This document shows, in pieces, positions 1-64,000 of a DNA stretch of 64,000 nt. Each line of letters opens with the position of its first letter. Position 1 is the stretch's first letter. The stretch is from contig JACCGJ010004930.1 of assembly GCA_013407085.1 (NCBI GenBank), positions 113,597 through 177,596 of the forward strand, written 5' to 3'. The stretch is from Atriophallophorus winterbourni (lineage: Eukaryota; Platyhelminthes; Trematoda; Plagiorchiida; Microphallidae). The notes under the pieces are model-generated. The model did not search any database and had not been told where the DNA came from. It saw nothing but the letters and a program-made list of their open reading frames with translations. The translations under genes were made by a program, and so were the position numbers.

Positions 1-43
1 CATAAAGCCCTAATAGAAGCCCATAATTCCATACAAATATTCG

Positions 44-1507
44 ATGTATCAATTCAATTCAATTTTCAATTCAATTTAATGGTCTAAATAGCACATAGCT
101 TTACAAAAACCACAGAATGATATGCGAATTACAAATAACATATGTAGTAAAACGGGGTGTGTTTGCCTACTGATTACTTCAGGAATCACGTAAAAATACA
201 TAGAGCAGAAATTGTTTTCAACCGGTTTGATAGGGTAAATATGTATAGTTTACTTGGATGCATTGGTTCAAAGCTTTATGATGCAGAATATATTGTTTCA
301 ATGTTTGGATTGGTCAACATGAAATTGTCCAAATTCGATTTGAATATATCCAAGTTGGGTGAATGTGCAACATTACAAGGTAGGCAGTTCCAGGTAAAGC
401 ATACACGTACAGAATAAAAGTACCTTCGACAGTTCAGTCTCGAGTCAGGAATATGTACTGTATAGTCGTGACTCCGGCTGGTTCTGCGTGGTAGTCGCGT
501 GAATAGTTGATTTAGGGGATGGTTGGGGGTATGCAGTATATTGAACATAAGTATCAAATCACCTCTAAGACGGCGGTAGCGAAAGTCGAATAGATTGAGA
601 CTTGCAATACGATATTCGTATTGTTTGTGCTTCAAACCGCGTACGAGCTTGGTAGTCGGATGATATATTCTCTGCAAGAGGCTCATGTCCTTTTGAAGCC
701 AGGGTGACCACGCCTGAACCGCTTACTCCATGGTTGGCCTCAAGTACGTAATAATTATTCGATGAACGGTTTGCTTAGTGAAACTCCCGAACACGCGTTT
801 TAGCAGTAGCAGTACTTGCGACGTTTTTTCATAGACAGCTGTGGCGTTATGCAACGGTTTCAACGTGCTGCTTACCCACACATTCAAGTCCTTCTACTTG
901 TCAGTGCTTTCAAGAATATGGGAACCAAGGGTGTAAGAGAACTCAAAATATCTTCCAACAGTCAATACCTTGTATTTGCTGAAATTGAAAGATAGTTCAT
1001 TTCTAACTGACCAGTTCTGTAAGGCATCAAGGTCCAGCTGAAGCTGTCTGCAATCTTCAGTTGTGCGCACCTGCGTCCACAGCTTGATTTCATCCACAAA
1101 TAACAAGATTTTGCTGCGAACAAGTTTCGGTAAGTCGTTTACATAGAACAGGAAAATAATTGGTACAAGCACTGATCCCTGCGGCACCACACTCGTTACT
1201 GCAATGGGTCGTGATAAAGCACCGTCAACACTTACTCGAATGACACGGTCGCGGAGATAATCCTCAAACCAGGCTAGTAATGAACCCCTGATGCCACATT
1301 GCTCCATTTTTTTGTAGTAACAGACTGTGGTTGACACGATCGAATGCTTTGGACATATCAAGATAACACGCGTGTATGATGATACCTTTGCCTACAGCTC
1401 GTGTCCAGTCATCGAGGGAGAGCAGAAGGTTTGAAAGGCAAGAGAGTCTTTTCCTGGAGCCGTGTTGTTCGACTGCGAGCAAGCAATTGTCTTCCAGATG
1501 TTTTGTA
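44..1507 (-). mobile_element. CR1-like LINE copy 1, 5'-truncated and degraded
   Basis: A minus-strand reverse transcriptase remnant. Recognisable CR1/jockey-type RT motifs are CYLDMSKAFDRVNH (about 1330-1370), a VPQGSVL block near 1165-1185 and a C-terminal tail (HIPDSRLNCRRYFYSVRV) at 276-686. The polymerase box reads LLFVDEIKLW instead of the usual LFADDIKLW, so a catalytic aspartate is lost. The frame also shifts between 1264 and 1361 and is broken between 690 and 890, so the copy is dead. Its 3' end lies at the left, marked by short ATTGA-like repeats at 44-80. Sequence on both sides (ttcgatgt / acatcctcact) matches the uninterrupted host repeat near 2270-2290, which places the insertion inside an intron module. 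Boundaries are accurate to some tens of bases. Confidence 0.8.
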
Positions 1508-1881
1508 CATCCTCACTACATTGCTGTACTGTTCAAATCTGAGGAGTACGCGTGGTGTTTCAATGTTGTGAACGTTCAATTGTGTTAAGGTTTACATGAG
1601 TTTACCTTGATTATCTATGTTAGCTGTGTTACCCGTGTGTTATCTGTGTTTGTCAAATCTGTAATCTGTCTGTTCTAGGAATATTATTTAAACTGCAATA
1701 ATGCTTGAGCTTATATATGTTTCTTCATGAGTATCGGAAATTAAAGTAAAACTCAAAGGACAAGGCGGATTAATGAAACCTCTTGATAACTCAGGTCATA
1801 TGATAACATTTATATGCATATTAAAAAATATTAAGAATTAGAGAATCCTTATTTCCGTTATGTATTCCAATGTTCTTCCAG

Positions 1882-1908
1882 ATGACGTTGGATTTGGACC
1901 ATCAACAA
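1882..1908 (+). CDS. Micro-exon A1 (27 bases, phase 1-1)
   Basis: A 27-base exon between a polypyrimidine acceptor (ttcttccag) and a consensus donor (gtaagtatt). Read in phase 1 (two bases, eight codons, one base) it gives DVGFGPST with no stop. The length is a multiple of three, so skipping it keeps the frame. Diverged copies at the same place in other modules (7844, 14349) give NVAPGLLS and YVASGPS. Small symmetric exons of this kind are the defining trait of platyhelminth micro-exon genes. Upstream exons were not found because a LINE sits just upstream. Expression is unproven. Confidence 0.55.
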
Positions 1909-2713
1909 GTAAGTATTTTAAAGAGCGTCCATTAATCACACAAATTGCACGACAGGTATCTTGTTGTTCCCAATTATTAGGAAAGGACTCAAGGATCAGT
2001 GTCCACATGTGGTTGAAAACAATGAGAAAAAAAAGAAATTGTGCTTGTATGATTGAGAGAACATAGGTCTCATCAAATCTCGAATAAAATATTCGTTATA
2101 ATTAACGGCTACGTTGGCAGTAAATAAAATGTTTTAAGAGTATCTAATCTTCAAATCATGCGAGCTCCATACAAGCATCCCATGTGAATTCCCAACTTAT
2201 CATTGGTCAGATTTATGCATCGTCACCATGAAGCCCAAATATAATCTACTAATTTTATAAAATTATTCGATGTGGCGGTACATCCTCACTCCACAAAATT
2301 ATAATGTAGCGGAACGTCCTCACTCTATCGCTGGACAGTCTACTTGTGTGCAGTTCACGTGGTGTTACCATATTGTGAACGTTCAATTGTGTTAAGGTTA
2401 ACCTGTGTTTTCTTGGTTATCTGTGTTGGCTGTGTTACCTGATTGTTATCTGTGTTTGCTAACTCTGTTATGTGCGTGTGCTAGGAAGATTTTTCGGACT
2501 GCAATAATGCTTGAGTTTATTTATATTTCTTCATAAGTATCGAAAATTAAAGTAAATTTTTAAGGACAAAACAGATTAGTGAAACCTCTTGCTCCAAACC
2601 TAAATTTTAACATGAGGATGACTCAGCGCCTAGGATTACATATATATGCATATTAAGAAACATTAGGAATTAGAGAATCATTATTTTCGTTATGTTTTCC
2701 ACTGTTTTTCCAG

Positions 2714-2740
2714 ATAAACCTCAACCACCACCCCCAAAGT
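2714..2740 (+). CDS. Micro-exon A2 (27 bases, phase 1-1, proline-rich)
   Basis: Flanked by tttttccag and a strong donor gtaagtatat. Phase 1 translation is KPQPPPPK. The paralogous exon at 13459 has the same length, acceptor and donor but encodes KRQPASPM. All four base differences change an amino acid, while the introns on both sides are easily aligned. Proline-rich octapeptides of this sort suit a flexible extracellular linker, but that is inference. Confidence 0.6.
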
Positions 2741-3399
2741 GTAAGTATATTTGACAGCGAGGGATGTCGTTTGTACTAATAACCAGTTTAAGCTCATGAG
2801 GTAACAAATACGTCGAATGCATTTGATCACATGATCATAAACAAAAGGCACATGTGCATGCATTTCCATCAATCACACCAATTGCACTCATTAGGAAAGG
2901 ACTTAAGGTTCAGGGTTAACATGTGCTTGCAAAAGATGAAAAAGAATAAAGATATTGTGCTTGTATGATTAAGAGTACATAGGTCTAATCAAATCTCGAA
3001 TATAATATGCGTTCTAATTAACGACAACGTAAGTTGTAAATAAAACGTTTTAAGAATATCCTTACTTCAAATCATGCGAGCTCCATACATGCATCTCATG
3101 TAAATTCCCAACTAATCATTGGTCAGATTTATGTATCGCCACCATGAAGCCCAAACATAATCTTCTCATCTCATAAAACTATTCGATGTGGCGGTACATC
3201 TTCACTCCATAAAACTATAATGTAGCGGAACGTCCTCACTCCATCGCTGGACAGTCTACTTCTGTGCAGTTCACGGCAAGAATAAATTGTTCATTCTGTA
3301 AACAGTGATTAGCAACATATTGGTTGACGCAATTGTTTCCACGCTTGAGCAGATCAAAGACAAAATGCGTGTATTTATTTTCATTATTCGACTAAATAT

Positions 3400-3660
3400 T
3401 TTCCTAAAAGCCGTTCAGAACATTGTCGTAACATGTCTAGAAGACGCTGCAAATTGTATAGCGTTTTTAAATCTACTAGAAACCTAATACCTAAGTTATT
3501 ATCTTCAGTTCTACAACCTTGTCATTGTTCTCTATGTTAGTACACCTGTTAACCTGTAATATTTTACGATTTGTCAAATTCAGCGGAAGTTCATTTTAAG
3601 AAGCTTTTTTGTGCAATGCATTCGGGTTGTTTTTCATTAAAACACAATTATAATTTGTCA
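3400..3660. repeat. Segment duplicated at 30600-30860
   Basis: Non-coding stretch upstream of exon B1. It shares a run of recognisable blocks (ttctacaaccttg, tgaaatgcattcaggttgtt-like text, aaacacaa) with 30600-30860, upstream of exon B3. It shows that the B-C exon pair at 32.7 kb and the one at 3.9 kb descend from the same duplicated module. Confidence 0.5.
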
Positions 3661-3717
3661 TAAAATAGTAAATATACAAGAAAATTCTTTATTTGCTTTG
3701 ACATTATTTCTGTCTGC

Positions 3718-3815
3718 ATATATATAATATACTAGATATATATATTATTAGAGATATATTATTATATATATATTATCATATATATATCATTGTATATATT
3801 TATATATATACACTG
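3718..3815. repeat. AT-rich simple repeat
   Basis: Interrupted (TA)n-type low-complexity tract between the intron module and exon B1. Confidence 0.85.
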
Positions 3816-3878
3816 AAAATACCTTCTTTATAACATTTTAAGCCATGATTTATTAAAGCAAATTAAATTTGATTTGAG

Positions 3879-3917
3879 CCACACAGTCAGTCCTTGATGG
3901 GTTTAGGAAGTTATTAC
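3879..3917 (+). CDS. Exon B1 (39 bases, phase 1-1)
   Basis: Begins after aaatttgatttgag and ends before the donor gtaagg. Phase 1 reading gives TQSVLDGFRKLL between two split codons. The paralogous exon at 14476 is also 39 bases long and shares the upstream intron text (ataacattttaagccatgat). Only 44 bases separate it from exon C1. The acceptor is gag rather than the cag seen in the other copies, so splicing may be weaker here. Confidence 0.5.
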
Positions 3918-3961
3918 GTAAGGAACCTGATATTCGAATTAAATTCCTCCGTTTCTTTCAG

Positions 3962-3985
3962 ATGACATCGTAATTCACAAACCCA
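3962..3985 (+). CDS. Exon C1, 3' part replaced (partial)
   Basis: Starts after the polypyrimidine acceptor cgtttctttcag, 44 bases beyond B1. The first codons (DIVIHKP in phase 1) match exon C2 at 14559. Around 3985 the match to C2 ends, and the sequence becomes the leader-block repeat (ttgttccttaaaagaacgaag, compare 16634). No donor in phase follows, so this copy looks truncated by the duplication junction and is probably non-functional. Confidence 0.4.
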
Positions 3986-4235
3986 CTTGTTCCTTAAAAG
4001 AACGAAGTTTTTCTTATATTGCAATCAGTTAAATGTCTGTGTTATGACACAGCATTTCCCATCATGATATACTTTGGTCGGTGTTATCAGATCATATCAG
4101 ATTATAATCAGATTATCAAAATAGAACGTGTAACAAATTGTTACTGGTACAAAAACATAACGATAATTACTCCAATAACCTTAGAAGCCGCCCAACGAAC
4201 ACGCGGACATTGTACTTGAAATTGTTTTTTAACCT
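3986..4235. repeat. Partial copy of the leader block
   Basis: Matches the block that precedes the 240-base arrays at 12.0, 16.6 and 24.9 kb (cagttaaat-tct-tg-taatgacacagcatttcccatcatgatata and following). Only the central third is present. Confidence 0.7.
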
Positions 4236-4515
4236 GTTCAATTTTTATACATCATATGGAAAATAAATCCAAATGTTTAGGATTGAAATGACAGAAACTC
4301 AAAGGCTAATATGCATGCATTACTATAACACACACATACGATATCGGGACTGTAGGATCACGATCTCAATGCGATTTAAGTAGCTGATGTCTAATATAAG
4401 GAAAGGCCTTTGTATGATAATGTTGGATAAGTTTTTCTAATCAATTACGGGCCTATATCCGGAATCGCTTTGTCTGTTCTTCGATTCTACTTTGAATTTT
4501 GCTGAAGGTCCTACC
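4236..4515. repeat. Segment duplicated at 19612-19885, with no LINE on its right
   Basis: Shares tgttcaattttt-tacatcatatgg and a long run down to ccggaatcgcttt-ctgttctt-gattcta with 19612-19885. In the 19.9 kb copy the RTE endonuclease begins directly after this text. Here different sequence follows, so this copy is either the empty or the truncated state. From 4520 to 5160 I see no coding signal, only short echoes of the same repeats. Confidence 0.6.
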
Positions 4516-5625
4516 TCATCATTAAAACTACATTCAACACCAAACGTCTCCAATTCATCTGAAAAAGCGATCCTTCAGTAGCATACACCGCACAACCTTG
4601 AACATTTGAGAACAACAAACTAGAATCAGGTGCAATGGACTTGAAATATGAGTGGAAGTCGTACACGCTAGGTTTCTCATTGAATTAGATGTTTTACATC
4701 GAAAAAAACGTCCATATAAATTCTTTCGCTTTCAAAGGTAAATAAGCATACACTTTAAGATGACCAACTGCAATAAACATGATATGGTACAATGCAAATC
4801 TGTTCAATTTTTATAATTCATATGGAATATACCACATCCTGTTGAAGAGTAAAATGACAGAAATACGAAGTTCCATATGATCGCATTATTATGACAAACA
4901 AACACCCTAAGAGAGGATTTTCTGCTGTTTGCAGTCAACAGTTATGCGGTGTAAGATTAGTATGCCCAGGAGATTATAACTTGAAAGAATCGAAAACAAT
5001 TTGTGTTTGTATGACGCGGTTGCATGAGGTGGGTATGAACAACCTGTTCAATCAAATCAGCTCACAACGATGTAGAACTGGTTTGAAAACATGAACATGA
5101 GTGAAACGTAACATTTGCTTATTTTCCATCATACACACACATTTCATGTAGGGTTTCGCTTTGTTATATTTAATTAGGAAAGAACATTAGTATCAGTATT
5201 GAAATGTGCTTCAAATAGCGGAAGAAAAAATAAATGAAACTTCGCATGTATGAACTATAGAACATAGGTCTAATCAAATATCGAATAAAATAAGCGTTAT
5301 AGTTTAGGACAACGTACGTAGTAAATGAAATATTTGAAGCGTATCTTCACTTCAAAAAGCATCACATGCATTCACAACTAGGCATTGGTCGGATTTATGT
5401 ATCGTTACCATAAAGCCCGAATATAATCCCACAATTCAATGATATTATTCGAGGTATCGATACATCCTCACGCCGTCGCTTTAGTGTCTACTTCTAAGTA
5501 ATACACGGGGTGTTTCCATGTTGTGAAAGTTTAATTGGGTTGAGGTTTCCCTGTGTTTACCTTGGTTATCTGTGTTAGCTGTGTTACCTGACTCTTATCT
5601 GTGTTTGTTAAATCTGTTATATGTA

Positions 5626-7598
5626 TTTGATTCAAAGTTAATCAAAGTTATTCAAAGTTTTAATGGTCCAAAAAGTAAATACTTTACAGTAACCACAGAT
5701 TAAAAATATAGGGAATTCATAAAAACAACACAAATGTTTTATACACATGGAAAGTCAGCACGTGTATTCAGGTGCAAGGTTGGGTTTGGTCAACATATAC
5801 TTGTCAAGTTCAGCCTTGAACATGTTCAGGCTTGTTGCGCAAATGATATGTGGGGGCAGGGAGTTCCATAGAAAACAGACTCTGACAGCAAAGAAAAACC
5901 TTCGACAATTTGATCTGGAGTGTGGAATAATTAACTTGTATCCATGCGATCTGCTACCACGTGCTTCTTGCCGATGAAACAGGTGTTCGAGTGGGTGATC
6001 CACTGTATGCAGAATATTGAAAAGCAGGATCAAGTCACCCCTGAGACGACGGTACGAAAAGTCAAAAAGGTTTAGTGTTGCAATCCGCTCCTCGTATGGC
6101 CTGTTGTATAGACCGGTCACCAGTTTTGTAGCGCGATGGTATACCCGTTGCAGCAAGGTCATGTCCTTTTGTAACCATGGGGACCATGCTTGAACAGCAT
6201 ACTCCATTGTTGGTCTGATATAGGTGTTAATTATACGTGGGAGTATCTGCTTTGAGAAACGACCGAAGATCCTTCTGAGCAATGCTAAGATTTGGCAGGA
6301 CTTTTTGTATACAACAGAACAGTGCCGTGAAGACTTCAGGTTACTGCTAATCCACACGCCCAGGTCTTTCTCTTCAGTAACCCATGGAAGTTGCTGAGAT
6401 CCCAGAGAGTATGAGAATTCGAATGATTTACCGACGTTCAACATTTTACATTTTTGGATGTTGAATGGTAAGCAGTTCCGCAAGGACCAATTATGAAGTG
6501 CTTCGAGATCTTTTTGCAGAATTTCGCAATCTTCTATGGTGCGTATGCTAGTCCAGACTTTGATGTCATCCGCAAATAAAATGATTTTTCTGCGTACGAT
6601 TTCAGGTATATCATTCGCGTACACGAGGAAGAGTATTGGCCCCAAGACTGAGCCTTGAGGTACGCCACTTGTAACTTCTACTGGGCTTGATAGTGCCCCA
6701 TCAACTCTAACCCTTATAACTCTACCAGTCAAGTAGTCCTTTATCCAGGCCAGTAATCTGCCGCATACCCCGAGCTGCTCCAATTTTTGTAGCAGTATGC
6801 TGTGGTTAACACGATCAAAAGCTTTAGACATGTCCAAGTAACACGCATGGATAGGGCATCCATCGTCCACGGCTCGAGTCCAATTATCAAGAGTTATGAG
6901 AAGATTGGTGAGACAGGAGTGTCTTGTCCTGAATCCGTGCTGTGCGATGGAAAGAAGCTTATTTTGTTCCAAGTGTTTGATAAGTTCGTCGGCCACAAGT
7001 CGTTCGAGAACTTTAGAGACCACTGGCAACAACGTGACTGGTCTGTAGTTAGACGCATCAGATCGGTTCCCTCCTTTGTATATCGGAGTGATTAGTCCAC
7101 ATTTCCAGTCATTAGCAACCGTGCTACAACTCAAGGACAGGTTGAAAAGGTCAGAGAGTGGTGAGAATAGAGCATGGGCGCATTGCTTTAGGATGAATGG
7201 TGTTATTTCATCAGCACCTGGGGATTTTTTTGTATTTAACCCGCGTAGCTTTACCAGGACACTCTCGGGTTTCACAACGATTTCGTGTATTGTATTCGGC
7301 GACCTGAATGCAGGTAAATCGTAGGATACGCGCTCGTTAGGGTAGAACACTCTAGAGTAAAATTGAGCGAGTTCGTTAGCGGCTTCGAGAGCTGTGGATG
7401 TAGTTCCAGTTGTTGTAAGTAAAGCAGAAACACCTGGCTTTACCCTGGCCTTTCTGTTCACGATCTGGAAGAGGAGCTTCGGATTTCGTTCAATTTTATC
7501 CATCAGATTCATTTGATACTTTTCTTTATCCTCCTGGACAAGTTTAGTAACTTTGTTTCTCAACAAACGGTAAGATTCCCAAGATTCAGGTGTTGAAT
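5626..7598 (-). mobile_element. CR1-like LINE copy 2, 5'-truncated, long RT ORF intact
   Basis: Minus-strand insertion into an intron module. The host text breaks after tctgttatatgt and resumes at gtgctaggaagatta, which are contiguous in the copy near 2465-2490. The element 3' end is at the left and carries a short tandem of the ttcaaagttaat type, typical of CR1 elements rather than a poly(A) tail. The 5' end stops within the linker before the RT domain, so the endonuclease and ORF1 are missing, as expected for abortive target-primed reverse transcription. Confidence 0.85.
5755..7566 (-). CDS. Reverse transcriptase of CR1-like LINE copy 2 (603 aa, N-truncated)
   Basis: RNA-directed DNA polymerase of a non-LTR retrotransposon. 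Visible in order: KKSPGADEITP (about residue 115), the GNRSDASNYRPVTLLPV block, AQHGFRTRHSCLTNLL, HACYLDMSKAFDRVNH with its catalytic aspartates, SGVPQGSVLGPILFL, and the polymerase box LFADDIKVW near residue 331. The C-terminal LINE tail follows (HSRSNCRRFFFAVRVCFLWNSLP). The catalytic FADD is intact and there is no internal stop over 603 codons, so the copy is fairly young. The apparent start is only the first methionine; similarity continues a few codons upstream to the 5' truncation at 7598. Without the endonuclease it cannot mobilise itself. Confidence 0.9.
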   Translation of the reverse strand: MLRNKVTKLVQEDKEKYQMNLMDKIERNPKLLFQIVNRKARVKPGVSALLTTTGTTSTALEAANELAQFYSRVFYPNERVSYDLPAFRSPNTIHEIVVKPESVLVKLRGLNTKKSPGADEITPFILKQCAHALFSPLSDLFNLSLSCSTVANDWKCGLITPIYKGGNRSDASNYRPVTLLPVVSKVLERLVADELIKHLEQNKLLSIAQHGFRTRHSCLTNLLITLDNWTRAVDDGCPIHACYLDMSKAFDRVNHSILLQKLEQLGVCGRLLAWIKDYLTGRVIRVRVDGALSSPVEVTSGVPQGSVLGPILFLVYANDIPEIVRRKIILFADDIKVWTSIRTIEDCEILQKDLEALHNWSLRNCLPFNIQKCKMLNVGKSFEFSYSLGSQQLPWVTEEKDLGVWISSNLKSSRHCSVVYKKSCQILALLRRIFGRFSKQILPRIINTYIRPTMEYAVQAWSPWLQKDMTLLQRVYHRATKLVTGLYNRPYEERIATLNLFDFSYRRLRGDLILLFNILHTVDHPLEHLFHRQEARGSRSHGYKLIIPHSRSNCRRFFFAVRVCFLWNSLPPHIICATSLNMFKAELDKYMLTKPNLAPEYTC

Positions 7599-7843
7599 GC
7601 AGTATGTGCTAGGAAGATTACTTGGACGGCAATAGTGCTTGAGTTTATTTACGTTTCTTCATAAGTGTCGAAACATTAAGGTAAATTATAAAAGACAAAA
7701 CGGATTATTCAAACCTTTTGCTCAAAACAAAACATTTTGATATGATGTTAATTCAGCTCCTAGGCATCCATATATATGAACAATAAGGAATATTGAGAAT
7801 TAGAAAATCATTATTTTCGTTAACTTTTCCACTGTTTTTTCAG

Positions 7844-7870
7844 ATAACGTTGCACCTGGACTATTATCAA
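7844..7870 (+). CDS. Micro-exon A3 (27 bases, phase 1-1)
   Basis: Acceptor ctgttttttcag, donor gtatgtgta. Phase 1 translation NVAPGLLS. It is the counterpart of A1 and A5 in the module that LINE copy 2 split, so the exon and both its splice sites survived the insertion. Confidence 0.5.
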
Positions 7871-8140
7871 GTATGTGTATCAGACAACGTCGGATGACGT
7901 TTGTAAGAATAACCTTTTCAATCTCACTAGCCAACAAATACGTGGAATGCATTTGAACACATGATCATGAACAAAAGGCACACTTGCATGCATCTCATCA
8001 ATCACACACATTACACGACAGGTTTCGTGTTGTTTGCACTCATTAGGAAAGGATTGGAGGATTAAGGACCGCATGCGCTTGAAAAAGATGAATAAGAATA
8101 AACGAAATTGCGCTTGTATGCCACTGTTTTATAGTGTTAC

Positions 8141-8621
8141 CTGTTCAATAATGCATTTTGTGATAGGCCACAATTAATTAAAATGTCCTATCATCTTCCC
8201 AACACAATAATTATTACTATTGGTGGTGTGCACAGTGAATTGACAACGGACAATATATCAAGTTTTAAATAACACTTTTGCAAGAATGTATTAAGCGCAT
8301 TATTAATAATCTAACCTAAATCAATTTATTAAATGCGAAACATATAGCTGAAGCGATGGTACACTTGGCCGCCACGTTGCAAGCACAGCAATAATGTTTT
8401 TATCTTAAGGTTTGAGAAACGTTTACCACGTTTCTCTTGAAAAAAATAAAAGGGTCATACAATCACGAAAATTTGTTTTGTTGCGACGTTATATGAACTC
8501 GCGCTGCACCTCTGACTAAGAATTAGTGAGCTATCGCGTTTGGAAGCGGAGCGTGGGTGTCAACATAACTTGTTTGTACACTCAGAACATTTTGGTAAAT
8601 GACATGAAGAATAACCGGATT
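8141..8621. other. No gene seen
   Basis: AT-rich sequence between the end of the intron module and LINE copy 3. I found no exon-like segment, repeat or RNA gene here. Confidence 0.5.
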
Positions 8622-11355
8622 ATTTTCAAGATTCAAGATTCAAGATTCAAGAATGTATGGTCACAAAAAGCACATAGCTTCACAATTACCATATCATAGT
8701 AAATATACATTCGGGAAATAGGTATAAAATAAACATGTAATGTCAAGTATAGTCAAGTTGTATAGTTACCATGAGTCAATACGCAGGTGTCGTCAAATCG
8801 TTATGCAACAAATAAGTATCCAAATTTGGAATAAACGTTCCGATGCTGGGAGAGATGACAAGAGTTTCGGGTAGGGAATTCCAAAGGAAACAAACACGTA
8901 CACAATAAAAATATCGGCGACAGCTGATACGGGAGTGGGGAATTTGCAGTGTCGCTGAGTGGCTGCGTGTATGACGTGAATCACGGTATTCGAATAAATG
9001 TTTTAGGGGATGATGTGGGGTATTCAATATTTTATATGTCAGTATCACATCGCTTCGAAGGCTTCTTTGGAGGGGAGTGGGGAGCCTCAGTTTTTTCAAT
9101 CGTTCCTCGTACGCTAGTTTACGGAAACCTCTTACGAGTTTGGTTGCGCGATGGTATATTTTGTCAAGCAATATTATATCCTTTTTTAACCACGGAGTCC
9201 AAGCTTGTGATGCATGTTCCATGGTTGGAATTATATAGGCGTTCATGATGGTGGGCAAAGTTCCAGGCGAGAAGGTTTTGAAGATCCGTCGCAGCATACC
9301 TAGAAGCTTCGAAGCACGCTTGTAGATAATCTCACAATGCAGGCTGTTCTTCAGACTGCCGCATACCCAGACTCCAAGATCCCTTTCCGATTCTGTCCAG
9401 CTCAAAAAAGTCTGCCCAAAGTGATACTGGTACTGGAATGGCTTACCAATTTGTAGCACCTTGCATTTTTGGATATTGAATGGCAAATTATTCCGTACCG
9501 ACCATTCGTGTAGAGCATCTAGATCACGTTGCAGCTGTACACAGTCCGCAATGGTTTTTATCCGGGTCCAAAGTTTAATGTCATCAGCGAAAAGAATCAC
9601 CTTGCATGCGAGCGTCTCCGGTAAGTCGTTAATGTAAGCCAAGAAAAGTACTGGCCCGAGGACTGAACCTTGCGGTACGCCACTAGAGGCATCAATAGCC
9701 TGTGATAGTACCCCGTTGATTCGAACGATCGCCTTACGCCCACTGAGGTAACTTTCAAGCCATATGAGTAGCTGTCCGCTGATACCCATCTGCTTCAGCT
9801 TTTGTAATAGTCGAAAGTGATCAACTCGATCGAAAGCTTTAGACATGTCCAGATAACAAGCGTGGATGCTAGCTCCTTCGTCAACCGCTTGGGTCCAGTC
9901 ATTTAAAACCGTCAACAAATTTGTCAAGCATGAGCGAGATTTACGAAAACCATGCTGTGCTGCAGATAGCATATTTTGTGATTCCAGGTGATGAACTATA
10001 TTTTCTGTCACTATCCGCTCTAGAACTTTGGATATCACAGGAAGTAGGGTGACAGGACGGTAGTTTGCCGGATCTGAACGTCTACCGCCTTTGTAGATAG
10101 GTGAAATTACCCCTGTCTTCCACTCTGTTGGCACCACTCCTTCAATTAGAGAATGTTTAAACAATTCACACAAAGGTTCACACAGCTGCTGTTCGCAGGA
10201 TTTTAGTATAGTCGGAGTGATTCCATCCGCTCCAGGGGATTTCTTAGGGTTCATTCGACACAAATGTCGTTGTATAATCACTGGATTTATCTCGATCTCA
10301 GTCAGCTGTTGCGTCACTGTTGATGGCGGTAATTCTTCAGTCAATTGAATCGCTAACGGACTAAATACTTTAGCATAAAATTGAGCGAGAGCATCAGCTG
10401 TATCCTTTGCAGAGACTGTTAATCCATCGTCAGTAAGAACAGGAAACACCCCTGGTTTCACGCTCGATCGAGCATTGACAATCCGATAAAGCAATTTAGG
10501 ATTTCCTTCCATTTTCAAAGAGAGAAAGCGATGGTAATTTCGCTTGTCTTCTTTGATGAGAGTGTTTACTTTGTTGCGAATTCCGCAAAATTGTTGCCAT
10601 GACGCATCAGTCTTGGTATTTCTGTGTTCAAACCAAGCAGAGTTCCTTTGCCCGATCCATTTTTTCGTGCGACTACGAAGTTTAAAGCGAAAGTCGTTTA
10701 CCCGTCGTTCATTAACAAATCGCGAATTTTGATATATGCTCGATTGAAGACTTTTTGTAAGTGTGGTGCAATGTGTTTCCGTGTTGTGATAATCAAGCCC
10801 TCGCCAATTTACTAACCCAAGCGAGTCACGTAAACTCACGTAGTCGATCCTTCTGAATAGTTTTGCGGACTCACATACTCGTCTAGCGCTGCATACATAT
10901 TCAAAACCTAACACAAGATGATCACTTCGACTGAGAGGGGCAATGTAGTCAACACCTTCAACTGCTGTTGCCTCGGAAGTAAGGATTAAATCCAAAACGG
11001 ACGGTAACTCTGATCCTCTTTTGTGAGTAAAGTCGGACACATGGTTATACAGTGGAATCATGTCGATCAGCTCACGAAATGTATGATCAGTTGTGTGAAG
11101 AGGATGATCTGATCTGGTGAAAAGATGAGGAAGGTTGAAGTCCCCCATGACCAGTAATTGGGAGCTCCGCATCTCTCCGGCATATTTTAGAGCCTCTAAT
11201 ACCCTGTCGTTTTGAGCATCCGTCGAAGATGGGAGGCGATATATTATACCAATGATGCAGTCGTCCTCTGACTCGTGTGTAAGGCTACACCAGAGGGTGT
11301 CTTCTGATTCGAGGTTGGGATCATGAATCTTCATGCTGACAAATCTGAGTGCCAT
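8622..11355 (-). mobile_element. CR1-like LINE copy 3, nearly full ORF2
   Basis: The largest LINE in the window. The 3' end at the left has a clear tail of four attcaag repeats (8622-8652). The body carries the 859-codon ORF described separately. The 5' boundary is near 11345-11355, where the sequence changes to a segment (gagtgccatcagat) that also flanks the RTE fragment at 20837. The endonuclease domain is cut at its N-terminus and no ORF1 is present, so the copy is 5'-truncated. Confidence 0.88.
8776..11355 (-). CDS. LINE ORF2: endonuclease (partial) and reverse transcriptase, 859 aa
   Basis: Part of an apurinic-type endonuclease followed by a reverse transcriptase. The endonuclease shows LVMGDFNLP near residue 70 and SRSDHLVLGF near residue 145, with a histidine expected at the active site. 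The first third of a normal APE domain is absent. The RT shows MNPKKSPGADGITP, PANYRPVTLLPVISK, AQHGFRKSRSCLTNLL, CYLDMSKAFDRVDH, SGVPQGSVLGPVLF and the polymerase box LFADDIKLW near residue 589. The ORF is free of stops over the whole length, so insertion is recent relative to copies 1, 4 and 5. The first codons (MALRF) may be host sequence read through the truncation point, because gagtgccat belongs to the flanking segment. Confidence 0.92.
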   Translation of the reverse strand: MALRFVSMKIHDPNLESEDTLWCSLTHESEDDCIIGIIYRLPSSTDAQNDRVLEALKYAGEMRSSQLLVMGDFNLPHLFTRSDHPLHTTDHTFRELIDMIPLYNHVSDFTHKRGSELPSVLDLILTSEATAVEGVDYIAPLSRSDHLVLGFEYVCSARRVCESAKLFRRIDYVSLRDSLGLVNWRGLDYHNTETHCTTLTKSLQSSIYQNSRFVNERRVNDFRFKLRSRTKKWIGQRNSAWFEHRNTKTDASWQQFCGIRNKVNTLIKEDKRNYHRFLSLKMEGNPKLLYRIVNARSSVKPGVFPVLTDDGLTVSAKDTADALAQFYAKVFSPLAIQLTEELPPSTVTQQLTEIEINPVIIQRHLCRMNPKKSPGADGITPTILKSCEQQLCEPLCELFKHSLIEGVVPTEWKTGVISPIYKGGRRSDPANYRPVTLLPVISKVLERIVTENIVHHLESQNMLSAAQHGFRKSRSCLTNLLTVLNDWTQAVDEGASIHACYLDMSKAFDRVDHFRLLQKLKQMGISGQLLIWLESYLSGRKAIVRINGVLSQAIDASSGVPQGSVLGPVLFLAYINDLPETLACKVILFADDIKLWTRIKTIADCVQLQRDLDALHEWSVRNNLPFNIQKCKVLQIGKPFQYQYHFGQTFLSWTESERDLGVWVCGSLKNSLHCEIIYKRASKLLGMLRRIFKTFSPGTLPTIMNAYIIPTMEHASQAWTPWLKKDIILLDKIYHRATKLVRGFRKLAYEERLKKLRLPTPLQRSLRSDVILTYKILNTPHHPLKHLFEYRDSRHTRSHSATLQIPHSRISCRRYFYCVRVCFLWNSLPETLVISPSIGTFIPNLDTYLLHNDLTTPAY

Positions 11356-11530
11356 CAGATAGATCAGCTTTAGGATAACGTTTTATTTCTGCAAGAGAGG
11401 GGTCCTAGTCAGGAAAATGTTAATATAATTATGGAGTGGTAAACCGCCACCACTAATATTACCCTACCGCTTATCAGCGTATGTTACGCCAACGTGGTTT
11501 CACGTTTATAGGGAATGACCACGATCAGAG
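11345..11530. repeat. Flanking segment S, also at 20837-21020
   Basis: A stretch starting gagtgccatcagat and containing aggataacgtttta, gttaatataattatg and a ccaccac motif. It recurs at 20837-21020 with about one difference per six bases. At both places it lies directly beside the 5' side of a minus-strand retrotransposon of a different family. Confidence 0.75.
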
Positions 11531-11559
11531 TACGAGATTCCAACGAGTGATTATAGACG

Positions 11560-12449
11560 TCACTCTGTTAACACGTTAGTGTGTAGCTACAAATTTCATC
11601 AGGATAACCCTGTCATCGAGCAACAATATTGATCGACCAGATGTTTGAAACTCACTTTCAATTCAAGTGTGATGATAGACATATTCAGAGATACATAGAG
11701 ACGGAACAGTGACGTCAGAAAAAGCAGATTCAACACTGCCTGATAAAAAATCGCAATGAGAAAATGATCATGCTAAGGTTTTAGCATTGCTGTTAATAAA
11801 AGTTTTAAGTAGTGCTGCAACCTTTTGCTGAAATATAATATAAATTAGTCTCACCGAACTTTAGAAGATTAGAAATAATAATTTACCTTGTGTTCGTGAG
11901 CTAGTCAATTTGAACAAAGAGCAGACCAATACGCGAAAATGCACTCTCTCGCATGATGGTTAGCATAAAGTAATTTATTTCGGATAACAGAACATGTTAC
12001 TTGAATTAACGAAGTTTTGTTTATCTTACAATCAGTTAAATCTCTGCGTAATGACACAGCATTTCCCATCATGATATACTTTGTTCGGTTTTATCAGGTA
12101 ATATCAGATTATAATCAGATTATCATATTATAACCTGTAACAAATTACTATTGTTACAAAAACATAATTATAAGTCCTACAATCACCTCAATAGCCGCCG
12201 AAGTAACACCAGGTCAGTGAATTTAAAATTGATTTTTACTTTTCATTTATCGTAGGTTCTTCAAATGCGGTTTAGTTCCTATTAACAAGGCCGCTATCTA
12301 CGAGTGGGTTAGTGCTAGACTCTGGCCTTGCAACATTTCTTGGTACATTTAGCTGAAGCTCCAAGATTGAAAACGCGAGATATTTTAATGAGGGGGCAAT
12401 TGTCTTATTTTATTATTACAATTTATATAAAAATATTTATGTGTGTTTA
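11560..12449. repeat. Leader block, copy 1
   Basis: About 0.9 kb of AT-rich sequence that precedes a 240-base array here, at about 16380-17078 and at 24440-25308. Landmarks are gtgtagctacaaattt, gacggaacagtgacgtcag, ctgcctgataaaaaatcgc, cacagcatttcccatcat and aacaaggccgctatct. I see no ORF in it. Partial copies sit at 3986, 28450 and 29880. Confidence 0.8.
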
Positions 12450-13395
12450 TTTTTGTGTTTTAACATCATGGTTGGTTGTGCGATCCATACGCCTCAGTGG
12501 CATTCAGCAATACACTTAATCAACACACATCCACTGTTTTAATTCTCAATGTACCTAATTAAAACGTATACACTTATTAACGGCAAACAGCCAGAAACCC
12601 GTACTGTAGTGTAATTTCGGGAGATGTGAGAAACACATCGCTTTGGTCATCCGTAAGCGCCATGAGTGCTTGACCACAAATCACTGTGATTCTGTGTTTG
12701 AGCATCGTGGTTCGTTGTACGTTGATTGCGAGCCAGTGGCATTCAAGTATACATATGTTTGCCATTTATCAACTGTTTTAAGTCTCACTAAGTCTGACTC
12801 CGCCTGATGACAACAAACAGCCAGAATCCGGTAGTGCAGTGTAATTTCAGAAGATGTGAGAAACACCTCGCTTTGGTCATCCACAAGCGCCTTGAGTGCT
12901 TGACAACAAATTGCTATAGGATTTTGTGTTTAAACACAGTGAGTGGTTGTACCAACTTAATGCAACAGTGGCATTCATGAGTGCACTTGTTTACAAATTT
13001 TTCACTGTTTCAAGGCTTCCTGATACTAATCTAACTGTCTCTACCGGATAAAGGGAAACAAGCAGCAACCGATTGTGCATTGTAATTAACGGGTACGTTA
13101 GCAACACATCACGTTGGTCATTTCGGAGCGCCTTGAGTACTGGACCACAAATCACTATATGATTCTGTGTTTGAAAATCGAGGTTCGAGGTACTAAACCT
13201 AAGCAACAGTAGCATGCAAGTTTAAACTAGTTTATCATGTATCCAGTATTTCAAGGCTTTTTGAACGTGATCTTACTGTCTCCACATAATGACCTCAAAC
13301 AGCCAGATACCGGTAGTGCATCGTAATTTTTATGGTTGTGAACAGAACATGACTTTGGTCATCCATTAGCGTCATGAGTGCTTGACCACGAATCA
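12450..13395. repeat. Tandem array of the ~240-base unit (4 units)
   Basis: Units start at about 12450, 12689, 12921 and 13162, counted from attctgtgtttga. Landmarks of the unit are ggttcgttgtac, cagtggcattcaagtataca, ccactgtttcaaggct, cacctgatgac, aaacagccagaaac, caacacatcactttggtcat and gagtgcttgaccacaaatcac. Unit 1 of this array is most like unit 1 of the arrays at 17.1 and 25.3 kb, unit 2 like unit 2, and so on, so the arrays were copied as whole blocks. The array ends directly at the intron module that carries exon A4. Confidence 0.88.
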
Positions 13396-13458
13396 TATTA
13401 AAAAACATTAAAAATTAGAGAATCATTATTTTCTTTATGATTTCCACTGTTTTTCCAG

Positions 13459-13485
13459 ATAAACGTCAACCAGCATCCCCAATGT
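13459..13485 (+). CDS. Micro-exon A4 (27 bases, phase 1-1)
   Basis: Acceptor ctgtttttccag, donor gtaagtatat. Phase 1 translation KRQPASPM. Paralogue of A2: same length and splice sites, four base changes, all replacing an amino acid. It sits in a complete intron module (13396-14345) directly after a 240-base array. Confidence 0.6.
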
Positions 13486-14348
13486 GTAAGTATATTAGAC
13501 AGCGAGGGATGTCGTTTGTACTAATGAAAAGTTAAAGCTCATGAGGTAACAAATACGTCGAATACATTAGAACACATGATCATGAACAAAAGGCATATTT
13601 GCATGCATTTCCATCAATCACACAAATTGCACGACAGGTATCTTGCTGTTTGCACTCATAAGGAAAGGACTTAAGTATCGGGGTTCAAATGAGCTTGAAA
13701 AAGATGAAGATGAATAAAAGAAACTGTGCTTGTATGATTAAGACAACACAAGTCTAATCAAATCTCGAATAAAATAAGCGTAAGTAGTATGTGAAACGTT
13801 TTAAGAATATCCTTAAATCAAATCATGCGAGCTCCATACATGCATCCCATGTAAATTCCAAACTAATCTTTAGTCAGATTTATGTATCGTCACCATGAAG
13901 CCAAAATATAATCTACTAATCTGACGAAATTATTCGGTGTGGCAGTACATCCTCATTCCATAAAATTATAATGTATACTTCTGTGCAGTTTACGAGATGT
14001 TTCCATATTATGAACGTTTAATTGTGTTAAGGTTAACCTGTGTTTACCTTGGTTATCTGTGTTGGCTGTGTTACCTGAGTTTTATCTATGTTTGTTGACT
14101 CTCTTATGTGTGTGTGCTAGAAAGATTATTTGGACTGCAATAATGCTTGAGTTTATTTATGTTTCTTTATAAGTATCAAGAATTAAAGTAAAACTTCACG
14201 GACAAAACGGATGATTGAAACCTCGTGCTCAAAACCTAAATTTTCATATGATGATATCTCAGCTCCTGGGATTACATATATATGCATATCAGGAACATTA
14301 AGAATTATAGCGTCAATATTTTCGTTATGTTTTCCACTGTATTTTCAG

Positions 14349-14372
14349 ATTACGTTGCATCAGGACCATCAA
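14349..14372 (+). CDS. Micro-exon A5 (24 bases, phase 1-1)
   Basis: Acceptor ctgtattttcag, donor gtatat (weaker). Phase 1 translation YVASGPS. It is one codon shorter than A1 and A3, with which it shares the V-G-S pattern. It lies 103 bases upstream of B2, giving the tight cluster A5-B2-C2. Confidence 0.55.
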
Positions 14373-14475
14373 GTATATAAGACAGCTCTGACTCACGTTT
14401 TTCATATCACTAAAAATGCCTTCTTTATAACATTTTAAGCCATGATTTATTGAACCAAATTAAATTTGATTTCAG

Positions 14476-14514
14476 CCAGACAAACAGTCCGTGAATTGTT
14501 GATGATGAAAAAAG
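14476..14514 (+). CDS. Exon B2 (39 bases, phase 1-1)
   Basis: Acceptor aaatttgatttcag, donor gtgagg. Phase 1 translation RQTVRELLMMKK. It has the same length as B1. Joined to A5 and C2 the frame stays open: YVASGPS, T, RQTVRELLMMKK, D, then DIVIYKP. The intron before C2 is only 44 bases long, as in the B1-C1 pair. Confidence 0.6.
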
Positions 14515-14558
14515 GTGAGGAACCTGATATTTAAGTTAAATTCCTCCGTTTCTTTCAG

Positions 14559-14603
14559 ATGACATCGTAATTTACAAACCCAATAAACCGATTAATATTG
14601 AAC
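14559..14603 (+). CDS. Exon C2 (45 bases, phase 1-1)
   Basis: Starts after the strong acceptor cctccgtttctttcag. Phase 1 translation is DIVIYKPNKPINIE. The proposed donor (gttgaa) is weak, but it is the only GT that keeps the frame: the next in-frame codon after it is a stop. The copies at 3962 and 32792 share the DI-I-KPNK motif. Confidence 0.5.
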
Positions 14604-14639
14604 GTTGAAGTTACATTATATATTTGTTAATTCTATTCA

Positions 14640-16374
14640 AAATTTCATTTTCGTTAGACATATTCAAAGGAAGCTGCCGATCTGCCGTCATGCAATTCAT
14701 TGTTTTTGAGGTCATGTAACGTGAATTGTCGTAAATAATCTTCCAAATTGGTGTTGTTCGCGGATAATTTGAGAATATCTACCAAAGAATTTCAGTCCCA
14801 TCCGCCTGTCAAGAACGTTTTGGCATTCACCATGACCCATCTTAAAATGACCTTCACATTATCATAACTATTGGCAACTGAACATTCGATAGGGAGCTAT
14901 TTGGAGAATTATCTTGACGTATGGTTTGTTGAAAACGTGGAATGCACGAGAACTGCGACAATATATATTGACACGCCACCGGATTGCTAGGTGTCTTTCG
15001 TATAACATTTTAAAGATTCTCGCTACTTACATTAACAATGATAATCCAAGTATTCGTTAGCCATACGACGGAAAATGCAGAAGATGTATCTGCTACTTGA
15101 AAGAGAAAACAATATAGCTGTCTTCGATGCAAAATATCACAGAGCACCGAAATCGGTAATGGAACTTTGTTATGTTATGTAGCCCGAACGATTCCAACAT
15201 CTGGGTGTATGTGAATTCACCATAATGAGGATAAGACGCAATATAATCCAGCCAAATGACATCAACTATTACACACATTTGATGTTTGTGTCATGGAAAT
15301 AAAACGCGGATATACATTATCCCTTTACGTCTCTCGTTCCTGTTATAAAATGTCAGCGCCAGTTGTTTGCCGTACGTGCCAAATTTCTTTGGAAAACCCT
15401 ACTTGAAATATAGTGCACTCTATTGGCCTGGCGTTGTTTTTCAGCGACGTTGGGCTTACACATGCCAAAGAATATCATTTTTGATATTTACCATTCCTCT
15501 AGTATTATATTTTACACATTTTCATGAATACCATCATCTTGTAGTGTTGTATAATAAAAATAAATCCTTGTCTTTTTGAAAAAAACGATATCAAGAGCTC
15601 AAATTAAAATAACAATTTGCAGCCATGGTGGGAATCATAGTGTGGGTTCGAGTGTAAATATGCGGTTATTATAATCGTATATGATCGAGGGGGAAATGTG
15701 CAAGGATCAACCGCAAACCGTTAAGCAGACAGAAGCACGTGTTTATGCAACACGAATCCAGACAGATTTGTTGTTGTATGATCCACGCCCCTTTTTTCAG
15801 CTTGCGTGAGTGAGAAATGCCGGAATCCCAAATTTTTTGCTCATTCCATTGCAGTTTGTTCTCTCTTGAACGTTTGAGCGAAGCTTTCATGTCGTTTAGA
15901 AGCGGAAAACAAACAGCGTATTTTCCAAGAAACTGATTTGATCCAAATAACGATCCATGCGATACATTGCTGATGATATCAATTTCGTGGACAATACAAC
16001 GTTCACGTAAATTATAATGTATCGTTATTAGATCCACTAGGCCGTATCATCTTAGCTGTATCTTAGTGAAATTACAGTATTTGACTGCGCGGCAATTTGC
16101 CTGAATCAGGCTTGCACTTTTCAAAATAAGAATAAAAAATGTAAGTTTAGCTTAGTTTGTTTTTTATACATTCCTACAGTGTCCTATAATATTTATTTTT
16201 CATTATATTTTTCAAGAGTACAAGTTATTTGATTCTGTATAAATGATTAAAAAAATTCAAGGTAAACTTCACGGTTGCATTAATGAGTTTTCTTCATACT
16301 CGTCCAATCGTTCAATCTTGCGAGCAAATTTCACTGGCAGGACGAAGTGGTTTTATCCAAACCGAAATCAATAA
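14640..16374. other. Unassigned stretch
   Basis: About 1.7 kb between exon C2 and the next leader block. It is not part of the repeats seen elsewhere in the window. It contains a 122-codon minus-strand ORF (15669-16037) and shorter open stretches on both strands. No conserved domain was recognised. Confidence 0.4.
15669..16037 (-). CDS. Unrecognised ORF, 122 codons
   Basis: The longest open frame in the window outside LINE sequence, apart from the 131-codon frame around exon M3. It encodes a mixed-composition protein with a basic centre (KASLKRSRENKLQ) and a cysteine-containing hydrophobic C-terminus. I see no signal peptide, known motif, paralogue in the window or splice-supported extension. 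In DNA this AT-rich an open frame of this size arises by chance about once per window, so it is a weak candidate. It could be a decayed DNA transposon exon. Confidence 0.2.
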   Translation of the reverse strand: MDLITIHYNLRERCIVHEIDIISNVSHGSLFGSNQFLGKYAVCFPLLNDMKASLKRSRENKLQWNEQKIWDSGISHSRKLKKGAWIIQQQICLDSCCINTCFCLLNGLRLILAHFPLDHIRL

Positions 16375-16379
16375 ATCTG

Positions 16380-17078
16380 AATTCCAAATCGCAACGTGAA
16401 AATGATCATTCTAAGATTTTAGCATTGCTGGTAATAATAGTTTCAAGTAGTGCTGCAACCTTTTGCCTAAAAATATTATAAACTAGTCTCGCCGAACGTT
16501 AGAAGATTAGAAATAATAATATACTTTGTGTTCGTGAGCTAGTCAATTTGAACAAAGAGCAGACCAATACGCGTAAATGCACTCTCTAGCATCATGGTTA
16601 ACATAAAGTAATTTAATTCGGATAGCAAAACTTGTTACTTAAAAGAACGAAGTTTTCCTTTTCTTGCAATCAGTTAAATCTCTGCGTAATGGCACAGCAT
16701 TTCCCATCATGATATACTTTGTTCGGGTTTATCAGATAATATCACATTATAATCAGATTAATATATATTATAACATGTAACAAATTGTTATTCATACAAA
16801 ATCATAATTATAAGTTCTCCAATCACCTTAATAGCCGCCAAAGGAATACCAGGTCAGTTGATTTGAAATTGTTTTTTTATTTTTAATTTATCGTAAGGTC
16901 TTCAACTGCGGTTTAGTTCTTATTAACAAGGCCGCTATCTTCAAGTGGTCTAGTGCGATCATTTCTTGGTACATTTAGCTGAAGCTCTAAGATAGAAAAC
17001 GCGAGATTTTTTCAATGAGGGGGCAATGGACGTATTTTATTATTACAATTTATATAAAAATATTTATGTGTGTGTTTA
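16380..17078. repeat. Leader block, copy 2
   Basis: Starts within the block at aaatcgcaacgtgaaaatgatcat; the first 200 bases of copies 1 and 3 are missing. The remainder runs colinear with copies 1 and 3 and leads directly into an array. Confidence 0.8.
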
Positions 17079-18960
17079 TTTCTGTGTTTGAACATCACGG
17101 TTGGTTGTACGATCCCTACGCAACAGTGGCATTCAAGAATACACTTATTTAACACCAATTCACTGTTTCAATTCGCAATGTACCTAATCAAAACGTATAC
17201 ACTTTATAACGGCAAACATCCAGAAACCCGTAGTGTAGTGGGTGATGTGAGAAACACATCGCTTTGGTCATCCGTAAGCGCCTTGAGTGCTTGACCACAA
17301 ATCACTGTGATTCTGTGTTTGAGCATCGTGGTTCGTTGTACGTTCATTGCGAACCAGTGGCATTCTATTATACATTTGTTTGCAATTTATCAACTGTTTT
17401 AAGTCTCACTAAGTCTGACTCCGCCTGACGACAACAAACAGCCAGAATCCGGTAGTGCAGTGTAATTACAGAAGATGTGAAAAACACTTAGCTTTGGTCA
17501 TCCACAACCGTGACAACAAATTGCTATAGGATTTTGTGTTTAAACACAGTGGTTGGTTGTAGCAACCCTATGCAACAGTGGCATTCGTGTATACACTTGC
17601 TTGCAACTTTTCCACTGTTTCAAGCCTCCGTGATAGTAATCTTACTGTCTCCACCTGTTGAAGGGAAACAACGAGTAACCGGTTGTGCATTGTAATTTAC
17701 GGGCATGTGAGGAACACATCACGTTGGTCACCCCCAGCCCCTTGAGTACTTGAACTCAAATCACTATATGATTCTGTGTTTGAAAATTGAGGTTCAAGGT
17801 ACTAACCCTAAGCAACAGTAGCATGCAAGTTTAAACTAGTTTATCATTTATCCAGCGCTTCAAGGCTCATTGAACGTAATCTTACTGTATCCACCTAATG
17901 ACCTCAAATAGCCAGATACCAGTAGTGCATCGTAATTTCTAGGGTTGTGAGCAACACATCACTTTGGACATCCATTAGCGTCATGAGTGCTAGACCAAGA
18001 ATCAGTATGTGATTCTGTGTTTGAACATCGAGATTCGTTGCACGAACACTTTTGCCACAGCGGCATTGAAGTATACACATTTGTACGATTCACCCACTGT
18101 TTCGATGCTTACTGTACCTAATCATACTCTATCCACCTGATGACAACAAACAGCCAAAATCCCCTAATATAGAGTTATTTCAGGAAATGTGAGCAACACA
18201 TTACTTTGGTCATCCGTAAGCGCCTTGAGTGTTTGACAACAAATGACTAATTGATTGAGTGTTTGAACGTCGTCGTTCGTTTTACGAACCCTATTTCACA
18301 GTGCCATTCAAGTACACACTTGTTTACCACATTCCACTGTTTCAAGGCTCACTGAACCTAATCTTACTGTTTCCACCTGATGAAGGGAAACAGTCATCTA
18401 CCAATATTGCAGTGTAATTTAGGGGAAGTTAGCAGAACAACACTTTAGTGATCCATAAATCCTTGATTGATTTTCCACAAATCCCTATGTGATTCAGTGT
18501 TTGAACATCGCGGTTTGTTGTTCGAACCCTATGCAACAGTGGCTTTTAAGTATAAAATAGTTTACCATTTATCCACTGTGTCAAGGACCACTGAACCTAA
18601 TCTTACTATCTCCACCTGATGACGGTAAACAGCCAGAAACCAGAAGTGCATTGTTACTGTGAAGGATGTTTGCAACACATCATTTTGATCATGCATCAGC
18701 GCTTTTAGTGCTTGACCACAAAATACTACGGGATTCTATGCTTGAATGTCGTGGTTAGTCGTACGCACTTACAAAAATTTGAATATCGTAATGTGTGGAT
18801 TCAAAATCGTTATAAGTCACTTAAAACACTTTCCAATATATACAAAAGCAGTCATTTGTTTGTATGTTAACCCCACGCAATTAACACTAGCTTTCAATTA
18901 TAAAATTGTTTACGGCACTTTTGCTGATTTATAGTTAGCAAAACATAGTCTCACTTTATT
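17079..18960. repeat. Tandem array of the ~240-base unit (8 units, the longest)
   Basis: Units start at about 17079, 17310, 17531, 17771, 18012, 18254, 18492 and 18733, so periods are 221-242 bases. The last unit is diverged and fades out near 18960. Each unit keeps a potential hairpin; in unit 1 the outer stem is 17265-17269 with 17293-17297, the inner stem 17276-17281 with 17287-17292, and the loop cttga. There is no long ORF in the plus direction. Confidence 0.88.
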
Positions 18961-19230
18961 GAACAAATGATGGCAAACAGTCGGAACTATAAGTTATTTT
19001 ATCGTGTCACATATATTAGTCTGTGTAGAATGGTAATCCCATGTTTGACTGTGACATAGGTATTCAGGTATATATTTGAAAACCATTATTTTTTTTCTTT
19101 ATTTCAGAAGCACCTGGTTTGTTTAGATTTTAACCCATGCTTTTAAACCACACGGATCTGAATATTGTAGTGTGTGGATTCAAAATCGTTATGATTCACT
19201 CAATACACTTTCAAATATATGCAAAAATTG
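18770..19230. repeat. Local duplication at the array edge
   Basis: The text tgtgtggattcaaaatcgtt and its surroundings occur at about 18770-18845 and again at about 19150-19225. From 19230 to 19611 I see nothing more than AT-rich sequence. Confidence 0.55.
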
Positions 19231-19827
19231 GGGTGTGTGAATAGCGATAACATTTTCATCAATTCAAAACCTCTATGTACGGTGTGCTTGATGTAGAATT
19301 TTAATAGGCCCTGAATAAATTATGTTAATTTGGTGTAATCTCGCATATGTTTCACCAATTTTTCTGATATTATCTGGATTTTTTGATTATAATAATTTGC
19401 TCATATGTCGAATCTATTTGTTTGGGTGAACAAGAACCGCAGCGGATAAAATTTCAGAGCTATTGGTATAGGGACCTGGAATGCCGCGCGGAAAGCTATC
19501 TGATTAGAGTAAGCGGCATTTCTCTGGTGTCTTGATGATAAGTTGCCGCTGTTGGCATCATAAGCGCATAATGTTTCCGTCCTTCGCAGCTTTTCGTCGA
19601 ATAAAGAAGCTGTTCAATTTTTCTACATCATATGGCAAATAAATTCATATGTTAATGATTGAAATGTTAAAAACACAAAGAATAATATGCATGTATTTCA
19701 ATAGCGCATACATACGACATCCAGACTGTAAGATCACGGTCTGAATGTGCTTGAAGTAGCGGAAGTTCAATATAAGAAAGGCCCTTGTACGATAATGTTG
19801 ATTATGTTTTTCTAATCAATTCCGGTC

Positions 19828-20319
19828 CTATCTCCGGAATCGCTTTCGCTGTTCTTTGATTCTAGTTAGAATTTTGCTATTCATCGTGTGAACCCTCAGC
19901 CTGACCACCGCAATTCTCGGGGATACAGGCATCCATGACATGAATGCTTGCTTAGCATGGTCGCTGAGCGCAATCGCTACTCCATGCTGACCAGATCCAT
20001 CCTCGGGCCCACTATAAAAAAGCCAATAATTACGATTGACTCCGGGGACCTTGATCGATTTGGATCCGTGTCCGGAAAGGCGGACCTCGGAAAGACAAGC
20101 AACATCTACTTGGTAGTCCAATAAAGAGCGCATCGTGATTGCTTGACTACCAACGTCACGCAGTGTCCGTACATTCCAACATCCCAGATAAAAGACCTTA
20201 CGGATATTTATGGCCCCAGCTAGCTTACTTTTCACCCTAGCCGCTGGGAGAGCCAAGGGCGCGTCGCGTCTCGGGAACGCCGTAGCAGAGAGCTGAGATA
20301 TACGTTGAGACATCATCAT
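19828..20319 (-). CDS. RTE-type endonuclease, truncated (about 145 of 163 codons)
   Basis: N-terminal part of an exonuclease/endonuclease/phosphatase-fold nicking domain. Motifs are LGCWNVRTL (about residue 47), VDVACLSEVRLSG with the catalytic glutamate (about residue 77), and YSGPEDGSGQHGVAIAL. The catalytic aspartate and histidine regions that follow in a complete domain are missing. After about residue 143 (VVRLRVHT) the frame runs into host repeat, so the last 20 or so residues do not belong to the element. Annotation pipelines often label such fragments craniofacial development protein 2-like, which is an RTE artefact. Confidence 0.8.
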   Translation of the reverse strand: MMMSQRISQLSATAFPRRDAPLALPAARVKSKLAGAINIRKVFYLGCWNVRTLRDVGSQAITMRSLLDYQVDVACLSEVRLSGHGSKSIKVPGVNRNYWLFYSGPEDGSGQHGVAIALSDHAKQAFMSWMPVSPRIAVVRLRVHTMNSKILTRIKEQRKRFRR

Positions 20320-20836
20320 GAAGTTTTTCGGGGATAGTGTACAAGTGATGTTCCCAGTACCACTAGGTATTTGTTCGAGTACACCTATCTAGCCTTTGCA
20401 AAGCCAAGTGCAACCTACAAGGCAGCAGGGAGTTGGCAGATAAACGCGCTGTGCGCCAGTTATCTACATACGGGACTTCTCTTCAGATTTTTCTTCGGGG
20501 TTTTCTCCCGAAGCCTTTTCCGCAATCGGGTGACCCACAAGGCAGTGGGGGTTTGGGGTCAGGGTTTTCCTTCCCCTAGATGGATTGCCATTAGCTGACG
20601 AGCTCCATCTGCCCGGAGCAAACTGGCTTTAAGGCGCCAGTCACCCGCCTTCGCCCCTTCTCCTGTCAGTAAGAGCAGTTCCGCCGGGCTTGTGGAAGCA
20701 ACTCGTGCAGGCCAGGAGTTGGACTTGGTTGTCAGAGGCTATTTGAGACGCACGCCACGTGGGAGCATTTTATAGATAGTAGGCGGCTCATTCCTACTAC
20801 CACCTTCGGCTGTAACAACCTTTGGAACCAAAAAAA
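19885..20836 (-). mobile_element. RTE-type LINE fragment (5' region and endonuclease only)
   Basis: A GC-richer island on the minus strand. It holds the 5' untranslated part of an RTE-type element (about 20320-20836) and the start of its endonuclease. Reverse transcriptase and 3' end are absent: the left boundary at about 19885 joins host repeat that is also found at 4236-4515. Loss of the 3' part is unusual for a LINE, whose copies normally lose the 5' part, and points to a later deletion or rearrangement. Confidence 0.8.
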
Positions 20837-21030
20837 TGCGAGTGCCATCAGATGGGTTAATTCAGGATAACGTTTTACTTCTACAAGAGAAGGTTCCTTG
20901 TAAGGAATCGTTAATATAATTATGCAGTGGTCAAACACCACCACTAAACTTACCTTACTGCTAAACAGCCTATAGTACGCCTACGTTATTTCACGTTTCG
21001 TGGGTATGACCACGATCAGTTTTGGAGATT
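20837..21030. repeat. Flanking segment S, second copy
   Basis: Copy of the segment at 11345-11530, here abutting the 5' end of the RTE fragment. After about 21030 the two copies diverge. From there to 21400 no feature was seen. Confidence 0.7.
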
Positions 21031-21403
21031 CCACCTAGTGTTTGTTGACGTCACTCAATTAAAAGTAATCTCGGGCAAGGTCTGTTTACACAGCGCCTGA
21101 CATCCGTAAAGAAAAATAAGTAATGAGTATTATGTTGCAGTTTTGTTGAAGAAAACATAAATTGAATAAACTAGCATTTATAAGTTGAATAACAAATATT
21201 TACTTTCAAATCGATGCAGTTTGCTAGATTGCTACGTCCCCTTAATATCCGCCAGTAGACGTGACTTAGACATTCGACCGCCACCGTGAATACGATTTCG
21301 CTATGCTCTTTATTTCCCAGTCTCAACATTTTCACAATATTCAGCTCGGAGCTGTGATTCGTGTTTATTACGTGCTTTGCAATGGCGCAGTTACGATTTA
21401 GGG

Positions 21404-22060
21404 TTCTGTGTTTGAAAATAGCGATTCGTTGTACGAACCCTATGCCACAGCGGCATAGAAATATACACTTTTTTACGATTCACCCACTGTTTCAATGCTA
21501 ACTGTACCTGATCATACTCTATCCACCTGATGATAAAAAACAGCCAAAATCCCCTAATAAAGAGTAATTTCAGGAAATGTGAGCAACACATCACATTGGT
21601 CATCCATAAGCGCCTTGAGTGCTTGACCACAAATGACTATTTGATTACGTGATTGAACGTTGTCGTTCGTTTTACGAACACTATTCAACAGTAGCATTCA
21701 AGTACACACTTCTTTACCACATTTCACTGGTTTAAGGCTCACTGAACCTAATCTTACTGTCTCCACCTGATGGCGGGAAACAGCCAGAAACCAATAGTGC
21801 AGTGTTACTGTGATGGATGTTTGCAACACATCATTTGATCATGCACAGGCTTTTAGTGACTTGGACCCAATTCTAGGATTCTATGTTTGAATGTCGTGGT
21901 TCGATACGGCTCATAAAAATTTGATATGTATTGTGTGGGATGATAAACAATGTATATCAATTATATCACACTTTCCAATAAACAAATCAAGCGAAGTTTA
22001 TGAATAACGCTAACATTTCAATAAACTCAATCCTGTTTATACGGTGTGTTTGATGTACCG
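21404..22060. repeat. Tandem array of the ~240-base unit (about 3 units)
   Basis: Units start at about 21404, 21644 and 21878. They correspond to units 5, 6 and 8 of the 17 kb array rather than to units 1-3, and no leader block precedes them. The third unit is degraded and ends near 22060. The 22060-22800 stretch is AT-rich with no recognised feature. Confidence 0.82.
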
Positions 22061-22811
22061 CAAGTGCGGTCTGCCCAATTGTGGATGTCCCAATTGTCGT
22101 TTACGACAGATAAGATGGTCTGGAATATGACCATAATCTGCACAAATAACTATCCTGCATTTTAAATTATCGTTAATTACACATATATTTATTAACTACG
22201 GAACATTTAAATTTCTAACGATGATACTATTTCAAATATTAAGACAAACACTAATCTGCTATAATGTTGATAATTATTGGAATCTATATATTGTGGGTTC
22301 ATGTTTGAGCTAATTTATCTGAACGTTCAACCACAGCTGTATTCCTAAGTATAACATAGTTCAGCATCCGTCCAGGGAGCGCGGCCACAAAGGTTTTAAG
22401 CGAATGCCTATTTTGATGGTTGCCATAAAAATATTTTTATTCCTTCATTGTAACTTCAAACTTATTCTACAGTTTGATATATAATTACTCATTTATGTAT
22501 AGAAAGGTATTGCAACACTGATTACTCGATAGTCTGCTGTTGGATGGTTTCAAACGTGTCCCACTTCCAAGAAAATCACTAAATGCATTCTGATTTACTA
22601 TTATTTTAATTACAAATGGTTGCACTGCAATCATTATAAACGAATTTTTTTTATTCTGTGTTGAACTCGATGCGAGTTCATTATGACAGTCAAAATGAGA
22701 TTAACTCACCACATGATTTTCAATATCATATATGATATGTTCGTAAATCATCAGCTGGCGCAAATTGTAGGTCCATGATCAGAAATGTATTTGATTTTGT
22801 TCGTTTTACAG

Positions 22812-22829
22812 TTACCGGAACCGGATCAA
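22812..22829 (+). CDS. Micro-exon D1 (18 bases, phase 1-1)
   Basis: Acceptor ttcgttttacag, donor gtaagtattg (consensus). Phase 1 translation TGTGS. The first two bases are TT, as in the micro-exons at 26801, 34844, 34964 and 37695, so the split codon is always X-TT. It lies about 1 kb upstream of the terminal-type exon at 23852 and probably belongs to the same duplicated unit. Confidence 0.55.
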
Positions 22830-23439
22830 GTAAGTATTGAGAATGTATTTGTAAATTGCAAATCTAAATTATTTTATTGATAACCAACGCGTCAATTTGT
22901 AAACTACGGTGATATAAGACTGGTACAACGAAAACTGTGCTAGCCACAAGCTAGTGTTTGTTCGATATTCCGTGTCATACACACACAATTAAATTACAGT
23001 TTTTTGACCACTGAATATGTCCCAGTAAATTACTCGATGTTTTATCCATGAGGCTGAGATAACACATTCACATAAAAAAACATACATCTTTATCTCATGG
23101 ATCTACATGTGTCGTCCCATCAAACGTCCCCAAGATACCACATATCTGAGTTTCAAAATGTTTTGTCTTATCTTAGAAAGCAATAATGTATATTGGTTTT
23201 CCGAGCGCAATATATTTTCATTAAAAACCTTGATCATTCATAGCTGTTGATAAAGGTTAACGAATTCAAATTTTATAGCAAAATAACTTATCAACAAAAA
23301 ATGGAATGAACTGCTTTTCTTATTTTATCGCTGATATATTCCTTTCTCCTGAGGAGAATCGGAAAAAAATATCGTGGTTTTTGTGTGTAATAAAAATGCA
23401 TGCTAATGAGAATTTTTCAAACAATCTATCGTTCGACCA

Positions 23440-23745
23440 TCATGCTTTAACTGTGAGAAAGTGGTTACTAGTAAACAAGTTTATAATTGAATGCCGCTGT
23501 TGCATGGGTTTTGTAAAACGAAACACGATATTCAACCACCGAATCACATAGTGATTTGTGGTCAAGCACTCTAGGCGCTTAAAGATGATCAATCTGATGT
23601 GTTTTTCGCATTCCCCGAAATTTTGTTTCAACTCTAACAAAAACTAATATTACTGAATCTACCTGATGAAGGCAAACAGCTAGAAAACGGTAGTGGAGTG
23701 TAATTTTGGAGTATGTGGGCAACACATCACTTCGGTTAAATACTG
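23440..23745. repeat. Head-to-head inverted pair of partial ~240-base units, copy 1
   Basis: The left half (to about 23610) is the reverse complement of the unit, recognisable by gtgatttgtggtcaagcactc. The right half (from about 23645) runs forward (ctacctgatgaaggcaaacag). The same junction recurs at 27160-27480, so it arose before the duplication of the two exon blocks. Confidence 0.7.
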
Positions 23746-23851
23746 TCATATGTCTTAACTGTTCAACAAGTGTCACGCAAAATGTCAAATTACATTAATC
23801 GCTGACGTGATATCGATGCTATATGTATATCTTCCAATGTTTCTCGCGCAG

Positions 23852-24043
23852 CGCTCTCTTTATGAAGACTTCACATTTGCAAATCGGATAGTCATTTCCA
23901 TGTCTCACCTAAACACATCTGACATCCAAATGGTAATGAAGACCAAATCGTCTGTTCATCTGAAACCATCGGTTTACAATGTGATCGTTCATGCACAAAT
24001 TTTGAAAAACGTGTTTAGTGTAATATGTAACAAATTTAACTAA
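23852..24043 (+). CDS. Terminal-type M exon, copy 1 (63 codons plus stop)
   Basis: Acceptor caatgtttctcgcgcag, read in phase 0, ending at a TAA. The encoded segment has a beta-strand-like alternation (RIVISMSHL, IQMVMKTKSS, YNVIVHAQIL). From its histidine to YNVI, 27 residues align without gaps to the internal exon M1 (44958-45174), which shares H, M and YNVI. The paralogue at 27866 has exactly the same length. No upstream X exon was found between D1 and here, so this may be a gene 3' end whose X exon is diverged, or an alternative last exon. Confidence 0.55.
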   Translation, partial: RSLYEDFTFANRIVISMSHLNTSDIQMVMKTKSSVHLKPSVYNVIVHAQILKNVFSVICNKFN

Positions 24044-24440
24044 TCGAGCGAGAAACTGTTTTCTAATAGACCGAGATACGACCTAGAATAATAGTCCAAA
24101 ATCCGCTCGGTAATTTGTTCCGAAACCATCAGACCTATTTTTCATAACACGTTTGGTTCGTAACCCAGGCTCCTCAAAATTTTGTTAAACACCTACACTG
24201 AACTAATTAACGATAATTTGAAATTGATTTTCCAATTTATCTGCGCAAGGTTACTTTAGTGATTTCATTTCTAGAAACTACGTAAAGATTCGCTGTTGGC
24301 AATAAGATGGACGTTTCAATGATCTTTAGGAGAGCAACCATCTTTATAAGCGATATAGAGGCTGATTCTGCAAAGAAGGTCACCAAACAACCACAACACA
24401 ACAACAAACAATCGCTTTCATAGCCCAAACGAAAGCAACT
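24044..24440. repeat. Post-exon segment duplicated at 28058-28460
   Basis: Text following the stop codon (tcgagcgagaaactgtt, accgagatacgacctagaat, ccgaaaccatcagacct) is nearly identical in both copies, with about six differences in the first 92 bases. It contains no AATAAA close to the stop. Confidence 0.75.
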
Positions 24441-25308
24441 TGGTAGTGTGCAGCTACAATTTTCACAAGTAAACCCATGTCATCAAGCAACAATGGTGAT
24501 CGACCAAAAATTTGAAACTCACTATCAATTCAAGTGTGATGAAAGACATTCAGAAATACTTAGAGACGGAACAGTGACGTCAGATGGAGCAGATTAAACA
24601 CTGCCTGATAAAAAATCGCAATGTGAAAATGATCATGCTAAGGTTTCAGCATTGCTGTTAATAATAGTTTTGGGTAGTGCTGCATCCTTTTGCCGAAAAA
24701 TAATATAAATTAGTCCCGCCGAACATTAGAAGATTAGAAATAATAATATACTTTGTGTTCGTGAGCTAGTCAGACAGAGAGCAGACCAATACGCGGCAAT
24801 GCACTCTCTAGCATCATGGTTAACATAAAGTAATTTAATTCGGATAGCAAAACTTGTTACTTTAAATAACGAAGTTTTGCTTTTCTTGCAATCAGTTAAA
24901 TCTCTGCGTAATGACACAGCACTTTCCATCATTATATGCTTTGTTCGGTTTTATCAGATAATATCAGATTATAGTCAGGTTATCATATTATAACCTGTAA
25001 CAAATTGTTATTGGTACAAAAACATAATTATACGTTCTCCAATCACCTTAATAGCAGCCGAAGAAACACCAGGTCAGTGAATTTGAAATTGATTTTTACT
25101 TTTCATTTATCGTAGGTTCTTCAACTGCGGTTTAGTTCCTATTAACAAGGCCGCTATCTACGAGTGGGTTAGTGCTAGACTCTGGCCTTACAACATTTCT
25201 TGGTACATTTAGCTGAAGCTCCAAGATTGAAAACGCGAGATATTTTAATGAGGGGGCAATTGTCTTATTTTATTATTACAATTTATATAAAAATATTTAT
25301 GTGTTTAT
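24440..25308. repeat. Leader block, copy 3
   Basis: Full-length copy, colinear with 11560-12449, directly followed by an array. Confidence 0.82.
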
Positions 25309-26700
25309 TTTTGTGTTTAAACATCATGGTTGGTTGTGCGATCCATACGCCTCAGTGGCATTCAGAAATACACTTAATCAACACACATCCACTGTTTTAA
25401 TTCTCAATGTACCTAATCAAAACGTATACACTTATTAACGGCAAACAGCCAGAAACCCGTACTGTAGTGTATTATCGGGAGATGTGAGAAACACATCGCT
25501 TTGGTCATCCGTAAGCGCCTTGAGTGCTTGACCACAAATCACTGTGATTCTGTGTTTGAGCATCGTGGTTCGTTGTACGTTCATTGCGAGCCAGTGGCAT
25601 TCAAGTATACATTTGTTTGCCATTTATCAACTGTTTTAAAGCTCACTAAGTATGACTCCGCCTGATGACAACAAACAGCCAGAATCCAGTAGTGCAGTGT
25701 AATTTCAGAAGATGTGAGAAACACACCGCTTTGGTCATCCACAAGCGCCTTGAGTGCTTGACAACAAATTGCTATAGGATTTTGTGTTTAAACACAGCGG
25801 TTGGTTGTACCAACTTAATGCAACAGTGGCATTCATATATACACTTGTTTACAACTTTTTCACTGTTTCAAGGCTTCCTGATACTAATCTAACTGTCTCT
25901 ACCTGATGAAGCGAAACAACCAGCAACCGATTGTGCATTGTAATTTACGGACATATGAGCAACACATCACGTTGGTCATTTCGGAGCGCCCTGAGTACTT
26001 AACCACAAATCACTATATGATTCTGAGTTTGAAAATTGAGGTTCAAGGTACGAACCCTAAGCAACAGTAGCATGCAAGTTTAAACTATTTTATCATTTAC
26101 CCAGTGTTTTAAGCTCACTCAACGTAATCTTACTGTCTCCACCTAATGACCTCAAACAGCCAGATACCGGTTGTGCATCGTAATTTCTAGGGTTGTGAGC
26201 AACACTTCACTTTTTTCATCCATTAGCGTGATGAGTGCTTGACCACGAATCAATATGTGATACTGTGTTTGAAAATAGCGATTCGTTGTACGAACCCTAT
26301 GCCACAGCGGCATTGAAGTATAAACTATTTTACGATTCACCCACTGTTTCAATGCTAACTGTACCTAATCATACTCTATCCACCTGATGACAACAAACAG
26401 CCAAAATCCCCTAATATAGAGTAATTTCAGAAAATGTGAGCAACACATCACATTGGTCATCCATAAGCACCTTGAGTGCTTGGTCACAAATGACTATTTG
26501 ATTACGCGTTTGAACGTTGTCGTTCGTTTTATGAACCCTATTCAACAGTAGCATTCAAGTACACACTTGTTTACCACATTTCGCTGGTTTAAGGCTCACT
26601 GAACCTAATCTTACTGTCTCAACCTGATGACGGGATACAGCCAGAAACCAATAGTGCAGCGTTACTGTGAACGATGTTTGCAAAACATCATTTTTGAATG
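25309..26700. repeat. Tandem array of the ~240-base unit (6 units)
   Basis: Units start at about 25309, 25547, 25779, 26020, 26260 and 26501. Units 1-4 match the four units of the 12.5 kb array in order; units 5-6 match the first two units of the 21.4 kb array. Confidence 0.88.
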
Positions 26701-26800
26701 AATCTCGACGTGTTGTTGGAATTTCTATATCACCGATACATTTGGATATAGGTTTTATAGTATTATCAGATCAATGTTATTTCAATATATTTATCTAAAG

Positions 26801-26830
26801 TTAGCTGGGACCAATTTACTCTTACAGTAT
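26801..26830 (+). CDS. Micro-exon D2 (30 bases, phase 1-1)
   Basis: Acceptor tatttatctaaag, donor gtaagtattt (consensus). Phase 1 translation SWDQFTLTV, beginning with the TT split codon typical of this locus. It precedes the X-type exon at 26927 and the M exon at 27866. Confidence 0.5.
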
Positions 26831-26926
26831 GTAAGTATTTACGGCGGATCGTTACAGGTGTGCAGTAATATTGAATTTTGTGATCTTCATTCGTTCATTG
26901 ATTTGTTTCTGTGGATCTGCTCTCAG

Positions 26927-26979
26927 ATATAGCCAACATGTTTGTAACTGCCAGGAGATACACAAAACGCAGCATGTTT
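26927..26979 (+). CDS. X-type exon with two alternative donors (53 or 17 bases)
   Basis: Acceptor ctgctctcag. In phase 1 the sequence reads IANMF and then, through a 36-base repeat, on to a second MF. Two gtaact donors follow identical atgttt text, after 26943 and after 26979. Both end in phase 0, as needed to join the phase-0 M exon at 27866. The longer form is 53 bases, the same as X3 at 55837. Residues are strongly basic (TARRYTKRS). Both donors are weak, so this call is tentative. Confidence 0.35.
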
Positions 26980-27008
26980 GTAACTGCCAGGAGATACACA
27001 AGACGCAG
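26937..27008. repeat. 36-base perfect-phase tandem duplication
   Basis: Two copies (26937-26972 and 26973-27008) of a 36-base unit starting catgtttgtaactgccagg, differing at one base. The unit length is a multiple of three. Confidence 0.95.
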
Positions 27009-27159
27009 CATGTAAAATAGCAAATCTCTCAAAGGAATAAAGACAACAAACCGTGCTGTATCGATATTGTTACTGCTTTACGTTTATTTTGATCCCGATG
27101 AAATGAAATATCGTGGTTTTTGTGTGTGATAAAAATGCATGCTAATGAGAACTTTTCAA

Positions 27160-27480
27160 ACAATCTATCGTTTGACCATCATGCTTTAACTGTAAGAAAG
27201 TGGTTACTAGTAAACAAGTTTATAATTGAATGCCGCTGTTGCATGGGTTTTGTAAAACGAAACACGATATTCAACCACCGAATCACATAGTGATTTGTGG
27301 TCAAGCACTCGAGGCGCCTAAATATGATCAATATGATGTGTTGTTCGCATTCCCCGAAATTTTGTTTTAACTCTAACAAAAACTAATATTACTGTATCTA
27401 CCTGATGACGGCAAACAGCTAGAAACCGGTAGTGGAGTGTAATTTTGGAGTATGCGGGCAACACATCACTTCGGTTACTA
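27160..27480. repeat. Head-to-head inverted pair of partial ~240-base units, copy 2
   Basis: Same junction and orientation as 23440-23745, with only scattered base changes. Confidence 0.7.
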
Positions 27481-27865
27481 ATATTTTTATTACTGTCATA
27501 TGTCTGAACTGGTCAACAAGTGTCACGCAAAATGTCAAATTACATTAATCGCTGACGTGATATCGATCCTTAATGAACAAAAGTTCCATTGCCCAGGACA
27601 CGTCTGTAAAGACTGATGAGAAACAAACGAGCATTGGCCTGCTTTGATGAGTTTTAAGCAATAAAAGCCGTAAAAAGCATTTTGAGTTTAGAGCTGAAAT
27701 TATAAATAATATTGGGTTTATTTAAAAGTGTATTAGAAAATGAAAACTTATGGTTAACCTGTAACACAAATAAAATCGGATAATATAATATTTAATACCA
27801 AGCAGACAAATATGAACAGATCATTCGACGCCAACGTCATATATCTGTCAATGTTTTTCGCGCAG

Positions 27866-28057
27866 CGCTATCTTTATGAAGACTCCACATTTGTAAAACG
27901 GATAGTCATTTCCATGTCTCACCTAAACACCTCTGACATCCAAATAGTAATGAAGAGCAAACCGTTTGTTCATCTGAAACCAACGGATTACAATGCGACG
28001 GTTAATGCACAAATTTTGGAAAACGTGTTTAGTGTAATCTGTAACAAATTTAACTAA
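27866..28057 (+). CDS. Terminal-type M exon, copy 2 (63 codons plus stop)
   Basis: Acceptor caatgtttttcgcgcag, phase 0, 192 bases to a TAA, exactly as in copy 1. Compared codon by codon with 23852-24043 there are 14 amino acid replacements and only two silent differences, with no indel or stop. Conserved parts are RIVISMSHLNTSDIQ and the C-terminal NVFSVICNKFN. Upstream, the micro-exon at 26801 and the X-type exon at 26927 join in frame. A possible AATAAA lies far downstream, near 28643. The role is unknown; the pattern suits a fast-evolving secreted protein. Confidence 0.55.
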   Translation, partial: RYLYEDSTFVKRIVISMSHLNTSDIQIVMKSKPFVHLKPTDYNATVNAQILENVFSVICNKFN

Positions 28058-28449
28058 TCGAGCGAGAAACTGTTTCCTAATAGACCGAGATACGACCTAG
28101 AATAATAGTCCAAACTCCGTACAGTGATTTGTTCCGAAACCATCAGACCTACTTTCATAACACGTTTGGTTCGCCACCCAGGCTCCTCACATTTTTGTAA
28201 TGCACGTACACTAGAAAAATTAACGATATTATAAAATGGATATTTAAATTGAATCTATGCGTGGTTTCTTTACCGAGTTTATTTCTAGAATCTACGTAAA
28301 AGTTTACTGCTGGGAATGAGATTGACGATTCCGTGATCTTATGGAAAGCAACCAGCGTAGTCATATCTTTACAAGCGATTTAGAGGCTGTTTCTGCGAAG
28401 AAGGTCGCCAAACAACTACAACACAACAATTATCAATTGCTTTCAAAGC

Positions 28450-28650
28450 TCAAACGAAAGCAACGCGGTAGTGTGTAGCTACAAATTTCTTCAGTATACC
28501 CCTGTCATCAAGCAACAATGGTGATCAACCAAAACTTAAAAAAATCACTTTCAATTTAAGTGTGATGATAGGCATATTCATAAATACTTAGAGACGGTAC
28601 AGTGACGTAAGAAGAAGCAGATTAAACACTGCCTGATAAATAAAATCTAA
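28450..28650. repeat. Leader block, partial copy 4
   Basis: Covers the gtgtagctacaaattt to ctgcctgata part, then stops. From 28650 to 29750 I see no gene or repeat. Confidence 0.7.
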
Positions 28651-29754
28651 ACTATTGTCGTGTGGAGATAATGAACCCTCAAATTTAGAAAAGGGTTCAA
28701 ATAACTACAAGGACCCGGGGTTTCATGTGGTGGGATCGTCACAAACCCAAATTAATTCATTGTTACATACATTGTGTATATTCTAATGCACTGTGTATTT
28801 TGAACAAACTACCTTGTTAAGCCATTCATACCGAATTTTCTTAGCGGCACCTTTTACCAAACGAAAACACCTGGAAAACAAATAACCGAAACATATATTT
28901 TCGATCGATATTTCTTCTGTCCTTGTCACAATTAAAATTTCTTTCTTACAAGGACGCAAACGTTACAGTAGGGATACTTAACCGTTATAAATTTTCTAAG
29001 CAATCCTGGTGATAGCCTCAATTGTCCTTTGAAACAAATGAAATGCATTGTGTAAATCGGGGAAAGCGAAACACATAACTTAGTGTCGGTTTATCAAATA
29101 ATTAATTTTTACATTAGCTTTGAGGTAGAACCGAACATTGTTGAGTCCTAAATTTAGTTTTCAATCTTTTTCAAATTGAAGAGCATTATTAATTGTTGCA
29201 TCAAATTAGATGTAGAAATCTGTTTTAAATAGAATACAGTGTTTTGGATTTCGATTAGGACAAATCACCAATAAGAGATCAGGGTGAACATACTACAAGG
29301 AAGAAACAACAGTTAATTGTTTCACAGTACCTCATTGCTAATACTGGGAAACGCAATGAAACTAAACTGGATTAAACAAAATTTCAAAATAATTTTTTTC
29401 CGTTGATTATTCACGAATGCAATAACAAATATTTGTAGAATTGAATTTTAATGTCATCAATTCTACAACTTACGGTCGTTACATATATTACGTCGTTTTT
29501 TGCAAACATGCTTCACATGTGTGACTGATCACACCAGTTTTTTCAGAAATGGTTAAGATTTGATTCAAAGATTCCGAAAAACATTTTTAGTTTGATTAAT
29601 AATTTCTCCTATTGAAACTTCATTCTCGCAATCTGCTATCTTATGAGGTGTTTGAGAGGTTTCAGTGTCGATAGTCTAGATAACAAACTCGATACTTATA
29701 AGAAAATTTTTTTAGTTTATCTCAACATCATTCAAATTTATGTGTAAACAAAGA

Positions 29755-30235
29755 GAGCTTCCTACATTGTTTCAAGCGCATGCGGATCCCGATCCTACTG
29801 TCCCTTCCTGATGAGCGCGAAAAACACGAAACCGGTCGTGGGGTGTTTTGTGACGGAAAAGCATGCAAATGAATATTTTATTTTACATTAATATTAACAT
29901 GGTTAGGTTTTATCAGATTATAACATTTAAAATATTGTTATTGGTAAAAAACCTCATTCGGTGTTCTCCGACCAATTATATAGCCGCCCAAGTAAATCAA
30001 GGTTAGTAGATAATATTTTGTTTTCCCCTCCAATGTATCTTACGTTCTGCCAATGGAGTTTGGTTCCGGAGCATAGCTGTAAAGTTTCGCGTTTACTTAC
30101 GAGGCTGCTATAAACAAGTGGGCTAGTATTCACGTCTGATTTTGAGAACACCAAACGATAAATTTTGTTAAACATTCAAGATCGAAATGCGATATTTATA
30201 GTTAAATGGTCAATTGTCTTTGCAACACTACATGA
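29755..30235. repeat. Diverged 240-base unit fragment and leader block
   Basis: 29755-29870 resembles the second half of the unit (gatcctactgtcccttcctgatgag and on). Similar old fragments lie at 44490-44560 and 57735-57845. 29880-30235 resembles the 3' half of the leader block (tgttattggta, gccgccc, acaagtgggctag). These are older copies than those at 12-26 kb. Confidence 0.5.
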
Positions 30236-30599
30236 GTTTTCCTGTTCTTCTTTTTTATTGTATATACCTTATAACTCCATCCTATGGTTATTGTTAAGAT
30301 AAATGCTTTTTAGACCACTACAACTTTGAATCACTTCGAATCACTTTGAACATTACACGGATTTATTTACAACAGTGAATTAAAACACCTTCAATTAATA
30401 ATTCGTGAGGGTATTCTATTTTGAATGCTAGTCCTATTACGTATAGAAGAATATCTGGTGTTAGAAGTATTTCTATAAACACTTTGTATTTAAGGATACG
30501 CGTATCATACATTATTCTGTGTGAGAGGACTTAAGCCCAATCGACTACACCGCTCAACGCATTTTATATTTAAAACGCCTTTGACATGCTCAAACTTTA

Positions 30600-30860
30600 G
30601 ATTATATAAACGGTAAATAACGACATATAATTTAAGGCCATTGTTTTCATCTACCACAAACCGGATACCTAGGTTCATTTCCTTAGTTTCACAACCTTGA
30701 CATTGATCGTCAAGCTAGTGCAAGTGTGACATTTCGCCATTGTATACAACCTTAATAATTTTAGGAATTTTAAATTTTAAAAGAATTTTATTTTGAGAAG
30801 CCCGTTTTTGAAATGCATTCAGGTTGTTTTGTAGTAGAACACAAATAGCAATATTGCTAA
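30600..30860. repeat. Counterpart of 3400-3660
   Basis: Diverged duplicate of the segment upstream of exon B1. From here to 32640 the sequence is AT-rich and I recognise no exon. Confidence 0.5.
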
Positions 30861-32698
30861 CTCGCCTAAATGTTTAAGATTATTAGCGAACAGAAACATG
30901 TTATGGTCATTATGAATACGTACATCGTTCATGCTGTTTAGGAAGCAAACACGCTTCAATCCTTATGGAATGCCATAAGTTATATTTCATTGTTGCAAAA
31001 TTGAATCCTTTATGAAAATATTTTTCGATTGTGGAAGTAATTCCAAATGCTATAAATTCAGTTTTCAAAAACGACTCTGTTTCCTTACCCGAGTCGAGTG
31101 CAAATTATTATAAATTATTAGAAAATATTCAAGAGAGATTTCTTGGGACGCGGTTTATGGAAAAACGTGATTGTGTTGGTTATAGTTTGTAATTTAAGGC
31201 TCGCAAGAATAACTCATTGATGGTCTATGATTAAAGGAGGGCTGAATATGTTATCAAATATTGAATACACTATTAATAATTCATGTTGGTCTATCTTCTC
31301 CGTGAATTTGACATTGTCTACAAGATCTTACTCAATTCGTTTAATCGCTTCTGAGATATTCGCTCATATATTATATAAGCAAATTAATAGGCAGACGCTT
31401 TTAAGCGGAAACAAACTAACTAATATACATCATCTAGTCATCTGCGTAGATTAATGTTGCCTACTGAATTCACTACGAAGTAGATGATGCAGAATATAAT
31501 TGAGGATCTACGGTAATCTAAAAACCCAAATAAGTTAGCTAAATGTGCACTAATGTGTAACATCGTGTAACTGTTATCCGCTTTCCGACTTACCAAATAA
31601 ATGCATGCAATTTTTAATTAAGTTAAGTAGAAGTTAGTGACTAAATATTTTGTTCAGCATCATTTTTATGCATTTCATACGAACCGACTGAACATAGCAA
31701 CCGTCTTTTCATGAACTTTGTGCTCGACTTTCTTTCTAGAAATTAATTTGAGTTTCTGAAGACGAAGCGATTAACTTCTTTGAAAGAAATCAAACATTTT
31801 CTTCACCAGTGCGAATTTTAAAGCAGCTGATTAGTGCCTAGCTACAGTAAAAGTGTTTTGAGAACAAGATCGTAATCTAAACCAACTTCTTGATATTCAT
31901 TTTAAATTTCATTTGTAAAACACAGTGTCAACATTTATTTAATTTTAGTGAGAACTGCTTAGCTTATTTTTGATTCAGAAGTATAACAATCTTAAATATA
32001 TGATGCACGGTTTGGTGCACAGGATGGCGAACGTGAACACATTGTATGTTTCAAGTGGAGCCTAGACGTTAATTTACTTAAAATTATAACGGCGGTAGAC
32101 ATGTGAATATTTAGTTAGGAAGTGAAACTATGTGAGACATCTGGGGTTTCATTATCAGCGGAGAGCAATGGGCGTGAAATACAAATACACCCAGGCAATC
32201 TTTGTGGGTTATCAACGACTTGAATGTTCTGATGAATGACGCTTATGCTCGATATCAATATTCCTGTCAGATCTACATTATTTGAGTGTTTCCTGTAGAA
32301 CCTCAGAGCTTTGTAGTTTTGATAATTTAGCATTATGTATAGCATGTTTAATTTTGGTCAGCACGTTTATTATTATGAAGAAGCCCAAAGGGTTTAGAGT
32401 TGTTTTCACTGTCTGTCCAATGACAGGTTTACCAATCATGCAAATATGTTAAATCGAACGGACCAAGATGAATAATTTATTCTTGAACTCGTAGATATAT
32501 TTAAACAATGTCACACAATACGTGGATAATGTACTTCCTAATTTAAGCAGGTACGACCAGATAAATGTTAATTTTATAAATACTTATTCTACTATCAAAA
32601 CATTTATCAGACCTGATTTACATGTTTCGTAACACTAAAATGCGTTTTTATAGCAAATTAAGCAATGATTTATTGAAGCAAATTATATTTGATTTCAG

Positions 32699-32833
32699 CC
32701 GCAACGTCAACCATTAAAATGCCATTGCGTAGAAACAGTAAACTATCTAAGAAAATAAATGTTAAAGGTAAATTCCTTTCTATACTTTCGGATGACATTT
32801 TAATTCATAAGCCAAATAAACTGATTGAAATTG
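32699..32833 (+). CDS. Fused exons B3 and C3 (135 bases, phase 1-1)
   Basis: Acceptor aattatatttgatttcag, shared with B1 and B2. B3 alone would be 69 bases (32699-32767) with donor gtaaat, reading ATSTIKMPLRRNSKLSKK and on. C3 would start at 32792, but its acceptor reads cgg instead of cag, and only 24 bases lie between. Read straight through, the 24 bases keep the frame open and give a continuous B3-C3 exon containing DDILIHKPNK. The end at 32833 is before a weak donor (gttgtt). Either the intron has become coding or the copy is decaying. Confidence 0.45.
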
Positions 32834-33423
32834 GTTGTTTTAGTTATTTAATATTTTTTTCTTAATACTATTCAACATTCGACTTTTTAATACTGTATTG
32901 TAAAAGGAATTGAAACGTTGTGTGAATTGCTAGAAGTCACTTAAATTATACCAAATTGTCTAAGAAATATGAATGATGATACTGGCGTATTGTCTTCATC
33001 TGATGACTGCAATCAGTAGAGAAGCGGTCAGGTTGTGCGTGCGACGGAAATGTATATGTTTTAAAGCCCACGTATTGAATCTGTCAACACATGTTTGTAG
33101 ACGGGGCACATTTGGATATAAATGGCAGCCTTACCCCACAGTTGTAATCAATTTCAAACTATTTGCCCGTGGACCTAGATCATATCATCCTTATCATTTT
33201 GGCGCGAACAACAAGAAAGCGGTAATACAGAATGTGTGTTTTAAAACGTAAAATCTTCATACTTCTCAATATCTGTTCAATCTCATGGATTAAACTCATC
33301 TGCAGGTGTGTGTGTAAAAGTGCTAGAACATTATGATTTTCAAACCGTGGACTGCAATTTCATCGTTTATCCACTGTTTTAAATTATTCGCATCCTGAAT
33401 GTACTGCCTCCACAAGATCAGTG

Positions 33424-33790
33424 AATGCCAACTCACTCACTCACCCAGCCCTCTTCGTGCCGGGTGGCACATGAGGCGAAGACAACCTCCCACAAGTGGT
33501 TCCGGTATGTCGCTGCTTCCGTTGCCGTCTGCACCGTGAAACCTTGTGCATGTAGTTCGCGTACCAACGTTCGCGCCAAGTTTTGTTGGGCCGTCCCCTT
33601 TTCGTTTACCTTGCGGACGCCAGTGAATGGCTACCGTCGTATGCGAACTGGGATCCATCCTGCATACATGACCGAGCCACGGATCTGTGGTCTTCGTTTC
33701 CGTAGCAATGTAGGTTTTACGGGATAGGATTGCTAGCCCTAAGCCCAACTCTCCTCCTTTCCCAGACGGGCTTGGTACCGTCCTTGGTGG
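33424..33790 (-). mobile_element. RTE-type LINE 3' fragment
   Basis: GC-rich island interrupting a diverged 240-base unit at 33340-33424. On the minus strand it encodes the C-terminal tail that follows RTE reverse transcriptases (WLGHVCRMDPSSHTT, IHWRPQGKRKGDGPTKLGA), with a degraded remainder. The gggcttggtaccgtccttgg text is at its upstream end. It is severely 5'-truncated and cannot be functional. Confidence 0.75.
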
Positions 33791-34124
33791 AGATAAAAGT
33801 GAATGCCAAACTAGAAGGTTATTGTTCTGATAATGAAGGAACGGCACGCAAGCATACCAATTTTGCAACTGTTGATCATGATGTTATATGTCATAATCTC
33901 TCGTTCTGCTTCTACCAAATGCCACAATGAACAAATTTTGAGTGACAAATTTCGCAATGTCAAAATATAAAAAAATAAAAAAATAATATTTATAATTAAA
34001 TAAAAAAATTCATACGTAGTTCATACTTACCATGTCGAGCAATAATCTGACATTTGTTTTGCATGATAGAACTGTGTGACATAAGTAGTTGACAATGAAA
34101 TTAGCTTTTATCCTATTAGTTGGG

Positions 34125-34262
34125 AAGAATTTGCTGTTGGCCGCGCACATTGAAGGCATTGTGTGAACCGTCGTCTGCAAGCTGTCGTGAAGAGGATACT
34201 GCTTTTTCTTGCGGAGCAGCAGAAACGACGCAGGCGAGCAACTTCGCTAGCAACCGTGTAAT
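34125..34262 (+). mobile_element. LINE C-terminal tail, plus strand
   Basis: A plus-strand frame reads HCVNRRLQAVVKRILLFLAE then QQKRRRRATS to a stop at 34259-34261. It matches the minus-strand fragment at 50500-50760 (MHCVKRRLQANV), which is contiguous with a recognisable LINE RT tail. So this is the last part of a LINE ORF, directly abutting the possible terminal exon at 34263. Confidence 0.6.
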
Positions 34263-34425
34263 GCACATTGTTGTGGAAGAGATTGATTTCACGAATCATA
34301 TTGTTTATTTAATTGAAAAGCATTATAACATGAATAAATTATGCGATTATGATTTCATCCATGGTCCTTATCGACCGGATGATGTAAAAGACAACTTTCG
34401 ATTTGAAATGATTAAAGCCTATTAA
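34234..34425 (+). CDS. Possible terminal-type M exon, copy 3
   Basis: A frame ending in TAA at 34425 that resembles the M exons at 23852 and 27866: FTNHIVYLIEK against NTSDIQMVMKT, and YDFIHG against YNVIVH. A phase-0 acceptor (gacgcag) at 34233 gives exactly 192 bases, the length of the other two. However, the first 25-30 bases then overlap the end of a LINE ORF, so the true 5' end may have been replaced. An AATAAA polyadenylation signal follows at 34538-34543. If real, a gene ends here; if not, it is a relic. Confidence 0.35.
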   Translation, partial: ASNFASNRVMHIVVEEIDFTNHIVYLIEKHYNMNKLCDYDFIHGPYRPDDVKDNFRFEMIKAY

Positions 34426-34537
34426 TTGAACAATCTCTCCTTTCTACTATTAGGCAGAATCATATATTGTGAGTGGTTATATTATTCGACAACGAAGGAC
34501 TTTGAATTTTATTAAAGGCAAATTTGAAAATTGCCTA

Positions 34538-34543
34538 AATAAA
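34538..34543 (+). promoter_or_regulatory. Polyadenylation signal AATAAA
   Basis: About 112 bases after the stop at 34425, at a fitting distance for a short 3' UTR. In AT-rich DNA this hexamer is common by chance. Confidence 0.35.
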
Positions 34544-34843
34544 TACATTTTTAAATTGAGAAATAATTTATATGTAAGTAAAGTCGAAATCTAATAATGA
34601 TTTATATACAAAATTATCACAAATTGTCTTTTATTTTCAGTTCCGTTGATATTCTGCAAACCTATTCATAGTTTTTTGCACAAATCCATCATCATTCGGA
34701 TTCATATATTTTCATTTTTTCGACATTTACCATAACGTTTGTTCATAACTAACGAGCAATTAAATAATACATCAAATGTATTTCCATTTTCACGATTAAC
34801 ATTTACGACTGATACGAATAACAATATAATATATATATTGCAG

Positions 34844-34864
34844 TTGGTTCTGAAATGACATACG
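34844..34864 (+). CDS. Micro-exon E1 (21 bases, phase 1-1)
   Basis: Acceptor atatatattgcag, donor gtaagg. Phase 1 translation GSEMTY. It is 300 bases after the polyadenylation signal at 34538. Either an upstream first exon is missing from my reading, or this exon is spliced to the exons further upstream. Confidence 0.6.
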
Positions 34865-37800
34865 GTAAGGTGACCTATTTTAACAAAAAAACATTATGAG
34901 ACCATGAATTCGGGAACACTTCAATAATGTAAAAAAATTGAACATCGTACATTTATCTGACAGTTATGAAAACGAAAGATTGGTTCGAAGGTGAGTTGTG
35001 CATTTTTAGTTGGATCTCATAATAATGAACATTGAATTTGTGTTATCCAAATACAAAGAATGTGTTTTTCTAAAAGCGATGCAACTGTAATCTAATTCAT
35101 TAGAACATTTAATTTCACTATCAAATTATGATAGCCATTGTTAAACGAATATCTGCCTGCTTAAAATACTCGCACTAAAAGATGCACGCTAGACCGAATA
35201 CTTATAAGGTGACAGATAGAGTAATTCCTAACACTTTGTCATCCACTTCGAAGCTATGACAATGGAGGTTGATATGAGTTTAGAATTGCAGCATCGAAAC
35301 TAGTTTCTCTGCATGTGATTATAAACATGCTGAATAATTAGCCATCAAACACGAGTAATTTTCGCTCAGGGTGTGAACGAAATAAAGATTAGCAAAGAAA
35401 CAATCTACAGAAGTTATTTGCTTCACGTGATTGACCTATGTGAGTCCAAAGTTACGAAGCCCACAATCAAAGACCTGAAATTACATCTCCTTATCTACTT
35501 GATCAATTAAACAGCAAATGGAAATCGATCCTGTTGAAAGGAACATATTCCCCGTAATTGAATCACTGCTCACGCGTAGCAAATTCCTACAGAACAATTC
35601 TCACGGAATTTGGAATACAGCGCACCTTTTTACGTGTTGCGTCACCTAACGCATCACCGACTAGTTTGAAATGTGTTTGCAACTGTTCGGATAAATTTTG
35701 AATACACTGTTTGAAAGAAGTTAAATGTTGGTAAACAATCTCAATGCAAGCTGAAATTCACAAAACCCGAAGTATCTGCTACCTTGATCTCCGAAAATTC
35801 ATTATCTGTCAATGTGGCTTTTCAGATTGAATATATTCAGATCGCGATGCGAGAAGGTTATCACATATGGATGTAAATTGAGTTAGAGCGAAATGAAAAA
35901 CTTGTTTTTTTCCCTTTGGAATTTTGTCACATCTAATTTCATCTATGTTCATCATTGGTACTGATCGCGATGCGAATTGGCAATGTAGATCATTTGAATC
36001 TATCTACCGCTTGCGAACAGGTCTAATATGATTGCCTGGATAATTTCGACGTTGGTCTAAGATACAACACAACAATTATTTAAAAAAAATGAATAATAAC
36101 GGAAAAATTCATGAAATACTGATTACGAATGGGATGCTAAAATCCAGGTCTTTTCAGCGTACCATGAATTGCTATTCTTAACCGAGAATAACGTTAATTT
36201 TAATTATTTAAAGCGAATTCACAACCAATAATTTTCCTAAGATGGAAAGAGAAATAATGTATTCAAAACATGCCTCGGTTAACGTGTCGCTTTACTAAGA
36301 AATCATTGAAAGCGAACATTTGTCCTACCCCACGTGTTTAGTGAATTAACAGACTGCAGCATTGTCAACATATTCTAGATCGATCACGTTTTACCTAAAA
36401 TAATCAGTTCGATATGACATATTTCTATATGACAATCTATTAAGAAACCACCTTGCTGTTATTCGCTGAAGCATCAAATGCGACCACAGGGAGAACAAGT
36501 TTGCTTCCGTTTAATAGATGACAGATAACAGATGTAGAAAGTCTCAATGAAACATAGTTAATAGCAACCCTGCTGACAGCGTATGAAAGGAGTTTGAGAA
36601 CATAAATTAAATAATTTATTACGAATGCGTGCGAATATATAGAGCACATGATTGTGTATTCCAAAATCCAATCAATATTCCTACTAAGTATACAAAAAAT
36701 TCAAATATGCATATCAGAAACTTTAATCATTGGACTCTATTTTATAAAGTAGGCTTGGGTTAGTTTGTGTTAAACAGCCGCTTATCCAAATGAAAGAGAT
36801 ACCGGTAATCATTGTGACAATTTCGACACAAAACATTTGGTTCGTCACAACTGGAAAGTATCAATGAGGACGGAAAAGAAAGTTTGTTTAGTCGACAAAT
36901 TGATATCGGTACCTGTCGGTAAATTTGTTCGAAATCATTTATTGGAATGATTGATACTGCTGAAAATTTGTTTATATAAAGAAATCCATTTTTCTTTTTT
37001 TTCATTTAAATTCAATTGCAAATTTGTACATAGATTCTATATAGCTCAAAACCAATTTGGAGCAGAATGGGTCAATAAGAAAGAATTCACAATCGAACTT
37101 CCTTAGTGTATTGCTCACATTGGAAAAACTTAGCGAGGAAATATATGATAAATTATTCCACTTAATGTAATATAGTCAGCTTACAAACAGATGGTAACTA
37201 AACATAAATCGTAAAGCGTTCTCGAAACGTAATTCTGTATCACAAATATTTAAATTGGCAACATTTAATATTTATTCAAATTTTCATGTCTCGCTTATAC
37301 TTGCGGTGATCTCTGAATCGAAATATTTGTAGTTAATTCGGACATGTTAGAGTTAGTTCGGGTCATGTCTCTACCACGCCTCGAAGATGAAGAATTGTAT
37401 ATTAGTAAATGAAATAAGATGTATTTTTTGGTTAAACACAAAATGATTTTACACTAAGGACGCCAACCAGACTTTTGCTTGAAGAGTGTTTGAGAAAGTG
37501 TTAGGCGGACTTAACTCATCTTTCTACATTTAAATTTAACCTTTATAATTTTGCGCCTGTGTTTACATACGTGCTATACGTTTCTGAAATTTTTCAACAC
37601 GGTATGTGGTGCCGATAATTAAAAATAAATTTGAATGAAATATGCAACCGGAAATAATTCGTGAAACATAAATTTGATATACTCTATGCTTCAGTTAATG
37701 TGAATAGAGGTGAGTATTTAAAAATACATTTTTTTGGTTTTGAAACACAATAGGCTGCCATATTACATCGATAGGAAATCTTTTGATGGTTTGATTAAAA

Positions 37801-40558
37801 TATATCTGATCAAATTGACATTAGCCTATTACATCTAAACCTTATAGTTGCATTGCAATGTGAGTAAATTGTTGTTTAATTAAGGATACATTCTTGAGGT
37901 ATACTACAGGAGTAGTGCCAGTAAGGAGATCCAGATTGATATGATAATCACCAATATCGGGACACAAAAGAGCAGGCAGATCTGTCAAATATGACTACAA
38001 CAATGTGAAGTCAGATTTGGTAAGGATTGCCCAAGAATTGGTCAGCTGGCAAACATGTATATAAATATCAACCCATTCTTGCCAAAACCATCGACATATT
38101 CACACTTTTGACGACGACTGTCCATAAAGAAAGCACTATAATCCAGGATACTAAATAGTTGAACTAACCCGCTCTGCAATTTCTAAGAAAAGGTATGATT
38201 CTGAACCCCAAAGTAGTCATCGTCGTACCACGAATGATAAAATTGGCTACACTTCAGTTTCACTGATCGTTTATAAGCGTTTTTGAGTCTGCCTTCACAC
38301 TTCCATATTTGATTAGCTTTTGGTTTCACGAGTCCTAATGATACCAGCATATTCTGTTTAGTTTGCCCAACCGAACAGATCAGAGCAAGTGTTATTCATT
38401 AATACACGATTCGGTAATATCCGGCAGAGCAGCACAATCGTGATACGGCTTGATATGAAGAAGCAATGTTTTTGCATATATTATTTGCCGTTAGAGAAAC
38501 TATATTCATAAAAGAAAAGTTTGAAACAAACCGGTTAGTCAGAAATCATCGTGAAGTGTCGATTCTGAAGAATAAAATTAGAAATTCTTTTATCCCATAC
38601 TTGGCCCTATACATGTTACATCAATCAAAAGTTGTTACAGAGTTGAAAGAACGCTTGACAATTTTCCAATGATGCCACGATGCCCCAGTTATTTTTGCAG
38701 TTAATTTTTCAAATTCACCTAACATTTTTCTAGCCCATGGTAACCTGACACTTTTTTAGCCCAAGTATTACGTTATTGCGTGGCACTTCATATATTATAT
38801 TTTATTTGCAATATATAACGAACCAAATTTTTCGATGCTATGAAGTTGGAGAAATGTTCACCTATTTTTAATTCACGCTGAGATGTCCTGCTTTTTAATT
38901 CTTTATTTTTCATTCCCGTCACATTTGTCTAGCCCAAGGTAACCTGACACTTCATTGGCCTATGTATTATTTTATTGTGCGCACGCTATACATATTTTTG
39001 TATTGGTATTATGTGGAGAAATTAATCTATTGCTGAAAATTTGTGAACATGAATAAAGTCATTCTTCTTCTTCTTCTTCTTCTTCTTTTTATTCACAAGC
39101 AGCGTCAGTTTCTTCTTCGGAAGCTTGTGTTTTGACAAACATACGTGTAATTCTAAATAAATTTATCTCTCTAATCCATAACTACTTCAGTTAGACTAGC
39201 ATAAACAATAAAACCCGATAAAACCATACATGCTGCATTACACCCGTAGTGAATTATTATATGTACAGGAGCAAACAATGTCCGCCTAAGTAAGCTTGAT
39301 ACACATTAGGTGTCATGCATCTTAACCCTAATCCTCTGCAAATACGGTAGATTTATGTGAAGATATATGCTGCATCCAACATGTTTACCGGCCATGACTC
39401 GCACTTGATTTTGTAAAACCCTGTGGTCTAAAAATCAAAAGTATTCTTAACTTTGAAATGCAATAATACAGAGAGAAGCGAAGTAACTCTTTTCTTTTCC
39501 TGAATTTGAAATAAACCAATGAGCACGGAATCTTTTGAAAAATCAGATCAGTTGGACGACTATTACATACAGGTTGAATACAGTGTTATAAATCATTTGA
39601 GATATTTTAGTTCGCTTGCTGTGTTGTCTTGTTAGTGATCTTGAATAAAAATGGAGAGTTTATTCGGCATCTAGGTACACTTCAGAATTGAAAATTTATT
39701 GATGACGTGAATATCAATGCATTGAACATACACGAAGTTTGTACATTTAAAAGTGTGACCTTTATTAGGCCTCGATGTTCCTTTTGTCTCGTAAAAAGAG
39801 ACGTGCGGAGTTGTCATATTATGATTAATTGACTTGACACACTGCGATCCGTAAATTTTCAAACACAAGTCAGAAAACATTATTTTTGTTCCATGTTGAT
39901 ATAAAGATTATCACATAAGTAGATTCAAAGTGTTTGTACAAATACTGATCACATGTCGCTACGAAATTCAGACGATGCATGTAAGTTCAATTCATAGCCT
40001 CAAATTTATTCAAGGTTGAAATTGTTAACATTACGCGATCGGATATAAAACTCGAAATGCAGCATTTTATACTACAGTTACCGTTATGTAGTATTAAGGG
40101 TGTCGTCTATCATACCGAACGATGTCACTGTTGATATGAAGTGTGAAGTCTTAATCTGAATTATCTTAGTTAGAATATAGATGCAGCATGTGCCGATTTA
40201 ATCTACCACTAATGACATAAGCGAAATATTCTTTACACAGACGCATCGTTCGTGTTAGACGTTTGCCAAAATTATGCAACACATTTTAATCCAAAGAAAT
40301 TCACACTTGAATTATGTGGTGCAATAAAGATATTTATTTGATGATTGTTCATTTAAAGCGAATGAACGTTTCCGTAGTCTCACAATGCAGCTCACTAATT
40401 TTGATACTGCAAATTATTCCGTTGATCAAGCTCGCAAATATTTGCTTCAAAAATGCATGCAAGCACAGGTGGGTTTACCATCCACAATTAGATGTATATG
40501 ATCATCGTAATGATCCTTCCAAACTACCAGAATTCAGATTTCGTGGTTTTAAATTTCG

Positions 40559-40608
<50 letters not shown>

Positions 40609-43600
40609 ATGCTGCTGATATAATACTGGATTCGAATATTTTGTTTTTTTCATAAGATACCCCATGTGAGTCAACACCATAACTTTTCCTTAATGGTGAA
40701 CGAAATATGCAAATTTTCCGATAGTTGAAGTTGTACGCGATCGCATTTAGTATAGAATATCAGTAATGTTTACTCCATGTTTTCAAGATTCAGTATTCAT
40801 GTTTGAGAAAGCAATTAACTTTACAATAACCACAGAGTGGAACTATTGGTACATATGTATTCATATATGTGTATAAATAAAATTAAATTCAATGGGACGA
40901 TGATCTTTTATTGACAGTTTGAGTTGAAATTCGGATTAGCTCTTAGTTAATCGTCAGGTTTTGAGTTGAGTATAGATAAACTGTTTGAGCTTACCAAATC
41001 AAAAGATAGGGAATACCAAACAAAGCACACACGTACAGAATAGAAATACCTGCGGCATTTCCGTTTGGAATGTGGAATTTCGAAATTTCAATCATGGTCA
41101 CGCCTGTTTATGGAATGTCAAAGTTAGAATAGTATATCCAGGTTTTGGAAAACTGTAGTGAGTATTTTGTATGCGAGAGTGAGTTCACCACGCATTCTTA
41201 TTTTTGCAAGTCTGCTCATCTTCAGTAGTCTGTGTCGCCTAGCGAATGGCATATAATTGAGTTCAATGACAAACTTAGATGCTTTCCGGTATATGCGATC
41301 CAGACTTATGATGTCATTTTGGAAAACTGGTGTCCAGGCTTGTGTGGTATAATCTAGAACCGGATGTATATATGTATTCATCATGAGAGGAAAACACCCC
41401 GGTGAAAAAACGTCCAGATATCCGCCGTAACATGCCGAGCAGCAGAGACGCGCTTTTGTAAAGTGTTTCGCAATAAATACTATTTTTCAAACTACGGCAA
41501 ATGCGAACGACGACGTTCTTTTCTTCTTCGGTTTAGTCCAGGTTTATGTCGCCGTGCTTGTATCAATAGGAAAAGCCAAAGTCACGACCGATCGGAATCA
41601 TCTTCGACTTTTGCATATCCAATGACAGTTTAATTTCGGATGACCAGATAAAAAAGGCACTCATATCGTTCTGCAGCAAAATACAATCGTCAGCATATCT
41701 TATTTGTCTACTTACTTTTATGTCGTCAGCAATAAAGCCATCTTACTATCATATAGTATTGGTATAACATTCATACATACTAGGAACAATTTTGATTTAA
41801 GCAATGATCCTTGTGGAACACCGCTGGTGACATCGATTTTCTTCGATAATAGGCCGTCTACCGAAACTCGGATGTGTCTGTTGTTGAGGTAATTTCTTGC
41901 AATTCACATAGATTTTTAACAGCACAGTTTAACTTCAGCTTGCTCAAGAGTAAATTGTGATCCCCTCTGTCGAATTATTAAGTATTGTCTAAGCTTTTCA
42001 GCAACTTTGTTAGACAACAGCGATTTCTGCGAAATCCATGTTGGGCAACTGCTAAAAGTTGGTTCGTTTCCAGACGTCGCACGATTTCTGCGGTCATTAT
42101 TCGCTCCAAAACGTTTGATACCGAAGACAGTAAGGTCACCGGCCTGTAATTGTGACTTCAGAACGACAGAAATCTTTGTATATGGGTATTATTTGTCCAA
42201 GTTTCCAGTCTTTTGGTAGTACGCCAGCTGGAGCAAATCAATCAACATGCAAGTTAGAGGTTTAGTAAGAGATTTAGAGTAATCCCGCACGGTCCTTGAG
42301 ATTTATTTACGTTGATTTTCCGTGCGTGCTGCGCTACCACCATCAGAGTAATCAATACTTCACTGAAGGTCGGTCGGTCAAGTCGAATGATTAGTTCCTG
42401 ATCAGGCTCCGTTGAATTAGGCGCAAAACCACCGGCATAACATTCTGATAACACGTCAGTGGTATGATTTATGGATTTTTGTGAGTCCGGACGAAACATT
42501 TAGGGTATAGACTCCTGGTTTTCATATTCGTTCCATCATTTCCAAGTCTGTAGAAGAGCTTCGGATTCTGATGCATCTGAGAAATCAGTTGCGATTATAA
42601 CGCTTGTTTATCATCTCGAGTAAAGATATCATTATTAAACACATGTCAGTCAGGACTTCTTAGAAAATTCCCTCGTTAAATTAACGGAATTTGGTTATAT
42701 TTAGAGTCTTCTCAAATTACACGTTTATCCAAGCATTTCCTGTTGGAATAGACCCTCCTAATCCGAAAATAGGAATTTAAAAATCTCCATGTTATGTAGA
42801 TCATTTTTAAATCCTATGCTCGAGGTATACTCATTGATTCAACCAGTACTTTGCTTCATATTCACACAGAGACACCATTTCTCGTATCTAGTAATGATTT
42901 TTAATTGGAAATGTAGCCTGCATGTTGCATGCTTTCAAGCAAAAAGTCATTCATCCTTATAAACTCGCAAATCTTTCTGATTTTGAGTGAGATTTGATGA
43001 ACTCAAGCTCTAGGATTTAATGAGAAACTCATTGATTTAAGGTGGCTTGACATTGTCGCAAAACGTAATATAAATTTCTACAAAATTGTCTACATTTCTG
43101 GCGGTCATATTCCTTTAAAAGCTGGCAGGGTTGGTACAACTATATCATAAATGGTCGACTGAAACATGGAGTGTGTACGAGGTGGAAATTATCGTGTCGA
43201 ACCCTAAGAAAGCAAACTTGAGCCGTTCTCTTAGGTGAAGTGACCACACGCAAGCAGCAAATGTATCTACAATGCATATCTTCCTGTTTAATCTAAATTA
43301 AAAACGAAAATTATGTGTAGAATATTTTTTTACGAATCGATTTGGGAATAAATTAATGTTTGGAAAAAATAATTTTGTGCGTAGACCGCAATTTCTAATG
43401 GTCCACAACAATCAATATTCTTTCGTACATGTAATGGCGGAAAACAATGCAACATTTAAATACTCGACGTTTACGGGACAATGCCAAAACTAATAATCTA
43501 ATATCTAAGTATGCATGGACATAAATGATAGAATGTCCTGATTATGCAAACTTATATACCAGAGGCTAACTTTCGAGTCTTTCAAAATTAATCAACTGTT

Positions 43601-46600
43601 TCAATATATTTGAATTCGGGTTACTCTGTCCCGACCCGATGAATGTAAAGAGCCCGAAATCATTCCTGTTTTTTTGTGTTTGATAGAAATTGAAGCTATT
43701 ATTGATTTTGAAATCATATATAATTCATATTCATTTCCTCAAATTGAAATCAGTCGTTGTTTTCGAATTGCTCATCTTAAGCAATTATATTTTGCAAGCT
43801 AATATTCCATTTTTTTCTAAACAATGTGTCAGCCATGAACGAGAGTTGTTCCGAGGTCAAGGCTGATTCATAAAACTATATATATATATATATATATATT
43901 GCTTTTAATGTGCACAAAGCGTTGATAAAAACCGGAGAAATTTTGTTACGGTAGCCCTGATACACACACATTATTGGTTTCAAGCTGGTTGCTCTGGAAA
44001 CGTTTTGTGATGAAGATTGGTCTGAATGAATGTTCATAAATTAAAAACATTTGTTGATGTTAAAAGTGAGATTTTAAGTTCTCGCAAATAATCATGGTGC
44101 TTATACTTTACACCTTCAATATCAAACTGATGTGTGGGAAATTCAATAAAGCATTAAATAACTCTTAGGGACAAAGTACTATGCCCGAACTAACTAATTT
44201 CGAATGTTTTTGGTCAAATCAATCTGCGCATGCTAAGCCTAACATTCGTGTTTGTTTCTCCACTGCTTCATGATTATTAGGACGTGCTGGAACTGCCTAA
44301 ACTTGCGCATTGTTAGATGATTGAATATTTATTAGGAAGTTTTTTCGTTTTGTTTCCCAGTGATAAAAGCGAAGTGTGTGATTGAACAGCACATGAGTGT
44401 CGGCTCATTGAATTGAACAGGTTGGTCGTATCGACCTTATCTGAAATTGGCTTTCGACAAGAAATAATTTATGTTTTCTGCAATGTGTCAAACGCATGTG
44501 GATTCTGATCCTTCTGTCTGTTTCTGATAAGCGCAAACGTTACGAACCGGGTCATTGATTATGAGTGGTGCAAAGCACTCAAATTAGTATTGTTTGGGAT
44601 TCCGATTAGATTTGATTATTTCACTGAATTTTTGTGTGGATTCTGAATTCGTGTGAACAGAAGCCACTATTGACATGATTTGTTATTTTATTTCAAGCTA
44701 AAAAATTTACAACTTTTGGAGTCTTGAATCTATATATTTCATATTTTCCTCTCGTCCAAAGTTGAAATGATATTGGAAATAGATAATTCTCCAAAGATTG
44801 AAGAAGCTCAACTCTTGGGTACACTGGAAACAGTTCTTTCGGAACTATCATGTGACGTAAGTTTGACGGTATTTAATAATTACTAAGAAGTACTCTGTAT
44901 TAACACAAGATCTATTCATTATATATATATGTGTGTGTGTGTGTCTACACGATATAGATAATGCCGCGCCCCCAACAAATAATCAACTGCAAACTGATTG
45001 GATTCATGAACTTGATGGATGATGACAAATATTTGTTAAGAATCAGATTAACCACGAACCATGTACCATCCGATGAGGAACCCATGAAGCTACGAATGGA
45101 AATTAAGAGCATATATCGTCAAAATAACTACAATGTGATCACAATTACATCCAGTTTGTTGGAATTCAATCAACGTGAGTTGTTTCTTCTTTTGATGTCG
45201 TTCAGGAATATCGAGACTATAGGTTCGATAAGTCATTCGAATTGAACAACATGTATTAATGATTATTTGTCTGGATAATTAAAACCGGTGAGCATGATGG
45301 AACACGATTCATGTGGCATAACATTTATTTGCTCCATTCAAATTTTCATGAGGATGCTGCGAATAACCTTATAAACAACTGAAAATGCCTCACTCGCTTA
45401 CATTCGGTGGCTTTTTGTAAACAAATGAGCATGGACGGAACTGTTCTCCTTAGATAAACACACATTCACTCAATTAACTTCAGTCCCCCTCAGGTATTCT
45501 GTATGACATCACTCAAATTGCTTATTTTAATGGTGTATGGATACACAGATTCTACATTTGTTCTACTTACGTTAGTTTCGCGCAGACACATGGGTCTTTG
45601 TTTTGCCATAATAAATTCTATGCTTCAGTTTCATGATTCAATTCATTTTGAGTCAGAATGTCCAATCATGCGATGTATTATTCCTACCTGGAATTAGGTA
45701 GATTTTCATACTAATATGCAAAGCTACAGGCTAGAATGTTTTGATATTGTGTCATAGAAATTCAAGAATGTTGACGTTCTAAAAAAACAACCGAACTTAA
45801 TAATAACCATATAATGGTAACATTTTCAATGGCCATGTATGAACAATATGAGCAGTTACGTTGAACAGTGTATACGTATTTTGCAAACAAAGTATTCGAT
45901 GTAAAGTCGTCTAATGTAGGTTTAAAGTCTGTCAAGCTAGTGCAGTGAGCAACAATATATGCCAAACCGTTCAAAGTAAAATATTTCAGGCGCGAATCGG
46001 TTCGTACCAGTTTATATTCTTGGTCCGCTAATTGCTTTTACGAATTCGCTTATTCCCTTTCGGGGCATAGAAATGGTTTTCAAATTGAAATAAAGTCTAT
46101 TCTGATTCATCGATTGGGAATGGGGAACACATTCAAAGGAGCTATCCACTTTTTATAAGGATTGATTCGCATGCTCTTTTGCAGTGATGACTATTGTGCA
46201 TACGTTCTACATCATATTTGAATCACGTACACCATGAATGCACAGCTAGGTTCATGACTGGTCTCGATATTTGCAATCATAATCCTTCAAAATATCTTGA
46301 AAGAAATTTTTAAAATATTTCCCAAATACCCGTTCGAGTATATTAGGCACCCGTGTTGACATTAACATGACAGTAATCAAATATTTATCTTTGCATTAAT
46401 TCTCAATGAGATGTGAACCAATAAATCATTTGCGACATTTCTTTGGAATTTACATCAGCCTGCATTTGTAGAAGTAAAATGGGAGTTTGTTCTTCATCAA
46501 TCAATAGTGAACAGTGATATAGTGATGGGAAGCAGTCTTCTGAGTTATTGATGCAACGCCATATCATTTATTCGTACGTAAATAATGAAATTTTACATCA

Positions 46601-49600
46601 AAAAATTTCCGGTACTTCATTGACATCAACCAGAGAGAGAATCGTAGCAAGGATTATACATCGAGGAAGTTGGCTGGTTGCTGCAACTGGTTTTATTAAA
46701 GCACGTGACCAAGTCTGTAAATAGTGGGTTTTTTTGAACAACGTTTTACACAATTCAACAATCTTCATCGAGAATGTGCCTTACAAGCATCAGCAATATT
46801 AATCTTTGGTTTGCAATATCAAATGCTTTGATGCAATTAATGTAACGAAAGATTATTGCTCGCCGTTTATCTATCGATTTTGCCAATCATCTAAAAGCAT
46901 TCACAAATTATATAAATAGGAATAAATCCGTCTAAATCCGTACAGTTTCCTCGAAAGCAATTGCACATGCTTAAGATGTTTTATTAGAGAGTCAACAATG
47001 AGGCGCTCAATTAAATTGAAAATAACAGGTAACAGAATAACTGGTTGGTAATTAGAAAGATACGAGTTATTTTTTTCTCGTTCCCAATCAGGAGTAATCA
47101 AACATATGCGAAAGTGTTTGCTTGTACATTTGCGTGAGTGTTTGGTAAAGAACATTCGCACATTGCTTCAATATTAGATTTGTTAGTCCATCTGGCCCAG
47201 GACATTTGCCGGTTTTATGATTGAAGGATGCATTCAATGTCCATTCATGTCTTGATTGCATGGACCATGTTTCACTGCCGTACAGTGAGGTATATATTTC
47301 ACACGCGGAACCTCATTAACAGATTGCTCAAATGAAATTCTTTCTTTATGTTTACAATGCATGATATGCAACCGAAGAATTATATTTCAGATGGTGAGGA
47401 AGTTGGTGACATAGCCTGCAACAATTTTATTTAGCGAAGTTTATTTTGAAATTTAAATACATTATTTTATGAGTTTAAAATTATCAATTTTTATCGTTCC
47501 GCAGAATATAAAGGAACATGGGATAATCCACAATTGAGTACGTGCAATGCGAAGCGATTTCCTTTAAAAAAATAAATAAAGTAGGATAAACTAATTTTCA
47601 TTGTCACATGAATCATATTGACCTTATATATATTGCTAAATATTCGGTTGTTATGACTTTTAAAATCATCGCTAGCAACATTTCCAGGACGTATCATCGT
47701 ATACCATCATGCAGCGATGTAAAATGCCGTTCATGACTGGTTTCGGTGGCTGTGAATAAATATTTCTTTCATCGATATATGAATTTCTCACAAAGTGACT
47801 AAGTTTTTGATTGGTCGTTGCGATATTCCGCATAATGATATATTTTGACATCTAGAAATTGTAATTACGAAAACAATATTTTTATTAATGTATCGAAAAA
47901 GTGACACGTTGTTGTACTATCTTGCTCCAACAATCTATTTTCAAACATTCATTGTCGGATTCACTTCATACTGGGCTTTTTATATATCTAAGATCGCCTA
48001 ACTCATCCATGCATGATAATATTTGAAGGGAATATACACCTAAGCTTTTGTAAACGAAAATCTTTCGCGAGCCATACATTTGATATACTCTATTAGTTTA
48101 AAAATTTTATTCGCAACATATTTCCGTGTTGTTGGCAAACGCTCAACTAACATCAATATATCTTGACGAAAACGATACATCTATTGAACGCGCATATGAA
48201 ATATCGACTTATAAAGCACCATAGTACATAAATTCCTGTTGGGTTTTGTATCTTCGTTGACGCTAGTAGGCATTATCTTTACAAATAGGGTAAGTAAAAC
48301 GAAAAGGTTGCAAGCGGTAGACGAATAATGTTGGTGGACTGAGTGATATTCATTCCAGTTACTTATTCTGGCCGGAGTAATTGTATATGTTGTAGGAGAA
48401 ATGTTACCAAAATCTGCTCTACCAGATTGCTTCGAATTCCATTTTCATAGCGACTACTAATCAATCCTTTCAAAACATTTTAAAATGAAAAGAACAAAAA
48501 CTAAGTTTTGAGTTGACTTGAATCCGTAATACCCAGATTTCTCATGAAATACAGTGTTATTTTGGAGGATAGCGTGACAAAAGGTCATGAAAGGGAAGGA
48601 TTCACATTGTTTTTTAACATTGTTTTTAACAAACCGTCACCGAAATATAGGTTTAATGTCCAGAGCAACATTATCTGATATTCAAAAATATATATTTAAT
48701 TTTTGCAACTTCCTCAAATACTCGAAAAACCTGCCACTCTTTTTCTCATAGTTTCATAGAAAGTATATGTGCTAATTCATTTTCCAAATTATCCAGCATT
48801 CGCGATGCTATCCCATACATGTACGGAGGGGAAACCTACCAATATTACGATGGACAACAAAATGAAAAGGGGAATTATGAATGATGTAAGTTATTACATT
48901 TTATTCATTCGGTGAAATGATATAACCGCCATCATCAAACAGTGTTAAATATACCGTTTACAGGGTCACGCAAATTCTTGTTTGGACGTTGCATTCAAGT
49001 TACTTAAAGGATATCAGCTTCAATTTAACTAGATATATTCGTGAAAGTTTAAATGATGATTAATAATACAAGATGCTCAATACCGATTAATGAGAGACCA
49101 TTTGAGAAGCTTATAAGGTAGATAATTTAACATGTTTTGATTCAAACATTGATATAGTAAATAATCATTTGTTTGATTGCTTATTAATCTGAATCATTTC
49201 ACAGGTGTACGTTCAACAATATTGTGATACTTGTATTAATAATGTTTCTGCACACACACAAATAATGATCTTCATTAATATGAATATGAATTCATAGCGG
49301 TTAACGGTAAACAAATGCATTGTTTGATACGCAGCCGTTTTACTAGATGGTTGTACCGTTCCTGTGTTGTTGCCCAGCGGTTCGGCTGGATGGCGATGCA
49401 GCTCAGGGGTTAGATATTGGGGACAAAATATGAAGAGATCAGAAACCAGCGCGTCGTATAATTTGATAAACAAAAGAAGTAACAATAAGTATTTAGGCAA
49501 ACATTACCATTTACGTTCAAAATAGGCAAGAATTTGAGTTTTGTATACGTTTGTTCGTGGTGTGCGAGATATAATCTAACGATGATATTTACACAAACGA

Positions 49601-51972
49601 CACATTTTATATGAAATTAATTCCGGTTACAATATGCGGATTTCAATAGCATTCTCGAATTTATATTCAATCGAATGCACTGAGTGCTAACCTCTTGCGG
49701 GAGATTAAAGTCGCCAATGATCAGCAATTGCGTAGTCCGGCATCTTATGGTGTGTTGCAAGGATTCGATTTGCTTATCATTGAATGAGCTTTCGGATGAT
49801 GTCGAGCGGTAAATGATGCTGATCGTATATTCATCTTCATTGACTAGTTTTACTAAACACCACATCGTATAAGGAAAGCTAAGTTTAGAATGAACGATTA
49901 GCTTACACTGCGCTAAACGTATGTTAAAACCAATCGCTATACTGTCCAAGTTATATACCGTTATATAAATGTTGTCAAATTTACATACACACGGATCTGT
50001 GTTTTGAACGTGTAACGAAATGTGTAAACACGGTAGGACTTGAACAAGGACCGTCCAAATATTAGAGCTAATTTCTGCTTAACGTGTTCCGAACTCGTGA
50101 ACCTCGGTCTGTAGTTTATATATTAAACTCTTAAGATTAGATCAGCAACTTACATCATCTAATTAAATGAGTTGAATGTAATGTGGTTCCCAAGAAATCT
50201 TGAACGTTTTATGTTATCATCACTTTATTTCACTGCATGATGCTAACCAAATTTAAAACTTATTTTCATGAAAATGAAAGTTGGGTGCATTCGAATAGGT
50301 TAGATCAGAATAACGTTTCATTTTGGCAAAACAAGTTATGTCTGACCAAGTGTGGTAGTCGGTAAGGGAAACTTAATGAATTAGCGCTCTGTACGTTACA
50401 GTAATTTGGTTGTTAATCTGTTCGTCGATGTAGACATTGGATGTACATCACATTTGTATAAAGTTTCATGTTCTACATTTTTTGAATGAATAGGCCGTAA
50501 GATTTCGGGGTGCAATTTATCCCGCTGTGCTTGCAACGATGGTTAGTACTAGTTTGTGGGGCGCCAGTTCCATGCCGACGGCGTGATCTGTATTCGGTTG
50601 CCAACACCTATGTCTGCTACACATTAGCTTGCAAACGACGCTTAACACAATGCATCCAATTTGAGCGATTAACCAAACTAACAGGTAAATTAAAAACAGC
50701 TTTTATGTCTTTTTCGCAAACGTTTTTGCACCGCAAGTACGTTCCGTTCAATGGTTGACTTCATAATTACAACTCACAAAACATTTGATCTATCGAAAAT
50801 ATATCATTGCCCATTCTTTATATATGACCTAGCCACTGCACGCGGCGTGCCGTAATAAGGTAAACATGCTCCGTACACCTGTATTTGAAAACATTTCAGC
50901 ATTAACCAAGATATGTTTAAGATATGATGGGTTCTTCGTAGACGGAAAGCATATAACTCAAGTTCGTGTCTTGCGCGAGTGGTCCAGGTTTCACTGTCTT
51001 ACTGTATAGCATTTAGTATTCACGCGCTATATACCATCATCTTTGTGTTTACAGTCAACTTGCGGTTACCCAAAACACGAGAGTTTAATCGGGACAAAAT
51101 GACCGCTGCTCTGTGAATTCTCTCATAAATCTCCGTGCCCAGCGAGAGGTTATCCGCAATGGTTGAAACAATATAAATAAAATGATGTAATGGTTTAAGC
51201 GTACATCACAACGTAAAACTATTATCTAAATCAAATTCTAGGTGTCTCGAGTCACAGAGACGCATGCGATATAATTTTGCCTATTCGCACATACTAGCTT
51301 GATTTGAGTCACGCATAAAATCTTCAAACGTGTCTAAGTTTAAGTGGCATGAGTGATGTAAATAAATATAAACGCTTTCAGTTAAAATACCTTTTGGACC
51401 GTTGGAGTAAAACGAGCAATACTGTAATGATCTGTGCATCGTCTAACTCGATCATCAAATTATGTTCAAAGTTCAATTTCATGGCAATAACTAATCGCTC
51501 CTATACACTTTCCATGACACTTCAAAAACGTCGTTCGTTGAAAGTTTATTTATGTTTTGAAGGTGGTGAAAGACATTAAGTTATACAAAAGGTGGAGTTT
51601 TGTTTTGAACCAAGAACAAAAAATCGTGTCTGGTGCAATTGCGTCCGAATGGTTCGTGAATGCATGGAATGTGACAAAAAGCAAAGCCTTTCTTTTTTCC
51701 GGCTATCCGGAACGATGGCATCAAACCGCAATTTGGTTACGCAAAAACGATTTTCCCGTCGGTTCGGAATGTGTGCGAAATTTCGAGTATAAGATGGAAA
51801 AAGACTACGGTGGGTACATTTTTTCCATTTCCAAAGTTGTGTGACTATAAATCTAAGAACAATAAGGCTCTCATACTCGAACATAATATTTCAATATATT
51901 TTGCTTTTTCTACGAGTAACCCGTTACTTCTGAACATTATTGTCTATATGAAGCTCACTGTAAGACGGAATC

Positions 51973-52017
<45 letters not shown>

Positions 52018-55000
52018 TATAATTATTGTGAAATATCGAGTTATAATGAGATGCATGAATCAAGTGTACTATTAGGTATAGCGAATATTGTGTTTGTAAA
52101 AATCTGGAATGACGTCTGAAATTCTGCGACTACGTACAAAGTGGGAACGGTTAAATAGGATAGCTACTCTGAGGAAAGAACTTCACACATGGCAATTTAT
52201 CTAATTTCAACATTAGTATTGAGCATTAGCACCGCAAATGCAATAACCTATTGTAACTAATATTTCAATGTATTGTGTTTTGTTTTCTCGTAAGTCCTAG
52301 CATACATCATATTCACAATATTTTAAAACAACACTGATTTTTGTACATTTATCCCTTAGAGATCGTTAAATAATTCAAACTTCTCTTTAATCTAGAAAAT
52401 GCTCAGTTTTACGGTAAGTTTCCCGGATATCAAATCTTATGTTCGCTATATTATTGTTGCGAGGTTTTGCCAAATGGTTTTAAAATCAATCAAACCTAAC
52501 ACATGAAACTGAGACAAACGTTTTTGCGGTTATCACTTAACGTGCTACACTACATACATGAAACAAATCGAAAGCAAAGTTTCCAACCGATAAATTCCGA
52601 GTGATTATTTTTGAACTGAATGCATAATAAATGAATACTAACCCAAAAATTCATAGGAACACATGTTACTATTTATCAAACCAGATTATTGTTCCATATA
52701 TTTATTTCGACAATTTCTGGTGAAATCTTCAAACTTTTGAGTGTTGAGCACTACTCACAATCGGATATTAGGAAACCTTAGTAAACCTTCTCACAACCGA
52801 CTTCCTTTTTAAGACTGGGGTCTCAACACTGAGACCTGATGTCAAAGCCTTATTCCTCAACGGTCGAGAAGGAAACGTGATCAAATAAATAATTGATACG
52901 ATCCAGCTTTCTATCAATGTCCGTGGGTTAGTTTGCTTCAAGACACAAATTTATTCATCTAATCCACGAGTAACGCTATCGCGAGCTTTTAAAGCAAGCA
53001 AGTGAAATGTGTTGAATAATGTCGATGAACCTACTAATTATACACCCTAACCCGGGTTAACCTCATCTTCTGGCTTACAGCTGTTTAAAATTAAAAAAAG
53101 ATTTTCGCCAGAAACGTCGTGTAACCACCTTTTGAAAAAGAGTGTAAATTTTAGAGGCTTTATGGTCGCGTGTACATCATCGATATGATTATCTTGGAGA
53201 ATAAGCCAGTGCGCTTCGCGACATAATTGTTTATCGTAACTTAAATATATTTTTGATAGAAAAACAAGTGAATCACATTCGATGCGATAAAACGGACAGA
53301 AAAAAACGCTTCGTTAATTTTATTTTTATAGTCTTTAAACAAATGTGAGTATGGTTATGGAGATAAAAAGCGCATCGGTCATACGGCAAATTTCAGGGCG
53401 TTACCAATTGATTCATATATATAACCCGCAGCCACAATTTTCGAGTCAAACCAACGCTGATTGCGAAGTGCCGCGCTTATGACACCTTCAAACCAAACCG
53501 ACATTCTCAATCTTCTTTGCAGTTTTTATTGTCGCTATCCCTGGTTAGTGAGCGTGAAATGCGGATAGAACGTTAATATTTATTGCGACGAAAGCAACCG
53601 GGATTTTATAAGATTTTTGTTAAACATTCTTATCAAAATGGCTAAAACGGTTCTCCTATTTTTGGATAGATAAGATGTTACGCGAACAGTGAAGTGAGGT
53701 CATGATACCGCAGAATAACATCGGTACAGGAGCACGCTTCTCGCCAACAGCAAGCCCGATTCTAGTCAGGAAATGTGTGTGCACTTTGTTAGGCGTCTAT
53801 TGCTGGAGCACCAGCACTTGAATTGGCGGTAAAAGCATAATGCACTTCCCTGTATTTTCGAGCACCCTTCGATTCAGTTGTTATTTTTGCCATATGTAAA
53901 GTGATCAATTCGCGATGAAATTCCGCGGAACTACATTGCTACGCTGTTGTCATTCATTATAAAACGTTGGTTTGCAGCATAATAATTACCAGAATTTGCA
54001 ATAAATGATCTTGTTTGTATCTCTTATTTTATATATCGGGAACGTTTGGCTGTTGTTGGTTATGCGATTAATAACGAAATCACGACTTGACTTGCTAAGG
54101 CCATGGTGGCATTTTCGTGATTTAAGCAACTCTGTAAGAGAAGGTATTTTGGCTTGATATTAAACAGAAAATTCTTTGTAACTGTGGCGTAGACTTAATT
54201 GCTTTACGAAATTGGAGGTTGAACAGTTCGCGTAAAAGTAGTTAGGAGGCCGGTGGTCTGTGATCAACGTTGTTTGCGAAGAATTACTAAGCATCATCGA
54301 AAAACCAAGTTTGCATAAATGAAGTCATGCGCCGCGTTTTCCTAAACAACGACATTTCCTTTCAAACAGTCTTTACCTGACTTCGTGTCAGCTAGTTGGA
54401 ACACAGTCTGCTCATGAAACCTGAACGGTTACCACGCCGAGCGTTCTATAGTTCAGCCGATAAAATTGCTGCTGGTGGTCAGCCGCTAATTCGGAGCAGT
54501 GACATGTAACGGTTTACTTGCTGTCTAATTAAGGTTTTACGGGCGTGCTTGCCTAGGTTGGATACAACATAATGAACAATTGTTCAGCTGGACACTTTTT
54601 GAAGGAGAGCTTTGTAACAGTATCAATCGATATGATTGCTTGAATTCTTCGTCACCGGACTTTGATTTTTACGCTGAATATTAACAAAGATGAAGAACAA
54701 ACAAATAAATTTACCATTAACGTGAATATGCGAAATTTTGCATTGTTATTTACTGTTCTCCTTTCGTGAATTTTTCATTTCAATTATGCGAAGCGATAGC
54801 ATAGAATTAAAAAGGATTTTCTGGAGGTGTTATCAAGGTGGACGGGTTGTCTTAAGAGGCAATCAGATGATCTCCATGTTGAGCTGTTTCCGCGTATTTA
54901 ATTCTAAACATTATTTGTCATCGTCATTTCCGTGAATGCAAGAGGTTGATGAAAACCATAACTGTTCATAGTTTAGATTCACTGAACAACAACATATTTG

Positions 55001-58000
55001 TCTGCAAAACCTCTTCCTCCACCGGAAGCTAAAATTGTTTTGCTTATTCGGGAATTATTAATTTAAGATACACTTTAGTTCGTTACCTGAAATGATATAT
55101 AATTAAACAACCGATGTTGATCACTGATATAAAGATTTCATCGTCAACTTTCTTAGTTCATTCTCAAATTTCATTAGCATACAAGCATGGTTAACCTGAC
55201 AGTATTTTGGTCAGGATCATGCTTGTGTGAATCTATACACGTCACGTTTTCTCAAATTTGTAGTAGTATAATTTCTGAAAATTCGTTGACAGTAATAAAT
55301 GTATATTCTCCTTCTTCATCATCATCATATTCTTCTCATATGCTTATCATTTTGATTCATCAACATTTTATTGGGGACCGATAAAACATATTGTACATGT
55401 TCTTGTTAACCAATACTTTTATACGAAATCTGTCACGAAGTCATAGATAAAAATTGTATTGCATCCAATGGGATCACTATGGAGATTTTAAAATTCAAGT
55501 TATGAATGCCTAAAATATTAGTGTAAGATTGCTGATTAATGTTTGTCGAAAACAAAACAAATTATGTAGGTTAAGTAATTTGTAGACGGATACTATATCA
55601 TTTAAAAGTTGGCTTCTAATAAACTGTTAGTTCCATCTATTTCGTGAACTTAGATTAAACATTTCAGTGTGAAATCGCAAAGGATGTTGTCTGTTGATAT
55701 TGAAATTTGGTGATACTCATTGGAAATTAGTAAACATTTCTGAACTGGGTTGTTATGAAAAACGTTTCACCATTTTCTTCATTGAAAGAAATTATACATA
55801 ATTCCTTATTGTATTCTGAATATTTTTCTCTCTCAGTGATTCACTTGCAGTTAACAACTAACTACCCGAAAGATGTTGTTTGTATTGATGTAAGTGTACA
55901 TAAGTTGAGATTTTTTGTCTAAATCTGATTATGTGACGAGAGTAACCACTGTCAACTGTTAAACTGTCAAACTAAACATCGCTAAACTCGTCGATTTTGA
56001 AAAGTCAGAGGATTAAGAAATTCCAGGTTGACCAATTTTATTGATAAGTTATTGTGATTAGAATATTTATGTCACACACATGCTCACAACATTAGCACCA
56101 TTTAATTTCTGTAACCTTAGTAAGGATCGTAAGATTCTAAACACTCATATAATGTCAGTTCATAGTATACATATGTAGACGATGCAGAGTTTACGCTAAA
56201 TTTATAAACGTAAATTGAAGTGTGTACCGATATGTTCTGTAAGAATCGATCACCTGGTTTAAATCGATTTGTGCCTTAAATTCGTGCACCTGAGATGTGA
56301 TTTTACATCGATGGACTATTCTAAGCCCTCGAAATCTTTCCGAAAATGTTGAATATTGAAATGAACTATCCTGCAGTCGAATATAATCTTATCATAAATA
56401 ATCAAACTGTTTTAACTTGAACACAAAATTAGCGCACTGAATGGCCGAATTTACAGACTAGTGCTGAAAAAATGTGGAAAGAAATATAGGTTTGTTTTGA
56501 CTTTGGTCAATGTTGAAAGATATGAATGAAACAGAAAAATATTAAGCAAACCTTATCGCATCAACAGAAAGAAACAGCCAAATTAAATGCTCTTGAATTT
56601 TTTTTCTAATTTATTTGCCTAAACATTTATTTCATAGCTTTTCTACGGTGTCCTGGATTTACGTTACTTTTACGTAGCAAAAACAGACTTAGTTAATTTA
56701 GAACCAATTAATCAATTAGAAGATATAAATGCTCGGTAATCCACTCAGATGAATGGCTCGACTTCTCGCCAGCAAATAGCTAGTCCAATATTGCCAACGA
56801 CAAACACTAAAAAAGCTATATTAATAAACAAGTTTGAACACATCCGGAAAGAAGTGAACGATCTTGGATAGATTCTATAATTCATCTCAAAATGATGTGA
56901 CGAGTTCAAATGCACACATTGCATTTATATTTAGAATTCAGTGGCTGAATCAATATACGCTCAATCGAAGAAAATAGTGTTGTCCCTTTTTAAACGATCT
57001 GCACGGGGTAAATGTTTAAGTCTGATTGTATTAAATAAACTTGTTTTTAGCTGGTCATATCCTTTGTGTATATCACATATTAAACCGGCAATGAACATAA
57101 ACAAGCAAGATTTATTTAAACAAATTGATTCACGATCGGCCTAGTGTATAAAAATGAGAAGAACAACCTGATTGTTCGATATCGGCAATTAATCTGTTAA
57201 CTCTTTTTTATAATGTATATCATCGACATTTTTGAAACATTGAACGTAATTTATCCATCATTAAATAAAGATTTTTCAGGAAAACTATGAAAGTATCTGC
57301 TGGGTATACAGCTAAAAAAAGCTTAAATTGGAATTAACTGAAATGTAATCTAATTTTGCGTTATTTACGGTTTTCATCCTTCAACTAAAATAAACATTTA
57401 AAAAAACGAATTTGGGAAGGCGTAACACGCGTGAATAACTTTTATCGTGTGCAAACAAAAATGAGTCTTTATCATTGGTTGCGATCACACGTTAACTTGG
57501 ATCGATGAGGGTACATGTTTTGTTTAGACGAACCGGTCTTGCTTTCGTTGTTTCGATTAAGTGCCCTGACTTAATGAATTCTAGGGTGTTTGAAGAAAAA
57601 GCATGCAAATAAGCACTTTTTCAAAATCACGTATGTAGGCCGAATCTACACACGTGTGATGTTATTTGGTTGAAAACTTTGGTAATAACAACGATACCAA
57701 ACATTCGAGCTCAACTAGTTAACCAATTTTCTATTGTTTCCAGCTCTTGCGGATCCTAAAACTACTGCCCCTAACTAATCAATACAAAAAGCTTAAAACC
57801 GTCGTGGTGTGTATGTGATGAAAGTGAATGCAAGTAAGCTTTTTGTTATTAGGCATGGGTGTAAATCCAGGCGACATAAGCGTGGGCTCATGCGATGGAG
57901 CAAATGGACCGTTCCCCACTAATACACCTGTGGTATACACGCAAAACGTCTTAATTATAGATAATTTGTTCATTGGGTTTAATCAAACTAATTGACCAAA

Positions 58001-61000
58001 CCATTATGGTGTCATTCTTCATTCAGCTATGGAAGCTATAAAAAATCAACAGAGCAACATACTCTATGATATTTATGTCCTGTAAACTCAAATTATAGTC
58101 CGATTGAAAATGATAAACTTTGCAAATTTTCAATATTTTGTTTTATCTCATATATTTTTAAACAAAACGCGTGGATCTTTTGAATGATTCTCAGCAGGTT
58201 TAAAAAAACTCTATTCTATCAAATGGCATTTTTACGCGCTTTGTTAAATCAATCACTCAATACGGGAACCGGAACGTTAACGTTTTATTCATACTCACAG
58301 ACGATTAAAAAGCTGAAACCAGGACCAATATTTACGGAACTATCCCAGGATCATTGTTTGATTCTCAAATGGTTAAAATGGGGAGAGAGTTCGATTCATT
58401 TCGTGATGCTACAATTAGTTATCCCATGGAATGTGGAAATTCAACGATACAAAGAAAAAAATGAAATCCTTCGATTCCAAAACGTATTGTTTGGATTGGT
58501 CAACACCACCCTTTCTGTCTGGTTCGCTCCTGATCATCCACATTATTGTGAGTTTCCTTTGGAGCGATGCTATTTGTAATAATAGGGCCCGAAAAGCGCT
58601 GCAGATGTTAGCAACATTACACATTTGTCGTATTTACGAGCTTTTAGAACTTGCCCATAAAGCACTTAGTGATTCTGTTTTTGAACACCGTGGTTCATTG
58701 TTGGGAATCCTATGTATCACTAACCTGACTCTCCGAATTTGCTAACTACCTTTTCACTGTTTTGAGATAGACCTAAATAAATATTACCGTTTCCATGTGA
58801 TGGCTGCAAACACTCGTCTAAAAATAGAAAAGCAAAATATGCGCAAACCTATGCGTTGAATATGGATTTTTTGACGTTTGTTCAGTACACAATGAAATGA
58901 GTTTCAAAATAACAAGTGAAAAATATGGCAGCTTTTGTAACCTTTCTGATTATGTTTGAACATTTTGGTCATCTTGTTTCTACTAGACAGTATAAGATAA
59001 AATGATTTTTTGCATCTGTGCGTAAGTCTGAATAACGGTTATCATCGCGTGACCACTCTGAAATCAGAGGAATACACCAACGCATTAGGAAACATTTTAA
59101 TTTGTCAACATTGAATTAGCTACAGATCGCATACACCATCACTGAACTATTCCAGTATAATTTCAATAATTGAGAATTGAGTTTTGACAACTACCGAGTG
59201 CACTATCTGGACGTGTGGTTAGCATTCTCGCGTGCGCACATCCAAAGACTTCGTCGCCAGCGTATTCCAATGTGAAATTTACGGACAACTCTAAAACAAC
59301 GTCTCAAAATTAATTCGTAATTCCTGTTCAAACGCCTGTAAAAATCGTACGTTTTCTCAAAACTAATACTCCATTTAACCAGTTTGTTATTATCATCGTA
59401 AGCGTAATTCACCAAGCAGAAAAAAGACCGTGTTCTTCAACACAAACGCTATCCGACCTTGAAATTTAGAAGTCGAAACACATGTTGTGAGGAAATGCAT
59501 GGAAATAAAATCTGAATTCTTGTCTCTTCAAAATGTGGGATCAAGATATTGCTTTTTTTAGTTTGAAGATGTAATGTAATTTATCAACGTGAATTCTGAT
59601 GGGATTGTGCTTTCGTTTAGCGGAGCGGAATAACACGCACCATCTTGATATCCGTATCCGAGATCGTCATTCATAAAATGAAATGATTATTCACGTGAAA
59701 CGTGATGGATTGTCTAATCATCACGTGGTTGGGATCGATATCCACGCTCAAAATCTATCTATAGAGGCCAATTAATTAACCTTTCTTCAGGTTTTATTTG
59801 TCACATGAATTTGACGTATGATAAATACTCAGGTTCGAAATTAGAGAAACGTACATAGTTTGAACAACCGTTGACTCAAATTGATGATAGGTGACATGAA
59901 TATTCATTGATACTCATGTTTGGGAGTTGAGTATTTGATACGTATTCCTTACTGGTGTTATCCAATTTTGCTAACCAGCAGCGTGTTTGACTAATCAGTG
60001 TGTATATCGAATTAACCGTGGTGTGTGATGGAACTGCATGCAAATAAGGATTGTTTGCAACTGCCGATTGTTTAAAGTTGAATGAACAATACAAGTATTT
60101 AATTGCTTCGAATACATAAATCATTTAACTGATTTGTATACAGAAGCCCTAATAAGTATTCGCGTGATCTCCCGAAGTTTTTTTTACATTTTCCTACAGA
60201 TTATGTTCACCAAGACAATCAAAAACACATGGTCTGTAAGTCTGAATTGTGCGCAAAATTTCTATTACAATGAACATCGCGTAAGAAAAAACCTAATAAA
60301 ACCGCTGCCATGGATCTTTTGATTAGTTATTTCATAAACTAAAGGCACAATTGCATGTATGTCCATCACATACGCACACTCTAAAAGCGGTTTTTTGTTG
60401 ATTACAAGCATCATGTAGGGGCAGTAGGAACAGGATCACCATGCGCTTGACATAATAAAAGAATGGTTAACAAGTTGCGCCTTCAGGCCAAACTTGTTTA
60501 CCAAACCGTTTGAATTCAATCAAACCGAAACCCGAATTGATCTGAGTTCCGGGTTGTCGTCGTTGAACGTTTCTGTGCTTGATCTTGTAATGCAGTTTGT
60601 ACATTGAATCCTATGGTATCCTGATTCAGGTTGGCCATCGTTCTTATCTTGTTAATTGATCTGATTACTTTCTTACAATGGTAAATAGAGCCTCCTCAAG
60701 AGGACGTGTTATGTATCTGAATTATGGTATTGGTTACCATGATAACAAAACATTATTCATTATACAGGCTCCACAACCTCCATTAATGAGGCAATCTAAA
60801 AAGATGTTTTGTTCAATTAAACAAATGATCGGCGCTGATTTTCCCTGATCAGGATCTGTATTAACTCCAGAAGTTATAAGACTAGACATGCGTTCGTTAG
60901 AATTAAGCACCCCTGAAAGAGTCACGATTGATTGATTGAATGATTATATCATAATATAATAAAATTTAGTGAAAATGCATACTGCGAATGCAAACAATAT

Positions 61001-62330
61001 CCTAAACGAACGTATCATGAAGTGTTACTAGTTTATATTAATGACTTGCCTCAAGGCGTATTTCAAAATGAGGTTGATGTTATTTTCTGAAATGCAATAT
61101 ACTACAACGATAGTAGGGCCCAGAAAGCGCGGCAGATGTGAACAACATAACGCATTGGTCGTATTTACGATATTTTATCACTTGTTTATGGAGTACATTG
61201 TGATTCTGTTTTTGAACACAGTGGTTCATTGGTAGGAACCCTATATATCAGTAACGTGACTCTTCCAATTTGCTTACAACCTTTTCACGGTTCCACGATA
61301 TACTTGAATGAATATTACCGTTTCCCCTTAATGGCTGCAAACACTCGTCAATAAATAGGAAAGCGAATTATGCTCAAAGCTATGCGTTATATATGGCTCA
61401 TTTTCACGTCTTTTCAATAAACAATGTAATGAGTTTTACATCTTACAAGTGAAAAATATGGTAGTTTTGTAACCTTTATGATTTTTTTATAAAAAAACTT
61501 GGCCATCTTGGTTCCAGTAGACCGTGTAAGATATAACGTTTTTTGCATCTATGCGTGAGTATTAAAAACGGTTCACATCGTGTGACCACTCACACATGTG
61601 CATCGTTCATGACAGGAGTACATCGACGCAATTGGAGTCTTTTTAATTTGACTTCATTGAATTAGCTACTGATTGAATACACCATCACTGAACAATCTCA
61701 ATAAGATTTCGATGAAACTGTCGTACTTACCTGTATAAGGTGCATAATTCAGTGTTCAAACGCGAAATGTATTTGGATGTTGTCTTCAAATGTTGCGGGG
61801 AAATCGAACCTATAACCCCTGAAATTTAATGTTTATTATCGAACGCGACATAGTCCGTGATATCAAACTTTATGATCTCTCACTTTCTATTCATTGTACA
61901 TTTTTTTTAAATCTAAACAAGAAAACTTGTAATTGAATTCTGTGTTTCACCATTCATCAATTAACAGATTTGCAAGTTTTTTACCAATCGCAATTAAGTA
62001 ATGATGACTATACGCTAAACAAAGTTCGTGAAGAGGTTTGTGAATGTTTACATTGGGAAACGGGTCTTTTTACAGCTCAATATTAACAATGAAAATCGTT
62101 GAATTTTTCAGATGGGCGAATTGCTGTCTATGTCAAAAGAGCACCTTAAATGTTTCAGTACTGGCCGTGAAGAGGATACAAATATAATACACTTGAAACT
62201 TCGCATCGATATAACAAATTACTCGGATATAAAACATCCGTTTTGGAATGCACCTATTGTGCTGTTGATGAAATCAAATAAGCAACAAATCGTGAACATA
62301 CAATTGATTTCGAAGCAAAAGTTCTCCTAA
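34844..62330 (+). CDS. Micro-exon-type modular gene, 15-exon model (454 aa, 5' end not found)
   Basis: Fifteen plus-strand exons join in one open frame of 1367 bases: 34844-34864, 34964-34990, 37695-37709, 44762-44856, 44958-45174, 45494-45532, 48797-48885, 51382-51562, 52396-52413, 55837-55889, 58301-58547, 59791-59832, 60200-60235, 61968-62035, 62112-62330. Small phase 1-1 exons (15-42 bases) alternate with four two-exon modules, each an X exon (phase 1-0) plus an M exon (phase 0-1). Three complete modules are 312, 270 and 300 bases, all multiples of three. Every junction gives a sense codon. M exons share a strand pattern (LLRIRLTT, VMICASSN, VMLQLVIP, LKLRIDIT). Sequons NIT, NLT and NTT suggest a secreted or surface protein. 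Start codon, signal peptide and promoter were not found; the family is unknown. The exons at 45494, 58301 and 59791 are the weakest. Confidence 0.5.
34964..34990 (+). CDS. Micro-exon E2 (27 bases, phase 1-1)
   Basis: Acceptor catttatctgacag, donor gtgagttg. Phase 1 translation MKTKDWFE. The 99-base intron separating it from E1 is short, and both splice pairs fit consensus. Confidence 0.65.
34991..37694. other. Intron, nothing recognised
   Basis: AT-rich sequence with no LINE, array unit or exon-like segment that passed the phase test. Confidence 0.45.
37695..37709 (+). CDS. Micro-exon E3 (15 bases, phase 1-1)
   Basis: Acceptor tatgcttcag, donor gtgagtattt. Phase 1 translation NVNR. At 15 bases it is the smallest exon in the model; a segment this short between AG and GT is the easiest to meet by chance, but it keeps phase and the TT start. 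Confidence 0.45.
38705..39000. repeat. Local tandem duplication and TTC microsatellite
   Basis: The text ctagccca-ggtaacctgacacttt occurs near 38730 and again near 38935, about 205 bases apart, with similar sequence after each. A (TTC)n run follows at about 39062-39089. The rest of 37710-40560 shows nothing I can name. Confidence 0.7.
40561..40606. repeat. (AT)n microsatellite
   Basis: Pure dinucleotide run of over 20 repeats. The IYIYIY-rich open frame that covers it is an artefact of the repeat. Confidence 0.95.
40785..42660 (-). mobile_element. CR1-like LINE copy 4, heavily degraded
   Basis: Minus-strand remnant with its 3' end at the left (ttcaagattcagtattcatg at 40786). Pieces are visible in several frames: MMNTYIHPVLDYTTQAWTP (about 41330-41384), a DVTSGVPQGSLL-type block near 41800-41840, FCRNRCCLTKLL-type text near 42010-42040, and an RT N-terminal part near 42250-42500. 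Frameshifts and stops are frequent. It lies in the intron before X1. Confidence 0.75.
42661..44761. other. Intron; only low-complexity and an old repeat fragment
   Basis: Contains an (AT)n run at about 43878-43901 and a diverged 240-base-unit fragment at about 44490-44560 (gattctgatccttctgtctg). No exon candidate passed the phase test. Confidence 0.45.
44762..44856 (+). CDS. Exon X1 (95 bases, phase 1-0)
   Basis: Acceptor cctctcgtccaaag, donor gtaagt. Phase 1 entry gives EMILEIDNSP, then an amphipathic, probably helical stretch (KIEEAQLLGTLETVLSEL) to CD. The ATG at 44767 lies in this frame, so it could alternatively be a start codon. With M1 it forms a 312-base symmetric module. Confidence 0.6.
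44958..45174 (+). CDS. Exon M1 (217 bases, phase 0-1)
   Basis: Acceptor after a TG/AT-rich tract (cacgatatag), donor gtgagt. Codes for 72 residues with strands KYLLRIRLTT, MKLRMEIKSIY and YNVITITSSLL. It aligns without gaps over 27 residues (H to YNVI) with the terminal exons at 23852 and 27866, which is the best evidence that those are coding too. The weak resemblance to RWD- or SEA-type folds is not enough to name a domain. Confidence 0.65.
45494..45532 (+). CDS. Candidate micro-exon after M1 (39 bases, phase 1-1)
   Basis: Strong acceptor cagtccccctcag, weak donor gtgtat. Phase 1 translation ILYDITQIAYFN. Its phase fits between M1 and X2, but omitting it also keeps the frame. Confidence 0.35.
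45755..47220 (-). mobile_element. CR1-like LINE copy 5, degraded
   Basis: The 3' end at the left encodes a LINE tail (TSLTDFKPTLDDF near 45850-45930). The RT N-terminal part is at 46900-47220 (LPVIFNLIERLIVDSLIKHL, GKCPGPDGLTNLILKQCA). The stretch between is too decayed to read. It lies in the intron between M1 and X2. Confidence 0.7.
47221..47330 (-). mobile_element. Fragment of a second LINE family
   Basis: The minus strand reads LYGSETWSMQSRHEWTLNA, a signature of the C-terminal RT region of the LINE family also seen at 50500-51240. It is fused directly to CR1 copy 5, so one element inserted into or recombined with the other. Confidence 0.55.
48797..48885 (+). CDS. Exon X2 (89 bases, phase 1-0)
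   Basis: Acceptor ttccaaattatccag, donor gtaagt. Phase 1 entry gives FAMLSHTCTEGKPTNITMD and on to MND, with one N-glycosylation sequon (NIT). A different frame over the same bases is also nearly open (YGGETYQYYDGQQ), but it hits a stop at the donor, so the phase-1 frame is preferred. Confidence 0.55.
49210..49500. other. Slightly GC-richer patch, origin unclear
   Basis: The minus strand has a 95-codon open frame with TPELHRHPAEPLGNNTG. The base composition differs from the surrounding intron. It may be a transposon relic, but I recognise no motif. Confidence 0.25.
49617..49949 (-). mobile_element. CR1-type endonuclease fragment
   Basis: The minus-strand frame of 110 codons has YTISIIYRSTSS and TTQLLIIGDFNLPQEV, matching the endonuclease part of LINE copy 3 (IIGIIYRLPSS, LLVMGDFNLP). 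The remaining domain is absent. It is separated from CR1 copy 5 by exon X2, so it is a different insertion or a rearranged piece. Confidence 0.75.
50500..51240 (-). mobile_element. LINE reverse-transcriptase C-terminal fragment
   Basis: On the minus strand one frame reads STIADNLSLGTEIYERIHRA, then SRLNSRVLGNRKLTVNTKM, DSETWTTRARHELELYAFRL and, beyond a gap, RCKNVCEKDIKAVFNLPV and MHCVKRRLQANV. This is the C-terminal half of a LINE polymerase, broken by stops (two near 51000). The 34125-34262 fragment belongs to the same family. Confidence 0.65.
51382..51562 (+). CDS. Exon M2 (181 bases, phase 0-1)
   Basis: Acceptor aaacgctttcag, donor gtggtg. Codes for 60 residues with the M-exon strand pattern (TVMICASSNSIIKL, FNFMAITNRS, YTLSMTLQKR, LKVYLCFE). 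With X2 it makes a 270-base symmetric module. The length and phase were predicted from M1 before it was found, which supports it. Confidence 0.55.
51563..51890. other. Stretch open in several frames on both strands
   Basis: Directly after M2, three overlapping frames are open: 95 and 66 codons on the plus strand and 102 codons on the minus strand. None matches a family I know. Basic residues and cysteines are frequent in the minus frame. Possibly a mobile-element relic. An (AT)n run follows at about 51977-52014. Confidence 0.3.
52396..52413 (+). CDS. Micro-exon (18 bases, phase 1-1)
   Basis: Acceptor cttctctttaatctag, donor gtaagttt. Phase 1 translation NAQFY. Its phase fits between M2 and X3. 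Confidence 0.5.
52414..55836. other. Intron, nothing firm
   Basis: 3.4 kb of AT-rich sequence. An AG-GT segment near 53400-53460 (phase 1-0, HIYNPQPQFSS) has a poor donor and was not accepted. No LINE or array unit was seen. Confidence 0.4.
55837..55889 (+). CDS. Exon X3 (53 bases, phase 1-0)
   Basis: Acceptor atttttctctctcag, donor gtaagtgt. Phase 1 translation IHLQLTTNYPKDVVCID. It is the shortest X exon of the 3' gene and has the same length as the longer form of the X-type exon at 26927. An internal acceptor (ttgcag at 55850) would also work in a different phase. Confidence 0.55.
55890..58300. other. Intron with an old repeat fragment
   Basis: A diverged 240-base-unit piece lies at about 57735-57845 (gcggatcctaaaactactgcc). 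No other feature was recognised. Confidence 0.4.
58301..58547 (+). CDS. Exon M3 (247 bases, phase 0-1)
   Basis: Acceptor ttttattcatactcacag, donor gtgagttt. Codes for 82 residues, longer than other M exons, with strands HFVMLQLVIPW, LRFQNVLFGLV and TTLSVWFAP and one sequon (NTT). It forms a 300-base symmetric module with X3. The open frame extends upstream of the acceptor, so the start is not certain; an open frame of this size is also near the chance limit. Confidence 0.4.
58555..59165. repeat. Intron segment duplicated at 61105-61715
   Basis: The first part is a diverged 240-base unit (gtgattctgtttttgaacac, atggctgcaaacactcgtc). The remainder (aagtgaaaaatatgg, tgtaacctttmtgatt, atacaccatcactgaac) is shared only between these two places. 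Confidence 0.8.
59791..59832 (+). CDS. Candidate micro-exon (42 bases, phase 1-1)
   Basis: Good acceptor aacctttcttcag, moderate donor gttcga. Phase 1 translation FICHMNLTYDKYS, with a sequon NLT. It is optional in the model. Confidence 0.35.
60200..60235 (+). CDS. Micro-exon (36 bases, phase 1-1)
   Basis: Acceptor acattttcctacag, donor gtaagtctg. Phase 1 translation YVHQDNQKHMV. Both splice sites fit consensus and the T left over completes TAT with the first bases of X4. Confidence 0.6.
61105..61715. repeat. Intron segment duplicated at 58555
   Basis: Second copy of the pair, about 2.55 kb downstream of the first. It ends about 250 bases before exon X4. Confidence 0.8.
61968..62035 (+). 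CDS. Exon X4 (68 bases, phase 1-0)
   Basis: Acceptor attcatcaattaacag, donor gtttgt (weak). Phase 1 translation LQVFYQSQLSNDDYTLNK then VREE. Helical, charged end as in X1. Only 76 bases of intron separate it from M4. Confidence 0.55.
62112..62330 (+). CDS. Exon M4, terminal (72 codons plus stop)
   Basis: Acceptor cgttgaatttttcag, phase 0. Starts MGELLSMSKEHLK and has M-exon strands (IIHLKLRIDIT, APIVLLMKS, QQIVNIQLIS) before a TAA at 62328-62330. No AATAAA is visible in the next 300 bases; the variant ATTAAA occurs at 62531-62536. It is the fourth module of the gene and matches M1 in strand order. Confidence 0.6.
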   Translation: MGELLSMSKEHLKCFSTGREEDTNIIHLKLRIDITNYSDIKHPFWNAPIVLLMKSNKQQIVNIQLISKQKFS

Positions 62331-63110
62331 CGCTTCTTGCAGACAGTCGTGTTTCACATTTCAATGCAAACCTTCATGGTCAGCTACATTGTTTTTATTT
62401 TGACTAACATTTTGTACTAGGGTGGAAAGTGGGTTAGTTTCTCAATAGTAGGTTTATGATATGAATGGAATGTAAGCCTGCTTTTCATAAACGAATACAA
62501 GAGTTACCAGAATATAGAATCAATTTTCATATTAAAATTTATATCGATAAATTAAAGTGTAAAGTCGAAGTTAATTTTCCGATATATTTCTCAGACACAA
62601 TGGTCTTCAGCTCATCAATATGACATAAGTTCAATTGGTTATAGAAATTTTATGGTAACGTTCTACTTTCAAACACAGAAACTTGGTCAGACCAAGGGTG
62701 CCGTTACGAACATTGTTCTTCTTTAAATGGCATTTTCTTGGCGAAACCAGACTTTTCTTAACTAGACATTGGTGATCAAGAAAACTAATCACTTCCAAAA
62801 TGCTGTGGTAATCCATAAATGTTTTACAGTGTAATGGTAGGAACAGCGTCTGCTAACTCACACCTTACGTAATCATATGCGCATTAGGTGTTATGTTAGT
62901 TAATCCAAATCCGCTGCCAGATTTTTAAGATATCCGCCACATCCACCTTGTTCACCGCATTCGTCCCAGCCTTTGTTATTTCAACAGCCTCGGCTTGACG
63001 TTTTACCATGTAAGATTACACACCCCAGTTCATCACTTCCATTTTATAAAGTTATACGATGTGTCCAGCGTCTAGCACGTGTTCATCTAGGGCAGAATCA
63101 GGAATCAGTG
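62331..63110. other. Downstream sequence, no gene seen
   Basis: AT-rich flank with no recognised exon, repeat or RNA. Confidence 0.45.
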
Positions 63111-63111
63111 A

Positions 63112-63420
63112 TCAATATTCACTGGGATTACAAGGTTGCTTTACCAGTCGTTTCCTGTTTAAGTTTACCCTAGTGTACAGTTCTCTAGGCGTTTGTTCAT
63201 TGTAAACACCCGCGCAATCATTGCATCTGATTTTGTAGATGCAGTTTGTCGCACAACTTGAAGAAGTCTTATCTTTGAGATACATTGATGTGGAACGATG
63301 AGTTCTACCTACTTCATGTGTTACTTTTATATCTCCGTTATTCAGAATTTGACTCATTTTCTCCGAAGCGTTTTTTACTGACGGTAGATTTACCGTAGCT
63401 CGCCAAACATTTTAAGGTTC
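63112..63420 (-). mobile_element. Penelope-like element fragment (GIY-YIG endonuclease remnant)
   Basis: The minus strand reads NCIYKIRCNDCAGVYNEQT then PRELYTRVNLNRKRLVKQP. This fits the GIY-YIG-type region of Penelope-like elements (YKIxCxxCxxxY-GxTxR). The usual VYIGQT reads VYNEQT and the histidine-alanine end of the motif is changed, so the copy is inactive. Upstream residues (SEKMSQILNNGDIKV) fit the linker between RT and endonuclease. The RT itself is outside or lost. The rest of the window to 64000 shows no further feature. Confidence 0.6.
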
Positions 63421-64000
63421 GCGCATACTTTATTCTTATGATTGTGTACTCCCGATCGGTCTTAAACATTTGCAAATACCTTTCTCATATGACTTGATGT
63501 TTTCATACTGAATAAAACATGCTGACAGAAATACTTTTTCAACCATGACGTGAGCTAAATAATCTCTTCTACACAACACAATTTGAAATTTGCTATTGTG
63601 TATAAATGTGCATAAATGCCTACACCCGCTTTGTCAGACAGCGAACAGATGTCGTGATCTCAAAGCTCATGTCTATATTGGCGATGTTTCGAAATTTAAT
63701 TATTACATTAGCACGATAGTATGATTTACTTATGGGATCATTAAAGACCAAACTCCAGTGAAGTATTTCCAAAGTGCATTATTGTGAGCAATTTGTGATC
63801 GTCAATTGATCAAAAAATATTTTCTACATCTTCCACGAATTTTAACCATCCTCTATTTTGTAAAAATATAGGAAAAAAATGGTAGTTGAATCTACTAAAC
63901 TTGCTGAAATCGCCAGCAAAATTGTGACATATTAGAATACTTTATTAATAAATATTTAAAATACAGATCTGAAATTATTATCAACATAATACTGTATTCA

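Follow-up and report, generated by a model that had tools for sequence, protein, structure and literature searches.

A Locus of Micro-exons and Large Modular Exons in Atriophallophorus winterbourni: Probable Member of a Fast-Evolving Gene Family

Introduction

Does a 64,000-nucleotide stretch of the genome of the trematode Atriophallophorus winterbourni (hereafter the window) hold a micro-exon gene, and do its very small exons belong together with the larger ones that lie downstream of them? An initial annotation of this DNA had proposed at least a dozen AG-GT bounded segments on the plus strand, several of them in paralogous sets, together with a junction to larger modular exons. In the best explanation reached here, which is probable, the window carries the final 62 kb of a gene that belongs to a large and rapidly evolving family.

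Sequence Data and Conventions

Coordinates follow the numbering of the window, and negative numbers denote upstream positions on the same contig, C3491 (177,596 bp), of which the window is the last part (113,597-177,596). The remaining 113,596 bp of the contig were also analysed, and copies were searched for in a genome of 537 Mb on 15,840 contigs. Because the assembly may contain both haplotypes, the copy counts given below may be inflated.

Micro-exons of the Window

The counting of AG-GT segments, on which the initial proposal was partly built, had to be rejected as evidence. Among splice-like pairs enclosing 6-60 nt in the window, multiples of three make up 25 of 65 on the plus strand and 39 of 62 on the minus strand, where they are thus more frequent, and segments open in phase 1 number 20 and 19, respectively. 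Since the minus strand gives as many, the count itself is no better than chance and proves nothing. The micro-exons are considered real because related copies are present elsewhere in the same genome, and eleven of those on the plus strand of the window, 18-36 nt long and all phase 1-1, were confirmed. A twelfth, of 39 nt, is likely.

Five of the eleven are copies of one unit. Four are 27-nt exons with eight whole codons each, identified by the splice scan and by membership of the unit family, at 1882..1908 (DVGFGPST), 2714..2740 (KPQPPPPK), 7844..7870 (NVAPGLLS) and 13459..13485 (KRQPASPM); the fifth, at 14349..14372 (YVASGPS), is a 24-nt copy lacking one codon. The distance between the units at 1882 and 2714 is 832 bp, and that between 13459 and 14349 is 890 bp. 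A profile of the exon with its flanks detects ten copies on the contig, spread across ~52 kb, so that the proposed paralogous exon sets are real: besides the five in the window, copies lie at -37577, -36677, -28547, -22847 and -14785, the one at -36677 having a displaced acceptor and an exon of 36 nt. Genome-wide, the unit at 2714 has 40 scored matches, itself included, on 14 contigs, these being the ones scored among 217 first-look candidates. The segment C14662:131468-131808 is 100% identical to window positions 2620-2960, which points to either another haplotype or a copy of very recent origin.

The alignment of 45 units, 35 read outside contig C3491 and 10 on it, reveals that exon length and frame are conserved throughout the family. 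The 27-nt stretch is free of gaps in 44 of the 45, whereas in the flanks a stretch of 27 columns contains gaps in as many as 14 of 34 units. A donor GT directly follows the stretch in 44/45 units and an acceptor AG directly precedes it in 40/45; in four of the five units that have lost this AG, a new one 9 nt upstream creates a 36-nt exon with the frame unchanged.

The remaining plus-strand, phase 1-1 micro-exons upstream of the modules include an 18-nt exon found by the splice scan at 22812..22829 (TGTGS), whose sole copy read, at -8685, measures 27 nt and differs by a 9-nt indel. Genomic copies identify the pair x1 (21 nt, 34844..34864, GSEMTY) and x2 (27 nt, 34964..34990, MKTKDWFE), which has 22 matches including that of the window itself; 16 others were read, for a total of 17. 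The length of 21 nt and the donor GT of x1 are each preserved in 16 of these 17, while x2 is intact in all ten close copies, and its donor is absent in all seven distant ones. Further candidate segments open in frame occur at 34454, 37695, 37848, 39972 and 40657.

The probable 39-nt exon at 14476..14514 (plus strand, phase 1-1, RQTVRELLMMKK) is indicated by the splice scan and by the comparison of its copies, which differ at 15 and 16 of 39 positions vs 3 and 2 of 40 just upstream. A phase-1 exon of this length is found in three of four copies, and the next exon runs into a stop. In the copy at 3.9 kb GAG replaces CAG, and in that at 32.7 kb the donor is lost.

The micro-exon part that follows the first exon of the gene model spans ~60 kb, with introns filled by repeats. 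A tandem array with a repeat of ~241 bp occupies 25442-26659, and its relatives at 12.45-13.4, 17.1-18.8 and 21.4-21.8 kb also lie within introns. Two open frames are present on the minus strand, at 8776-11382 (868 aa) and 5755-7608 (617 aa). The former matches reverse transcriptases, the best organism-named match being Paragonimus westermani (51%); among the 120 matches listed, most are without a named source, and apart from one bacterial MAG those with a name come from flatworms (Paragonimus, Dicrocoelium, Schistosoma, Spirometra and Sparganum). By reading, the 617-aa frame looks like a LINE of the same kind. A Twister-P1-like ribozyme match at 33745-33799 on the minus strand reaches 33.3 bits, under the gathering score of 67.2. 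The minus-strand excess of multiple-of-three segments may perhaps be due to repeat copies. Upstream of the gene, a direct duplication of 12.9 kb, 98% identical, extends over -103994 to -78117.

Variability of the 27-nt Exons

The statistics on the units refer to 34 non-redundant copies, the 24-nt copy and ten near-identical units (≥97%) being left out. When these are read in phase 1, no unit contains a stop codon, compared with two units in phase 0 and 32 in phase 2. The exon is markedly more diverse than the intron (0.337 vs 0.142), with an exon/intron ratio of 1.96-2.82, and the introns of different units are ~83-86% similar. The amino-acid changing differences predominate, pN being 0.409 vs a pS of 0.235, and pN exceeds pS in every one of 1000 bootstraps over units; in the other two reading frames of the same bases, pN is lower than pS. 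Units of one class show a slight excess (n = 10; pN 0.182, pS 0.162) and those of another a strong one (n = 16; 0.290 and 0.050); for a third class (n = 8) the values are 0.222 and 0.145. For nine units of contig C3491, the diversity is 0.371 in the exon vs 0.169 in the intron, with one window at the alignment edge reaching 0.33, a nearly exon-level variability. Collectively, these values indicate that the predicted 27-nt exons are hypervariable and change faster than the introns that surround them.

Each 27-nt exon would add a Pro/Ser/Thr-rich 9-mer, composed of eight whole codons and a junction codon. Among the 272 whole-codon residues of the 34 units, 65 are Pro and 53 are Ser or Thr, and S or T is present in 32 of the 34 9-mers. 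Residue 1 of each 9-mer depends on the preceding exon, with which the junction codon is shared. As 28/34 unit exons have a final T and 32/34 start with AT, a Tyr is expected between consecutive repeats.

Modular Exons

The initial annotation had also placed a junction to larger modular exons downstream of the micro-exons, and this is well borne out: eleven plus-strand exons between 44,762 and 62,330 chain in one frame, with the phases 1-0, 0-1 and 1-1 three times over, followed by 1-0 and 0-stop. They form four modules of two exons each, A (phase 1-0) and B (phase 0-1 in the first three modules). Module 1 consists of 44762..44856 and 44958..45174, with 17 copies of the latter read, and module 2 of 48797..48885 and 51563..51809, a 247-nt exon with 28 scored matches on 21 contigs. 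In module 3, exon A (55837..55889) is called from splice sites and phase only, and exon B (58301..58547, 247 nt) has family copies, as does the terminal exon B of module 4 (62112..62330, ending in TAA), which follows exon A at 61968..62035.

The modules are separated by single phase 1-1 micro-exons placed by the phase chain. These are m7 (33 nt, 47505..47537, YKGTWDNPQL), m8 (18 nt, 52396..52413, NAQFY) and m9 (36 nt, 60200..60235, YVHQDNQKHMV). In match listings whose letters were left unread, the 201 bases surrounding m7 and those surrounding m9 each have 22 genomic matches, their own included. In three distant matches of the m9 region, all on C1672, the aligned part is limited to 60185-60241, i.e., the exon with its splice sites. 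m8 was found in one of six other copies examined and is absent from five.

The 439-aa product of the downstream exons has at least 97 genomic matches, and the same exon order recurs on several contigs. The letters of the B exons were read for 70 of 97 matches, including the four of the window and near-identical pairs, and an internal stop occurs in none of the 70; this count of intact copies is biased upward, because the 27 unread matches include six flagged for stops, among them two of the 28 for module 2 and three for module 3 on C1672. The acceptor falls at the same codon in 65/70 B-exon copies, one copy (L048) having a shifted 5' end, and the donor at the same codon in 56/56 non-terminal copies. 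Exon B of module 2 encodes 82 aa in all 21 copies read.

The rate of amino-acid change differs among the modules. For the 30 best loci, considering pairs with at least eight differences, which are not independent of each other, the median dN/dS is 1.99 in module 3 (20 pairs, 1.51-2.60), 0.93 in module 2 (52 pairs, 0.41-3.51) and 0.67 in module 4 (17 pairs, 0.40-3.10), and the single pair of module 1 gives 0.71. Diversity in exon B of module 3 is 0.108 vs 0.030 and 0.047 in the introns upstream and downstream, respectively (six loci); the corresponding values are 0.105 vs 0.088 and 0.048 for module 4 (four loci), 0.143 vs 0.154 and 0.116 for module 2 (seven loci), and 0.025 vs 0.029 and 0.033 for module 1 (three loci). 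Modules 1 and 2 are therefore not clearly above their own introns, and the excess of amino-acid change is not general.

As regards the identity of the modules, neither the 439-aa product nor a ten-row family profile has a match at E ≤ 10 among the scored proteins of a 5.8-billion-sequence set that does include flatworm proteins; this search scores candidates that share short words with the query and have 0.55-1.75 times its length, and MEGs (micro-exon gene products) are shorter. The modular product has no match in the PDB either. The Pfam scans returned sub-threshold or weak hits, among them FERM_F1 (19.4 bits vs a cut-off of 26.1, seen in three of ten family members) and Integrin_A_Ig_2 (13.6 bits vs a cut-off of 24), both rejected as identities. 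A SEA domain, an idea that arose from sequence reading and for which the Pfam scans gave no hit, was likewise discarded. In the searches made, the predicted modules match no family above its cut-off, and the putative four-module part is without a recognised relative.

Continuity of the Gene

A candidate first exon, 46 nt long and signal-peptide-like (MRFDLCFVLLIIYHV), lies on the plus strand at -43738 with the donor GTGAGT. Its region has 39 genomic matches including itself, 12 of which extend to the final base of the donor and no further; in the six copies read, the donor is present in all, the frame is open in five, and one contains a stop. At least one copy of this exon lies 5' and on the same strand on all 12 contigs that it shares with units, x1 or modules; the distance is 163 kb on C15186, and additional copies on the opposite strand are seen on C3156 and C14662. 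Furthermore, all seven contigs with scored matches to both units and modules (C3491, C12510, C14201, C7918, C5393, C15818 and C1101) have the two on one strand, with the units 26-69 kb to the 5' side. This arrangement supports, but does not prove, one predicted gene of ~106 kb.

The resulting model, in which exon boundaries, phases, order and strand were read from the sequence, starts ~44 kb 5' of the window and ends with the TAA at 62,330 on the plus strand. The order is first exon, micro-exons of mostly 27 nt, a few further micro-exons, four two-exon modules and stop. Six of the micro-exons, as well as the first exon, are contributed by the upstream part of the contig. In total, 17 micro-exons with lengths of 18-36 nt, each read as phase 1-1, belong to the model and account for 456 of its 1737 coding nt, and the product predicted with all exons used has ~578 aa.

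The small stop-bearing exons of the window can also be read as the ends of short mucin-like genes near 4.0, 14.6, 24.0 or 28.1 kb, followed by a separate modular gene downstream, a tandem arrangement that we regard as unlikely. It would account for the stop-bearing exons that follow the 39-nt exon in two copies, including a possible short alternative terminal exon at 14559..14608 on the plus strand (DIVIYKPNKPINIER-stop), a weak candidate from sequence reading. It would also account for three terminal-like ORF copies, among which those at 23855-24043 and 27872-28057 weakly resemble the B exons of modules 1 and 4 (E 0.45-1.2) and an upstream one carries a one-base shift, as well as for seven more contigs with unit matches and no scored module match. 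The segments near 4.0, 14.5, 24.0, 28.1 and 32.7 kb, part of the sets originally proposed, are weaker than the 27-nt units. The tandem reading is opposed by the state of the four copies of the short terminal exon, since that at 32.7 kb is without an acceptor and that at 3.9 kb without an end. Separate genes are further opposed by the same-strand position of the units 5' of the modules and by the first-exon matches on contig C3491, which are confined to -43.7 and -78 kb with none listed nearer the modules; a scan for signal-peptide-like exons listed no further copy of the first exon from -43.7 kb down to the modules. Shorter transcripts may also exist, given the stop-bearing exon at 14559 and two ORF copies whose ends lie at 24.04 and 28.06 kb.

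Interpretation

A single ~106-kb gene of a large diversifying family, with a signal-peptide-like exon, micro-exons for 9-mers and four modules, is thus the reading that we consider probable. We infer that splicing would join its predicted micro-exons and modules to encode a single protein, secreted or exposed at the surface. The 9-mers would form a mucin-like stalk with probable O-glycosylation, and any phase 1-1 exon could be kept or skipped with no frame shift. Since all repeat exons share one phase, exon choice would be free and many variants per gene could result. Repeat exons that evolve more quickly than their introns would be expected of a protein obliged to vary its surface continually. 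Recombination between copies would keep the introns alike, while selection by recognition molecules of a host may cause the 9-mers to diverge. The same has been proposed for SmPoMuc (Schistosoma mansoni polymorphic mucins) and snail FREPs; according to PMC3757033, SmPoMuc is highly polymorphic and interacts with these FREPs.

A more far-reaching version, put forward tentatively, is a coat-protein system that is both combinatorial and diversifying. It would comprise dozens of ~100-kb genes, each placing hypervariable 9-aa cassettes before a four-module ectodomain without known relatives, and germ-line recombination together with exon choice may generate variants specific to the individual. The cassettes would be interchangeable because of their identical phase and homogenised introns.

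That the family is a true SmPoMuc ortholog, i.e., the same family in diverged form, appears improbable. PMC2576457 describes for SmPoMuc a 27-bp exon encoding a 9-aa repeat that bears S, T and P, ~1-kb genomic repeats and introns more alike than the exons in a multigene family, and the units studied here agree with this in exon and repeat length, in the distances within two unit pairs (832 and 890 bp), in family organisation and in introns more similar than exons. The same paper, however, reports GA microsatellites between the units, a hammerhead ribozyme in an intron and exons of ~60 bp. In the window, no hammerhead ribozyme was detected at E ≤ 1, and no GA tract is present among its 14 tandem-repeat entries, from which imperfect tracts below threshold may escape; large modular exons take the place of the ~60-bp ones. 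The modules also have no protein match, in a searched set that may lack SmPoMuc.

Finally, it is highly improbable that the locus is a relic, an ancient cluster of defunct gene copies riddled with transposons in which the apparent exons are remnants, for although LINE ORFs lie inside introns, acceptors or donors are lost in some copies (5/45 units; 7/17 for x2), some module matches are stop-flagged and dN/dS is near 1 in some exons, the 70 B exons read are free of stops, the phase chain is unbroken, and the 27-nt stretch remains gap-free between gapped flanks.

Comparison with Known Systems

Micro-exon genes are an obvious point of reference. As described in PMC5825161, PMC4350168 and PMC10526429, MEGs have long introns, a signal peptide at the start and recent duplication, and the mature portions of MEG-1, -9 and -15 have dN/dS values above 1. 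This family is similar in its long introns, signal-peptide-like start, duplication and local excess of amino-acid change, and its 17 symmetric, multiple-of-three exons of 18-36 nt fall within the MEG size range. Short symmetric exons of 6-36 bp constitute ~80% of the MEG coding region (PMC5825161). The share of micro-exons, however, is only 26% of the coding length here, and for this reason membership of the MEGs fails; the initial description as a micro-exon gene holds for the micro-exons and duplicated blocks, and not for this proportion. The model product of ~578 aa also contrasts with S. mansoni MEG products of ≤189 aa (PMC10526429). A composite layout is known from S. mansoni VAL-6, which, according to PMC4350168, joins a micro-exon stretch to a larger ordinary part as the present model does. 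VAL-6 is, however, a venom-allergen-like protein, whereas the modules described here stay below every Pfam cut-off.

By analogy of design, SmPoMuc is the closest apparent analogue of this family. The likeness to SmPoMuc as described in PMC2576457 comprises a 27-nt exon for a 9-aa repeat within units of exon plus intron, a signal peptide (here signal-peptide-like) placed first, a multigene family, and introns that are more alike than exons. The two differ in that the SmPoMuc introns are >93% identical, compared with the ~83-86% noted above, and in that SmPoMuc comprises ~ten genes with repeat units across up to 20 kb, vs 28 scored module-2 matches and units over ~52 kb here. Moreover, four large two-exon modules are found instead of short exons of ~60 bp. 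The tiny size of the exons suggests how such families evade gene finders. If transcribed, the locus would provide another example of the SmPoMuc design, the second and the larger one, in which exons outpace introns, and the generality of 9-aa micro-exon cassettes as a means of varying host-facing flatworm proteins would become testable.
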